DNA from: Cenococcum geophilum 1.58
Lineage: Eukaryota > Ascomycota > Dothideomycetes > Gloniales > Gloniaceae
Assembly (NCBI GenBank): GCA_001692895.1
Contig: KV748181.1
Span: 1,803,640 to 1,867,639, forward strand
Reading direction: 5' to 3'
DNA: 64,000 nt
Shown here: positions 1-64,000 of the stretch, in pieces
Position numbering within the stretch: the first letter of the stretch is position 1
Layout: every line of letters starts with the position of its first letter
The notes under the pieces: model-generated
What the model saw: only the letters and a program-made list of their open reading frames with translations
Database searches by the model: none
Told to the model about the DNA's origin: nothing
Program-made: the position numbers and the translations under genes

Positions 1-1873
1 CTCCTAGGTCGCTCGTATTGAGATACCACCTCGGCATCATTATTTACACTTTTAGGCTTAACCTCCACCTTTTTAGGAGATAGCTTCCTAATAGGTGCTT
101 TCCTAGGCTTCTTATTAGCCTGCTTAGCCTCTACTTTCAACTATCTATCTATTGCTTGCTGCTCTTTCTTTACCTATCTCTGTGCCTTCAATTTAGCTTC
201 CCTTTTTAGCCTTTCCTCCTTTACAATCTCCCTATCAATCTTCCGCTGTTTAAGGTCTCTTTCTTTCTACTGTTTATTAAACTGTTGCTCAACCTTCCTA
301 GCCTCTTTTCGGAGCTGTTCTTGAGCCTCTTCCCTCTCTTTCTATGCAAAATAATCACGTGCCTGCTGGATCTTATTAGGACTAAAGATTAAGGCCTTAC
401 TCGGCTGATTATCGCGCATTTGCTTAAAAAGGCCTTTGCCACGGGTACGCTGTCCCTTCTCCTTAATAAGAGAACCCCTAAGGTTGTTGTTTTTGTGTTT
501 AAGAAGCTTATTTTACGCGGTTAACGCCTCTACCGTATTAACTAATTTGCGAGTCTTCTTACTCACACTTTGGTCCACTATACTCTTAATTAGCTTCCGT
601 ATAACCCTAATTTTAAAGCTCAAAAGGACTAATAATCTAGAAGAGTATTTATCTTCCTCCGGAGGTTGCCGGGTTACTGCTTTAACCACATAGTTATACT
701 CTCTCGGCTAAAGACCGGTCTTCTTAAAGGCGCTTAGAATGTTCTTTTTTAAGAAGGCCTTTATAAAAGCTGCCCAGAAAATAGTAAAGAAGTCTCTCTT
801 TGTAAACAACCTTAAGCTAGTACACTGTTGAAGCCATAGGTCTGCTTCTTCTAAGTAAAATTGCGCAAGTGGTCCGAAGAGACTAACGTCAAGTGGTTAA
901 AGGCGGTGAGTTAAATGCAACGGAAAGAATGCTAGGATAATCCTATATAGACTACACCAGTCTATAAAGCGCATATTTAGATGGCTATTGTGCCCATCCA
1001 ATATTAGGAGGCGGTAGTCTCTCCCTTGCCTAGCCTTCCCTTTCGTAAATCGGTCGAAAATGTTAGTAAGCCACTTAAATCCCAGGTTCTTATTAGTCCA
1101 CCCTATCGCAGTTAATGCAAAGTGTACATTGTAATCTATAGGGTTTACCTTAGTAACCTATGTATCTTGCACGTCTCCTGAGACAGCCTGGTAGATTAAT
1201 GTTAGGGGAATCCAGGAGCCATCCATACAGATTGAGGCGACCAGGGTGATCCACTCACGATTGCCATCCTGGCCTGCAGCGACAATATTGCCTTTCTGGA
1301 AAGCTTCTTTTGAATAGACTCTTCGCATTTTGCGAAGTACTCCTATTAGGAAACCTTTCTCATCCATATTATATGAGTTTTGCGGAGATATATTATATTC
1401 TCATATTTTGGCGTATAACTACTAATAATTAGCTACAACCTTATAAGCTAGGAACCTCATACTTGTTCAAACCATGCACGGTAGACCTCTAAAGAGTCTG
1501 CCTTCCTTCTAGCTAAATTAATGCTCCGTAGGAAGCCGTGGTTAAGGCAATCCAAATGAGCTTTCACAAAACGCCAAGTCCAGCACTTTCCAGGCCTGGT
1601 TTTACAGATATCTATAGCAAGCAATCGGACAACTGGTATGGTAGGAGGAATCCCTTTATTAGAGAGTCTATTAATATAGTTTACTAGCTCATTCTACTGG
1701 GCTTTTGATAACAAAGAGTAGTATATAGCTGTGATATTCTCACGGGACGTTGTAACACCTCTGTGCCTCCTAGAGAGGGTAGATCGATTGCATCCAAATT
1801 CATCTACAACGGCAGTATAATTAACATCTTTTTAGCCACAAATTAATGCCAATGCCTTGTCAATCGGCTTCAT
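1..1873 (-). pseudogene. Fot1/pogo-type DDE transposase relic (Tc1/mariner superfamily)
   Basis: Cut-and-paste transposase of the pogo/Fot1 branch, which would act on its own terminal repeats in the nucleus. Reading leftward from the ATG at 1873, I see an N-terminal helix-turn-helix region (MKPIDKALALICG, then CNRSTLSRRHRGV), the first catalytic Asp in MDEKGFLIG (about 1365), the second in LILDGHNSHLN (about 1000) and the third in RL*PLDVSLFGPL (about 900). All three Asp are kept. A charged Lys/Arg/Gln-rich tail fills 1-430 and still reads open at the window edge, so the 3' end is cut off. The longest open piece is 69 codons (1158-1367). Stops such as RL*PLD fall where the family has Gln or Trp, so this is a RIP-inactivated copy. 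Family assignment is firm; the frame was followed by eye. Confidence 0.9.
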
Positions 1874-1938
1874 ATTGATGGAGATATCAAGTGTTAAAAT
1901 TCAATGTGTGTGGCGAGAGGCACCGTGCATTTGCCGAG

Positions 1939-1966
1939 ACCGTGCATTTGGTGATACGCACGGTTA
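1939..1966. repeat. Candidate terminal repeat and TA target site of the pogo element
   Basis: Just outside the transposase start, the minus strand reads ACCGTGCGTATCACC and then two spaced AAATGCACGGT boxes, preceded by TA at 1965-1966. Pogo/Tc1 elements insert at TA, and their ends often carry short boxes like these. hAT coding sequence stops at about the same place, which fits a junction. The partner end lies outside the window, so the repeat cannot be confirmed. Confidence 0.4.
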
Positions 1967-1984
1967 AGTAAGAGCCGTAGCCAG

Positions 1985-2382
1985 TGCTTTTATTATTATT
2001 TCTAAGACTACTACTAAAGTATAGTCATTAAAATTTTATACGGCGTCTTAGAGATAAAGTCCTTATACTTATCCTAACTTTTTAGTTAAAATATTATACT
2101 ATTAAGATCCTTAGTAATCTTATTAAACTTATTAAGGTCTTAAACTAGAGCTAGCTTTTTATATAATAACATACTTCTAGGCATAAAACTCCTATTCTAA
2201 TATCTTTCCTAAAGCTCTTTAATGCTATTAAGTATAGGCTTACGCCACTCCTTTTTCTAAACCTGTTTAATATATCTTATATAATAGGCTAGATAAAGAA
2301 TAAGTATAGCGGCGTAAAGGGGCAAGTTATTTATTTTATAGTAATACCTATTAAAGGTATTCTAAGCATTTCTAATACATTT
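1985..2382 (-). pseudogene. hAT transposase relic, C-terminal half
   Basis: Read leftward from 2382, this gives KCIRNA*NTFNRYYYK, LPLYAAILILY, a KKEWRKP segment and an FISKTPYKI segment. This is the order seen in fungal hAT transposases just before the dimerisation region. It picks up where the N-terminal half at 6061-7557 stops, and the 12-bp sequence AGAGAACTCTTT ends both halves, so they are one gene split by the element at 2397-6059. Coding ends near 1985 at the pogo junction; the hAT dimerisation motif is not seen. Stops at Gln/Trp positions mark it as dead. Confidence 0.8.
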
Positions 2383-2819
2383 AGAGAACTCTTTTAGCCC
2401 GCGAAGCCCTACTGCACGCGTCCACGTCGCCGCGGGTGGAAACATCATCAGGAAATCGTTTCTTTTGATGGCCAAGTGCAGAGGCGATGGTAGGGAGCCG
2501 TCGCAGCGCGTGCAGCGCGCTGTCGTCGCGGTTCTGTGGTGTTGAGCTCGCGACGCGTACGAAGCATCGCCCTTAACAACACCAGGAGTCCTACTGCCCC
2601 CGCCTGGGGCTCCTGCTCTACCATCTAGGGGGGCCATTAAGGGAAACTAGGATACGAAAACCACCCGATGTACGTCTACCTGGCTCGTAGCCAGGCCCGA
2701 AACTGGCCTTATTCAGCCAGTCGACGTGGACGACCTAGACGTACAACAGGACACCCTTGGGCTTGCACTAACTCTGAGATCGCAACGGAACGCGACGAGG
2801 GCGTAGGGGATCTCCTTTT

Positions 2820-3370
2820 TATAAGAACTTGTTAAGGTTAACGCGTCGCAGATACCTCGTACGAAACTTGTTAAGGCCCCCAAGGCTACCGCGAAGAACT
2901 TGTTAAGGCCCTACCTAGAGAACTTGTTAAGGCCCCTCTATGAGAGCCTATCCGGTACATCCAGGAGACTCAGAAGAGGGTCTTAATAGGCGTGGTGCGC
3001 GCGACCTGGACGAGACAGTGACGCGACAGCGACGCGACAGCGACGCGACGGCGACGCGACAGCGACCAGACGGCTTAATGAGGTGGAAACACGGGCAAAG
3101 CTCTAGGTAGCGGAAACACAGGCCAGCTTCGACGGCCCCATGGCGTTCGACCTACGGTCGACCTATAGGTGACTCACAGGAGGGTCTTAATAGGCGTGGT
3201 GCACGCAACTTGACGCATGTATGTATACAAGGCGACTTATAGGAGGGTCTCAATAGGCGTGGTGCACGCAACCTAGTATGTATATATATGGGGGAGGTCT
3301 TGGAGGAAACACAGGCCAGTTGGACGAGGTCTTGACAGTTAGAGATACAGGCTAGCTTATAAAAGGGGGG
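2820..3370 (+). repeat. Degenerate direct-repeat block in the 5' part of the LINE-like insertion
   Basis: Several short motifs recur. AACTTGTTAAGG occurs four times between 2826 and 2935. GACGCGACAGC is in tandem around 3010-3066. AGGGTCTTAATAGGCGTGGTG is seen near 2977, 3181 and 3244 (the last with one C). GGAAACACAGGCCAG is seen near 3110 and 3304. The block is much less TA-rich than its surroundings. It may be a repetitive 5' UTR or promoter array; no coding frame is convincing. Confidence 0.75.
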
Positions 3371-4195
3371 GACACAAGCTTAGTTAGTAGGAGAGGGGGG
3401 AGTAGGTTGCCTGGCACGGGACCTAGTCTATGGCCCCCTCCTGCAAGACACGGTCGGCCTGTTATAAGGAGACTCTTATAGGCAACGCGAAACGGGAACT
3501 GGCGGTAGTATAGGGTGTAGCGCCCCTATACTACTACTAGCCTCCCGCGGGGCGTAGTACATAGTAGCCACTGCTGGCTCTAGGGACCTTACCCCTTAGC
3601 TGGGCTCTAACCCCTAGTGCACCTAGTAGGTAGGTAGGATTATGTCCTAGCTAGAGAGACTACTATGTGGCTTAAGAGAATGGATGCGCGTGTCGGTGTA
3701 CTAATAGATAGGACTGCTCGCTAGGGCAGTACGCTGGTAAGGTACGCTTAAGGAGTAAATAGGAGTTACTTAGGCGGGAGAGGCTTGGCTGGCCTTAACC
3801 GTAGATAGTACTTAAGGCTTTAACTATACTGTAGGATGCAGCTATGACGCCCTTATAGGATTACGTTAGTAGGCGCGTGAGATAGGAGTTGCGACCCCTA
3901 CAAATGGCAGCCTATGCTTGTGCCAGCGGAAATAATAAAAAGAGGCGTGAAACTAGAGGCTATGGAAGGCTCCTAAGCCATATAAAAGCGTACTAACTCT
4001 AGGAGGAGACTCTTATATAGACTGCTGGGGGGTAGGCTAGTACTTAGGCTAATAACCTATTATAAGATATTTGAAAGAACTGGTGAAATTCCCCGTGTTA
4101 TAGGTGGTAGCAGCTAACTGCTTATGGAAAGCCTTAGGCCCTTAGGCCTAGATAAATAGGAAAACTACTAGAAAACTAGGGTAGAGGCCTAGATA
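3371..4195 (+). other. Non-coding stretch of the LINE-like insertion
   Basis: GC-rich to mixed sequence with no frame I can tie to a protein. Recognisable ORF2 similarity starts only near 4200. This is where the missing endonuclease and RT core would be expected, which supports an internal deletion. Confidence 0.5.
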
Positions 4196-4199
4196 AGTA

Positions 4200-5790
4200 G
4201 GCATGTTAAACTCTACTATATAACTACCTACTATCTCTATAAGCCCTACGGCAGCTCTATATAGCCTATGTTACTACTATAGCAGACTATAGAATATAAT
4301 GCTGGTGGAAAAGCAAATCTAGAGACTACCTACTGGCTGGTACCAGTCTCTATAAAATAAGGCCCTAAAACTAGTTTTAGGAGCGTTTAGAGAATCTCCT
4401 AGCCAAGCTATAGAGATTGAAGCCTCTATCCCTCCTCCTAGAATTAGATTTAAAAAGCTTTGCAATAGCTACGCATTAAGAATCCTAAAATTTAAGGAAA
4501 ACTATGTAATTAAGAAGGCCTATATAGAAGAAAATAATAAAGACAAGGATGAACTAGCAACTAGCTCTAATTCTAGTTCTAAAAACTCTACTATAAGGCA
4601 CTTACTACAGCTAAAAACACAGCTACTATTCCTAGTATCTAGGGTTCAGTAACTAGTTCAGAACTAGAAAATAGGGAAAATCTCTCTAGAGTGGCAAAAA
4701 CTATAGTCTCCTCCTATATCTGCATCTTTCTCTATCTTAAAGAATAGTAAAGAAGAAGCTGTATAAGAATATCTAAGACTAGTAGAAAATTTACAAAAAT
4801 CCCTAGAGTGGGACCTAGTAGATATATACTATATAGATGGCTCTAAAGATAGTAAATTAAATATAGCTGCCATATGTAAAATAGGGGAGAGAAATAGGAT
4901 TAAATATGCAACAAACAGGAATTTAGGACCCTATATGGAAATTATAAACGCAGAGCTTTATGCAGTCTATAGGGCCCTAGAACACCTAAAATAATAAAGA
5001 CTAGAAGAGAAATAAGTCTATATCTTTATAGATAGCCAAGCGGCTATTAAGAGATTGCAGCTTAATTCTCTTATAGGGGGACAAGAGCTAGTCTTTAAAA
5101 TCACGCAAAGCTGTTCCTACTTAGCTAGTAAGGGTATCTCTATTAACTTCTATTGGGTTCCTAGCTATTTAGAAATCTATAGAAATAAAATAGCAGATAA
5201 GCTAGCTAAAAAGGGCCTCTCTAGAAGAAAACTATAATCTTTTTATACTTCTTTAGCCTACCTAGGGAGACAAGCAAGAGAAAAGATACTAGAATAGTAG
5301 AAAGACAATTAGCAACAGAATAAAAGCAAAGGAAAACACTATACTAGAATCTATAAAGGAAACTACCCCTTTTCTTTTAAAGCCCCTAAGGATAAATATC
5401 CTAAAAGGCTATAATCAGCTCTCTTTTAACTAAAAGTAGGAAAAGGCTTCTTTAAATCCTTTTTTAAAACAATAGGGAAGGATAAAGAAGGTAGATGCTT
5501 TAGGGACTATACCGCGGTACAAACCCCTACGCATCTATTACTAGAATGCAGACTATATTGGGAAGATAGAAAGGAAATGCAAAGATAAATAGGCTCTTCT
5601 CTCTCCCTAGAGAAGCTTTTTTGCACAAAAAAAGGAAGAGGGGCGCTTTTTCTATTTCTAAGTAGGATAAAAATAGCTACTGGAAAGTGGCTAAGAGCAG
5701 CAGGATCTCTAGAAGGAGGTAACTCCTACTAAAATCCTAGTAGATAGACTATAGAAAGTAAAAGGATAGAAATAAACTACAAATAGGACA
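4200..5790 (+). pseudogene. LINE ORF2 C-terminal relic: RT tail, RNase H and His/Cys C-terminus
   Basis: The frame begins in the post-RT tail (ALRQLYIAYVTTIADY, then GAFRESPSQAIEIEASIPPP). An RNase H domain follows, with its acidic residues in YIDGSKD (about 4832), EIINAELYAVY (about 4940) and FIDSQAAIKR (about 5025). The closing RNase H segment WVPSYLEIYRNKIADKLAKK is in the open stretch 5055-5237. The C-terminus has CFRDYTAVQTPTHLLLECRL near 5500 and an ATGKWLRAAG end, as in fungal I/Tad-like LINEs that carry RNase H. Stops sit at Gln/Trp positions. This family differs from the LINE at 8-13.7 kb, which has no visible RNase H. Confidence 0.85.
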
Positions 5791-5924
5791 GGGACAGGCG
5801 TTAGGATTACTTTTATTTCAATTTTTTCTACTATTTTCCTACCGTTTTCTTACTACCTAATAGTTGCTAGCAACCTAGTATTTACTAGGAAGCTGTAAAT
5901 CCCTAATTTAGGGATTTATAAACT

Positions 5925-6059
5925 ACTAGGACATAGCTACTAGTACATATTAAGCTGCCTAAAAAGGATTTATATATATAGAACTATAGCGCCATAGCCT
6001 AGAGGCTGTATGAGTAGTATTGTACGTAGTATAATACAATGGATATATATAAAAAAAAA
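5925..6059 (+). repeat. Shared 3' tail family, copy 1 (ends in poly(A))
   Basis: Begins AGCTACTAGTACATATTAAG and ends in A(11), with a small hairpin AGCCTAGAGGCT inside. The same block is found reversed at 13918-14050 and forward at 49625-49756. Here it is the 3' end of the RNase H-type LINE, which suggests it is the tail recognised by that LINE's reverse transcriptase. Confidence 0.8.
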
Positions 6060-6060
6060 A

Positions 6061-7557
6061 GAGAACTCTTTATTAGATATATACTCCTTCTATTATATAA
6101 TATTAGCTAAATTAGAAAATAAAGTAGGGAGATAAACTAACCTAAGATTTATTAAGGTGCTTAATTATAATATCTATTATAAAGAGTACATTCTTAAGCG
6201 TTACTTTATATTCCTAGTATTTTAGGATCACCTAGTAGAATATTTAAAGAAAACTTTTTATCGTATAAAGCGCCTCCTAGTCCTTTAAACTAAGATAGTC
6301 CTTTTTAAGTGTATTAAGGTTACGCTTAGTATATATATTAAGGGCAGACTTTTTCTAAATTGCTACGCTAAGTATAAAATACTAGCTATTCTATCTTGTA
6401 CGATTATTAAGCAGAATTTTTCTCCCTATAAGACTTTTAAACTCCCTTATATAACCAGCTAAGCTATAGGTATGTATAGTAATATTATAAAGCTTTTCAA
6501 GTATACTAAGTTTCTAAAATATATTACTTTTCTCCTCCTCCTCTTTTAGATTTAACTCTTTTTTTTTAACCTTATCTTCTTTATACGACTTAATATTATT
6601 TAAACTTATTAAGTTTTTAAAGAGGAAAGCCTAAATAGTAAGGTTTAGAATATAACCCTAATAATAAATCTGTTAGTAAACGGGGTTCTATTTAATTCCT
6701 TCTTTCTAAAGAAGCTAGTTGCTTATTATACGGTAAAGCTTATTATTTATAATATAGTTATTAGATATAACGGTACCTAGCATTTATATAATCCCGTAGT
6801 CCTTAAGCACTAAAAGGAGAGTATTTTATTGCTCGTCCCTATTATAAGAGGCTACTATATAGAGGCTAAGGAGAGCGTTTATAAGCTTTTCCTAGCTATT
6901 AATAAAATAGCCATAAATTATAAGGAGAAGGTAATTATTTAAAGAGGTCCAGATATTAACGGAGAGATAAATACTTATTAGTATAGACTGCAGCCACTTT
7001 TATATAATATCCTTTTATAATAGCCATAAGTTATAAACCTTTTTACTAACTATTAAATAGGCTATAGTTATATGGCTGTCTATTTTAGGATTAATTAACT
7101 ATAGAAGGATATAGAACTCTGGCTACTTAACTATTTAAAATAGTAAGTTTTATATAACAATTAATATAATAAGGGCCTTATTAATAACTTCCTTATTTAG
7201 AACTACTTAGAGTACTTTTAAATCTAGCTCTTTTATTTTATTTTAAGATAACGCTTTAAGGTAAAGATCTTTTAATTAATTCCGTATTACTTCTTTTATA
7301 TAACTAGTTTTAGGCTTAACCGTAATACTATACTTTAACGCCAAGTAGTTTTAGAAATTAGAAGTTAACTATATAGCGTATAACTCTATATAGTGTTTAT
7401 AATAGAATAAAAGATAAGCATTTTTATTTTATACGGGCTCATTACTACCTAGTAGATAGGTATACTCCTATATTAAAAGAGCTAAGCAACCTCTTATATT
7501 TTTTAATTTAGAGGTATTAATAGAATTAAGAGCTTTTAATTCTACTTCTAAAGCCAT
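6061..7557 (-). pseudogene. hAT transposase relic, N-terminal half
   Basis: Starts at the ATG at 7557 (MALEVELKALNSINTSKLKN), then RGCLALLI*EYTYLLGSNEP, a KNAYLLFYYKHYIELYA segment, a long helical region, SILTNIHLSVNIW (a hAT catalytic-core Asp position, here Asn), a YGYFINS segment and a highly charged Lys/Glu stretch near 6540-6600. It ends at IIDIIIKHLNKS, just before the poly(A) of the LINE-like insertion. The missing C-terminal half is at 1985-2382. Together they give a near-complete fungal hAT transposase in two pieces, with stops at Gln/Trp positions. Confidence 0.85.
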
Positions 7558-8019
7558 ATTTATACAATAATAAAGAAGAAGAAGGCATCTAAAAATTTAT
7601 TTAGGGTATACTAAGACTTATCGCGATAAGGATTATCCAAAACAACTCTATCCCTTACTACTATCGTACTACTATCTAAAGACCTAGATCGTCTATACGA
7701 ACCATGTCTTAGTTATCTCTTAACTTATAACTAAATGTCTTATTAACTATCTTATTAACTATTTCTATTACCTATTTTAACTTAGTTGTCTAGATGTTAC
7801 GGACCTTATATTAGCAGTAGTACGACTACTAGAAAAAGATATAAATAGGTTAGTTAAGACAGTATGGGAGGCGCTAGGACTGATTAAGCTATAAAATAAG
7901 GGGTAGCCAAGTCACGTGGCTAGTCACGTTACAAGTTTGGAAGGTAAGAAGGTAGGAACGCAACGTACTAACGTACTTAGTATATTTCTTAAGCGCAGTA
8001 TTATATATTTAAAGGACTA
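7558..8019. other. AT-rich spacer, no gene seen
   Basis: Upstream of the hAT start. It should hold the hAT 5' end, but I could not pick out a terminal inverted repeat or an 8-bp duplication. No coding frame is supported. Confidence 0.4.
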
Positions 8020-8150
8020 TAGTCCCTACCTAAATAGTTCTCTTTTTTATAGTATATCTTAGAATATAATTAAAGTTAATCTATTAGGTAACCACTTTAC
8101 TAATTATATTATTATTATTAATTATTCTATACCTATATACCTAGCCTATT

Positions 8151-8165
8151 AATAAGTTTACCGTA
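8151..8165 (+). repeat. 15-bp direct repeat also found right after the LINE copy A tail (13741-13755)
   Basis: AATAAGTTTACCGTA is exact at both places. The second copy directly follows the GAATTATTAT tail, so this is a candidate target-site duplication. Against it, LINE copy B shares about 130 bp upstream of this point. Confidence 0.5.
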
Positions 8166-8289
8166 ATAGAGGTTTATTTTAAAGTAATTACTAGAAGAAA
8201 GTGGAGCTCTTGCTGCACCCGGCCTAAAAAGACCAAAACCAACTAAAAGAACCCTAAAAAACACCTAGAGAATCCCCCTAAGATATATA

Positions 8290-9980
8290 CATCGCAGAGA
8301 AGGCACACGTCGAACGACGGTGGCTCGCACTCGCGCGCGACCGCTAAAACTACGCCTAGCAATAGCCCTCTATAATAAAGACGGGCGAATACCACACTAT
8401 AAAGCGGAAATACCTCTATTAAGAAGGCATCTAATAAAATATAAAGCCTATTAGACGTGTCTAGTATCTAAAATTATAAAGAAGTAACCATTAGCCATAA
8501 CAAACTAATATAGCTAGTAGAATAGCTCCACCAGTCCAGTAAACCTCAGGCGCCCCTTTAGTAAACCCTTAATTAAATCCTCTAATAGCTAAGCAAAATT
8601 AAAAATAAGTATAACCCCCCTTTACCAGCGAACCGTACCTAGGCCACTATAGCTGTACTTTTACAGTATAGGAAACCTACCCCCCTTAAGTTAATAACCG
8701 GGTATATAATTATAATATAACCAAACACAGAATAAGTAGAGGGGCTTAGGGGATAATTAGAAACAGAAGTCCTTATAAAGATACATAAAGAGGTCCACAA
8801 CGCTATTATAGTCCAACACCTTAAGAGTGGAGACATTAGAGTTACTTTAAAGGACTAATAAATAAAGGAATAAGCTATAAGGGCAGGGGATAGGCTAGGA
8901 GAACGTATTAGCATAAAAGTACTCTGCGAGGATTACCCAGTTAAAGTCCTAGCGGTTTCTATAAGCCTTAGGGTAGAAAAGGGACGCTAGGTAGACAATA
9001 CAGTAATTATATAGGAGATAGTAAGACAAACGGAACGCCTTATACTAGGACTTAAAATCACCCAAATCTAATAGCTTTAATAGGAAAATACAAACTAAGT
9101 ATATAATAAGAACAATAAGAGGATATAAGGGTCGCTGGAGACTTACTAGGGAGACGCTAAACAAACATATAGCTCCCTTATTATTAGCATACATACACTA
9201 GGAATATAAAAACTCCTTATCCAAAAAGGAATAATTATAAATAGCCTTATATATAATATAAGGCTTTATAACTACAGACTACGCCTAAAATGATGCTATT
9301 GCTATATATAATAGGGACACACCCAATCTATATACGCAGCATAGGTGTGCTGCGGCCACTATATAGGCCCCCACAATATAAGATATTACTTAAATTAAGA
9401 CTAAATAAAATGCGCAAACTGCTACCAAAGCACATATAAGGCGTGGAAGAGAGAAGACTATATTAAATATAGGAGACGGAAGGCAAGGGCTTAACAGCTA
9501 CGGGAATAACTACACGCTAGGTTATATAAATGGAAATAACAGGCGATAAGCCAAGGGGACGCAGGCGCCTTCCTAGCGTTTCCTACCTTTAACACTAGAG
9601 GGCTAGGCCAGCCATCCCAAGCCTTAATAGGCCAGAAGCGACGCTGTGTAACATTACTAGACCAATTAAGGACATAAGGGTCACAGGGGATATAAGGGAG
9701 AGGACGCCCCGTAGAAAGACCCCTATAAACAGTAACAGTAGGCTTAAGACTAGGACAATTAAGAATTAGACTTAATACGGCAAATATAACATTCGCAGCC
9801 GACCTATAAAGGGCATATAGCCGACCAGTAAGAATAGGGGAAAAACTAATAATAATAATAGATTTAGATATAGAAGCACTAATAGAAATACAAGACACGG
9901 AAATAGAAAGCTCTATATAAAATAAGTAGTAACTAGGGTATAGATACAAGAGACAGAAGCTCTAAATATCCTAGAGAAAG
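8290..9980 (+). pseudogene. LINE copy A ORF1 relic (gag-like, CCHC zinc knuckles)
   Basis: RNA-binding ORF1 protein of a non-LTR element. In the middle the frame gives VQHLKSGDIRVTLKD (about 8810), GDRLGERISIKV, then VKVLAVSISLRVEKGR. Cys/His clusters follow between 9290 and 9440 (including CCGHY and KCANC), degraded knuckles of the CX2CX4HX4C kind. The same order reads in the opposite direction at 57600-58700 in copy B, which supports the frame. Many stops; no open frame longer than about 65 codons is real. The 152-aa minus-strand open frame over 9491-9949 is a shadow. Confidence 0.75.
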
Positions 9981-9984
9981 TAAA

Positions 9985-12900
9985 AACAGAAGAAGTAAGG
10001 AATAAAGAAAAGTCAAAGGACCCTCGCTAGGGGTCCGCTACCTATCCATTATATAGTATAACTGCGGTAATATAAACTACCGCCTTACAAGGCCCCTACT
10101 AGACAGTCTAGACCTAGAGAAATACTATATCCTTACTATATAAGAACCGTATTATAATACCTTCACATAATTAACATACTGCCCCTAAGGATTCCAGCTT
10201 CTATATAAACTAAAAGCAGCTATATACATGTGCTTTATAATTAGTAAGGCTATTAGCCTATCCTTATAGTTATAGCAGGCAGTTAACCTAGATATTATAG
10301 TTATAATAATCCAAACATATAGGGGACTGGTATAAATTATTAATATATATAACCCTAGGGTTAAAGGGGTCCCATAAATAGAGAATATTATATCGGTAAT
10401 AAGCTTACTAGAAACCAAAGGTATAAAGTCTATCCTACTAGGAAACATAAACCTCCACCACCCGCGGTAGGGGGGTATCTATATTGCTGCAGATTAATAG
10501 TTAGAGTGCCTACTAAGAGCTATAAATATCTAGGGCCTTAAGCTAGCTACCCCCCTAGGAGTAATTATATAGTAATAAGGCACCGCTAGAAGCATAATTA
10601 ACCTTATATTTATAGACGAAGGCCTATACTAGAGACTTAAAAGGTACAACCCCAAAGAAGAATAGGCACTTACCCTAGACTATATCCCTATCTAGATATA
10701 GCTAGACCTAGATACCAAAGCGTAACTAAATAGAAAAAGATATATAATAAGGAAGCTTAAAACAGATAGTTTCCTTAATATAGTTAAACAATAACTCTAA
10801 AACCTAGAAGAAATCCACCTAATACCAAATAAGCGAGGCTTATTAGCTACCCCTAAGGAAATTAACCGAAGACTAGAAAGGATCTAGGCAGCAATTAAAA
10901 ATAGGCTGGAAGAGCACTGCCTAATTTTAAAACCGGGCCCCTATACGCGACATATATAGTCCATATAATATACAGTTCTAGTTACCAGCTAACAATAAGC
11001 AAGAAGAAAATATATAAGTAGCCATAACTTTAAAGACGAGAGACAATACAACGACATAAGAAACCAGCTAAAGAATACCCTAAAAAAAGAAGTAAGGAAT
11101 AACTAGAGACGGTTTATAAATAAGCATACTTCTAACCCAAGCCTCCCCCATAATAAGGGCCTTTAGGCTATAGCAAAATAGGCAAAAAAAAAGGTAGGGC
11201 GCCCAGTAGAAGACCCACACCTACCACCCCTACAAAGAGTAGGAGAATTATAGGCCATAAACAACAATAATAAGAAGGCAAAGATCCTTATAGAAAGGTT
11301 CTTCCCCCAACTAGCTCTAGCAGACCTTAGTAATATCACGGGCAAAACACCAGTAACTCGCCTGCGGGTTAACAGCGACATAACAATAGAGGAAATGGCT
11401 AGAACTATTAGCCGCCTTTTAAATAATATAGCACTAAGACCAGATAGAATTCTAAATAAGGCCCTAAAAACCTATAGGCTATTTATAGCACCTTAGCTTG
11501 CAGATATAGCTAGAGCATACTTTACTATAGGCTACTACCCGCGACTCAGAAGATCTATAACAACGGTTATTCTACAAAAAGAAGGTAAAGCAGATTACTT
11601 AATCCCAGAAAGCTACCGCCCTATTGCCTTAAAAAACACCCTTAGTAAGATCTTAGAAAGGGTAATAGCGGAACATATAGTAGACACGGCAGAGGAACAC
11701 GCTTTACTACCATAAAGCTAAATAGGGGTAAGAAAGAACCGCTTAACACTATTAGCACTTACGCTACTCGCTACCACTATTAAATCTGCATGGGCGATGC
11801 AAAAGGACTTTATAGTATTAATGCTTAGCCTAGATATTAGTGGTGCCTACAATAATATACCCTATAAGTGTCTCCTGTATATTCTTAGGGTAAAGGGCTT
11901 TCTAAAATAGATTATATAATTTATCCAAGGGTTTATAGGCCAGAAAGAAATATTATTGGTCTTTAGTAGATACTAGAGCCCCCCTATTGCAGTTACAATA
12001 GGAATACCACAAGGATTACCCCTCTTGCCTATACTCTTCCTTTTCTTTATAAGCAACCTACTTAACTCCTTTAAGGAAGGGGCGACCTAGGGGATAGGCT
12101 TTATTAACGACATAAACCTAATTATATATAGGCCAACAGCCGCAGAAATTACAGAACACTAGAGAAAGCCTATAACACTTATATAGAATAGGCAAAACGT
12201 TATAGAGTCTAATTCTTACTAGAGAAATACTAGCTAATCTATTTTATAAGAAAACGCAACTAATCTACAGATCTCTAGTATATAATTTGCATCTAAGGCT
12301 TTAGGGGTTAACTAGTTTAGGGCCTAAGGGTATTAGGAGTATAGGTAGATAGTAAGCTCTAGTGGAGCGTATATACGGCGTAAGCGGCCCATAAAGGCTA
12401 AGCACAGTTTATTACTTTATCTAGGATTATTAACTCTATATAGGGTCTATACTTCTAGAGGTTACGCCTACTATATATAGCAGTCATCCGGCCAACTATA
12501 ACATATAGATCTAGTATTTAGGCCATTAGAGAAACTAAAAAGGGCCCCCCTAAATTACTCCTTAAACCACTTTAAAAGGTCCAGACAGCCTACCTTTAAA
12601 GTATTATAGGCGGGTACAAGCGAACGGCCATAGCACTGCTTAAGAAGGAATCCAATATTCCCCCCCTATAGTTATATATTAAAGCCGCTATAATATAAAG
12701 GACGCAAAATAAACGTAACTCTAATGTTATAAAGTATATTAAAACACGCCTAAGTAAACTATAGAGGGACCTTAGGGTACCCTATAGGAGAACAAACCAA
12801 CAACCCTAAAGTAGGGAAGAGATATTAAAGAAATAGGTAAAGAAAGTAAAAGAAGAATAGTGCCGCTTTAGGGCCCAGGCCTATATAAAGGAGGAAGGGA

Positions 12901-13480
12901 GATATATAAGAGGTTAGTAAAGACAATAGTAAGATAGAGAAAGGAGCTAAAGTAGAATACGTAAGAACGCTAGGAAACTATCTACTGCAATATAATATTA
13001 GTTGGACCAACGCTAGAGAGGTAAATAGGAGTTAAAGGTATAGAGGCTGACTTAGGCAAGACAAACCTAAGCTATAGTATAGTTAACGCCATAGGGGGTA
13101 AATACCTAAGGGCTCTAAGAAGGCCTAATAAAGGCAGAAAATATAATAGCAACACTTTTAAGAATAGGAATAATAGGACTAAAAGATTGGCTTTACTAGG
13201 TGGGTATTCTAGTAGGTAGCCTAAGATGCAAATATGGCTAGCTAAGACAGACACCAAAACACGTAATACTGCTATGCCCCCTACGCACCAATTAAGAAAT
13301 AATGCTCTTAGTAGCTAGCATAGAGAACTATAATATACTACTCTTAATATAAAAAGGCCTTAAGGCGGTTACCCAGTGGCTTATTAGTTAAAATGTGCTA
13401 AATNAGTTCTNNGTTNNAAGGGAAATNGTAATANAAGGNAAGGGGGCNAGCAGNAGGTGCCCCCTAGTAACTCTACAGTA
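9985..13480 (+). pseudogene. LINE copy A ORF2 relic (apurinic-type endonuclease plus reverse transcriptase)
   Basis: The endonuclease (about 10030-10700) shows SILLGNINLHHPR*GG, matching the GDFNxHHxxWGG core with Asp now Asn, then IINLIFIDEG. RT (about 11570-12300) shows SYRPIALKNTLSKILERVI, motif A LSLDISGAYNNIP, motif B GIPQGLPLLPILF and motif C GFINDINLI, where the FxDD pair has lost its first Asp. The tail has RLLYIAVIRP and a Cys-rich end, SLRCKYG*LRQTPKHVILLCP-like (about 13215-13285). No RNase H is visible. Ns interrupt 13404-13448. Copy B keeps Asp at the endonuclease site (GDINLYY), which confirms the change here. Confidence 0.85.
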
Positions 13481-13614
13481 GTAGAGTAATAGTTTATAAT
13501 ACTAGCGCGTCCGTAGGCTTATTACGGCAGCAGTGGTTCCTAAAGAGGTTAAATAGTAAGGTAGTAGAGCACTATAGGCGACTTACAGGCGTTAAGTAGG
13601 CGAGTCCTAAAAGG

Positions 13615-13740
13615 CGGGGAGATGGATCACGGGGTTTTCTTATTTTTCTTAAATAGAGTTTTCTCCCCATATGTAAATAAGGAGTAGTCCGCGTGGGCCC
13701 AATAGGGATTTAAATCGGACGTTAAGCAATGAATTATTAT
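13615..13740 (+). repeat. LINE copy A 3' UTR and ATT tail
   Basis: A conserved block runs from GGGGAGATGGATCACGGGG through GGAGTAGTCCGCGTGGGCCC to GGACGTTAAGCAATGAATTA. Its reverse complement is at 25874-26005, and a diverged copy is at 41330-41462. Its conservation across copies suggests it is the RT recognition region at the RNA 3' end. Confidence 0.8.
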
Positions 13741-13755
13741 AATAAGTTTACCGTA

Positions 13756-13917
13756 GTATTTCCTATAAGGCTTTATTATATATTTACTACTAAAGTTATA
13801 GTAAAAGAAGTTAAACAATATACTATTAAAAGTAGTAGTTATAATACTATTAACTGTAGTAACTGTTATAGGATACCCCCGTAACACCTTATATACGTTT
13901 ACCTATTTTTACTAACT
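13756..13917. other. AT-rich flank of LINE copy A
   Basis: No coding frame is supported. It lies between the LINE tail with its 15-bp repeat and the reversed tail family copy at 13918. Confidence 0.4.
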
Positions 13918-14050
13918 TTTTTTATTTATTTATTTATATCTATTATATTATACTACGTACAATACTACGCATGCAGCCTCTAGGCTATAGCGCTATAGTT
14001 CTATATACATAAATCCTTTTTAGGCAGCTTAATATGTACTAGTAGCTAAG
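13918..14050 (-). repeat. Shared 3' tail family, copy 2 (reversed)
   Basis: The minus strand reads AGCTACTAGTACATATTAAG through the AGCCTAGAGGCT hairpin to an (ATAAA)n/A-rich end at 13918. It closely matches 5925-6059. Upstream of AGCTACTAG the sequence differs from the other copies, so this is either a 5'-truncated LINE or a SINE-like unit. Confidence 0.75.
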
Positions 14051-14540
14051 TAAATACTCTGGCCCGTTTTAAGTACTAGGGGGAGCTTCTAGCCTATTAG
14101 TGTCTTGTCCTAGTATTTTGCTTACTACTATCTAGTTTATACCAAAATCGCACTAAAGAAATCCTGGCTCTTTTATCTATTTCTGCCGTATTCTACCGTT
14201 CCTAGAGTAGAAAAAGCGCTCTAAAAGATAGATTTTTTTCTATAGTTTTGCATATAAGAATAAGAGAAACAATATAGCTTACTAGCTTAAAAGTAGCTAC
14301 CAATTACCCCTAAGCGACTTTTTATTCTGTACCTATTTTCCCCTTCTTACTAAAGAAATAGGTAGGGAATTAGTAATTAATAGCTACTCTCCCCAAAAGT
14401 AGGCTATTAATGGTATTTTATAAGGGCGAACCTCGTTACATAAACCCACTCCCATAGGAAAATTTTCACAAGGTTGTCTGTATAGGGTATAAACACCAAT
14501 TTGCCTATACACCTTATATTTTACATGCCAAAGTAACACG
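14051..14540. other. Intergenic relic, unassigned
   Basis: TA-rich, with a weak minus-strand coding trend (EYGRNR*KSQDFFSAILV near 14200) leading into the reversed tail copy. It may be the 3' coding end of that element. I recognise no domain. Confidence 0.3.
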
Positions 14541-14670
14541 GGCCAGCCCCCCTCCCCTCTCCCCCCTGCTGTAGCTACCCTATCTGCGCATCTGCGGTAC
14601 GCCTATAGTGCGGTGTTGTATAGTATATTGTAGCGGTAGTGGTGGTGGTAGTGGTTGCGGTTATAGTAGA

Positions 14671-14830
14671 GGTCGTCTGCAGCCTAATGGCTGTAGACAG
14701 GTTGCGGAGGTCGTCTGCAGCTCGATGGCTGTAGACAGGTTGTGGTAGAGGTCGTCTGCAGCGCAATGGCAGTAGACTGGTTGCGGAGGTCGTCTGCAGC
14801 GTAACGGCTGTAGACTGGTTGTAGTAGAGG
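14671..14830 (+). repeat. Minisatellite, 38-41 bp unit, four copies
   Basis: Units start with GGTCGTCTGCAGC at 14671, 14709, 14750 and 14788, each followed by a GGCTGTAGAC(A/T)GGTTG half. Adjacent GGTGGTGGTAGTGG and GACGACGACGACGGAGGAG runs (14640-14655, 14898-14945) make a GC-rich island between AT-rich relics. The 98-codon minus-strand open frame here is only the repeat read in frame. Confidence 0.85.
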
Positions 14831-15020
14831 TTGTGATGTGTCTGGTATTTGGCGTCTGGTGACGTGTCCATAGGGGCTATATAGCCAGGGGCGTCCTAGC
14901 GACGACGACGACGGAGGAGCGAAGGGGGAGACGACGACGGAGGAGCTTCTACTAACTTAGTAACTAGAGACCAACTATGAGACGGCAATCTAATAGTAAT
15001 CTGCGGCAATCTGACGGCAA

Positions 15021-15095
15021 CTTACTATATTCTACTATATTCTACTATATTCTACTAAGTTCTACTAAGTTCTACTAAATCCTACTAAGTTCTGC
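15021..15095 (+). repeat. 10-bp tandem repeat TCTACTATAT/TCTACTAAGT
   Basis: Seven units in exact 10-bp register, changing from TCTACTATAT to TCTACTAAGT. It lies in the leader upstream of gypsy element 1; clear LTRs were not found there. Confidence 0.85.
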
Positions 15096-15332
15096 TAGGA
15101 CTATTACCTAAATCCTATTCTACTCTATGTATATATTAACTAAGCAACTAAGTCTATAATATATACCCTTTCTTCCTATTTTCCTACACTTTTTTTTACG
15201 TAACGTTTTAACTTCTTATACAGTTTATATATATAGCTTAATAATATCTACCTTATACTTACTCCGTAATACGATATTATATTAACTTTATATACTACCT
15301 CTAAAATACAGAACGACCCTAAAGCCCCTATA

Positions 15333-16610
15333 ATGGCCGCTGGTATTATATCCGCACTTTAAGAATAACTAGTAGAAATATAGAAGTCTTTTATAGACAC
15401 CCTCGCATAAAACTAAGCTGCTTTAAATTAGCAATAAGCCGAACAAGAAGTATAACACTAGCGATTAATTAAGGACCTCTAAGAAGAAATCCGTATACTT
15501 AAGATGCCTATATTAGAGCCTTAAGACCGAACACTATTTCTAGATAAATACGCGGATTATAAGCCCCGAACCTATAGTAGCTGTCTACCCTAAACTAGCT
15601 ACTATACTATAATAATCCAAACGGCTACCTAACCCTTTAGTATTTACTGGTAAACAGTAAGAGCTCTAATTATTCCTAAGCCAACTAGTAATACTAACCA
15701 TTACCTAACTAAAGCTAACTAACTCTATTACGCCCTAAGTTAACTAGGAGAAGAGGCAGCTAACCTTATTAAACCTTTTTAGCTAAACTTAGTATAAAGC
15801 CTAGTTGTACTTTTTAAAGCTATATACGGTAATCTAAACTGCTAAGTTACTGCTTAGAGAAAGATAAACTATATAGCTTAAGGAATAAAAAGTTTCCTAG
15901 TATACTTCTCTAAATTTAACTGTTACGTAAGGGAGACTGGCTGAAATGACTCTGTATTAGTTAACAGCCTTATTAAATCCCTAAGCCCTAAACTAAAACC
16001 TCCCTAATAGGCGTAGACCTACTAGGAGCCCTTAGTGCCTACGCAAACGTTATTAATAAACAGTATAATAATATACTACGCCTAATACCGAAACCCGCCC
16101 CCTAATACAATATAATAACCCTATAAACGTTTACTAAGTTATTATCTTAGCCTAAGCACCCTAACGCTATAGATATTAATACTAGAACCCTAGAGTACGC
16201 CCTACTAGGGTCCCCTAAATAAGAAAGACGCATTAAGCTAGTCCTCTGCTTTAAGTACGGAAGTAAGGACTATATCTTAAAATACTATTTTATCCCCTTA
16301 CCTACGTCCCAAAACAACTTACGAACGGCTAATACTAGTAACTGTTTACTATATTAATTTTCTGGTTATTATCCCTAATCTTTACCTGGTTCTAGCCCTA
16401 TATTTAGTAAGTACTACTTATAAGAGTAAAGCTACAACCAACGTTTTATAGGAACCTTTTCTCGCTTACTACTAAAAGGCACGTCCTAAAGTTAAGTTGC
16501 TCTTTAAAACGGCTCTACCTTAGGATCTCGTTAAATGCTTTAGATGTTATAAACTTTAACTCTTGGGATTATAGTCTAAGTATTAACTATTATCTTTAGC
16601 AGAATAATTA
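15333..16610 (+). pseudogene. Gypsy element 1 gag relic
   Basis: Starts at ATG 15333 (MAAGIISAL) and keeps a capsid-like stretch with GEEAANLIKPF (about 15750), LVVLFKAIYGNLN and a KSFLVYFSKFN segment. It ends in a degraded zinc knuckle, KCFRCYKL, near 16535. Many stops lie at Gln/Trp positions. Capsid assignment rests on position before the protease and on the knuckle. Confidence 0.65.
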
Positions 16611-19092
16611 ATAGGCTAATACTTAAGTCTTAATTAATACAGGAGCTAGTAGTATAGGATTTATTAATAAGATCTTCGCGTAAGATAATAGTCTTACCCT
16701 AACCCCCATTAACTAACATATTAACGTATTTGGATTTAATAGTAAACGCACGGTCTTAGGCTAAATTACTTACATAGTATACCTAAACCACGAAGAACTA
16801 ATTAAGCTCTTTATTACTACCTTAGGTTACCTAGTAATTCTTAAATAACCCTAAATAAAGCTATATAAGGTGACTATTAATTAAAACAACCTTAAGCTTC
16901 TACTTACCGCCTCCTGTTATAAGCAGAAGTGCCTTATAACGCACTATTCTGACTATAAACTAAAATCTAGGAAATCCACTAAAATCCATTAGCCTAGGAT
17001 TTCCACTAATGTCCACCCTACGCCTAAGGAATTTACTAGATTCTACTAACCTAGGAATTTTACCGAATTCTACTAATATAGGATTTCCACTAATATCTAT
17101 TAAGGATCTAAAAATTCCACTAAACCCTATAAACAAACCCTAAGTACTATATTGCCCCAAACTAAGTAGAAGCTTAAGCTTAGTATATAAAACTATTAAA
17201 AGAACTAGTACTCTACGATAAAAAGGATTCTTAAAGAACTCAAACCTAAATCTAATACTAACTTTATACCTAATACCAAACCTAAACCTAAATAAGAAAC
17301 TATAGATAATCCAAGCAAGCTCGGCACCCTAAATATCTATATAATTGGAGCTACCCTACTAGCGTAACTTGCTAAGAAACCTAAATATATAATCTTTGCT
17401 ATTACTATAGCTAATATTAAGAAGGCCTTAGCACTAAAGAAGCACACTAGCCCTACTATAAAGGTACTAGTAGAGTATTATAACCGCCTAGAGGTATTCT
17501 TATAAAAGGAAGCTAATAAGCTACCGGAATACCAATTATATAACTATAAAATTGTACTTAAAGAAGGAAAGCAGCCTAAATTTAGACCCCTATATAGGAT
17601 ATCCTAAAATAAACTCTAAGTGCTTTAAAAGTATTTAGATAAGAACCTAAGTAAAGGATTTATTAAAGAAAGCTCGTTGCTTATAGCTATACTAGTAATC
17701 TTTATTAAGAAACCTAGCGGCGGTCTATACTTCTATGTAGACTACTAAGCTTTTAACGCCGTTACCGTTAAGAACTAATATCCGATCCTATTAATATAGG
17801 AGATACTAAACTAATTAAGTAAGGCTCGCTACTATACGAAGCTTAATATTATCTCTATATTTAACCGCCTTTATATAGCAAAAGGAGATAAATAGCTTAC
17901 TGCATTTTGTACTTAGTATAGATTATTTAAATACTTAGTGACGCTATTTGGCCTCGTAAATGCTCCGAGCTCGTTTTAACATTACATAAATAATACCCTA
18001 CGTCCCTACCTGGACATCTTCTATACTATTTATATTAACGACATCCTAATATACAGTAATAACCTAACTAAATGTTAGAAATATATTAACCTTATTTTAT
18101 AAGCCCTATACAGAGCTAGTTTATAATTAAATAGAGATAAATATAAGTTTTATAAAACGGAAGTTTTATACCTTAAACTTTTTATTTTTATAAACGGTAT
18201 ATAAATAGACCTAAAGAAAGTTAAAGTAATTATAAACTAGTAAGAACCTAAAAACGTTAAGGATATAAGAGCCTTTATAGAATTTGCTAATTTCTATTAA
18301 CGGTTTATTAATAACTTCTCCGCCCTAATTTTACCCCTTATTACTTTAACCTAAAAGGATAAAGCTTTTATCTTTAATAAAGAATATAAAAAGGCCATTA
18401 TTTATTTAAAGGTTATATTTACTACTATACCTATACTCTAATACTTTAACCTAGAATAAATAAGTATTATAGAAGCCAACTTATCTAATTACATTACTAG
18501 AGGTATTCTGTCTTAATATAATAAAGAAGGAATATTGCACCCTATAGTATACTTTTTAAAATAACTAAGCCCTACTAAATATAATTATAAGATCTATAAT
18601 AAAGAATTACTAGCTATTATTAAATGCTTTAAGTAATAGTAATCTATACTAAAAGGCGCCAGATTTCTAATTAAGGTTCTTAGTGACTACAAGAACCTAT
18701 AGTACTTTCGTTAGGAAAACGGGAGGGTGGTAGGGGCTAGCTAGGGGCTAGCCCAGGGCTGGCCCGGGGTCATTTCAGCTGGATCCGCTGATCTGCTTAT
18801 ATACACTTATTTACGCTAGCCCGGGGCTAGCCCGGGGCCATATTAGCAACATTAGCAACATTAGCATATTTTATACGTTTTATGCGTTTCGTACGTTTTA
18901 TACATTTTGTACATTTTATACATTTTATATAATATTTCCTATAGCTGCAATATTTATAATTATAAAATAAATAATAAAATTCAAAATTTAAAATTAATAG
19001 TAGCTATAAGGGATATCTCTCGCAGACTCCAAATCGTCAATTGGCGGCGTTCCCAATGATCCGCCGGCTATGTACTGATTTCCTAACTAGGC

Positions 19093-19226
19093 CTAGTGCC
19101 TGCGTGCCTGCGTGCCTACCCTACCTGCCCTGCCTGCCCTGCCTGCCCTGCCTGCCCTGCCTGCCCTACCTGCCCTACCTGCCCTGCCTGTCCTGCCTGT
19201 CCTGCCTGTCCTGCCTGTCCTGCCTA
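19093..19226 (+). repeat. CCTGCCCTGC tandem repeat
   Basis: About 13 near-perfect 10-bp units within the 1,858-bp element, drifting to CCTGTCCTGC at the right. It gives open frames in two phases (Cys-Leu-Pro repeats) that are not genes. Confidence 0.9.
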
Positions 19227-19309
19227 TCTAACTGTCCTACTTGTTCGTGCCTACCTGTCTATGCCTGCCTGTCGTGCCTACTTGTCTATACCTACCTGTC
19301 TGTATCTAT

Positions 19310-19936
19310 AATTTAGGATAGAGGTCGGCCCGATCAAAGGCTCTGCTTAATTCGATTGCGATTAATTATATTAATTCGAATCGTTCTCTATGGGCGTTCG
19401 CTGGCTGTACGTTTGAACGGTGGTCGTCTNGGGTGCCTCCCTAAGAGGCCTTAATTCGATTCGATTTGATTTAGTAATAGGGTGATATCGAGGCTCTAGT
19501 TCAATTCGATCGACCGATTGAATTAATTATGGTGTTCACTGGCTAGTCGTTCAAACGATTATCGTCTGGCTCCGGCGACGGTCATGGTTCTGGCGACGGT
19601 CCTACCTACCTACCTACCTGTCTGCTTACCTACCTACCTACCTACCTACCTGCCTGCCTGCCTGCCTGCCTACCTGCTTGCTATGTTAGTACCTGATTTA
19701 ATTTAGGGAAGGGATCGGCCCGATTGAAGGCTCTAATTGATTCGAATCGTTCTCTACAGGCGTTCGCCGGCTGTACATTCAAACGGTGGTTATCTAGGGT
19801 GCCTCCTTAGGAGGCCTTAATTTGATTCGATTTAGTGACGGGTTGATATTAAGGCTCTAGTTCGATTCAATTAATCGATTGAATCGATCGTGGTGTTCGC
19901 TAGCTAGTCGTTTAAATAGTCATCGTCTAGTTCTAC
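19310..19936 (+). repeat. Internal 240-260 bp direct duplication with a tetranucleotide array between
   Basis: A block beginning TCGGCCCGAT at about 19325 and ending TCGTCTGG near 19568 recurs from about 19714 to 19936 in the same order (TTCGAATCGTTCTCTA, GGGTGCCTCC, GAGGCCTTAATT, TGGTGTTCGCT). Between them is a (CCTA/CCTG)n run at about 19601-19680. The differences are mostly transitions. Confidence 0.85.
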
Positions 19937-20300
19937 CGTCGTCTGGTTCTAACGACCGTCGTCTAGTTTTGACGACCGTTGTCTGGTTCTGGTTACAGTC
20001 CTCTACTAGCTGCCGTTCTAGTGCCTCCCTAGGTAGGGAGGGTAAAGAAAGGTTAAAAAATAAGGTGGTATTTAGGTGTATAAGGGGTATATAAAGGCAC
20101 GTATAGAGGCTATCGGGAATAAAATGGGGACCCGATGGTACTATTATATAGGACGATTTAAATAATTAGGAAAATTAAAGTCCTGCTAAGAGCCTACTAA
20201 AAAGCCTGCTAGGAGCCTACAGGAGGCCTTTAGAATTTTAATACCCTAATAGCAATAAATGNAATAATAGTAATAATATTTATTTTATAGCCAGAAGCTG

Positions 20301-20500
20301 GCGTATAGCCCTAGGGTTTAGCTAATATNGCNAAAAGCNAGNGTATAGCCCCAGGGTTTGGCTAATATGGCGAAAAGCCAGCGTATAGCCCTAGGGTTTG
20401 GCTAATATGGCAAAAAGCCAGCGTACAGCCCTAGGGTTTGGCTAATATGGCGAAAAGCTAGCGTATAGCCCTAGGGTTTAGCTAATATGGCGGAAAGCTA
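20301..20500 (+). repeat. Exact 40-bp tandem repeat, five copies
   Basis: Units begin GCGTATAGCC at 20301, 20341, 20381, 20421 and 20461, continue CTAGGGTTTGGCTAATATGG, and have no spacer. The second unit contains Ns. It sits next to the right terminal repeat, as subterminal arrays of DNA transposons do. Confidence 0.95.
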
Positions 20501-22140
20501 GCCCTGGGCCCCAAAAGTACTTTTAGCGAAACTAAATTTCCTGCGCCACTCCCCGTTTTCCTGACGTTTACGACCACGAAATAGCTAAGTTATTATTGGG
20601 CCCACTAGTTAGAATATCTATTACGCTTCCGATTCTTAATTATATACTACCTAAGCGTTTAAGGCTAGAAGCCTAATACCCTAACCTAATGCTTATAAGA
20701 TACGCCAGCCCTAAAAGAAGCGCGCTCTTACTAAAATTAGACCCTACTTTACCCTAAACTATTTAACCCTCCTGCTAAAGACTTTATGGTATATATCCTT
20801 AAAATAACTAATTAACTAATTAAATAGATTATAGTTAATAAATACCTAAATAGCGAGTTTATCTAAGAAACGCTTAAGCTAATTTAAGATAGCGTTAGAC
20901 GCTCTAAAAAGATTTCTTTAAGTAAATGTAAAGCTTGCGGAAACCGCTTGTATTACTAAAACCATTTAGTTATCCCTAATTATAATAAGCTTAAGCTTAA
21001 GCTCCTTAAATACATATATAATCTACCTATTACTAGCCATTTAGGCTAAGGAAAGACCCTAAAACTACTCTAACAGGAGTAATAACTAGCTAAATATATA
21101 TAACACGACACGAAGGTACGTCTTTAGCTGCTATACCTACCGACGAGCTAAAGCCTCGCATAAGATATATAACGGTCTTTTAAAGCTACTACCTGTTCCG
21201 GACTAAAGATAGAAGGATATCTTAATTAACTTTGTTATTAACCTCCCTAAAAGTAAAGGCTATATAAATATTATAGTAGTTATAGACTAACTATCTAAGA
21301 TAAGACACTTAATCGCCTGTTCTAATATATTAACGCCTACCATTACCTAACCATTCCTAGATTACGTATAGAAACTCCATAAACTTCCTAAAATAATTAT
21401 CTCTAATAGAGGTAGCTAGTTTATTTTAGCATTTTAAAAAGAACTAACTACTTAACTCCGTATTAAAGCACTATTCTTTACTATATATTACCTAAAAACG
21501 GATAGTTAAATAGAACGCGTAAATGCTATAATAAAATAGTATATTTGGATATATACGTTATATTTATAAGATAACTAAATTAACTAGCTCGCATTTACTA
21601 AGTTTACTGCAAATAATTCCGTCTTAGAAACTATAAAAGTCTCCCTATTCTTGGCTAATTACGGCTAGTACCCACAAATGGGTTTTAAACCCTTTAGTAA
21701 TGTTCCTCGCCCCACTTATTACGTCTTATAAATTATAAAAGCAAATAAATTCGTAGAAAAGATAGAGGAACTATAATAGTTCCTTACTAGTAAGATAATA
21801 TAGGTTTAATTTATTTATAAATCCGTAGCAAATAAGAAATAAACCCTAGCACTAGCTTACTAAATTAGTAATTTTATCTAGCTAGATATAAGAAATCTGA
21901 ATATAAAACAACCTACTAAAAAACTTAGTTGGAAGAATGCTGGCCCTTATAAGGTTAAAAAGGTTATCTTTTCTTATACCTACTAACTAAAGCTCCCTAA
22001 TACGGTTAAAATCCACCCCGTATTTTATACGTTAGTCCTTTACCCTACTACCCTCGTATTAAACGCCCTGCCTAAATAGATATAGGACCCTCCCCTACTA
22101 GTTAAGATAGACGGTAAGGATAAGTACTGTTACGGCACTA

Positions 22141-22503
22141 GCCTAACGCATACTGTCTTATACTGTCTCGTACTATTTCCTACTATTAGCTAGCCTACTA
22201 CTAGTGCCTTAGCGGCCGGCCCTACTATTTATATATAATACCCCCTTTCTACCTTCTTTTTCTCTTTATGCTATAACGTAGTTATTTAGTCTACTTTATT
22301 GCAGCACTATAACATTTTGTGGTATCTTTAATTTACGCCCTATCGCGATTACTAATTCCCTATACCCTAGCTAATTAACCTCCGCCCTAAAGCAATCGCG
22401 ACCTATATATGCCTCTGCTAAAACTAATACGTCCCTAGTATAGTCTTAGAACGATTTTTAGTTTTTACCTAGCGCCTAGATAGGCGATATTAATAACGCC
22501 GAA
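22141..22503. other. Spacer between gypsy elements 1 and 2
   Basis: Pyrimidine-rich and AT-rich leader-like sequence with TATCGCGATT near 22343. No gene seen. It may hold degraded LTR or 5' UTR material of either element. Confidence 0.4.
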
Positions 22504-23760
22504 ATGGCCGAAACCTAGAACCCCCGCGACATTTTTGTAGACCTCTTTATATAAATATACCCCAATATCACGTAGATAATCTGCCGCTCCCTACTATACC
22601 CTAAGACCTTTAAGCCTAGGAAAGCTTACCTTACTTTTATTAACTATACTAACGAGTTCCTTAATAATATTAAAGTAGGACTATAGTGTATATATAATAT
22701 AAATACCACTAATAAGAAAGCTAACGAAAACCTTAGTGCCCTTATTGCTTCCTAGATAGGAACTATTAACTTCTAGGTAAAGACTATTACCATTTTAAAA
22801 TAATTAACCCCTATAATAATGGTAGTAACCTAGTAGAAAAAAAAGGAGGTCTAAAAACCCGCTAATATTTAGCGGAAAAGGCACCTTACTAGAATAATAA
22901 GCTAATTTTAAGACCTAGTATATTAAGATTAAGGGAGTTTTTAACTGCGACTAGAACTACTTTAATACAGTTTAGTCCTAGATCCTTTATATCTTAGATA
23001 TACTAGAGGATAAGGCCTATAAGTTTATTAAGTAGGGCCTAAAGCTTATATATAAGAACCTAAACAATATATCTATATAAAAATGGCCCACTAAGGAAGA
23101 TATGCTTAAAGACCTTACTGCCTTCTATAAGGTCCTTAATATAACCTAGGTTATAAAGAATAAGCTTAACTATTTCCCCTAGGGCGAGCATAATTACTAG
23201 TCCTAAAAGGGAGAGCTTAATAAGCTAATAGTCCGCGCTAAGAAGATAGATAAATAGAAGGTGGATTTACTTTAAAAGTTTATCTCTCTAAAGATAGAAG
23301 AGCTGGTACTTAGACTTACCTATAAAATTAATAATAACAACTATATAGGTTAGAGTAAGTAAATAGATATATTTACTAAGAACCTCGCGAACTATGCATA
23401 CTGAGCTAACCTTAAGAAGAACGCTAACTACCGCATACCTGCTTAAGCCCCTACTCCTATATTAACCTTAACCTTAGTAGTAATTAGAGAACCTATAGAC
23501 CTTAATAAAATCTTAAATATGGAGTATAAATGCCGTATTAATAATAGACTATATTTTATCTATAGCCTACCTGGCCACTAGAAGGACGCTTATAACCCCG
23601 CTAAGATAGTAAACCTAGTTCTAATGCTACCCTATTAAATGACGCGAATTAGTAACTGCGGACGCGGTAATTATAGAGCCTATTATAAACGCGGTGACCG
23701 CGAAGCCTATTATAGCCGCGGCGGATAACCCCCCCCTTAACCCTATAGCTTAGTTACTCT
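22504..23760 (+). pseudogene. Gypsy element 2 gag relic
   Basis: Starts at ATG 22504 (MAET*NPRDIFVDLFI). Recognisable parts are DLTAFYKVLNIT (about 23110), a KGELNKLIVRAKKIDK segment and a zinc knuckle, CRINNRLYFIYSLPGHQKDA (about 23530-23590), where one Cys now reads Tyr. A Gly/Arg-rich tail (GRGNYRAYYKRGD) follows. Stops at Gln/Trp positions. Confidence 0.7.
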
Positions 23761-23899
23761 AAATAATACCCTATATAGGAGCCTAACCTATTAATAACGC
23801 CTAGTATTAGCGACTCCGTGCTAGCGAATATAAACACAGCTACGTTATTAGCGAGGTATTGTCTTTCTATACCCTAACTAAGACTAATACTAATACTGC

Positions 23900-25873
23900 T
23901 AGCCAGACAGACACTGGACTGCCTTACTAAAATAGCCTTATACCCTAGTTATTAAAAGGTAAACCCTTAAACTAAGTCGCGTTTAAGGGTCTAAACTATA
24001 TAAGGAGGAAGACGAGAAGATTAGGTCCCTGTTACTAGATTAATTAGTCCTTTTTATTAGTAAACTGCTACTTAATTTTAGATTAGCAAATAGTAATAAG
24101 AAATTAATCCTTATTTAAACCTAACTCTCCTTACTATATAACCTATACCCCTAAGTTTATATTAATATAGTAAGCCTAGTAAACTCCGGTAGTACTATAA
24201 TAGTATTTACTAACGTAGAGTCTATTATAAGAAAGTAAAAAATTATAACTAAGAAGCTGCTAGTACCTAAGCTACTATACCTTATAGATAGTATCTTAAC
24301 TTTACTTATTATAGACTACTTTACTACCTAAATATTAATTAGCCTCTATACTAAAGCTATACTCTTTTTTATTATTAAATTCTTGCCCGCTGCCCTAATT
24401 ATTCTAAGTATACCTTAGCTTTAGAAGTATAAGCCCTACCCTAGCTTTAGGAAGCTTAAGATCCGCTTTAACTTAGACTATTACTTTAGGCACTGCCTCT
24501 TATAGGGGATAACTAACGGTAGTAGGGACGCCTTATATAGATACTTAGCACTACTAAGCCTAGTGCCTAGGACTATATATAAAGCCCTAATAGTAAAAGA
24601 CGTTCCTAATAAAGGGGAGCCTATATAGCTATAAAGTAATAAGATAGTAGAAGACTAGACTACCCTAGCACTTAAGACTAAAATAATAGGCTAGCTAGCC
24701 CTACTAAGACTAAGAAAGAAGGTCCGCTTTACGCCGCTACTATTAAGAATCTAACCCTAATTTAGATACTATTTAAACCCTAGCCGCCTAGCCTAATACC
24801 TAGAACTAAGCTATATGCTATATACGTATACTATAGCTTACGTTATAGTAAGGACTAGCTATAGAACTACTAAGACTTAGATAATAGAAACCGCGCCACT
24901 ATAACGCCTAACCTTATACCTATCTCCCGCGCGTATTATATAGGGCCGCCGCCTTATTTCTGCCCCCCTAGGCTAACTAAGCTATACTAGCCTAGCCGTA
25001 GTACTAGAGAACTAGACACGCCCTAACTTAGACAATATTAGATGCGCTTATGCTATTAATTTTACCTAGTTCTATAAATAAAAAGATATAATGGTAATAA
25101 GGATTTATATAGCGGAGCTAGTAGAACTAGTTAAATAAGAAGAGCACTAATAGCTGCTTAAGGAGCTACCTATAGGCCTAATAGAAGTACTAAACCTATT
25201 AGAAAGGTCTTTCTGCTAGCTAGTAGAAGGTAACTATATAATAAAGGAAGCCTATAAAGTGCTGCCCCCTTGCTTCTATAACTTTCTTAAGACAAATCTA
25301 AAAACTAAGCCCAAGCTTTTATGCCGGAAGATAGTTAATACCGATATTAAAAAATTCCTAAAAGGTAAACCAGGATTAACCCGCGAAGACATTTTATAAC
25401 GCCTACTAAAGGAGTTTTGTAAATATATTAAGCACTTTCTTCTTAAAAATATAGATAAGCTGCCCCTTTACCAACTATAGAACTATAAAACTAAGATTAT
25501 CCCTAGAAACTAGGCCCTATACTATAAAAATAGACTACTCTTACCTACTAAACTTAGGTATATAAAGAAATGGATTAATAAGATACTGGATAAGGGTTTT
25601 ATCCGTAAATTAACTTTACTAGCTGCTATACCACTTCTCCTTACTGCTAAGCCTGGTAGTAGTATATAAATCTACTATAACTACTAAGGCCTAAATATAG
25701 TTACTATTAAGAATTAGTACCTACTACTACTAATTTATAAGATACTTAACGCACTTTATAGTGCTAAGTACTTTACTAAACTTAATATAATTACTGTGTT
25801 TAACCAGATCTGGATTATAAAGGGCTATAAGTAGCTTATAGCATTTATTACCTAGTTTGGACTTTATAAGATA
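23900..25873 (+). pseudogene. Gypsy element 2 pol relic, broken in RT
   Basis: A retropepsin-like stretch (VNSGSTIIVF, about 24180) and a long linker lead to the RT start: KLPLYQLQNYKTKIIP (about 25455), DKGFIRKLTLLAAIPLLLTA, IYYNYQGLNIVTIKNQY and YFTKLNIITVFNQIW, up to TQFGLYKI near 25868. There the frame runs into the ATT tail of the minus-strand LINE. RT motif C, RNase H and integrase are missing and were not found beyond the other LINE half at 59 kb. Confidence 0.75.
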
Positions 25874-28057
25874 TTAATAATAATAATTCATTACTTAACG
25901 TCCGATTCGGATCCCTATTGGGCCCACGCGGACTACTCCTTATTTATATATAGGGAGAAAACTTAACTTAAGAAAGACTTAACTTGAGAAAACCCCGTAA
26001 TCTATTTCCCCGCCTCTTAGGACTCGCCTATAGGGCGCCTACGAGGCGCCTGCGAGTCACCTATAGTGCTTTTACTACCTTACTTTTTAACCTCCTTAGG
26101 AACCACTGCTGCCGTAACTAGCTTATAGACGCGCTAGTATTATATACTTTACTCTACTACTATAGAGTTATTAGGGGGCGCCCGTTGCTCGCCCCCCTGC
26201 CCTTTATTATTATTTCCTTTACAACCCAGAACTAGTTTAGTATATTTTAGCTAATAAGCCACTAGGTAACCGCCTTAAGGCCTTTTTATATTAAGAGTAG
26301 TGTCTTATAGTTCTCTATGCTAGCTACTAAGAGTATTACTTCTTAGTTAGTGCGTAAGGGGCATAATAGTATTATGTGTTTTAGTGTCTGTCTTAGCTAG
26401 CTATATTCGCATCTTAGGCTACCTACTAGGATACCTACTTAGTAGAGCCAGTTTTTTAGTCCTATTATTCCTGTTCTTAAAAGCGTTACTATTATATTTT
26501 CTACCTTTATTAGGCCTTCTTAGAGCCCTAGGGTGTTTACCCCCTATAGCGTTAACTATGCTACGGCTTAGGTTCCTCTTGCCTTAGTTAGCCTCTGTAC
26601 CTTTAACTCCTATATACCTCTTTAGCGTTAGTCCAGCCAGTATTATATTGCGGTAGATGGTTTCCCGGCGTTCTTTTATACTCTACTTTAGCTCCTTTCT
26701 CTCTCTTACTGTTGTCCTTATTAGCCTCTTACGCGTTTCCCTTCCTCTTTTATATAGGCCTGGGCCCTAAAGCAGTACTATTCTTCTTCTACTTTCTTTA
26801 CCTATTTCTCTAATATATTTTCCCTACTTTGGGGTTATTGGTTTGTTCTCCTATAAGGCGCCCTAGGGTCCCTCTATAGTTTATTTAGGCGTGTCTTAAT
26901 ATACTTTATAATATTAGAGTTGCGTTCCTTTTACGCCCTTTATATTGCAGCGGCTTTAATATATAGTTATAGGGGGGGAATATTAGCTTCCTTCTTAAGC
27001 AGAGCTGTGGCCGTTTGCTTATATCCGTCTATTATACTCTAGAGGTAGGCTGTTTAGACCTTTTGGAGTGGTTTAAGGAGTAATTTAGGGGGGCCTTTCT
27101 TAGATTCTCTAATGGCCCAGATACTAGACCTATACGTTATAGTTAGCCGGACAACTGCTATATATAGTAGGCGTAACCTTTAGAAGTATGGACCCTATAT
27201 AGAATTAATAATCCTAGATAATGTGATATACTATACTTAGCCCTTATGGGCCGTTTACGCTATATATACGCTCTACCAGAGCTTATTATTTACCTATACT
27301 CCTAATACTCTTAGGCCCTAAACTGGTTAACCCCTAAAGCCTTAAATATAAATTATATGCTAGAGATCTATAGATTGGTTGCGTTTTCTTATAAAATGGA
27401 TTAGCTGGTATTTCTTTGGTAAGAATTGGACTCTATATCGTTTTGCCTATTCTATATAGGTGTTATATACTTTCTTTAGTGTTCTATAATTCTCTACGGC
27501 TATTAGCCTATATATAATTAGGTTTATATTATTAATAAAGCCTATCCCCTAGGTTGCCCCTTTTTTAAAGGAGTTAAGTAGGTTGCTTATAAAGAAAAGG
27601 AAGAGTATAGGCGAGAGGGGTGATCCTTATGGTATTCCTGTTGCAACTGCGATAGGGGGGCTTTAGTATCCGCTAAAGACTAGTAATGTTTCTTTTTAAT
27701 CTATAAACCCTTAAATAAATTATATAATCTATTCTAGGAAGCCTTTTGCCCTAAGGATGTATAGGAGACGCTTATGGGGTATATTATTATAGGCGCTACT
27801 AATATTTAGGCTAAGTATTAATACTATAAAGTCCCTTTGCATTGCCTATGTAGATTTAATAGTAGTAGTGAGTAGCGTAAGTGCTAATAGTGTTAAGCGG
27901 TTCTTTCTTGCCCCTATTTAGCTTTGTGGTAGTAGGGCGTATTTCTTAACCGTGTTTACTATATAGTCCGCTATTACCCTTTCTAAGATCTTGTTAAGGG
28001 TATTCTTTAAGGTAGTAAGGCGGTAGCTTCCTAGAAGTAAGTAGTTTGCTTTACCTT
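25874..28057 (-). mobile_element. Second LINE, 3' half (RT core to tail)
   Basis: Reverse complement of LINE copy A from about 11584 to 13740, including the Cys-rich C-terminus and the 3' UTR/ATT tail (25874-26005). RT motifs are recognisable on the minus strand (about 27500-28050). Plus-strand open frames such as 26384-26587 are antisense shadows; copy A has the matching shadow at 13072-13257. The half starts at GGTAAAG (28049-28055), the base after which the other half at 55488 stops. Confidence 0.85.
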
Positions 28058-28111
28058 TATTAGGAAAATATTCGCAGGATAAGATTTAAGTAGACTTTAT
28101 TTTTCGCGTTT

Positions 28112-28435
28112 CGTGTAATTGATATGCAATTTAACTAACTTGACACGCAATTAACTAACTTGATACGCAATTGACCAACTTGATATACAACTTAACTAAC
28201 TTAATACGCAATTAACTAACTTGACATATAACTTAACTAACTTAATACGCAATTAACCAACTTGATATATTTAAAAGTTAAATAATACGTAGTTGACCTA
28301 CTTAATAACTTTAAAAGCTAACTGCATATTCCTTAATATGCAATTAACCAACTTAAAATTTAAATAATATGTAGTTAACCAACTTAATAACTTTAAAAGC
28401 TAACTGCACATTCCTTGATATGCAATTGAGGTAAT
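28112..28435 (+). repeat. Left subterminal tandem repeat, about 20-bp unit
   Basis: Units of the form CTTGATACGCAATTAACTAA recur from 28112 to about 28275, then mix with a longer unit containing TTTAAAAGCTAACTGCA that occurs twice (about 28310 and 28390). Related motifs occur reversed near the right end (55420-55445). Such arrays are usual transposase-binding regions in CACTA-like elements. Confidence 0.75.
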
Positions 28436-28540
28436 ATAATATATTATTTTAAAGTTGTATGCTAATTGCGTAAATGAATTTTTACTATTTTCTTAGCCTG
28501 TAGTATGCTAGCTTATAATATATATTAGGATTAAAATAAT

Positions 28541-28690
28541 TTTATATAATCTTATATAATTTTATATAATCTTATATAATCTTATACAATCTTATATAAT
28601 CTTATACAATTTTATACAATCTTATATAATCTTATACAATTTTATACAATCTTATATAATCTTATATAGTCCTATATAGTCTTATATAGG
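28541..28690 (+). repeat. Exact 10-bp tandem repeat (C/T)TTATATAAT, 15 units
   Basis: Fifteen consecutive 10-bp units in perfect register, varying at CTTATA(T/C)AAT positions only. It lies between the subterminal array and the 3' end of the Plavaka relic. Confidence 0.9.
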
Positions 28691-28749
28691 TTTTATGCTA
28701 GCTTAGCTGCTTTTACTATTTATCCTAGCTTCTATATAATAACGCGATG

Positions 28750-31720
28750 CGGGTTCCTTCTTTAAGAAAGTTGTCCGAGTATAGAGTATTATATTGGTCC
28801 TAATTAATATAATTATTGATGTAGTACAAATCTGGATAAGAAGTAGCGGCTGGAATAATATGCGCGCTTTATAGAATAGATGGCATTAAATAAAAGCGAC
28901 TACCTATAAGTACTTGCCTAGTATTTACGCTTAAGCGCAGCTACCTTTTTACCTTAACCATACTATATATTGGATGCGGCAGTTTATAATTTAATAGCTG
29001 AAGTAGCTCTACTATAGCTCTAGTATACTGTATGTATATACCGTACTTATCTAACCTTTTAATATTTAGAATAGTAACAATTAGCTAAAGCTAGCCTATA
29101 AGTCTTCCACTTAATAGTATGCAGCCCTTTTTAATATAGTCGTCGTTATCTATATACTCTTAGACCTATACGTAATCACGCCTTTACTAGTTAAAACATT
29201 ACCAATCTAGTGCGCAACATACTACCTCACTAATTTAGGCCTTAAGGTTGGTTGTATTTTTTCCGTCTCGTTTCTAATAGCGGATAGATAGATGTATTTT
29301 AATAAGCAGGCGCTTAACCTATAAAGAATCCTTCTCTTTCTGGTCTATATTGGAGTTCTAGGCATATTCGCCTTATAGTTTTTGCCTATACTCTTGGATA
29401 AATACCGTAATGCCGTTTAGAAACCCTGGGATTTTGTAGTAGTTTGCTATATAAGATATATAAAGCTATGTCTTTAACCTAAGACGCCTTTAGATAAGAT
29501 CTGTTGCCCTATTTATGTCTTTTAAAGGCTACTAAAGCTTTATAACTACTAAATGCTATATTGGTTAAGTAACCTGTACCTCTAAACGCTAGGAAGACTA
29601 TAGTACAGAATTACTATTTGTGAAAGCTATTTTGTCTTCCATTGCTAGTACTACTACCCATCTTAAATTGTAAGAGCAGATTTGAGATAGCGAATCCCAT
29701 TTATTTGTTAAGTTATAAAACGCCTTAACAATATAACGGTGTTTAGCTTCGCTATTTGCGCCAGTATAGTACCTATTTGCGCATCTATATAGGCGGATAT
29801 TTTCCTTAAAATATACAAGGGCATGGAATTTTGGTATATTAAAATGGCCTATATTAGAATTCTTTACCTTTAGACGAAAACTTTAAAACACGCCTTTAAG
29901 CATATTAATTTAATATAGGGCGTGGTGTATATATTGTAGTGTCTCCTTATTATAGGTGCGATACTAAGCTATAATAATAAAGTTATATACGGCTCTTATA
30001 AAATATATAGTATATAGTTCCCTAGACGACAGTAGTGGGGCTAGTATAGCGATAAGTTGACGAACTATAGCTTTTTGTTTATTACCTGTCTATTAAGTAA
30101 CTTTACTAAATAACAGATTATTAAACCGTTTTAGCCCTATAAAAGCCAGGACTTGTCTAAAACGCTAATTAAGCTGAGCCTCCGTAGATATATTTGTTGT
30201 AGTTGTCTTTATCCCTCTTCTCTTTCTTTTTGGCTGGATAACATTACCTACTAGTTTCTGTACCTATTTAATAAGTTATATAATAATACCCTTTAGAAGC
30301 TGATGTAGAATATCTACTATTATGCCCTTATGGATATTAAATAGGCGATAGTGCTACGCAAAATATTCTACTGGGTGTACCTAGTTATCCGAGGATAGAA
30401 GAATGTTCTTTAGTTGCTAGCGTTTAATCTGTCTTCTTGTCTCCTCATAGGTGCGTAGTGGGTATTATTTCTTAGTTAAGTTCTTATGCTTTAAAGGGGG
30501 GACCTAGCACATAGTATAGTGCTGTTGGCTTTTAACACCTATAAGCAGCACTTGTTCTTTATAGTCTGCCATTATTCTATATATAATTGGATAATATTGT
30601 CGCATAAAATTATCCGTATATTAAAGGTCTATGCCGCTTTCTATAAGATGCTTAATTGCTATTATATTTTAGTTTATGGAATATAGCGTTAGAATACTAA
30701 AGTAGGACTTATATTTAAGTATAGTTCTTATCGCCTTATAATATGCTTTACTTTTTATATTGTTATCCTTTTCTTTAATAACTGGCATAAAACCAATAAG
30801 AATATTTACGGGGGATGTTTATTAGCGTTAAACTTGTTAGTTAAGATTACCAATGGTAAAATATACCGGCTAGGCCGATTTGTTACTATAGTGCATTGTT
30901 AGCTAGGTCTTATCAACTGCTATAAGTATAGGAACTACTATAGTACCGCTAGGAACCTTACCTTATGTCTCCTACTACTAATTACCGCTGTATAGCTTAT
31001 TATAGACTTAGTAGTTGTTGGTATTATAGAGTCTCTTTGGTATATATACTAGTATATCTTTAAAGGGTCGATGGCCAATTAGAAAGGCAATTATATTTAT
31101 AATATCCTAGTAAAGAATATGGTATTTCCTCTACTTAGAGCCTTTAATGTTTAATTCTACCTTATACTCTAATTGGAGCCATTGTTTGTCTTATATGCTA
31201 AATAGAATAGCGGTAATTAGTTCCTCCTATTAATTTGCAGATTAGAAGCTAAGTAGGCTATGAAGTAGGCTAAGGCGGGTGTCTTTAAGTAGTGCGTTAA
31301 CGTCTCCCTTTATATAGCGAATGTAGTATAGCTATATTAAAAAGGCGTAATTAAACTCTAAATAAAAAGGATTGTATAGTATACTTTAGCTATTATTGTG
31401 TTATTATATAGTAATATCTAAAATTATCTGGTTAACTTACTATATATTATTATCGGTTTTGCACGAAATTAGTTTACCTGCCTTTATATTTTTAGTTACT
31501 TTAAATGTCTTTACTTTAAGTAATAATAATAATAATAGGACGCTTTTCTAATGTGGTATACCGTATGGAGGTACTAGGTGGGTATTTTGCTTATATTCTA
31601 CCGCCACTAGAGCGTACTTGTTAGTATCCGTGTTTATACCATTTAGTTATAATTACGCGTTATCTAACTAGTTAGAGTGGTGGAATTAATTATAAATTAT
31701 AAGTAGTCGGGCCGCAATAA
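28750..31720 (-). pseudogene. Plavaka-type (CACTA-like) transposase relic
   Basis: Reads on the minus strand with few frame changes. From the N-terminal side: LEYKVELNIKGS and YQDIINIIAFLIGHRPF (about 31100-31200), VYNKLYSG** where the family has a Trp run, then the catalytic block KVPSGTIVVPILIAVDKT followed by NKSA*PVYFTIGNLN (about 30850-30960). Next are FNIHKGIIVDILHQLLKG (about 30290-30340), AQYRTYNKETLQYIHHAL, and GHFNIPKFHALVYFKENI with YYTGANSEAKHRYIVKAFYN (about 29700-29860). This order is characteristic of fungal Plavaka transposases. Stops at Gln/Trp positions. Its place 0.7 kb from the left end suits an element-encoded transposase. Confidence 0.85.
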
Positions 31721-31869
31721 ACGTGCGAGTGTTGTATCTCTTTTTACGTGTTTTTTTATAGATATATTGGTGGCTAGGCAGCTACCTTTTATAGTACTAT
31801 AGGTGTTGGTAAAGGCCGCCGTAACTCTTAAGGGTATAAGAACACTATAGATAGCTCCGCTGTATTATC

Positions 31870-33011
31870 GCTAATTGTATATTAAATAATATGGTATTAT
31901 TTCTAGGCGTAAAGAGTATGTGTTGTGGTACTAACGGTTAATTACCGGTATTTAATCTGAGTGGCTTAGCTTTGTGGCTGCTAAGAGTATACCTCTTATT
32001 TTCTTGCTAGAACTAGTTATACTAAAGCGTAAGTATAACTAGCTTAATACTAAGTTTAAGGACTTAAGAGTCTAAGGTAATTAAACTAGACGCTAAAGCG
32101 TAAGTGTAACTAGCTTAATACTGAGCTTAATACTAAGTTTAAGGACTTAAAAGAGTTTAAAGTAGCTAAACTGTGAACTAAAGACTTAATAGTACCCAAA
32201 AAACCTTTATCTGTCTAAATAATAATATATAGTATTTTTAGGCGATAGCTATAGGACTATAGCTATGGCGAAGATATTATTTACTACTAATATTATAGAG
32301 CTTAATAATGTTAGCTATTTGGACCTATAATTCCGTTGTTTCTATATAAGCCGTAGTAAAAAAAAAGGGAGAATTAAGGGTAGTGCTAGTTAAGTTAAGA
32401 TAACTAAATAAGTTAATACTTAGAACTATAATATCCGGTCTTAGGTATATAGAGTTCTAACTAATATCTAACTTAAGCTGCCGCCCGGAAGTTTTATATT
32501 TGTTATTAGGGTAACACTAGAGGGTTAGGCTGGATAATGGGTATTAGTAATAATATAGATAATTTAAAGCCCGCGAAGTAACTAAATAGAAAGCCCGTGT
32601 TTTGTAGGCTAACTGCTTATTTTTAACGGCTTTTTAAAAGTTTATTTCTAGAATTTCTTTTAACACCTCCGGTTTTTTGTTGAATAGATATATTAGCACG
32701 AGCCTATATACTACTAGGGTGCGGAGAGCTAAAATATAGTTGGAGCTCTTTAAATAATTTGGCAGAAAAGAATAGGTTATTTAGGTTAGTTTGTAGATTG
32801 GCCAGCTTAACCTTAATATCCTACTCTAGCTTGTGAAGATTAGGGCTATTTCTACCTGGTATGCTACCGTTAATCTATATATTGGCATCTCCCTTATTTA
32901 TAGCGGCTAAAGAAGCTTTAGGTGTCTAGTCTCTAAAAGGCATTATAATACGGCTTTTAAGAGAGCCCGCTCCGCGCTAGGGCACTAGACGCTATATTAT
33001 AGGTAGAGCTT
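31870..33011 (-). pseudogene. Unrecognised coding relic upstream of the Plavaka transposase
   Basis: A minus-strand frame with stops almost only at likely Gln/Trp sites reads MPFRD*TPKASLAAINKGDA, INGSIPGRNSPNLHKLE, LYFSSPHPSSI and RAFYLVTSRALNYLYYYQYP. I recognise no domain. The gag-only LTR element is inserted at its 5' side (ATAG at 33012), and weak coding trend continues beyond 39425. It could be an upstream exon or companion gene of the Plavaka element. Confidence 0.4.
32021..32150 (+). repeat. Direct repeat of about 50 bp, two copies
   Basis: ACTAAAGCGTAAGTATAACT followed by AGCTTAATACTAAGTTTAAG recurs 70 bp later with an extra ACTGAGCTTAAT inside. It lies within the unrecognised minus-strand relic. 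Confidence 0.7.
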
Positions 33012-33015
33012 ATAG

Positions 33016-33288
33016 TGTGGTGGGGTAAAATGGCTTACGCCTAGTACCTTGGCATTTTCCTGTATATATCAAGCCTTCGGCTTCCCTCCTTCTTACACAT
33101 AACGACCGACCGGGAATACATTCTTTCCTTTCTTCTTACTGACTGCTTTCCTACTGATTGATTACGACTGACTGACCGACCGACCGACCGACCGACCGAC
33201 CGACCGACCGACCGACCGACCGACCGACCGACCGACAGACAGACAGCACTGTGACTTTCCTATCTGAGAGTGGTCGTACCCTCCCACA
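33016..33288 (+). repeat. 5' LTR
   Basis: 273 bp, TG...CA ends, with a TATATATCAAGC stretch near 33074 and a (CGAC)n run at about 33173-33235 that accounts for most of the length difference from the 3' copy. The 3' copy is 267 bp; sequence outside the CGAC run is nearly identical apart from Ns. Confidence 0.95.
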
Positions 33289-33694
33289 TATTTTATGGCA
33301 TTCCACGTGGGGACAACGGCAAGCTCTTTGGATTAGAAGTCTGGCACTCTATACACAACTATATACACAGGAGATACGCAGGAATATACTACAGCTACAG
33401 AAGAACAGCTAGCTGCAGAAGAACGACCAGCTGCAGAAGAACCGCCAGCTAGACAGACGAGACGAAAGCAGAGAACCAGGCAGTATCGGACAGCAAGGGG
33501 AACCAGGTAGTCCCTAAACAAAAAGACAGCGGAAAAGACAAACATTAGACTCAACGCACAGGCCAAAGAGTAGCAAAAAGGAGTAGCAAAGGTCTCGGAA
33601 AGTTATATATAAGGACGTCCAGCGAACAGGCGAGCCAATCAGACGACTTCGACCGGTTGGAATTACCCAATATTTCTACTACCCGCGCACGAGC

Positions 33695-35998
33695 ATGGCC
33701 AGAGCTTTATTAAAGATGCAGAGACGATAAGTAGCTAAGGGCCAACAAGATCTAAGGTATCTAGCGGCGAAGGAAGTTAGCGCTGCCCTTTAGGAACAGA
33801 AGAGAGAATACCAAGAAAGGCCGTAAGCATATAAGATCAGATCTGCCCTCAAAAGCTTCCTATTCTGGCTTAGCTTTATCTTCTTTTAAGTTATCTAGAT
33901 TGTGTCAGCGGCAGCTGCAGAGGCGTTCTATAAAGAAGTAGATATAGGCAGAAGCGTAAGGCTTAGCAGCACCCTACCGCGCGGAGTAACGGCAGGCCAA
34001 AATAGACGGACGTATCGAGACCCAGCAGTAGTAGAAGATGGCGATTCTGTGCTCTCCCAGGAAGACCAACCTCTAGGTATTAAGAAGCAGCCAGAAGGAA
34101 CCGAAGCCTATACTTCTTTTACTAAGTATAAACTAATACTAGGACAGCTACCTAGGACCAGTAACCCTTAGTAGACAAAGGATATAAGCTGTAAGGACTA
34201 CCTATAAGCTCCTAAGGAAGCGCTAGATGCACGTAACCAGCGGTCAACGGCTTAAGACAAGGTCTATGTTATGGTCCAGCCTATACCAGCCCTAGGAACT
34301 ACTAGAGCTCCTTACTTTACAGGATAGAATATATTATAGTTTATCGAGCAGTACAAACGGCTATACGCCCGATATTATGTTATAAGCAAGGAGAAGCACT
34401 AGGGCCTTCCGGAGTACTGCAATTACTAGATAGGGATATAGATCTAAAGCCTACCTGAGTTCGTAATTGGTGACTAGATGGAGCTTATAAGAAGGCTTAG
34501 GACCAAATATTAAGCTAAGGACTACTACCGATGTATGGAGATAAGAGACTTCGTTAAGGTATTTATTAGGAAGTCAGCGGAGCAGCTAGGAAATCTGCGT
34601 CACTATATGCAAGATTTCACCAGTATCTTAGCTAAAGCAGTAGCCGTAGGAAACCTTACTAAGTAAAAGAAGGGGCGATGGTTTATACAAGGACTCCTAA
34701 CTAACTACCGTAAGCACGCAATAGAAAAGATAAGGGCCGTAGTAGACGAGCCTAGTACCCTTGTATTTAAGAGACTAAAGGAGGCCGTAGAGTTAAGGAT
34801 AGTGGCTATAGAGGGCGCTAAGCGAATAGATGTCCTTCTGGAAGAAGACGCCCTAAATATCTAGCTTATATAGGAGCTACGGCAGTAAAGGGATGGGCTC
34901 GACTGTAGAAAAGAAGGAAGACTTCTTAACCTAGCTAGGCCAGGTGTATATGGAGGAGCCCTAATATAGCAGCAGTCACCTATAACGGATTAAGAAATGG
35001 ACGAAACGGTAGGGCAGCTAAGGAGCCTAAAATTAACCAAGATGGAGCTTGCGGCAGCTACACGGTTAATGCCGTTTCTTAATTAAATATAGAAGGACCT
35101 AAAGAAGCTTATAACGCTTTCGAATTAAGCTATAGCTTAAGGCCCAGTATAAGGATATAGCCTAGCACCAGGATATAAAGACTGGCAGAACAGCACCCAA
35201 GCTCCCTTTGCTCCGTAAGACTTTTAATATCCGTATGATTTTTAATATCCGCAAGACTGTTGACCTCCGCAAGACTCTTAATATCCGCAAGGTTCTACTG
35301 CCTTTAGATAGCCGCAATAGGACGCATAGGGTACGCGAGGACAAGGCCTATAGACCTGTTTTAGATGCAGAGGAAGTTACCGTTTTACTAAGCACGAATG
35401 TTAAGGCTTAAAGGATCTTATTTAGTAAGGATTTGTGCATCTATCTAATTAAGGAAGACTAGTAGCTAGGATACGCGATTAGCCTAGACCTATACTCCCG
35501 TGGCTTGGTAATAAAGGACAACTGAAAGGTATTAAGAACTGGCTCTGTATGTACTAAGGAGTAGACCTAAACAGACTAAAGAAAGAACAGATGTAGTAGT
35601 GGGCCTTCTATAACGGAGCAGCGTTAAAGATTAGTAATAAGAAAAGTATAAACTAAGGGGACTACTATCAGAATCGCCTAACCTTTAAAGACAGCCGTAT
35701 AACTAGGACAGCTATAAAGCCATAGGAGAATAATATACGACCAGGAGATTACGTCTAGATTAGGTCACGGCCTACGGATAAGGCAGCTAAAGCTAGGGAA
35801 GACTATTATTAAGTAGTACCTATAGACGGATCGTCCGACCCTTGGCCGCGACCTTAGAGACGACTATATAACTAGGCTCCGCAGTAAGCACCGCAGCAGG
35901 CTCCGCAGTAGGCTCTACCGCAGGTGTAGGATTTTCAACTAGGGGACAGTCAAGTTCTAAGGTGGGGGAGGGGACGTAGGTAACGGCCGGTAAAAGAT
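33695..35998 (+). pseudogene. Gag relic of the non-autonomous LTR element
   Basis: One frame from ATG 33695 (MARALLKMQRR) runs about 768 codons with scattered TAG stops and no frameshift that I could see. The open part 33902-34171 (SAAAAEAFYKEV) is in this frame. A capsid-like region follows: APYFTG*NILQFIEQYKRL (about 34310), GDQMELIRRLRTKY (about 34470), IRKSAEQLGNLRHYMQDF (about 34570) and IEKIRAVVDEPSTLVFKRLK. A CCHC knuckle CFRCRGSYRFTKHEC is at 35359-35403. The frame ends beside a GGTGGGGGAGG run at about 35957, much like the element's true polypurine tract. Function inferred from capsid-like order plus knuckle. Confidence 0.75.
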
Positions 35999-35999
35999 T

Positions 36000-38300
36000 T
36001 CTATTTATCTGCTTATTTACTATATTTCCTAAAGCTCCTTTCTTATTTACTTTCTTAATCGTAACGCGTTAACGCGTCCTACTGCAAAGATATTAGTTTA
36101 GCTTACCGCCTATTACCGAGCTAATAGCAATTTTCTATGCCCGGCACGGAAAATCCTAATTGGTCCATTCAGTAGTAGAACCGGCAGAACTCTATACCGC
36201 CCCTAGAATTCGATAATGCGCCAGCTACACAATAAGAACGGCACTAAGAGCTTTAATTAATTGCACGGATATAGAGCTAATTATATAATATAGAGCTAGA
36301 TATAGAGCTATACGCGGAGCCTTAATTAAACGACTGTATGGAAGCCTTGGTCTCAAATAACCGCATAGAAGCTACGGTTAGTTAAAGGAACGAATCAAGC
36401 CAGAGCCTTAATATCAGCACGTCGCCGTTACTAAATTGTATCAGTTAAATGTCGTTAAATTAGAGCCTTCGACCGGGCCAACTTTGTTCCTTATTTAAAT
36501 AATAGCTGATCGCAGCTCTGCCCTGCCACCCGAATTTAGTACTGCACCAGCTGCACAACGAGAACGGACACCGCGATAAGGAAGGGACTTATATAAAGGC
36601 AGCAGCATAATATTAGTAATAAAGTACTACGTATTTAGGCCATCCTTATGCGACTAAAGATAGAATAAAGCCGTATCTGGCCAAGCCAGTGAAGGACCTT
36701 ATTAGGGTTTATAAAGGGAACAGGAATTAGACGTATAGGAGCTAGCGCTTTTCCTTAAAGGTTGTCTAATAAAGGACTATATTATGGACGCAAGGGCAAG
36801 GAATATGCGACGGAGGTAGTTATAATAGCTAAGAAGCTGCCACCAGATAACAAAGAGACTAGAAGTAGAAGACAGCCCCTAGAAGGCTCTTAAGCTAAAA
36901 GAAGATCAAGGATATATAAGCGTACTGCTAGTAGTAGGGGTAAAGGAGCAGCCTAAGATGCGCCAAAGAAGCTAAGTGCAAAAACGGCCCAGAAAGAGAA
37001 GAAAGCAGCTATTAAGGACATCCCAGAAAAGCACTAGGCCTGCTATAGTAGTTCAGAGGAAGCTACCGTTAGTGCTTATAAATAAGGAAGTCTTAAGACA
37101 GGTCTCTAGATTAGACGTCTAGTAAACACTAAGAGCCCTAATTATACGATACGGAGCCTTAATTAACTATATAGATATAAGGCTTTAACCGAATGACTGT
37201 GTAGCTAGAGTCTTAATCAATTATCTATAGATGCCAAACCTACGGATGCAGAGCCTTAATTGTATATACAGCAGAAGACACCTTAAGTTAAGCTAGAGCC
37301 TTAGTTAAATTCTAATCAGTTAAACGCCGCCTATATAAGTTAAGTCGTTAAATTAGAGCCTTTGGTCGGGCCGACCTAATACCCTATTTAGACGTCCGTT
37401 GATTATATATTATTACAGTTAAATTAAATCAGTTACCGTCGCCGTTAGATATCTTTAATCGGCAGTCAAAGATGCATTACTGTAGGCACGCAGGCACTAG
37501 ACCTAATTAGGAAATTAGTATACGGCTAGAAGCATATCGGAAACACGGTTAATTAAAGTTTTGGAGCCTCTATAAGAGCGTCTTCCCTTAGCTGTCCTCC
37601 CCCCTTATTAATTAATTGCTGCCCGTCTTAACGCCTATAGATTGGTTAACCAAAACGATCTTTCCTATAGATATAGATATGGAGCTTTACACGGAGTCTT
37701 ACACGGAGTTATATATAGACCCTATGGATATAGAGTATATAGGTACAGAGCCTTGATTAGACAATAGTATAGTAGCTTGATTGGACGCCTATAGATGCGA
37801 AGCCTTAACCGATCGGACGTCTATATAAAAGCTTTAATTAACTGTCTATAAATATAAAGCCCTAGTCGTACATGCAGCAGATACCTTAAGTTAAGCCAGG
37901 GCCTTATTAAGTCTAGATTAGCTAAATGCTATCTCCGCACGCAAATTAGGATAGTTAGAGCCTTTAACTGGGCCGACTTTCTACCTTAATCGAACGACCG
38001 AACAATTAGTTGCAGCACGTCGTCGCCGACCAATTAGACAGTCTTCGTCTGACAGTTAAAGCAGGCATGCAGGCACCCACGTAAATATAGACGCAGACTA
38101 TGCAATGTAGAGCTACTGATGCACAGCCAGATGCACAGTTAGCCGTACAGTTAGATGCAGAGCTATACGGACGTAAAGCTTGGCGATGCAGGGCCTAATA
38201 CAACGCCACGGATAGAGCCTTAATTAAGAGCTGTGTACGATGTAGACCGATGCAGAGCTAGGTACAGAGCCTTAATATTAAACGACCAGCCGAACCACCG
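36000..38300 (+). repeat. Interspersed GAGCCTTAATTAA repeats in the LTR element's spacer
   Basis: The motif (A/G)GAGCCTTAATTAA and close variants occur about 15 times (for example near 36312, 37148, 37251, 38214). A longer unit with GTTAAATTAGAGCCTTCGAC then CGGGCCAAC is seen near 36445, 37345 and 37950, so there are about three higher-order units. One stretch (about 36785-37070) reads with few stops as a Lys/Arg-rich sequence (KGKEYATEVVIIAKKLPPDN), but no known domain is visible. Confidence 0.7.
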
Positions 38301-38960
38301 AGTCGGGTTATAGCCTCTGCCGTCTTAATCAACTGCCCTACTACCGCCGCCGCTGCTGCTACTATTCCGTCTGACTGTTCTGTCCCTCCTGTCTTAACCG
38401 ATTGCTCTATCTCTACTGTTCTAGATCTGTACCGTTGCTGGATCTATTTTACTGCTAGATCTGCCGGATCTGCTATGACGCCCAACTGTTCTGACCGACC
38501 TGTCCCGTTCTACTGTTTCCACCGAGCGCTACTCCGACCGACCGCCGCCGACCGACTGTTCTACTACTACTGCTACTGCTACTGCTGTTCCGACTAGCTA
38601 TTCTACTGCTACTGTTTGACCGTTCCGTTCCACTGTTCCGATTGTTCTACCACTGCTGTTTTAACCGACTGCTACCGACCGACTGCCATCGACCGTCTGC
38701 CGTTACTAAGTGTTCTGCTATCAAAAGTTCTACTGCCAGATGTCCTATTGCTTGCTACACCGACCGAGTTCTTCTACCGACTGTTCTGTTACTGACCGTT
38801 CTACTACTAACCGTCCTGTTTTATTTTACTGCGCTAGATATCTGCTTTTATTGTTATTTCTATTGCCGTTACTACTACTGCTGTTACTATTGTTACTGCT
38901 ATCACTGCTATTGCTGCTGTCGCTATTATTTCTGATTTACTGCTGTCCTAGTTACTCCTA
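38300..38960 (+). repeat. Pyrimidine-rich low-complexity block (CTGTT, CTACTGC, CGACCGAC)
   Basis: Dominated by CTGTTC, (CTACTG)n and CCGACCGACTG. Open frames of 83-97 codons here are compositional and have no protein-like content. Confidence 0.8.
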
Positions 38961-39116
38961 GTTACTAGGTCGGATCTTAGCTATNGATAATAGGACGCCG
39001 TAGAGCAGTTCTATAGGAGAGCTAAGGACGAGGTTATCTNCGTTCTTTTAGGGATGTGCCTTCCTTTTTCTATTCTGCTTTCGCTATGCTTTCTTTAAGC
39101 TATTCTTCTATTGTAT

Positions 39117-39153
39117 AGAACGTTAGGGGACAACGTTCTTGGTGGGGGAGGTA
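39117..39153 (+). other. Hairpin and polypurine tract before the 3' LTR
   Basis: AGAACGTT (39117-39124), loop AGGGGAC, AACGTTCT (39132-39139) is a perfect 8-bp stem. GGTGGGGGAGG follows up to the LTR. The pairing of AGGGGACA with a GTTCT and then GGTGGGGGAGG also occurs at 35935-35970, at the end of the gag frame. Confidence 0.75.
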
Positions 39154-39420
39154 TGTGGTGGGGTAAAATGGCTTACGCCTAGTACCTTGGCATTTTCCTG
39201 TATATATCAAGCCTTCGGCTTCCCTCCTTCTTNCACATCACGACNNNCNGGAATACATTCTTTCCTTTCTTCTTACTGACTGCTTTCCTACTGATTGATT
39301 ACGACTGACGACCGACCGACCGACCGACCGACCGACCGACCGACCGACCGACCGACCGACCGACCGACAGACAGACAGCACTGTGACTTTCCTATCTGAG
39401 AGTGGTCGTACCCTCCCACA
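39154..39420 (+). repeat. 3' LTR
   Basis: 267 bp, same ends and internal sequence as the 5' LTR, shorter (CGAC)n run (about 39308-39366), Ns at 39233 and 39245-39249. Followed by the ATAG duplication. Confidence 0.95.
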
Positions 39421-39424
39421 ATAG

Positions 39425-39900
39425 TAGTTATATAAGGCGGGATATATTTCTAGGCAGTGTGTGTTTAGAGAAATTAAGGCTAAGGCAAGCTTAATATAGC
39501 CGTATTTTTAAAGAGAAATTAAGGCTAAGCTAAGTTTAACGTAGTTATATTTTTAAAGATAAAGAGGCTGTGGTGTTGGTTTAGGCGGCTATGGAAGTTT
39601 AAAAGATTAAGCAGATAATGGCGGGGAATAGGGGAAAAAGGCGTATAAATAAGAGTACGGTGTTATAGGGCTAGAGTAATAATAGCTGTATTATAGATAG
39701 CTTAATATATAATTTGGACTACGGGACCTATATATAAATAAGTCTAGCGAATATCTTTAATATAAGGCGTAGTAGCTATAAGTGGGATCTAGGATACTAG
39801 TTTTAGGTTGCCTGTGTAGTAGATGTAACAGCTTACCTAAAAAAAAGTTGCTTTGTTAGTGATATAGCTTAAAAATAGGTTGTACTTTAGGTGAAAGGGT
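39425..39900. other. AT-rich relic with a 45-bp tandem duplication
   Basis: AGAGAAATTAAGGCTAAG at 39467 recurs at 39512 with a following GTATTTTTAAAG. A weak minus-strand coding trend may continue the relic at 31870-33011 across the LTR insertion. Confidence 0.4.
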
Positions 39901-39910
39901 ATTTTAAAGC

Positions 39911-40260
39911 CTTATTTTGCGCTTATGGGATAAAATACCATATTATATTTTACTTTGTTTTGTATAATCTTAAACTTTTTATAATGTCTTGGATTATCCC
40001 CCTACCTCTCTCTACTATATACTTTACCTTATCTTGCGCTTATAGGATAAAATACTATATTATATTTCACTTTTTTTTGTATAATCTTGGACCTTTTATA
40101 ATGTCTTAAATTATCCCCCTACCTCTCTCTGCTATATATTTTGCTTTACCTTATACTTGCGGAATAAAATGCTATATTATATTTTACTTTTTCGTATAAT
40201 TTTAGATATTTTTTAATGTCTTAGATTGTCTTAAACTTATTTCCCTACTTCTCTAAAGCT
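39911..40260 (+). repeat. Minisatellite, 118-121 bp unit, about three copies
   Basis: Units start with CTTATTTTGCGCTTATGGGA at 39911 and related sequence at 40029 and 40150. Each contains ATTATATTTTACTTT, TATAATCTT and TTATAATGTCTT, and the first two end in ATTATCCCCCTACCTCTCTC. Open frames here are periodic shadows. Confidence 0.85.
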
Positions 40261-40379
40261 GCTTTACTAACTAGTTATAATATAAAGAATAGAATTATTA
40301 GCTCTTTTATTGTTATTTACTTGGTTAGTAGCGCAAATCTTATATCTTGTCTTGCTATATACCTTTTGTTCCGTTTCTT

Positions 40380-40633
40380 ACTTTAAGTCTCGCATTTTAT
40401 TCTACTGCCTATATTAAAGCTTGCATCTTATTCTACTTCTTAGGCCGTCGAAAACGGACTCTGCACCTATATGTGGTGACGGCTACAAATCTGGGTCTTC
40501 GAAGTTTAGACTTAGAGCCAACGCAGAGACGTCGTATAGCGTGCGATAGGACCTGGTGGTCGTGGTTATAAGCGTTATAGGCGGTGGTAAAATTTTTTCA
40601 GATAGTGAGATCTTAAAAACCACTACTATGGCC
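40380..40633 (-). repeat. LTR-like sequence, reversed
   Basis: On the minus strand it begins TAGTGGTTTTTAAGATCTCA and continues CACCGCCTATAACG. This resembles 46011 onward (TAGTAGTTTTTAAGATCTTA, TACCTATAACG). The two could be reversed solo LTRs of one family. Limits are uncertain. Confidence 0.4.
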
Positions 40634-40639
40634 CTCTAC

Positions 40640-41179
40640 AATTCAGCTACGCTATTCTCCTATTAAGGCACCTATACAATCCAACGTGGATATACGGCAT
40701 TCGATAGCATCCCCTAACCCCTAATAGAAAGCATTAACGACCTCTTATATTAATAAACGAGCGATCGCGAATAAATAAGTAGACGAATGAGTAAATATAC
40801 GGCCCCTCCTAACCCCTAGGGCGATCGCCCGCGGAGCATGCGGTCACTCGCCGTTTTTTCTACTAAATACTACCTAGCAGCCTGGATTGCGACTTACGGT
40901 TTTCCCTATCTTTTTTTAACGGAGTAGTAACCCTTAAAAAGGGCCTAGCTGGGGCCTAGGTATAAAAGATACCTAAATACAATATAATATCCCGCTCGCT
41001 TATTAGTATTACGGTGGTTAGAACGGATAAATCCTCCTTACGCCTTTAATAGGCCCTAGGGGGGGGAAGGCATGGCGTATATAGTAATAGTTAGACAAGA
41101 AATAGCATATAGGGGATAGCCAAGATATAGGAAATAGTAGTACGGCAATTAATTGGCAAGGCCTAGCTGGGACGTAGTA
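40640..41179. other. Mixed-composition spacer
   Basis: No gene recognised. Contains a perfect 12-bp palindrome GGGCGATCGCCC (40819-40830) and a nearby GCGATCGC (40773-40780), plus CCCCTAACCCCT-type runs. Less TA-rich than its neighbours. Confidence 0.4.
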
Positions 41180-41462
41180 AACCCTAGCTAGGGTAAGCTA
41201 GAGAAGGAAGTAGTAGTTCCTAAAGAGTTTAAACATCTAAGGAGGACAGGATGTAGCCGTAGACCTATAGGGCTGCCGCTACGGACGGATATGGCAAATC
41301 GGGGTTTTTTATCCTACTAAGGTGGCTTATAGGGTTTTTCCTCCCCCCTAGCAGCAAGGGTTTTTTCCCGTTAATATTACTTTCCCCTTATATACGGAGT
41401 AGTCTGCGTGGGGCTAGATAGCATCCGTATCAGACGTTAATTAAAGAATTATTATTATTATT
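41180..41462 (+). repeat. LINE 3' UTR/tail fragment, diverged copy
   Basis: AGTAGTTCCTAAAGAG, then a GTTTTTCCTCCCC segment, ACGGAGTAGTCTGCGTGGGG and CAGACGTTAATTAAAGAATT(ATT)n, follow the order of LINE copy A's 3' UTR. Only the 3' end is recognisable, so this is probably a strongly 5'-truncated insertion. Confidence 0.65.
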
Positions 41463-41789
41463 CTACTTCTTATATTAAGACTCGCATTCCGTTTTATTTC
41501 TCGCATCGCTTTTAAATTACTCTCGTTAGCATCCGCTATTATCTTAAGTTAATACTATTAGCACACCTTCTTATTATAACTGTTAGGATTATCTTATTAT
41601 ATTATTACTAATTGTCTAATACATTATCCGCTCTACTATCTTTGTAAGTCACTCTATACTATTCTATATTAAGCTTTTACCCACTTATAAATATATAGGG
41701 TCCTTAACTATAATAGCGGCGCTATATCTAGAATCTAGTTGGTACTTAACTACTATAACTAATAAGAACTTATTATAAATAAGTGGTCT

Positions 41790-44700
41790 AAAGCTGTAGT
41801 AAGGACTTATAATTAACGAAAAAATATACAGCAAAATCCTTTAATACTATGCTAGCGAAATTAATAAAGCGTTTAGCGGTAGGTTGCTAATATCCGGACC
41901 TATATAAAATAGAGTTAAGCGTATAGTCTTTAACCTTCTTAATACTAAGTATAGGCACGTATTTAAGAGATCTGATCTACTATTAGAGTTTAAAGCTTTT
42001 ACTATTGCTGCTAAAAAATCTATATAGCAATACGTAACGACTAATAGATGTGAAGGTATGGAGGTTATAATAATTAATGCTGTTTAAAAGCGTGGCGCCT
42101 TATCTTTTAGAGAGCAGTTTATTAACTTATCTAGATTAAGGGCAACCTCCGAGGCTGCCTAGGTGCTTAGTAATTTGTTTATTAAAGCCCTATAATAGCT
42201 AAATACTATACTTATACTATTTTATAAAATGAGCTTTATTGTGTATAGTTACCTAGATAAAACGCTATTTACTAGGGCCCCTATTCTATACGGATTTGTA
42301 TTAAAAACTAAGTATAAGTATCTATTATCCGATTCTCTAGAGAAAATTAATATATATTACTGTGGATATAATAAGCTATAGGCCGCGATAAGTAAAAACT
42401 TCTTAGCGGATAAATATAGGGATGGCTGGACTATAGTAGATCTAACCACTGGTATATTAATTCTTAACTATATAAACCTGGCATTTATAGTACTTTCTAT
42501 AAAGAAGGCCGGACTTAATATAATTATAATTAGAGTTAAAGATTTTAATTAGATTATAAAGCGTAAGAAACTTTATAATTTATAAGATTATATAATATTG
42601 TATAGAGTTATCTAACGTATATTTACAGGTATAAGATTTAATGAGGGTGATTCCGAGTCTGACTTTAACCCTAATATTATATAACCGGTGCTAACTAGAA
42701 GAAGAACAGACATACCTGCCCTGGGTTAAAGTAGTTATAAGTAGTTAATCCCAGAGTTTACGCTACCTATACCTAAGTAGTTAAATCTAAAGCTTATATT
42801 AACCCTAAAGTTTATACCACCTATACCTACTAATGTATTATTAGCCGTATAGCCGGCTATAATTAAAACTGCTCGTAGCTGAACCTATAGTAGTAAAGAC
42901 TAGCCCCTATTAGATAAATTAGAGCTTTTAAAAGGCGTGGATTTAGATAAAGTATAAATATTTAAGATAATGCTATAGGATAAAATAAAAGAATGGTGTA
43001 ATAAATGGCTAAAGTCTAATTGCGAAATGTTTATTAATATATTATTTAAGGATATAAATAATAACCCTAACCTAATTTGTATTAGGGAAATTAATCTTAA
43101 CCGTATATAGGAGCGCCGCTACTTTAACGCCTTAATTAACCCTATTTTAACTAATAAGGAACTGGAAGATGAGTATAAGGATAAAATTAAGAAGGTTAAT
43201 TAGGAAGTTAATTACCTAAAGGATGTACGAGAAGTATATATTAACCTAATATTATAGGTAAAGGCGCTATAGTTCTTCTCATTTCCGTTAACTGTTTGTA
43301 ATACTCTTTAAGACGTAACCTTTTACTTATATGGTATAAAAAAGGGTAAAGCTATATAGATATATTAGCTGCTTAGTGTTACCTATACTCTTCTTAATTA
43401 TATAACCTTAAGTAGGACCTTTCTTACAGATATAATGGGTTTAGGTAAAATACTTTAAATGCTTTTAATCTAGTATACCAGTATGTTAATAACTAAAATT
43501 AACCTTAACTGGCTTAATTGGAAAAATTAAAAAGGTAGAGATAAAAGTTTCTACCTTGCCCCTAGTATAGATAAATACCTATAGCCGCCTAACGCCCAAT
43601 ACCTAAGTTAAATAGATGGTATGCTATAGTGCTGTTATATTAAGGGAAGTATCACTAGAAAATTTTTTAACTGGCTAGTAGGACTAACTATATATATTAC
43701 TAGATAGAATCTACTACCCTAAGCGGTTAAAGACGTTAAATTATAGTTTAAGACCTTAGAACTAAATAATTTTATTCCTAAAGGTAAACTATAAGTCCGC
43801 GTGCGTTATACGGCTTTTATTAGGTCTAGTATAAAGAAGTATAATTTTACGGATAAAGATAGGGATATTCTTAAACCTATAAAATATAAAGGAGAAGGTA
43901 AAGTAGTTTGGTAGAAAATAGACCTAAGATTGGCTTTGTATCTTATAATTACAACCTTATAAACTTAGGTAATAACCTAGACCGCTTAGGAATAGTATAA
44001 AACCATTTTTAATCTCTATAGAGATGGTGGTCCTCATTATATTATTAGTGGGATTTTTACTAATAAGTTCTATATAGATAGGTTAAAGATAGGTTATCTA
44101 ATAAAAATTACTAAATAAGTGTATAATAATTAAGTAGTATTTCCTCGCTTTTAACGCCTAGGCTAGTCTTATAAGGATAGTAATAGTAAAATAACCTACT
44201 ACACCTCTTAACCTTTAGTAGTGTTTACTTCCGGTACGCTAACTAGCGAAGGTTTTATAAGTCTAATTCCCGCCTTAGAAATTTTTAGGGCCCCTAATTA
44301 GACGGATTCCTTAAATATAAAATTAATTAATAATTATAATGTTAAAGCGTTAATTAAATATAAAAAGCTAGGAGTAGCTAATCGCTCTTTTCTTCTAAAT
44401 AAGGTTATTATGGGTTTTAAAGAATACTTCTCTTTAATTATAAAGGTTTTAATTATATATAGGATAGGGAAAGACCAATAGTTTAATGGGAGGGTAATTA
44501 ATAAGCTACTACTAGTCGTTTACCAAGACTGCTATATAATAAACAATTTAATATTTAAACCGTATATTAAGAAGCTCTAGTATAGAGCATCCCTAAAAGC
44601 TTTTAAATAGCTAAATAAAGCTTTTAGACACTGGAAAGCTAAAGGAAGAAAAGGAAAAAAACCCGTCTTTAATATAAATTAATTTCTAGAGGGAGCCGGT

Positions 44701-45520
44701 TACTTATTAAAAAATTTTACTATCTTTTTAGGTCTAGCTAAGGTAGGAGATAAGTGGTAGGATATGTGGTGGAAGGATAAGATAAAAGTTAGAATAAAGC
44801 TAAGGTGGATAGTTAATAAGTTCCGTAGCGAAAAATGGGATAAACCTTTAGACGAGAATCTACTTTAGAAGAATTAGAGTATAATTACTAACTCCAGAAA
44901 ACTAAATGGAATTATAAAATATATTAATAAAGTACTTAAAAGGAATCCTAATAAGAAACTACTATTTAGCAGTTATAAACTAGCGGTATATATACTATTA
45001 CGCCTTATAAGTTAGCCATTAAACTAGTAGTAAACTGTTACTAATAATATAATATAGTATTTTTATAAAAGGCTTGGCTAGTCTAAATATTTAACTGTTT
45101 ACTAGATAGAGTCTAGAATATCCCTAAAAGACTAGGAGAATATTTATAAAGCGTTTTATATTTTAATAGGCAGTTTTTACTAGAATAACGTAGTCTAGTT
45201 TCTTATTATTAACCAAAGAGTTAGAGGAGAGGGTTTAAATTTAGTCTCTATATATAGAGTCCATTTACTTAAACCGGCGATAATAGTAGATATAGAGGTG
45301 CAAGTATTCGGCCGAGCTGCTAGATCTAGATAGCTAGCGTTAATAGTTACTGCGTTAATAACGTATAGTACGGATAAGTGGAACCCAATTAATATAGTTA
45401 TATTAGTAAGGCGTATAATAACTAAAAGGATAATAATTAATAAGTTCTATAAAGTGTTTAAAGCCTAACCTACTTAGTAGGCTAATAATAATATAATAGA
45501 AATAGCGTAGCTAGTATAGT
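41790..45520 (+). pseudogene. SNF2-type helicase/ATPase relic
   Basis: A long plus-strand frame with stops only at likely Gln/Trp sites. A large N-terminal region of unknown fold (RHVFKRSDLLLEFKAF near 41960, FTRAPILYGFVLKTKYKYLL near 42270) precedes the Walker A block TDIMGLGKILQMLL (about 43425-43465; the family has GLGKT). The C-terminal helicase half has KKLLFSSYKLAVYILLRL (about 44955), RVRGEGLNLVSIYRVHLLKP (motif V, about 45220) and QVFGRAARSRQ (motif VI, about 45300). A chromatin-remodeller-like translocase is the best reading. It lies inside the proposed 27.4-kb element, and helicase-like cargo is unusual for a DNA transposon. Confidence 0.75.
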
Positions 45521-45544
45521 TGGAGTAGCGACCCCCTGTAATAA

Positions 45545-46007
45545 GAGTATGTCTTAGTATAATGTATATATATATAGATAATATGCAACTATTTAATATT
45601 TTATAATATATTATTTTAGTGTTAACCACCTTATAACTAACTAAACCTTAAAAAGTTTAAATTTTGTCCGGATTAATATTACTTTGGCTATTAACTACCT
45701 TAACACCTATTAAGTAATCTAGCCTATAACCCTACTAACTCTCGTTCCTAATATATATTAATAATTTTTATTAAGGTATATCCTCTTTACTAACAGACTA
45801 TATATATATGCCATCTTTATTATTCTAAAAGCCTAATTAGTATATAAGAGGATTATCCTATAACTAAAGCTCCCTCTATATCTTAAATTGTTATAAAAAG
45901 TAAGATAGCATTAGAATAGATAAACTAATGTTTATAACTACCGCTTTTATCTACTAATTGCATAGTTGCAACATATATACGTAGTTGTCTGCTATAAGGG
46001 GGAACTG
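45545..46007. other. AT-rich spacer ending in a polypurine run
   Basis: No gene recognised. AAGGGGGAA at 45997-46005 directly before TGTTAG looks like a polypurine tract before an LTR. Confidence 0.4.
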
Positions 46008-46200
46008 TTAGTAGTAGTTTTTAAGATCTTACTATCCCGTGTAAAACTTTTACTACTACCTATAACGTCTTAACGACCACTAGCTTCTACCTATACGCTA
46101 TACAATATTTATACAAAATCCCTAACGGCGAAAAAAAGCGTACCCTAATTATTCTATTTAATCTACCTCCTGCCTTTTTCTATTAGTGTAAAATATTAAA
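46008..46200 (+). repeat. LTR-like sequence
   Basis: Starts TGTTAGTAGTAGTTTTTAAG after a polypurine run and resembles the reversed sequence at 40380-40633. The right limit is not clear; no second direct copy was found. Confidence 0.4.
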
Positions 46201-46215
46201 TTAACCTATAATATA

Positions 46216-46930
46216 ATGCTAACTAGAATAATTAGTAAACCTAGCTTTACTAGACAAATATACTTAATTATAAGAACCAAAACCCTATTACTATTAAGCT
46301 TATTATACTACAAAATAAAAGGGCTATTATCGATATTGGTACATTTTAAAGGTACTTTATTAGCCGGCACTAATAGATATAAGTTAATGGACTATCTACT
46401 ACTTTATATTTAATAGTTTTAAGAACAATAGGGCAAAATATACTATTATTTATTGTGCTCTTACCGACTATAATATTTAATTTATTATAGGCTAGAAATT
46501 TAACCTTAAAGATAAGCGAAAGGCAGACTTTTAGGATATGTTAGATATATTATAGACGAAACCTTTATATAACCTACCCGTATTAAAACACCTTAATAGC
46601 AGTACTATACCATTAGATTTTGCTATTAGGTATTAGTAACTAAGCAACCTTAAATCTTTTCCTTATTGCCCAGCCCTAAGCCTTATTACGTCGCTAAAAC
46701 TTATTATATTATTAAGTTTTATTATATTACCGTTAAGCCTTATTACGTTGCCGAGCCTTATTATATTGTTAAGTTTTATTACGTTACTAAGCCTTATTAC
46801 GTCGCCGAGCCTTATTACATTATTAAGTCTTATTATATTACTAAGTCTCATTGCATCGCCGTTAAGCCTTATTACGTTATTAAGCCCTATTATATCGCCG
46901 CCAAGCCTCCTAGCTAGATTAAGTAATTGA
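46216..46930 (+). pseudogene. Unrecognised relic ending in a hexapeptide repeat
   Basis: An open stretch of 65 codons begins at ATG 46216 (MLTRIISKPSFTRQIYL). After stops, a second open stretch from about 46666 consists of (K/E)PYY(V/I)A-type hexapeptides. By position it could be the gag side of an LTR element that begins at 46008, but I see no gag motif. Confidence 0.3.
46675..46915 (+). repeat. 18-bp (sometimes 21-bp) minisatellite, about 12 units
   Basis: Unit AGCCTTATTACGTCGCCG and variants, in codon register throughout, giving KPYYVA, EPYYII, KFYYVT and similar hexapeptides. Units alternate between a GC-keeping and an AT-shifted version. Confidence 0.85.
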
Positions 46931-46982
46931 ACGTCGCGTATTTAACTCCTAAGCGTAGCAGGTTTAATTCCCACTTATCACA

Positions 46983-47019
46983 TATTAAAAATATTAAAAA
47001 TATTAAAAATATTAAAAAA
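46983..47019 (+). repeat. 9-bp tandem repeat TATTAAAAA
   Basis: Four consecutive TATTAAAAA units. Confidence 0.9.
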
Positions 47020-47960
47020 GAAGGTCGTTTCTTATTAAATTAGGCGTTAGTAAGGCTCTAAATTAAGCTTATATTTTTATACGTGTCCCACAACGCCTAA
47101 AGTTATATATTTAACAAAATCTCAGCACTATATACTAAGCATATTAGCTCTTCCACATTAAGTTTTAATCACGTTAGGCTAGCTCTAAATTATAGCAAAA
47201 GGTAAAATACACTATACCACTACGCTATAAGGACTTTAGAATGTAATCTTATAAATTTAACTAAATTATAACCCCTTTTTAAACCTTACAATTAAACCAA
47301 ATCCTTAGGGAGAGATCCCTACATTAAATCTTAGGGAACGTTTGGTTGCGACTTTAGATTAAATCTAAAGGCCGTAGAATATATCCAAGCTGAAGCTTAA
47401 ATCTAATTCTAACGCGATTGTTTGGTTAATCTAGTGACTTTCTAATTTAAAAGCTCCTCCAGATTAGCAAGCGCGTTAAATTCGCAAGCTATACCGTATA
47501 TAGAATCTAAATTTATAAATATAGGGTATCTCTATTACTGTAGTGGCTACTATAGTAATAGGGGCGCTATATTTTAGTAAGTAGTTAATCTACTATATCT
47601 CTGCTACTACAGTAGTAAGGCACCTTAAGTTTAATACTATACCAAGTATTATAACTTTCCTACAGTAACTAAGCAACCCTAAACTAAAGTAATTATAGAA
47701 CTTACTATGCTACTGCGCCGTAAAGGCCCTTAGTTATAGTTTTATAAATTTAATTAAAATATAAACACCTTCCTAAATCTAATAATTAAATATTTTTATG
47801 TATAATACTATGCTAAGGATTATAATATAGATTGCTTAGATATAGCTTTACTATAATATAACGGCTCTACGCTAATTAATTAATCTATAAGAGATTTGGG
47901 TAGTAAAATTACTGCTAAGAGTTACTACTTAGATCCTAGCTAATAAATACCTATAACTAT
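47020..47960. other. AT-rich stretch, no gene recognised
   Basis: Short broken frames only. CTTTAGATTAAATCTAAAG (47352-47370) is a perfect inverted repeat with a one-base centre, in DNA where such symmetry is easy to get by chance. Confidence 0.4.
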
Positions 47961-47984
47961 AATCTTAGTAAATGGTAAAAAGTA

Positions 47985-48325
47985 TATAGTAGTACCAAGA
48001 CAATAATAGAATAATATAAGATAATAATAGGATAATATAATATAATGGCAGGATAATAATAGGATAATATAATATAATGGCAGGACAATAGTAGGATAAT
48101 ATTAGGACAATATAATATAATAGTAGGGCGATAATAGAATAATATAATATAATAGCAGGATAATATAACATAATGGCAGGACAATGTAATATAATAGCAG
48201 GACAATATAATATAATGGTAGGATAATGTAATATAATGGCAGGATAATGTAATATAATAGTAGGATAATATAGGATAATATGGGATAATATAACATAATG
48301 GTAGGACAATAGTAGGATAATATAA
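47985..48325 (+). repeat. Minisatellite, about 20-21 bp unit AGGATAATATAATATAATGGC
   Basis: About 15 imperfect units of (AGGATAATATAATATAATGG or a shorter AGGATAATA form). The pattern lets all three minus-strand frames stay open (up to 143 codons, Ile/Leu/Tyr/Ser/Pro-rich); these are shadows. Confidence 0.85.
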
Positions 48326-48389
48326 AAAAATAAAATATAAGATATAAAAAGAGGGAGCCCTAACACTTCCTCTTTTTTTTACTCCCACG

Positions 48390-49605
48390 GCCCTAGCGCC
48401 TAATATAGTATAATATCGTCTATCCGTATAAGCGATAGTATTAAGACGGTTAGAAGTATTAGGAAATTTTATAAAGTATATATTACTTTAAGTAATATAC
48501 CTAAATAACTAGTCTAGCGTATGGTTTGTATAATATATAATAATAACGGGGGGATCTCCTATTGTTATATTGCTAAGCAACGCCTTTAAAGCTATGTTTT
48601 TCTAGTGCCTAGAGGTCTTTAGATTATTGCAAGACGCTTTATAAGAACTTATTTTAGTATAGTAGCTTAAGATTTGTTAAGCCCTATAGTAGTTATATCT
48701 AACTAGTCTTTAAAAATGTAAATATTCTTAAATAAGGAAGTATCCTTAATAGCTATAATTAAACTAAGATCCGTATAAGGCTTATTTATAACGTATTATA
48801 GTGCTTTAATATTCTATTAAACTTAAATAAGGTGTTCTAATAACGGGAATCTATTAGTGGTTAGATATCTTCTTATTTAGAAAATATTATACACTTACGG
48901 CTCTCTTATTAGCTTTTATAATGCTAATATAGTATAGTAACTAACTTTGTAAAATCTAGTTTGTTCCTTAACTATCGTTTATAATATAGATAAGTTAATT
49001 TTAATATCTTTAGGTCTTAAAGAATAAGTTAACCTTTAGGGGATTTTATTCTAATGCGGCTAATAGTCTCGCCACTACTATTATAAGTATATATTTCGTT
49101 TAAAAATTGTTAGTCTTAGGAGTTAAAGTAACTAGAGACCTGGCAACTAGTCTTTTTAACTAATCCTAATGAATTATCTTCCCTACTCTTCTAAGTAAGA
49201 ACGCCACGTAGATTACTAGCTCTTAAGGTAAAAATATTACTAAGCTAGTATGGACCTTGCAGATATTAGGGGATAACTGCTTTGGAATTATAGCATGCTT
49301 ACCTGTTTATATATATTGACTTTATTACTATATCTAGATTCTAGTAAACTAAAAAGGGTTTGCTCTGATTTAACCTACTACCTCTTTTAATAGTTTAATT
49401 GTGTCTTCTTTTAAAAGATTATATTAAGAGCTTAGATACTCCTTTATTAAGCTATATAGACCTAAGATCTTATTAACTTATAGTGGAATATCTCCGTTTT
49501 CGCTAATAATATTCTGGCCCTTATTAGGGATATTAAGTATTTTAGTAGAGGTTGGGACCTCTAATTGTGCTAACTAGGCTTTACTAGTTATGGGCTAACT
49601 AGGCG
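48390..49605 (-). pseudogene. Unrecognised coding relic, about 400 codons
   Basis: One minus-strand frame reads almost through, with stops at likely Gln/Trp sites: NKGQNIISENGDIPL and KILGLYSLIKEYLSS near the start, LKRLVARSLVTLTPKTNNF (about 49100), VVARLLAALEQNPLKVNLFF, then LNKKISNHQQIPVIRTPYL, NITIGDPPVIII and a YTDDIILYQALGPW end (about 48400). The even coding content means a real gene was here, but I know no family with this order. The SINE-like copy at 49625 sits just upstream of it. Confidence 0.5.
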
Positions 49606-49624
49606 TCTTAAAGTATTAGTAAAT

Positions 49625-49756
49625 ATAGTTACTAGTATATATTAAGCTGCCTAGAAAGGATTTATGTATATAGAACTATAGTACTATAGCCTAAAGGCTG
49701 TATACGCATTATTATATATAGTATAATATAATAAATATATATAAAAAAAAAAAAAA
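49625..49756 (+). repeat. SINE-like or truncated LINE tail copy with target-site duplication
   Basis: Third copy of the tail family (GTTACTAGTATATATTAAGC to poly(A)). Flanks: AAAGTATTAGTAAAT at 49610-49624 and AAAGTATTGACGAAT at 49757-49771, identical except for four transitions. The whole mobile unit is thus only about 130 bp, and its 5' limit agrees with where the other two copies lose similarity. Confidence 0.75.
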
Positions 49757-49771
49757 AAAGTATTGACGAAT

Positions 49772-50010
49772 TTGGGTGCTAAATTGAGCTTATAGATAGA
49801 GACATAAAAGGGATAGAAGGTTGTAAGTCTGGGTAGTGTGGTAGGTGAAGAAGCGTTCGCTAATACGCTTATTTATTTCTTGTAAGATATTTAACCGATT
49901 GTTTTATATAATAACTAAATAATATACCTATTTATATAATTCTGTATATCGGTCTTGGCGCGTAATTAAGACGTCTTTTTTACTGTACCTCCCCTAATGC
50001 TTCTGGAATT
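49772..50010. other. Spacer between two divergent relics
   Basis: AT-rich with a short GC-richer stretch near 49800-49860. It lies between the divergent starts of the relics at 48390-49605 and 50011 onward, so it could have been a shared promoter region; no motif supports this. Confidence 0.3.
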
Positions 50011-52353
50011 ATGGCACTAATAATAGACCTAAGCTATAATATTAAAGACACTCTTAAGCGAGATCTAGGGCTTATAAATAAACAATATAATACGATCTAC
50101 TATAATATTAAAATCAAAATGTTAACGCGTGGGCTCCTTAGACAGCTATTATGCTCCCTTATAAGTAAGGTATAAATATAGCAAATATTAAACGAAATCT
50201 CTAATAAATTCCTATCTGTGTTTTTAGGTTTACCTAAGAACCTATATACTAAATATATTAAATAGCTTACCTAGCGCTGTAGCTATAATGTAACGCGTTA
50301 AATAAATAAAACGGCTTCTATTAGGCAAATTATAATAGGCAACCTAGTACTCCTATACTCCGCTATTGCGCATTATCTACCGGCCGGCATACTAAAGGTA
50401 ATAAGGTAGGAGGGAATACTAAGGTTATATGGAATAATAATAATACTAATTTAGCGGGTAGCTGACGAAGAGCTAATAATTATTCTAGCCTAAAAGCTAG
50501 TAACTGGTAAGAATAATGCTTTAGATATACACGTTAATAATCTAAGCTTTAATATATTTATAGATATACTAGGCTAGGATATTAACTTTGACTCTAAAAG
50601 CGAAACGCTTTGCTATTATATTGGTAATAAGATAGCTAGAGGACGAATTTAGCTTATAAACGAAGAGAAATGGCGTAGTGTGGTTAAGGATATGTTTCTA
50701 TAAGAAATAAATAGGTTTTTATTTATAATAGAATAAAGAAGAATAAGTAGGTTACTGCTTAAAGTTAAGCTAGCGTTACTAACTCGTATTTATAGTCTGC
50801 GCTACTAGCTAAGAACGATATAATTACTTACCCTCTATTTCCGCACCCTTACCTTTACTAGATAACTTGCACTCTATATATATAAGAATAGGTAGAACTA
50901 GTAAATGGGTTAATACTAAGGCGATACTTAATTTATAGCTATCCTAAAAAACCTCTCCTAGTTAAAAAAGAGCCCTTACTCTATGCCTTAACCCGTAATA
51001 GAAAAGGCAAAGGCAACTATAACCGCAGCATGGATTATGCGCCTTAAAGCTACTGCTTTATTTAGAATACTTGCTAGTTTAATAAATTACTATATATAAA
51101 GGTAGACGGCTTAATAGAGCCCCTTGGTGTACTATTAGGTAAGGGAGTTTTAGAATAATGTAACCTAAGATATTTTTATGACTTATCCGGCATTCTTAAA
51201 ACGCCTAAGGGGATTAGACAATAAAGCCTAAGGTTTATACCTGTTCTTTTTAGTAAACTTATTAGGGTAATATATGTTAATACCGTCCCTAGCTTGCTCT
51301 TAGTATTTAATACCTAATCCTTATATTTATGCTTACGCTTTCCTTGCTATTCTGCTAAATTTAATTACTATTACAATATATATATAGGGGATAGGTTGGG
51401 CTTACTATAGGCTAGCGGGGTTAATAACGCGGAAGAATGACGTTAGATATTTGCGGTAGAAATACTAGGTGTTGCATAAGGGTATGGAATATGGCGATAT
51501 AACTGTGTAGAAGTGTAATTGCTGTCCTATATGCCGCCTATACCTACCCTAGCATTATTTATACTGGCAAGCTATACGGATAAGGTAGATAAGCTTTGCT
51601 TTAAGCGCGAGACGGGTGTTAAACCTAGTATAGGTGGACTGGAATAAGGTATAGGATCTAAAAGCCAGCGTCTTAGGTGGGTAAAGTGGTTTAATAAGGT
51701 ACCTCCCTATTAAATTTAGATACGAGCCTTACTAGCCTACTGCTTTTATTGCTGGGATTAACGTTTAACCTTTTATACACGTATACCGTATCTATTAAGG
51801 GATATACTAATAGAATAAAACAGTTTTGCGTATAATAGCAAATAGTATTAGATAATCTTTAACTATATAATAATATTTTCTTAACTACTAACTTAACGCG
51901 AGTTAATAGGTCGCGGTTGCGGCTTAACCGCAACTGGTTAAAACTAGTAGCTAATTATAATAAATACACCCCTATTTAAGTTATTTGTAAGTACTATAGT
52001 AATAATACTCCTACTAATACTGCTATTAGTCTAATATATACCATACTAGTATATATTCTTTTAAGTTGTTAATCTATATACGCCCTAGATATTATAGAAA
52101 TAGCTATAAGGTAACCTATTTTAGCTATAAGCTATACCTTCTGCTAACTAGGTAAATATAGGAGTGTTACTATAGTAGGTAAATGTAAAAACGCGTTATT
52201 AAATACTTAAACTAGTAGTAAGAACCCTACTTTAAGTTAACGTAGGATAAGGAAACGAGGATAACTGGTATAATTAACCTTACGTCTCTACTTAGCCTAC
52301 TACTAGGAGTTGCCTATATCTTAGCTAATAGAAGGAAGAACGTGCTAATAGAG

Positions 52354-52425
52354 AACGAGTATATAGAACCTAGCTAGGATGAGTATATAGAACCCAGCTA
52401 GAACGAGTATATAGAACCCAGCCAG
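52354..52425 (+). repeat. 24-bp in-frame tandem repeat, three units
   Basis: AACGAGTATATAGAACCCAG plus CTAG, encoding NEYIEPSQ-type octapeptides (Gln codon now TAG), inside the long unknown relic. Confidence 0.9.
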
Positions 52426-52442
52426 AACGAGCAATATTATAA

Positions 52443-52749
52443 CTTTGGTCTAGTTATATCTAGGTGCGGAGAGGAGCAGGCACGTAATAGACCCCGTTAA
52501 CGTTGAATATAATATATTAAGCTGGCTAATAATGTATAGAATATATATGGCCGCCTCTGGCTTAAAAGGGTAATATTTAATAATAAGAATAGCGACTTTG
52601 GTTTAGTTATATCTGGGTATAGAGAGAAGTAGGTATGTAATAGACTCTGTTAACGTTATATATAATATATTAAGCTGGCTAATAATATATAGAATATATA
52701 TGGCCGCCTCCGGCTAAAAAGGGTAATTTTTAATAATAAGGATAGTGAC
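52443..52749 (+). repeat. 153-bp tandem duplication
   Basis: CTTTGGTCTAGTTATATCTA at 52443 recurs at 52596. The two copies differ mostly by transitions (for example CGTTGAATAT against CGTTATATAT). The period is divisible by three. Confidence 0.9.
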
Positions 52750-53041
52750 TGTGAGTTTATACCTGCTTTTTTTTATAAAACGACAGCGACTAAATATTAA
52801 TAAATCTACTAAATCTGTTAATAATCTGGTAGTAAAACTAGCTTAGTTAAAGACGCGAAGTCCTAATCTTTTAGTTAAGGTAGGTTATACCTTTATATAT
52901 AACCGGAGTCTAACTACAATACTTAATAGTCTCCTCTACTATTTAGCACTTGGCGAGCCCTAGTAAATAGAACACTCTCTTTGCTATTTAACCGCCTACC
53001 ACTATAAAAAGTAGTATCTTTGCAATATACCTCTGGCTCTT

Positions 53042-53161
53042 AATAATTGCGTGTTGGTTTAAAATACTCTCCTACGCGCCTAATCTGTACCTTACTGCGT
53101 AAATAATTGCGTGCTAATTTAAAATACTCTCTCGCGCGCCTAATCCGAACCTCATTGCGTA
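53042..53161 (+). repeat. 60-bp tandem repeat, two units
   Basis: AATAATTGCGTG followed by TTTAAAATACTCTC and CGCGCCTAATC recurs at 53102; a third partial start lies at 53162. Confidence 0.9.
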
Positions 53162-54477
53162 AATAACTAACATTTAGCTTTATATTCTCCCTAGTAAGCT
53201 ATGTTTACCTAAACCCTAATATAGCTTCGTCTACGAAATAAGTGACCTCCCTTTAATATAGAGTATACTAATTTAGTGTTCGATCTAAAGGGGACCTAGA
53301 TAGTACTAGGGAAAGTAAGGACGAGTTAGACCACAACAATTTTAACCTAACTACCGCGATATGGGTAAGAGAAGAGTACCTCTGGATATTATAACGGTAA
53401 TGTATAAAAGAAAACCCACCTAAGAGATATGAGCCTATATTTGCGCTTTATAGGTTTATTTTACTAGTAAGGCTAGTAACTAACTCTGGGACTTATAACG
53501 GGTATTTTATTAACCCGTAGTTCGACCGCTTTTTAGGCCTTATTAAGGATATAATAAAAAAGGCATAGTTAGAAGCTATTTTAAAGCAGCCGAAAGTAGT
53601 ATAAAAAAAAGCTAATTATATTCCTAACCCGGTGTCCGCTTATAAGGTATCTATATATTAGAAATATTGTATTAAATTGTCTACTAATAATCTTAATATT
53701 ATATATAGCTATTTGACGTAATAGGGAACTTTAGGAATTACGCGATTATAAAGGCTTGTATAGTTATAAGGGAGGTGTATAGGCTAGGGTTTAATAATGT
53801 GCCCGAACTAATTGTGGAACTATTAACTAATTATAATTTTATTGCGCTGAATTACACAAAGGTATTTTGCCTGTGCTATTTAGTAAAATGCTAATAAGAG
53901 TTAATAGCTAAGTAATAACTGCTTCCGTTCCGATGTGATAGTTGCTAGTATAGCTAGTATATTTTATGGTAGAGGAAGAAACGGCCTTGCCTAATTACCC
54001 TGCTCTTATAATATGTTTAAAAAGCTTACTGGTAATACTATTGCTTTTGTTTTAATAGCAATATATTATATAATTAGGGAGTATAGAACTGGGTCTAAGG
54101 GAACGGACAACTTTTATGGCACTATTATTAGCGGTTAGTGTATATCCGGTGTTTTACTACCTATTATTATTCTTTAACCCGTTGTAGAAGCCTACGCTAA
54201 CCTCTTAGGCAGCTGGAACTAAATATCTAAAAAACGGCAATCTAGAATCTGGCTGCGGCTTTAGCCCGTAGTTATTAAATATGCTATAGGCCTAATGCCG
54301 GATTAATTAACTATAGAAATTATTAAGGACCTATATAAAGATGACCTTAATAACCTTATAGCGGATCTAAGCAATAATGTAAGAGAGAGGTTCCTTGTAA
54401 GCCTTAACAACAACAAAACTAACGCGATTATTAACTTAGGCTATTTATTGGTAAGCTGGGCTATACTATTTAATCTA

Positions 54478-54616
54478 CTAAGTCTGTCTTAAAGGGAGAG
54501 CTTTAGAGTAGGCTAGACTAGTTTACTAAGTCTATCCCAAATAGAGAGCTTTAGAGTAGGCTAGACTAGTCCGCTAAGTCCGTCTTAAAGGGAGAGCCAT
54601 AGAGTAAGCTAGAAAA
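54478..54616 (+). repeat. 48-bp in-frame tandem repeat, nearly three units
   Basis: CTAAGTC(T/C)(G/A)TC starts at 54478, 54526 and 54574, each followed by GAGAGC(T/C) and AGAGTAGGCTAGACTAGT. It encodes a 16-residue repeat in the frame of the long relic. Confidence 0.9.
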
Positions 54617-55334
54617 TCTAGGGCCCTACTACTACTATAATATTTGCTAATTCAACTTTTAGAACTAGCTAAGTGTGTTAGATTTAGTAGAATATATATC
54701 CTCCGCCCTAGTGTACCACTTTATCCTAAATATAGGAACCGGCGAGCCTAAGCCAGAAAGGTTTAAATCTAATAAGTTATTTGTATAATTTAAGCAGTAC
54801 TACAGCTTTGCAGAGGACAGCTATAGCTAGTATAGTAATGGAAAAGCAATATTAAATTTAATTAAGAATGAGGAGTAGTATATAAAGTTTATAATATATA
54901 CTCTAGACTCTAGTATAGAGGAGCCGGTAGAGTTTTTAGTAGGAGATTAGGTATAGAACTTTCTATACTCTCCTATAGAATAACTGCGGCTTCTTTATTA
55001 TATATACTAGCTTTTAATCTACCTTTCTTTTAGCCTATATCTGCTACTCTTAATAGCTACTTTTTGGCTATATATATATGCTATACTAGCAAAGCTAAAT
55101 ACTTATAGTATATTATTGTCGCAGGGAGAGTAGGAAAGGTTTTATGCTTTCAGAATATATTATAAAATAGTTAGGATATTATATTAAATTGTCTAAAATA
55201 ATATAATGGATTGTATAAAGAAGTGTATACAATTTACCTTGCTAGCCTTATAAATAGCTTTAAAGTAGCCTTTATTTATTATCTAAAATATACTGTTAGT
55301 ATAAAAGAGGTAGGTGGCTCTAAATATAATTATG

Positions 55335-55450
55335 GTTGTAGGTTGCGCGTAGGCTGCGCGCAGGCTGCGTGTTAAAAAAACACAATATAGGCTAGTTGGT
55401 CGAGTTGCTAAATGCCCTTAACTGCGCGCTAATTGCGTCAACCACCAACC
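55335..55450. repeat. Right subterminal region of the proposed giant element
   Basis: GGTTGCGCGTAGGCTGCGCGC is followed by AGGCTGCGTG (three 11-bp units). CTAATTGCGTCAACC, which reads reversed GGTTGACGCAATTAG, matches the core of the left array (CTTGACACGCAATTAAC) in inverted orientation. Confidence 0.6.
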
Positions 55451-55487
55451 ATTAAGGCCATTGGTAGGGTACCATATTTTGCCGATG

Positions 55488-58400
55488 TTCTTTATATAGA
55501 ATAAACGTTATTATAGCTCTTTTAAGTCTTAGGTAGTAGCCTATTATAAAGTATACTTTAGCTATATCCGTAAGCTAAGGTGCTATTAGTGGTCTATAGG
55601 TCTTTAGGGCTTTATTTAGGATCCTATCTAGTCCTAGTACTGTATTATTTAAAAGGCAGCTAATAGTTCTAGCTATTTCTTCAGTTATTATATCACTGTT
55701 AACCCTTAGGTAAGTTACTAGTGCTTCGCCCGTAATATCGCTAAGGTTTACTAAAGCTGGTTAAGGGAAAAATCTTTCTATAAGGATCTTTGCCTTCTTA
55801 TTATTATTGTTTATAGCTAGTAATTTACCTAGTCTTTGTAGGGGCGGAAGGTATAGATCTTCTATTAGACGTTCCGCCTTTTTCTTTACCTATTTTGCTA
55901 TCCTCTAAAGACCTTTGTTATAGGGGAGGCTTAGGTTAGTAGTATGCTTATTTATAAACCGTCTCTAGCTATTTCTTACTTCTTTTTTTAGGGTATTCTT
56001 TAGCTGGTTTCTTGTGTCTTTGTATTATTTCTTGTTTTTAGGATTATGGCTACTTATATATTTTCTTCTTACTTATTATTAGCTAGTGATAAGAATTGCG
56101 TATTATACGGACTATGCGTATTACGTATAGGGGCCTAGTTTTAAGACCGGGTAGTGCTCTTCTAGCCTATTTTTAATTGCCGCCTAGATCCTTTCTAGTC
56201 TTTAGTTAATTTCCTTAGGGGTAGCTAATAAGCCTCGCTTGTTTGGTATTAGGTGGATTTCTTCTAGGTCTTAAAGTTATTGTTTAACTATGTTAAGGAA
56301 GCTGTCTATTTTAAGCTTTCTTATTGCGTATTTTTTGCTATTTAGTTGCGCCTTAATATCCAGATCTAGCTGTATCTAGATGGGGATATAGTCTAAGGCG
56401 AGTGCCTATTCTTCTTTAGGTTTATACCTTTTAAGTCTCTAGTATAGGCCTTTGTCTATAAATGTAAGGTTAATTGTACTTCTAGCGGTGCCTTGTTGCT
56501 ATATAATTGCTCTTAGGGGGGTGGCTAGCTTAAGGCCCCCGGTGTCTATAGCTTTTAGTAGGCACTCTGCCTATCGTTTAGTAGTAATATAGATACCCCC
56601 CTACCGTGGGTAGTAGAGGTTTATATCTCCTAATAGGATAAACTCTATGCCTTTGGTTTCTAGTAAGCTTATTACTAATATAATATTCTCTATTTATAGG
56701 ACCCCTTTAACCCTAGGGTTATATATATTAATAATCTATACCGGTCCCCTATATATCTAGATTGTTATTACTATAATATCTAGGTTAACTGCCTGCTATA
56801 ACTATAAGGATAGGCTAATAGCCTTGCTGATTATAAAGTATACGTGTGTAGCTGTTTTTAGTTCGTATAGGAGCTGGAATCCTTAGGGGCAGTATATTAA
56901 TTGTGTGTAGGCATTATAATACAGCTCTTATATAGCAAGGATATGGTGTTTCTCTAGGTCTAGGCTGTCTAGTAAGGGCCTTACGAGATGGTGGTTTATA
57001 TTACCGCAGTTATACTGTATAATGGATAGGTGGCGGACCCCTAGTAAGGGTCCTTTGCCTTTCCTTTATTCCTTACTTCTTCTATTTCTACTTTCTCTAG
57101 GATATTTAAAACTTCTGTCTCTTGTATCTATACCTTAGTTACTACTTATTTTATATAGAGCTTTTTATTCCCGTATCTTATGTTCCTACTAGCGCTTCTA
57201 TATCTAAATCTGTTATTATTTTCAGTTCTTTCCCTATTTTTGCTAGTTAGCTATATACCCTTTAAGAGTTGGCTATAAATGTTATGTTTACCGCGTTAAG
57301 TCTAATTCTTAATTATCCTAGTCTTAAGCTTGCTGTAGCTGTCTATAAGGGTCTTCCTATAGGGCGTCCTCTCCCTTATGTTCCCTGTGACCCTTATGTC
57401 CCTATACGGTTTAGTAATATTATACGGCGTCGCTTCTAGCCCGTTAAGGCTTGGGATGGCTAGCCTAGCCCCCTAGTATTAAAGGTAGGAAACGCTAGAA
57501 AGGTACCTGCGCCCCCCTAGCTTATCGCCTATTGTTTCTATTTATATAACTTAGCGTATAGTTATTCCTGCAGCTGTTAAGCCCTTACCTTCTATCTCCT
57601 GTATTTAATATAGTCTTCTCTTTCTTACGCCTTGTGTATACTTTGGTGGCAGTTTACGTATTTTATTTAGTCTTAATTTAAGTAATATCTTATATTATGG
57701 GGGCCTATANANTGGCCGNAGCACACCTATACTGNGTATGTGGATTAGGTNTNTCCCTATTATATANANCNATAGNATTATTNTAGGNNGAGTNTATAGT
57801 TATAGAGCCTTATATTGTATATAAGGCCATTTATAATAATACCTTTTTAGATAAGGAGTTTTTGCATTCCTAGTGTATATATGCTAATAATAAGGGAGCT
57901 ATGCGTTTGACTAGCGCCTCCCTAGCAAGTCTCTGGCGACCCTTATATTCTTTTATTATTCTCATTATATACTTAGTTTGCATTTTCCTATTATAGCTAT
58001 TGGATTTAGGTAATCTTAAGTCCTAGTATAAGGCGTTCCGTTTGTTTTACTATCTTATATATAGTTGCTATATTATCCACCTAGCGTCCCTTTTCTACCC
58101 TAAGGCTTAGGGGAACCGCTAAGACTTTAATTAGGTAATCTTTACGGAGCACTTTTATACCAATACGTTCTCCTAGCCTATCCCCTACCCTTATAGCTCG
58201 TTCCATTACCTATTAGTCCCTTAAGGTAACTCTAATATCTCCACTCCTAAGGTGTTGGACTATAATAGCGTTATAAACCTCTTTGCGAATCTTTGTAAGG
58301 ACTTCTATTTCTAATTATCCCCTAAGCCCCTCTACTTTTTCTATATTTAGTTATATTATAATTATATACCCGGATATTGTCTTTAGAGGGGTAGGTTCCT

Positions 58401-58985
58401 TATATTATAGAAGCGCAGCTATAGCGGCCTAGGTGCGGTTCGCTGGTAAGGAAGGGTTTTATTTGTTTTTAATTTTGCTTAGCTATTAGAGGATTTAATT
58501 AAGGGTTTACTAGAGGGGCACCTAAGGTTTACTAGACTAGCGGAGCCATTCTACTAGCTATATTAGTTCGTTATAGCTAACGGTTGCTCCCCTATAACTA
58601 TAGATACTAGACACGTTTAATAGGCTTTATATTTTATTAGATACCTTCTTAATAGAGGTCTTTCCGCTTTATAGTGTAGTATTCGCCCGTTCTTATTATG
58701 GAGGGCCATTGCTAGGCGTGGTTTTAGTGGACGCGCGCGAGTGTAACGGAACCTTGTAGTAGGAACTACGATGGGTTCTGTTAATAGGCTAGGTATATAG
58801 GAAATGCAAAGATAGTAGTCAATAATGTAATAACAACTGGTGGAGTGGTTGCCTAATAGATTAACTTTAATTATATTCTAAGAATCACTACAAGGAAGGA
58901 ACTATCTAGGTAGGGATTAAAGGTCCTTAAATACACAACCGTACTCCTAAAAAAGTCGTTACTCTATCTACTCTATTTGCTCTAT
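55488..58985 (-). mobile_element. Second LINE, 5' half (5' UTR, ORF1, endonuclease, RT start)
   Basis: Reverse complement of LINE copy A from about 8020 to 11583. ORF1 lies at about 57600-58700, the endonuclease at about 56350-57050 with KGIEFILLGDINLYY (catalytic Asp kept), and the RT start at about 55490-55700. It stops at ATAAAGAA, the same base where the half at 25874-28057 takes over. Ns lie at 57710-57790. It lacks the 150 bp or so that copy A has near 8170-8320. Loss of a 3' half is unusual for a LINE and is explained by later insertion, not by truncated reverse transcription. Confidence 0.85.
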
Positions 58986-59044
58986 TCGCTTTATTATAGA
59001 TCTCGTAGATTATACAGATTACATAGATTATATTACGTAACTCT

Positions 59045-59420
59045 GCTTACTATTCCTCATCATATAGTTCCACGGGTTCCATTTTGGACCGTGCTTATAT
59101 TAACTAACTAGCTTCTTTTAACTCTTCTCTAAGTAGTCGTAACATTATACTTAAAGCGTTTATAACACCATCTCCCTTCTCTTTATCTTTGTCCTTAAAG
59201 ATACCTAGTATCTCTAAGTCGTTTACTAGAGGTGTGATGTCCGTCTAATTAATTTGGTTAATATTGTTACTTATAATGCCTAAAGCACCTTCTTCTTCTT
59301 CGAAGTGTACTAAAGCAAACGTTTGATCGTCTTGCGATGTTCGCTCTACTTCTAACGCTAAGTATGCGTGTCCTATAACTTATAATAGTCTTCGAGTTCC
59401 CTAAGTAATTTGTTATAAGG
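59045..59420 (-). pseudogene. Short unrecognised coding relic
   Basis: The minus strand reads AYLALEVERTSQDDQTFALV then HFEEEEGALGIISNNIN, PLVNDLEILGIFKDKDKEKG and LSIMLRLLREELKEAS, ending near KMEPVELYDEE. Acidic and well preserved with few stops, so less mutated than its surroundings. No family recognised. Confidence 0.4.
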
Positions 59421-59429
59421 TCTTATGTT

Positions 59430-59755
59430 TAATTTGCCGCTGCGAAGCTTAATGATAAACTATCCGTCGCCTTGGCGGAACTTCGTTATTCGCGTAACGC
59501 TAAGAAGGAGGCTACTAATGCTTAATAACGGGCTCTTAATTCTCGTCTTGCTATATCCGCTTAGTTAATTTATCTTAAGAAAGTTCGTAAAAAGGGTTAT
59601 TCTAAGGAGTAGAAACTTGTAGAATAAGGTTTATAGGAACTTAGTAATAAAAGAACGGATTCTCTTCTATTAGAGAAGGGAACAACTCTAAGTAGTTTAG
59701 CAGTCGCTCTTCCTAGGTCCCCCTTAGGTAACTTATTCTTTAGTAATTCCCCTTT
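59430..59755 (+). pseudogene. Coiled-coil-like coding relic
   Basis: The plus strand reads AAAKLNDKLSVALAELRYSR then NAKKEATNA and RALNSRLAISAQLIYLKKVR, then SLLLEKGTTLSSLAVALPRS. The heptad-like Leu/Ala spacing and charged content suggest a coiled coil. It could be the tail of a transposase or a gag; not recognised. It points toward gypsy element 3, which reads the other way. Confidence 0.4.
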
Positions 59756-59759
59756 ATTA

Positions 59760-62700
59760 ATATTGCCTAACCTTTTCTCTTCTAATACTCCTGTACCTTT
59801 CTTATAGCGTTCTTTAGGTTCTCTAGTAGCTCCTAGGTAATCTCGTTATAGCCTATCTACTTTACTTTATACTATATTTTATTGTCTACGTCCTTATAAC
59901 TAACGACCTTTAAAACTTACTATTTATCTTCCTCTTATCCTCTATATATATCTGCTTTATAAACCAATGGCTTAATATTTCCGTATGCTAGCTTTAGTAT
60001 TGCGATATGCTATATAGGGTAGATCTTTATCCTAGCTAGTAGGTTTAACTTAAATATAACCAATGAAATTTTCTGCTTAATTTTAAAGGGTCCTAGTCTA
60101 ACGTGGTCTAACTTCTTACTTAGTCGTCAACTCTTAAAATTTTTGTATAGTAGCTATACTTTATCTCCCTCCTTAAGATTTAGTCCCTTAAATCTCTTAG
60201 TATCGTAGTACCTTTTTATCCTTTGCTATACCACCTTAGCTGTTTCTATAAGGTTTGCATAAAGATTTATTAAACTCTTTATTCTTTACTTAGCTATACT
60301 ACTTATCTTTTTTACTTAATATAGCGATAATAAGGTCCTTAGCTTATATCCGTAATTCGCCTTAAATAGTAACGTGCCTATTTCTTCTTATAGTGTTGCA
60401 TTATATGCAAACTGTATAACTAATAATAGTGATACTTAATTGTTTTATGCATAATTAATATAATGCCTTAGATACTGTTCTAGTGTCTAATTTAATCTTT
60501 CCGTTTAACCGTCTGTCTATAGATAATATATAATAGAAGTTGCTACTTAAACTCCTTACTCTGCTAAGAACACTTCTTAAAATGCTGCTATAAATCTTAG
60601 ATCTCTGTCCGATATAATCTTGCTTAGTACTTTATATCTTATAAACACTTCTTTAATATAGATTTTAGCGATATCTTCCGCTAATATTTCTTCTATATAT
60701 ACTATAAAGTATCCCCACTTTATAAGCTTGTCTATTATTACTAAGATCACGTTATAATCTTATCCGGTAATAGGATTTCTTAACTTTAATAACTTTATAA
60801 TAAAGTCCTATAATATAACCTCTTATAGTCTCTCTAGTATTTTAACTGGTTATAGCCCTCTATATAGCCTATGCCTTATTAGTTTATTTTTTTTAGTAAT
60901 TTAGATATTTTTTTATAACTTGCCTAGCTAGTCCCTAGATTTTATTAATAATATACTCCTTTTAAAGTCTTAATACTAAGCCTATAGCTCCGTTATGTCC
61001 TTAAGTTAGTCCTTTATAAAATAACTTAATAAACTCTTTTATAATAGCTCTTGGTACGTATATCGCTTCTTAATTTTTACACTACTCTAAGTCTAGATCC
61101 TCCGTTTATATGTTTAGAATCTTTTATATTTAATTACTCTCTAGTAATTTATAGATCTTCTCTTCTTATATTGCTATAATCTTTGGATAATTATACCTAA
61201 TTAATCTATCTGTATCCTTTTGCAGTAAAGCCCCTAATAGCTTTTTGTTGCTTTATAGTTTAGCCTTTCTGCTTAAAGCATCTACTTATGCGTTCTCTAT
61301 ACCCTTAATATACTAAATCTTAAAATAGTATTCTATAAGTATCTCCGCCTATCTAACCTATCTGTAATTAAGTTCTTTTGTTATTAGGAACCCCGTTAGG
61401 TTCTTATAATCTATCTTAACTATAAATAGTTTCTCTATATCTTATAAGAATAATCTCTATTTCCTTAATGCTATAACTATACCTAATAACTCCTTATTAT
61501 AGATATTATAGTTTAGTTCTAGTAGTGTTATCTTTTAACTATAATATGCTACTAGATACTATCTATCTTTATATTTCTATAGAAAGCACGCTCCTAGTGT
61601 ATAGTCTAATATATTTATCTTAACTATTGTCTCTAGCTATAGTTAATAGATCTTAAGAACTAGCTCCTAGGTAAACAACTACTTAATTTTCTTAAACAGT
61701 TCCCTTTATTCCTCTCCCTATACCTACAGTTCTTCTTTCTTTATTAATCTTATAAGTGGCTTAATATCCTTTAACTATTAAGCTATAAACCTTCTATAGT
61801 AATTACAGAACCCTAAAAATAACCTTAACTGCGTTATATTTTCTAGTTTTTACTAATTTACTATAGCCTTAATCTTCTTTAGATCTATACTAAGTTGGCC
61901 TAGTTTAATAATAAATTTAACAAAATTGGTCTTCCTAGTAAAGAACTTACATTTTTTAATTGCTACTAGCATCTGTTTTTTTTATAGTCTCTTTAAGACC
62001 TATTTAACGTATTCTCTATATTCTTCCTTACTTATTAAGTAGATAATAATAATATTAGGATATACTATAATAAATTTATCTAAGTACTCTCTTAATATAT
62101 TGTTAATATGCTTCTAAAACGTTGCTAGTACGTTTATAAGCCCGAATTGTATAACTAGTGGCTTATATAGTCCTTCCTTTAACCTAAAGGCTGCCTTCTA
62201 TTCGTTGCCTTTCTTAATCCTAATCTAATAGTATACCTATCTTAGATCTATCTTTATAAAGATTTGCGTATTACCAATTCTGTCTTAAATTTTACTAATT
62301 AAGGGTAAAGGATATCTATCCTTCCGAGTAATGCTATTTAACTATCTATAGTTAATGCATAGCCTAAGTTTTCCATTCTTCTTTAGTATAAATAGTACTG
62401 GATATCCTACTAATAACTGCGATAGTCTAATATATCCCTTTTAAAGATTTTCCTAAACAAACTTCTTAAGTGCTTATAACTCTTTTTCTATTAACTTATA
62501 AGTTAGGTAGAACCTTAAACTTATTTCTAGTTCTAACTCTATTTTATAATCCTATACTATATATTCTAACAGCTTTTTACTTTCTAGTAACCATAGTTTC
62601 TTACTATACTTATAGTATCTCTTTAGTATATAACTTAATCCCTAATTAGTTTCCTTATATATCGCTCCAACTTAGTACTATACTAACTTAGTTTATTATT

Positions 62701-64000
62701 ATATTTTATAGCGTTATATATTTTTAATATCGACCTAACCAGTAATCTAATTAATCTTTAGATTGTATTCTTATAACTAAGGTATTCCTAATACTGCCTT
62801 ATTATTCCCTAATAGTAATATATTAAAAAACATCTTAACTTATCTCCCTTTAATGGTTATCTAAATTAGTCCTGTTTTAAGATTAATAATGCCTCCTCTA
62901 TAGGCTATTAGATCTCCTAAAATTGTTACTAATAGATAAGGGTGCTCTTTTTGCCTATATAGTAGCCTCATCCTTTTAACTGCTATTAGTAAGATATGGT
63001 TTTATATTACTTTACTATCTACTCACACTTTAAACTATTAATCTTGCCAATTAACTTTTAGGTTTAGGTATTATCCTTAAATTCCTTTAAGGGTCTAAGG
63101 CTCTACTATTGGCTCCCTCTGGTCCTATAGGCCTCTACTTTTCCTAACTATTAGCTGCTTAATTCTATTGCGCTTAGTTTATTTTTTAGCTAATGCCTAG
63201 TTTATTTCTTATCTTTAATATACTATAGATACGTATTTTCTAGGCATTCCCACTACTATTATCCGTCTAAGTATTCTTCCGTAAGAAATTTTCCTAGTTA
63301 AAGTATTAAATCTCCTTCCTCTTAGACTTCTGCTGAATACTAGCTGTGTATATACTTAGCATTCCTATACTATTGTTTATCTATTATCCAGTATATCCTT
63401 ATAGGGTATTTCTAATTCTTTTCCTTTAAATTCTTATATATTTCGTATATGTTATCCATATATACAATCTATAATAGCATATAGTATGCCAAGTGCTTTG
63501 GGTTAACTCTTAGCTTATCTTTATCCTTAAGTTTAAACCTTTATCGTGCTAATCTAAACGTTATAGCTTTATTCGTGGGTACTAAAATGCGTCTCTTACT
63601 TCTCTAGTCCTCTAATTATTTCTCTAGATCCGTTAATATTATAATTAAGGCTCCCTTAATATAATTTATTGCTTTTTCCATAATTAGGTAGTCTTAGATA
63701 ACTTTTTTATCTAACTATATATAGAAATCTTCCCACTCGTTATTATGTCGTTGCCTATACTACTTTTAGTATAGCTGCTAGAGTATATACAGTCTATCTA
63801 TAAAGAAGTATCTTCTTATTACTACGTTATAACAGCCTTTTATATATCGTTCTTTAAACCTAGTTAAAATCCCTAGATCCTCTTTATTTTCTAGTTTAGT
63901 AAGCTACTTAGCTCTTAGTATGCCTATTTTTAGCCTATTAGTAATTCTTTATATAGGTGCTCTATCCCTTATACGACCTAGTATACTAGATCTTATATCT
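59760..64000 (-). pseudogene. Ty3/gypsy element 3 pol relic with chromodomain, truncated by the window edge
   Basis: Read leftward from 64000. Protease-like region: EHPYLLVTILGDLIAYRGG (about 62900), NNKAVLGIPQL. RT (about 61900-62560): GKLRLCINYRQLNSIT-like block, YPLPLISKIQDRIGN, AAFRLKEGLYKPLVIQFGLI, and VYPNIIII where YxDD was (both Asp gone). RNase H (about 61250-61700): IVIKDSALGACFIQKY, YNIYNKELLGIVIALRK. Integrase (about 60330-60950): ISDRDLRFI with Asp kept, QTDGQTERLN. Then KISLVIFKLNLLARIKIYPI and a chromodomain VLKVVSYKDVDNKI*YKVK (about 59860-59920) with IGYNEIT*EL. Chromodomains direct chromovirus integrases to heterochromatin. Stops at Gln/Trp positions; gag lies outside. Confidence 0.85.

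Follow-up and report, generated by a model that had tools for sequence, protein, structure and literature searches.

In the window, i.e., the whole stretch of 64,000 nucleotides that was analysed, two parts of a minus-strand LINE are separated by 27.4 kb of other sequence, and this raises the questions if the insertion is one mobile element, how large the mobile unit is and to which group of transposons it belongs. A first-pass annotation had described it as a giant, cargo-bearing Plavaka-like DNA element. One DNA transposon with both of the ends named there, located in one LINE and equipped with further genes, was recovered, while the size of 27.4 kb was not. The best explanation overall, held with high confidence, is that the element belongs to the Plavaka lineage of cut-and-paste DNA transposons, measures 20.0 kb and has ends closest to those of PlavakaB.

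Insertion site, ends and size of the mobile unit

The LINE parts and the insertion were located by self-alignment of the window, the two copies of the target duplication by self-alignment and family flanks:

8328..13743, plus strand: uninterrupted LINE copy A, which serves as empty site
25874..28057, minus strand: one half of the interrupted LINE, matching reverse transcriptase
55488..58985, minus strand: the other part of the split LINE
28058..55487, no strand assigned: whole insertion, giant Plavaka copy, with 20.0 kb of its own and 7.4 kb of later nested insertions
28056..28057, no strand assigned: target duplication TT, left copy
55488..55489, no strand assigned: target duplication TT, right copy

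Positions 8328-11583 of LINE copy A align to 58743-55488 on the minus strand with 86.0% identity and positions 11582-13743 align to 28057-25877, also on the minus strand, with 86.7% identity. The LINE half at 25874-28055 gives an RVT_1 match with an E-value of 1.2e-16. The two minus-strand halves are separated by 28058-55487, and the insertion lies inside one former LINE, as had been claimed. At the junction the alignments share a 2-base overlap (copy A 11582-11583), neither a large overlap nor any loss of LINE sequence, and TT flanks the insert 28058-55487 on both sides, i.e., ...TTTACCTT followed by TATTAGG... at the left and ...GCCGATG followed by TTCTTTAT... at the right. As both matches share the TT that is repeated on the two sides, LINE copy A represents the empty site and the insertion produced a 2-bp duplication without loss.

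The ends were compared between 30 left-end and 30 right-end loci aligned in one orientation, which gave family ends of the form CATCGGG..CCGATG with 14-bp inverted repeats:

28058..28071, plus strand: left terminal inverted repeat, TATTAGGAAAATAT in the window and CATCGGGAAAATAT in the family
55474..55487, minus strand: right terminal inverted repeat, CATCGGCAAAATAT in the family when read inward
28119..28267, plus strand: subterminal 20-bp repeats, 7.3 copies, consensus TTGATACGCAATTAACTAAC, clustered at the left end

The imperfect inverted repeats quoted in the first-pass annotation are RIP-altered forms of these family ends. The quoted 14-mer alone is weakly specific, with 64 matches in the genome versus 16 for the reversed control, and six of its first eight loci (L001-L008) gave no match to c54, a copy that was fetched whole. 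Specificity is reached with longer patterns: one of 35 bases for the left end matches exactly at 377 places in the genome and one of 28 bases for the right end at 174, so that left ends exceed right ends; both reversed controls gave 0. Concerning the inverted subterminal motifs that had been proposed, a clear array exists at the left, the right end having just one related site. The 20-bp repeats are candidate binding sites for the transposase.

Searches with the left and right ends covered the genome of the window itself (177.19 Mb, 162 contigs), with 40 loci scored of 1,571 left and 1,510 right first-look candidates. For 34 of the 40 scored left ends a right end lies at most 60 kb away, with contig and strand in agreement, which yields the further copies sharing both ends that had been sought. 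Neighbouring ends within this distance are in the right order on the same strand in these 34 cases, in the wrong order on the same strand in one and on opposite strands in none; six of 40 left and six of 40 right ends, scored from the same candidates, are unpaired. The spacing is 19.82-20.32 kb in 23 of the 34 pairs, referred to as canonical in the following, and 21.1-52.5 kb in the other 11. Two copies were fetched whole, c54 with 19,951 bp and c111 with 19,943 bp, and the lengths of the remaining copies follow from their end positions only. The window copy is colinear with both except for two insertions, listed here together with a third repeat:

33016..39420, no strand assigned: nested LTR element of 6.4 kb, absent from c54 and c111, with LTRs at 33016-33288 and 39154-39420 (95.6% identical) and a 4-bp duplication, ATAG
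40442..41457, no strand assigned: nested retroposon of 1.0 kb with a 14-bp duplication, TTATTCTACTTCTT, absent from c54 and c111
49626..49757, plus strand: SINE-like repeat of 130 bp with A tail, present in c54 and c111 as well

The genome contains dozens of similar copies, and since the window copy matches c54 and c111 apart from the two insertions, a size of 20.0 kb follows for the mobile unit. The extra length of the window copy stems from the later arrival of the LTR element and the retroposon, so the 27.4 kb given initially, of which 7.4 kb are nested insertions missing from c54 and c111, is rejected as the size of the unit. The SINE-like repeat occurs in c54 and c111 too and was therefore already present in the progenitor. 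An Rfam search of the window gave zero matches.

The target duplication is a property of the family. Among 22 copies for which both flanks are available, the two flanking base pairs agree exactly in 21 and, if transitions are tolerated, in all 22, compared to 56% (exact) and 68% (transition-tolerant) for flanks taken from different copies; a 3-bp duplication is seen in 0/22 and 2/22, respectively. TA is the usual target. In the six copies with a non-TA flank both sides agree in five and are one transition apart in the sixth, which argues that the duplication is more than a preference for TA. That different mobile elements were stacked at one LINE site, each end stemming from a different element, might be suggested by the two nested retroelements and the SINE-like repeat of the window copy, but the ends are paired at 19.8-20.3 kb in 23 places with one gene order and 2-bp duplications, c54 and c111 align colinearly along 20 kb while lacking the nested parts, and such a composite is rejected as exceedingly improbable. 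Ends occurring separately as parts of different elements were looked for among the scored loci and were not found, the ends being paired at 34 places.

Spread, decay and transposase of the family

The copies differ almost exclusively by transitions. Between c54 and c111, 1,756 transitions and 2 transversions were counted in 19,858 aligned bases; the window copy differs from c54 by 1,949 transitions and 9 transversions and from c111 by 1,846 and 7, respectively. The transitions favour CpA, the context of RIP. With C-to-T changes as nearly the sole differences between its copies, the family constitutes a clean record of RIP acting on one 20-kb template at many places. Most copies have a median transversion distance of 0 at their end loci, with C60, C5 and C21 as outliers among the left ends and C54a, C45 and C29 among the right ends, so that one near-identical progenitor group spread, accompanied by few older or diverged members. 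This suggests a burst of the family, after which the copies were probably disabled by RIP. The near-identity of the whole-read copies apart from RIP would also be expected if they had arisen by segmental duplication or recombination instead of transposition, but boundaries at the same base with differing flanks, the 2-bp duplication in 21/22 copies and the exact insertion into the LINE leave this origin with almost no probability, and it is rejected on account of the target duplications.

Shorter elements share the ends. In a survey of neighbouring end patterns on C1-C8, with 100 places listed per pattern, 24 of 42 right ends are accompanied within 60 kb by a correctly ordered same-strand left end, 11 of them at a spacing of 1.7-4.3 kb and 13 at a spacing of at least 11 kb; 18 of the 42 are unpaired, and one opposite-strand neighbour was found within 5 kb. 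The locus L001 matches c54 over the leftmost 386 bases of the element and over p 19640-19779, with an unrelated middle part of about 0.9 kb, and in L006 the match is confined to part of the left end region. These findings suggest that the short elements with the same ends are non-autonomous and were moved in trans by the same transposase.

The transposase is encoded at the left end of the element:

28697..32874, minus strand: approximate reading frame of the transposase, a low-stop frame common to three copies
30261..31166, minus strand: Plavaka transposase domain PF18759, E-value 2.2e-40 in c54 and 155.5 bits in the window copy

The Pfam scans of c54 were done in six frames with stops read as X, and the domain was located where the first-pass annotation had placed a Plavaka transposase. 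PF18759 is found in 34/34 paired elements, at an offset of 2.1-2.2 kb in the 23 canonical ones. The script assigning domains to pairs used 44 of 123 Plavaka, 41 of 65 ZNFX1 and 30 of 76 DUF6532 matches; the remainder was checked by eye, and none of it falls within pairs. As every listed Plavaka match within paired elements holds in-frame stops, function cannot be read from an intact frame. The transposases of c54 and of L073, a Plavaka relative on C30, show the stretches DKT..GDK..WPVY and ADYKE..HC..C, which we take, in part, as candidates for the catalytic-acid and C(2)C motifs of the CACTA/EnSpm-Mirage-Chapaev-Transib (CMCT) clade, in which the Plavaka lineage is placed here. PlavakaB is described with a target duplication of 2 bp or 3 bp and the termini CATCA..TGATG (Kojima 2025, PMC12730594). 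The termini CATCG..CGATG of the element match these at 4/5 terminal bases and disagree with the PlavakaA termini TGT..ACA, and its 2-bp duplication agrees with the 2-3 bp form given for Plavaka in the available text of that source (PMC12730594).

In the mechanism proposed, the product of the minus-strand transposase gene at the left end would bind the inverted repeats, an interaction to which the 20-bp subterminal repeats may contribute. As a DDE-type transposase, judged from its superfamily, it would excise the element and join it to target DNA cut with a 2-bp stagger. The full element would be autonomous and the shorter elements with the same ends would be mobilised in trans. If the 20-kb element were itself non-autonomous, the transposase of another Plavaka family would have to move it, and further Plavaka matches do exist outside the paired elements. 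Among these is L073, which shows no RIP alteration (TpA/ApT 1.11, GC 45%), though its Plavaka match holds 5 stops. Against such dependence, 34/34 paired copies carry a Plavaka gene of their own near one place, and their transposase is far from that of L073, with 213 transversions in 1,505 sites (14.2%). Dependence on a foreign transposase is therefore improbable, and the autonomous Plavaka element is kept as the working model.

Genes carried by the element

The gene order is constant and consists of the Plavaka transposase, an SNF2-like ATPase, a ZNFX1 fragment and DUF6532. Further genes had been reported from the interior of the insertion, and those recovered are the following, the first at motif level:

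41590..45489, plus strand: SNF2-like ATPase frame, motif I near 43423-43461 and a motif V-VI-like part near 45196-45311
48705..49567, minus strand: captured 5' portion of a ZNFX1-type helicase gene, with the ZNFX1 domain (PF25396) at about 49013-49255
53884..54141, plus strand: DUF6532 domain PF20149, 28.2 bits in the window copy, cut-off 24

In the SNF2-like region, stops common to the three copies are scarce in one plus frame (p 6053-9898), the opposing minus frame being about equally poor in stops in the three-copy alignment. The plus frame reads TFLADIMGLGKTL-like in 3/3 copies, which we take to be a motif I of the LADxMGLGKT type; the pattern, defined after the frame had been seen, occurred in 0/300 Markov sequences. 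Near its end the frame reads GEGLNL..FGRAARSRQ-like in the three copies, with GxGLNL itself in two of them. A 55-residue piece around motif I gave four PDB matches, all of the SNF2 family and with E-values of 0.4-1.2 not significant. The motif V-VI part is weak, as the C-terminal piece matched unrelated PDB entries only (GCN5, E about 1) and GxGLNL occurred in 9/100 Markov sequences. None of the 72 genome matches of the PF00176 profile lies within paired elements, PDB profile searches with the frame found nothing, and Helicase_C reached an E-value of 0.17 in one of three copies. Of the SNF2 helicase annotated earlier, motif I in all three copies thus stands, significant profile support does not, and the gene is labelled SNF2-like at motif level only. 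In a search that scored 40 of 64 candidates its DNA was found in 30/34 paired elements, at 7.70-7.77 kb in 22 of the 23 canonical ones, and the other 10 matches are near Plavaka, ZNFX1 or DUF6532 matches when the lists are compared by eye.

The ZNFX1 domain PF25396 (E-value 4.1e-10 in c54, score 29.2 in the window copy) is found in 34/34 paired elements, at an offset of 13.3-13.8 kb in the 23 canonical ones. A helicase-domain match was looked for in the fragment and none was found. AAA_12 has 23 matches in the genome, none of them in paired elements or in the stretch of L073 on C30, and a complete ZNFX1 helicase is accordingly rejected as cargo. One AAA_12 match lies 1.5 kb from a stop-free ZNFX1 match on C16, where the intact locus C16:2569004-2571322 holds both domains without stops. 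The piece carried by the element is best read as a captured fragment of a host helicase gene. Compared to L073 it differs by 14 transversions in 855 sites (1.6%), and the homology of the two elements stops at about position 4886 of L073. Given 1.6% for the ZNFX1 stretch versus 14.2% for the transposase, the piece moved between Plavaka families or was captured repeatedly.

DUF6532 scores 22.2 bits in c54, under the cut-off of 24, and was detected in 24 of the 34 paired elements and not detected in ten, with an offset of 18.2-18.7 kb in 17 of the 23 canonical ones. Two further matches are taken as spurious, LbR_Ice_bind, which falls in a tandem-repeat stretch, and MgtE_N, which is under its cut-off.

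It can only be guessed what the SNF2-like ATPase and the DUF6532 protein do; they may aid transposition or an escape from silencing. The ZNFX1-type helicase family is linked to RNA silencing. An anti-silencing set in the giant Plavaka lineage, composed of the SNF2-like remodeller, the DUF6532 helper and the ZNFX1 piece passed between families, would aid expression of the element or blunt RNA-guided silencing, a reading that we regard as unlikely. For TET/JBP genes of other DNA transposons from fungi, an analogous anti-silencing function has been put forward (PMC12730594). That the SNF2-like, ZNFX1 and DUF6532 parts are passive passengers without a role is a real possibility, if somewhat short of probable. 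ZNFX1 is just a fragment, with 0/23 AAA_12 matches in paired elements and one at the intact C16 locus, and the SNF2-like gene is decayed beyond a test of selection. Against mere passengers, roughly a dozen further loci have DUF6532 within several kb of Plavaka and roughly nine have ZNFX1 at such a distance, as judged by comparing the lists by eye, and the ZNFX1 piece is far less diverged between the two families than the transposase.

Comparison with known systems

Starships are large cargo-bearing elements of Pezizomycotina that use a tyrosine recombinase, whereas the element described here has a Plavaka transposase and inverted repeats; a tyrosine recombinase captain is not among the matches listed in the six-frame Pfam scans of c54, a RIP-decayed sequence. 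As the element indicates, a 20-kb multigene unit can be moved by a Plavaka transposon in a RIP-marked fungus, independently of the Starship class. No Plavaka element with an SNF2 gene turned up in the literature searched.

Plavaka elements with captured genes and defined ends are described from Agaricomycotina, the group of the Plavaka families treated in the available text of PMC12730594, while the host here shows RIP, which points to Pezizomycotina. PlavakaB shares with the element the Plavaka transposase, the short target duplication and near-identical termini, and passenger capture is possible there too, with TET/JBP in some elements (PMC12730594). The element here differs in its size of 20 kb, in its cargo of an SNF2-like gene, a ZNFX1 fragment and DUF6532, and in one terminal base. 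TET/JBP families are not listed in the Pfam scans that were run on these RIP-decayed sequences. Plavaka families are described from Rhizophagus as well (PMC11075540), and a library of mushroom elements in which Plavaka and KDZ are abundant contains members of up to about 42 kb, the kind of which is not stated in the available text (PMC9674265; PMC8290104).

Enlarged EnSpm/CACTA families of Chondrus crispus have 16-20 kb and 4-5 ORFs (cited in PMC6431247) and resemble the element in transposase clade, size and number of genes. They are EnSpm families of a red alga, whereas the element here is a Plavaka (PMC6431247). A giant cargo-bearing Plavaka had been thought to be new, but in the protist Amoebidium appalachense Plavaka-associated repeats reach up to 50 kb (PMC11244446). 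These are likewise large and combine a Plavaka transposase with further genes; they are described there as tandem clusters of intron-poor genes with many tyrosine recombinases and with limits set by methylation blocks (PMC11244446), in contrast to the element found here, a unit of constant 20.0-kb size that has inverted repeats and is flanked by target duplications. Large Plavaka-associated repeats are thus already known, and the element described here is unusually large, clearly bounded and cargo-bearing, combining in one Plavaka exact ends, a target duplication, an empty site, dozens of equally spaced pairs and short partners.

LTR element and repeats within the giant Plavaka copy

The giant Plavaka copy contains an LTR element, two tandem repeat arrays and one of three copies of a SINE-like repeat:

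33016-39420: LTR element, flanked by the 4-bp duplication ATAG
46676-46895 and 47997-48340: tandem repeat arrays
5931-6060, 13922-14051 and 49626-49757: A-tailed SINE-like repeat, 130 bp long

CGAC microsatellites were found in each of the two LTRs and, because a scan of the three plus frames found no reverse transcriptase domain, the LTR element is possibly non-autonomous. Indels between copies of the giant element are concentrated near the array at 47997-48340. The first two SINE-like copies flank the uninterrupted LINE copy A in inverted orientation, and the third, which lies within the giant element, is also present in two other full copies, c54 and c111. Genome-wide, left-end patterns of the family number 377 versus 174 right-end patterns, the left thus exceeding twice the right.

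Plavaka relatives and associated genes

L073 (positions 1-7500, C30:1712001-1719500) is a Plavaka relative with a GC content of 45% and without RIP alteration, yet with stops in its Plavaka frame. It has the ZNFX1 fragment in common with the giant element and, at about 5322-5459, an array related to the tandem repeats of the latter. Inspection by eye also showed that L073 shares parts of the 1.0-kb retroposon with the giant element.

In the genome match lists, inspected by eye, ZNFX1 lies within several kb at about nine other Plavaka loci and DUF6532 at about a dozen. Judged in this way, the association of Plavaka with ZNFX1 or DUF6532 is apparently one that recurs across Plavaka families.
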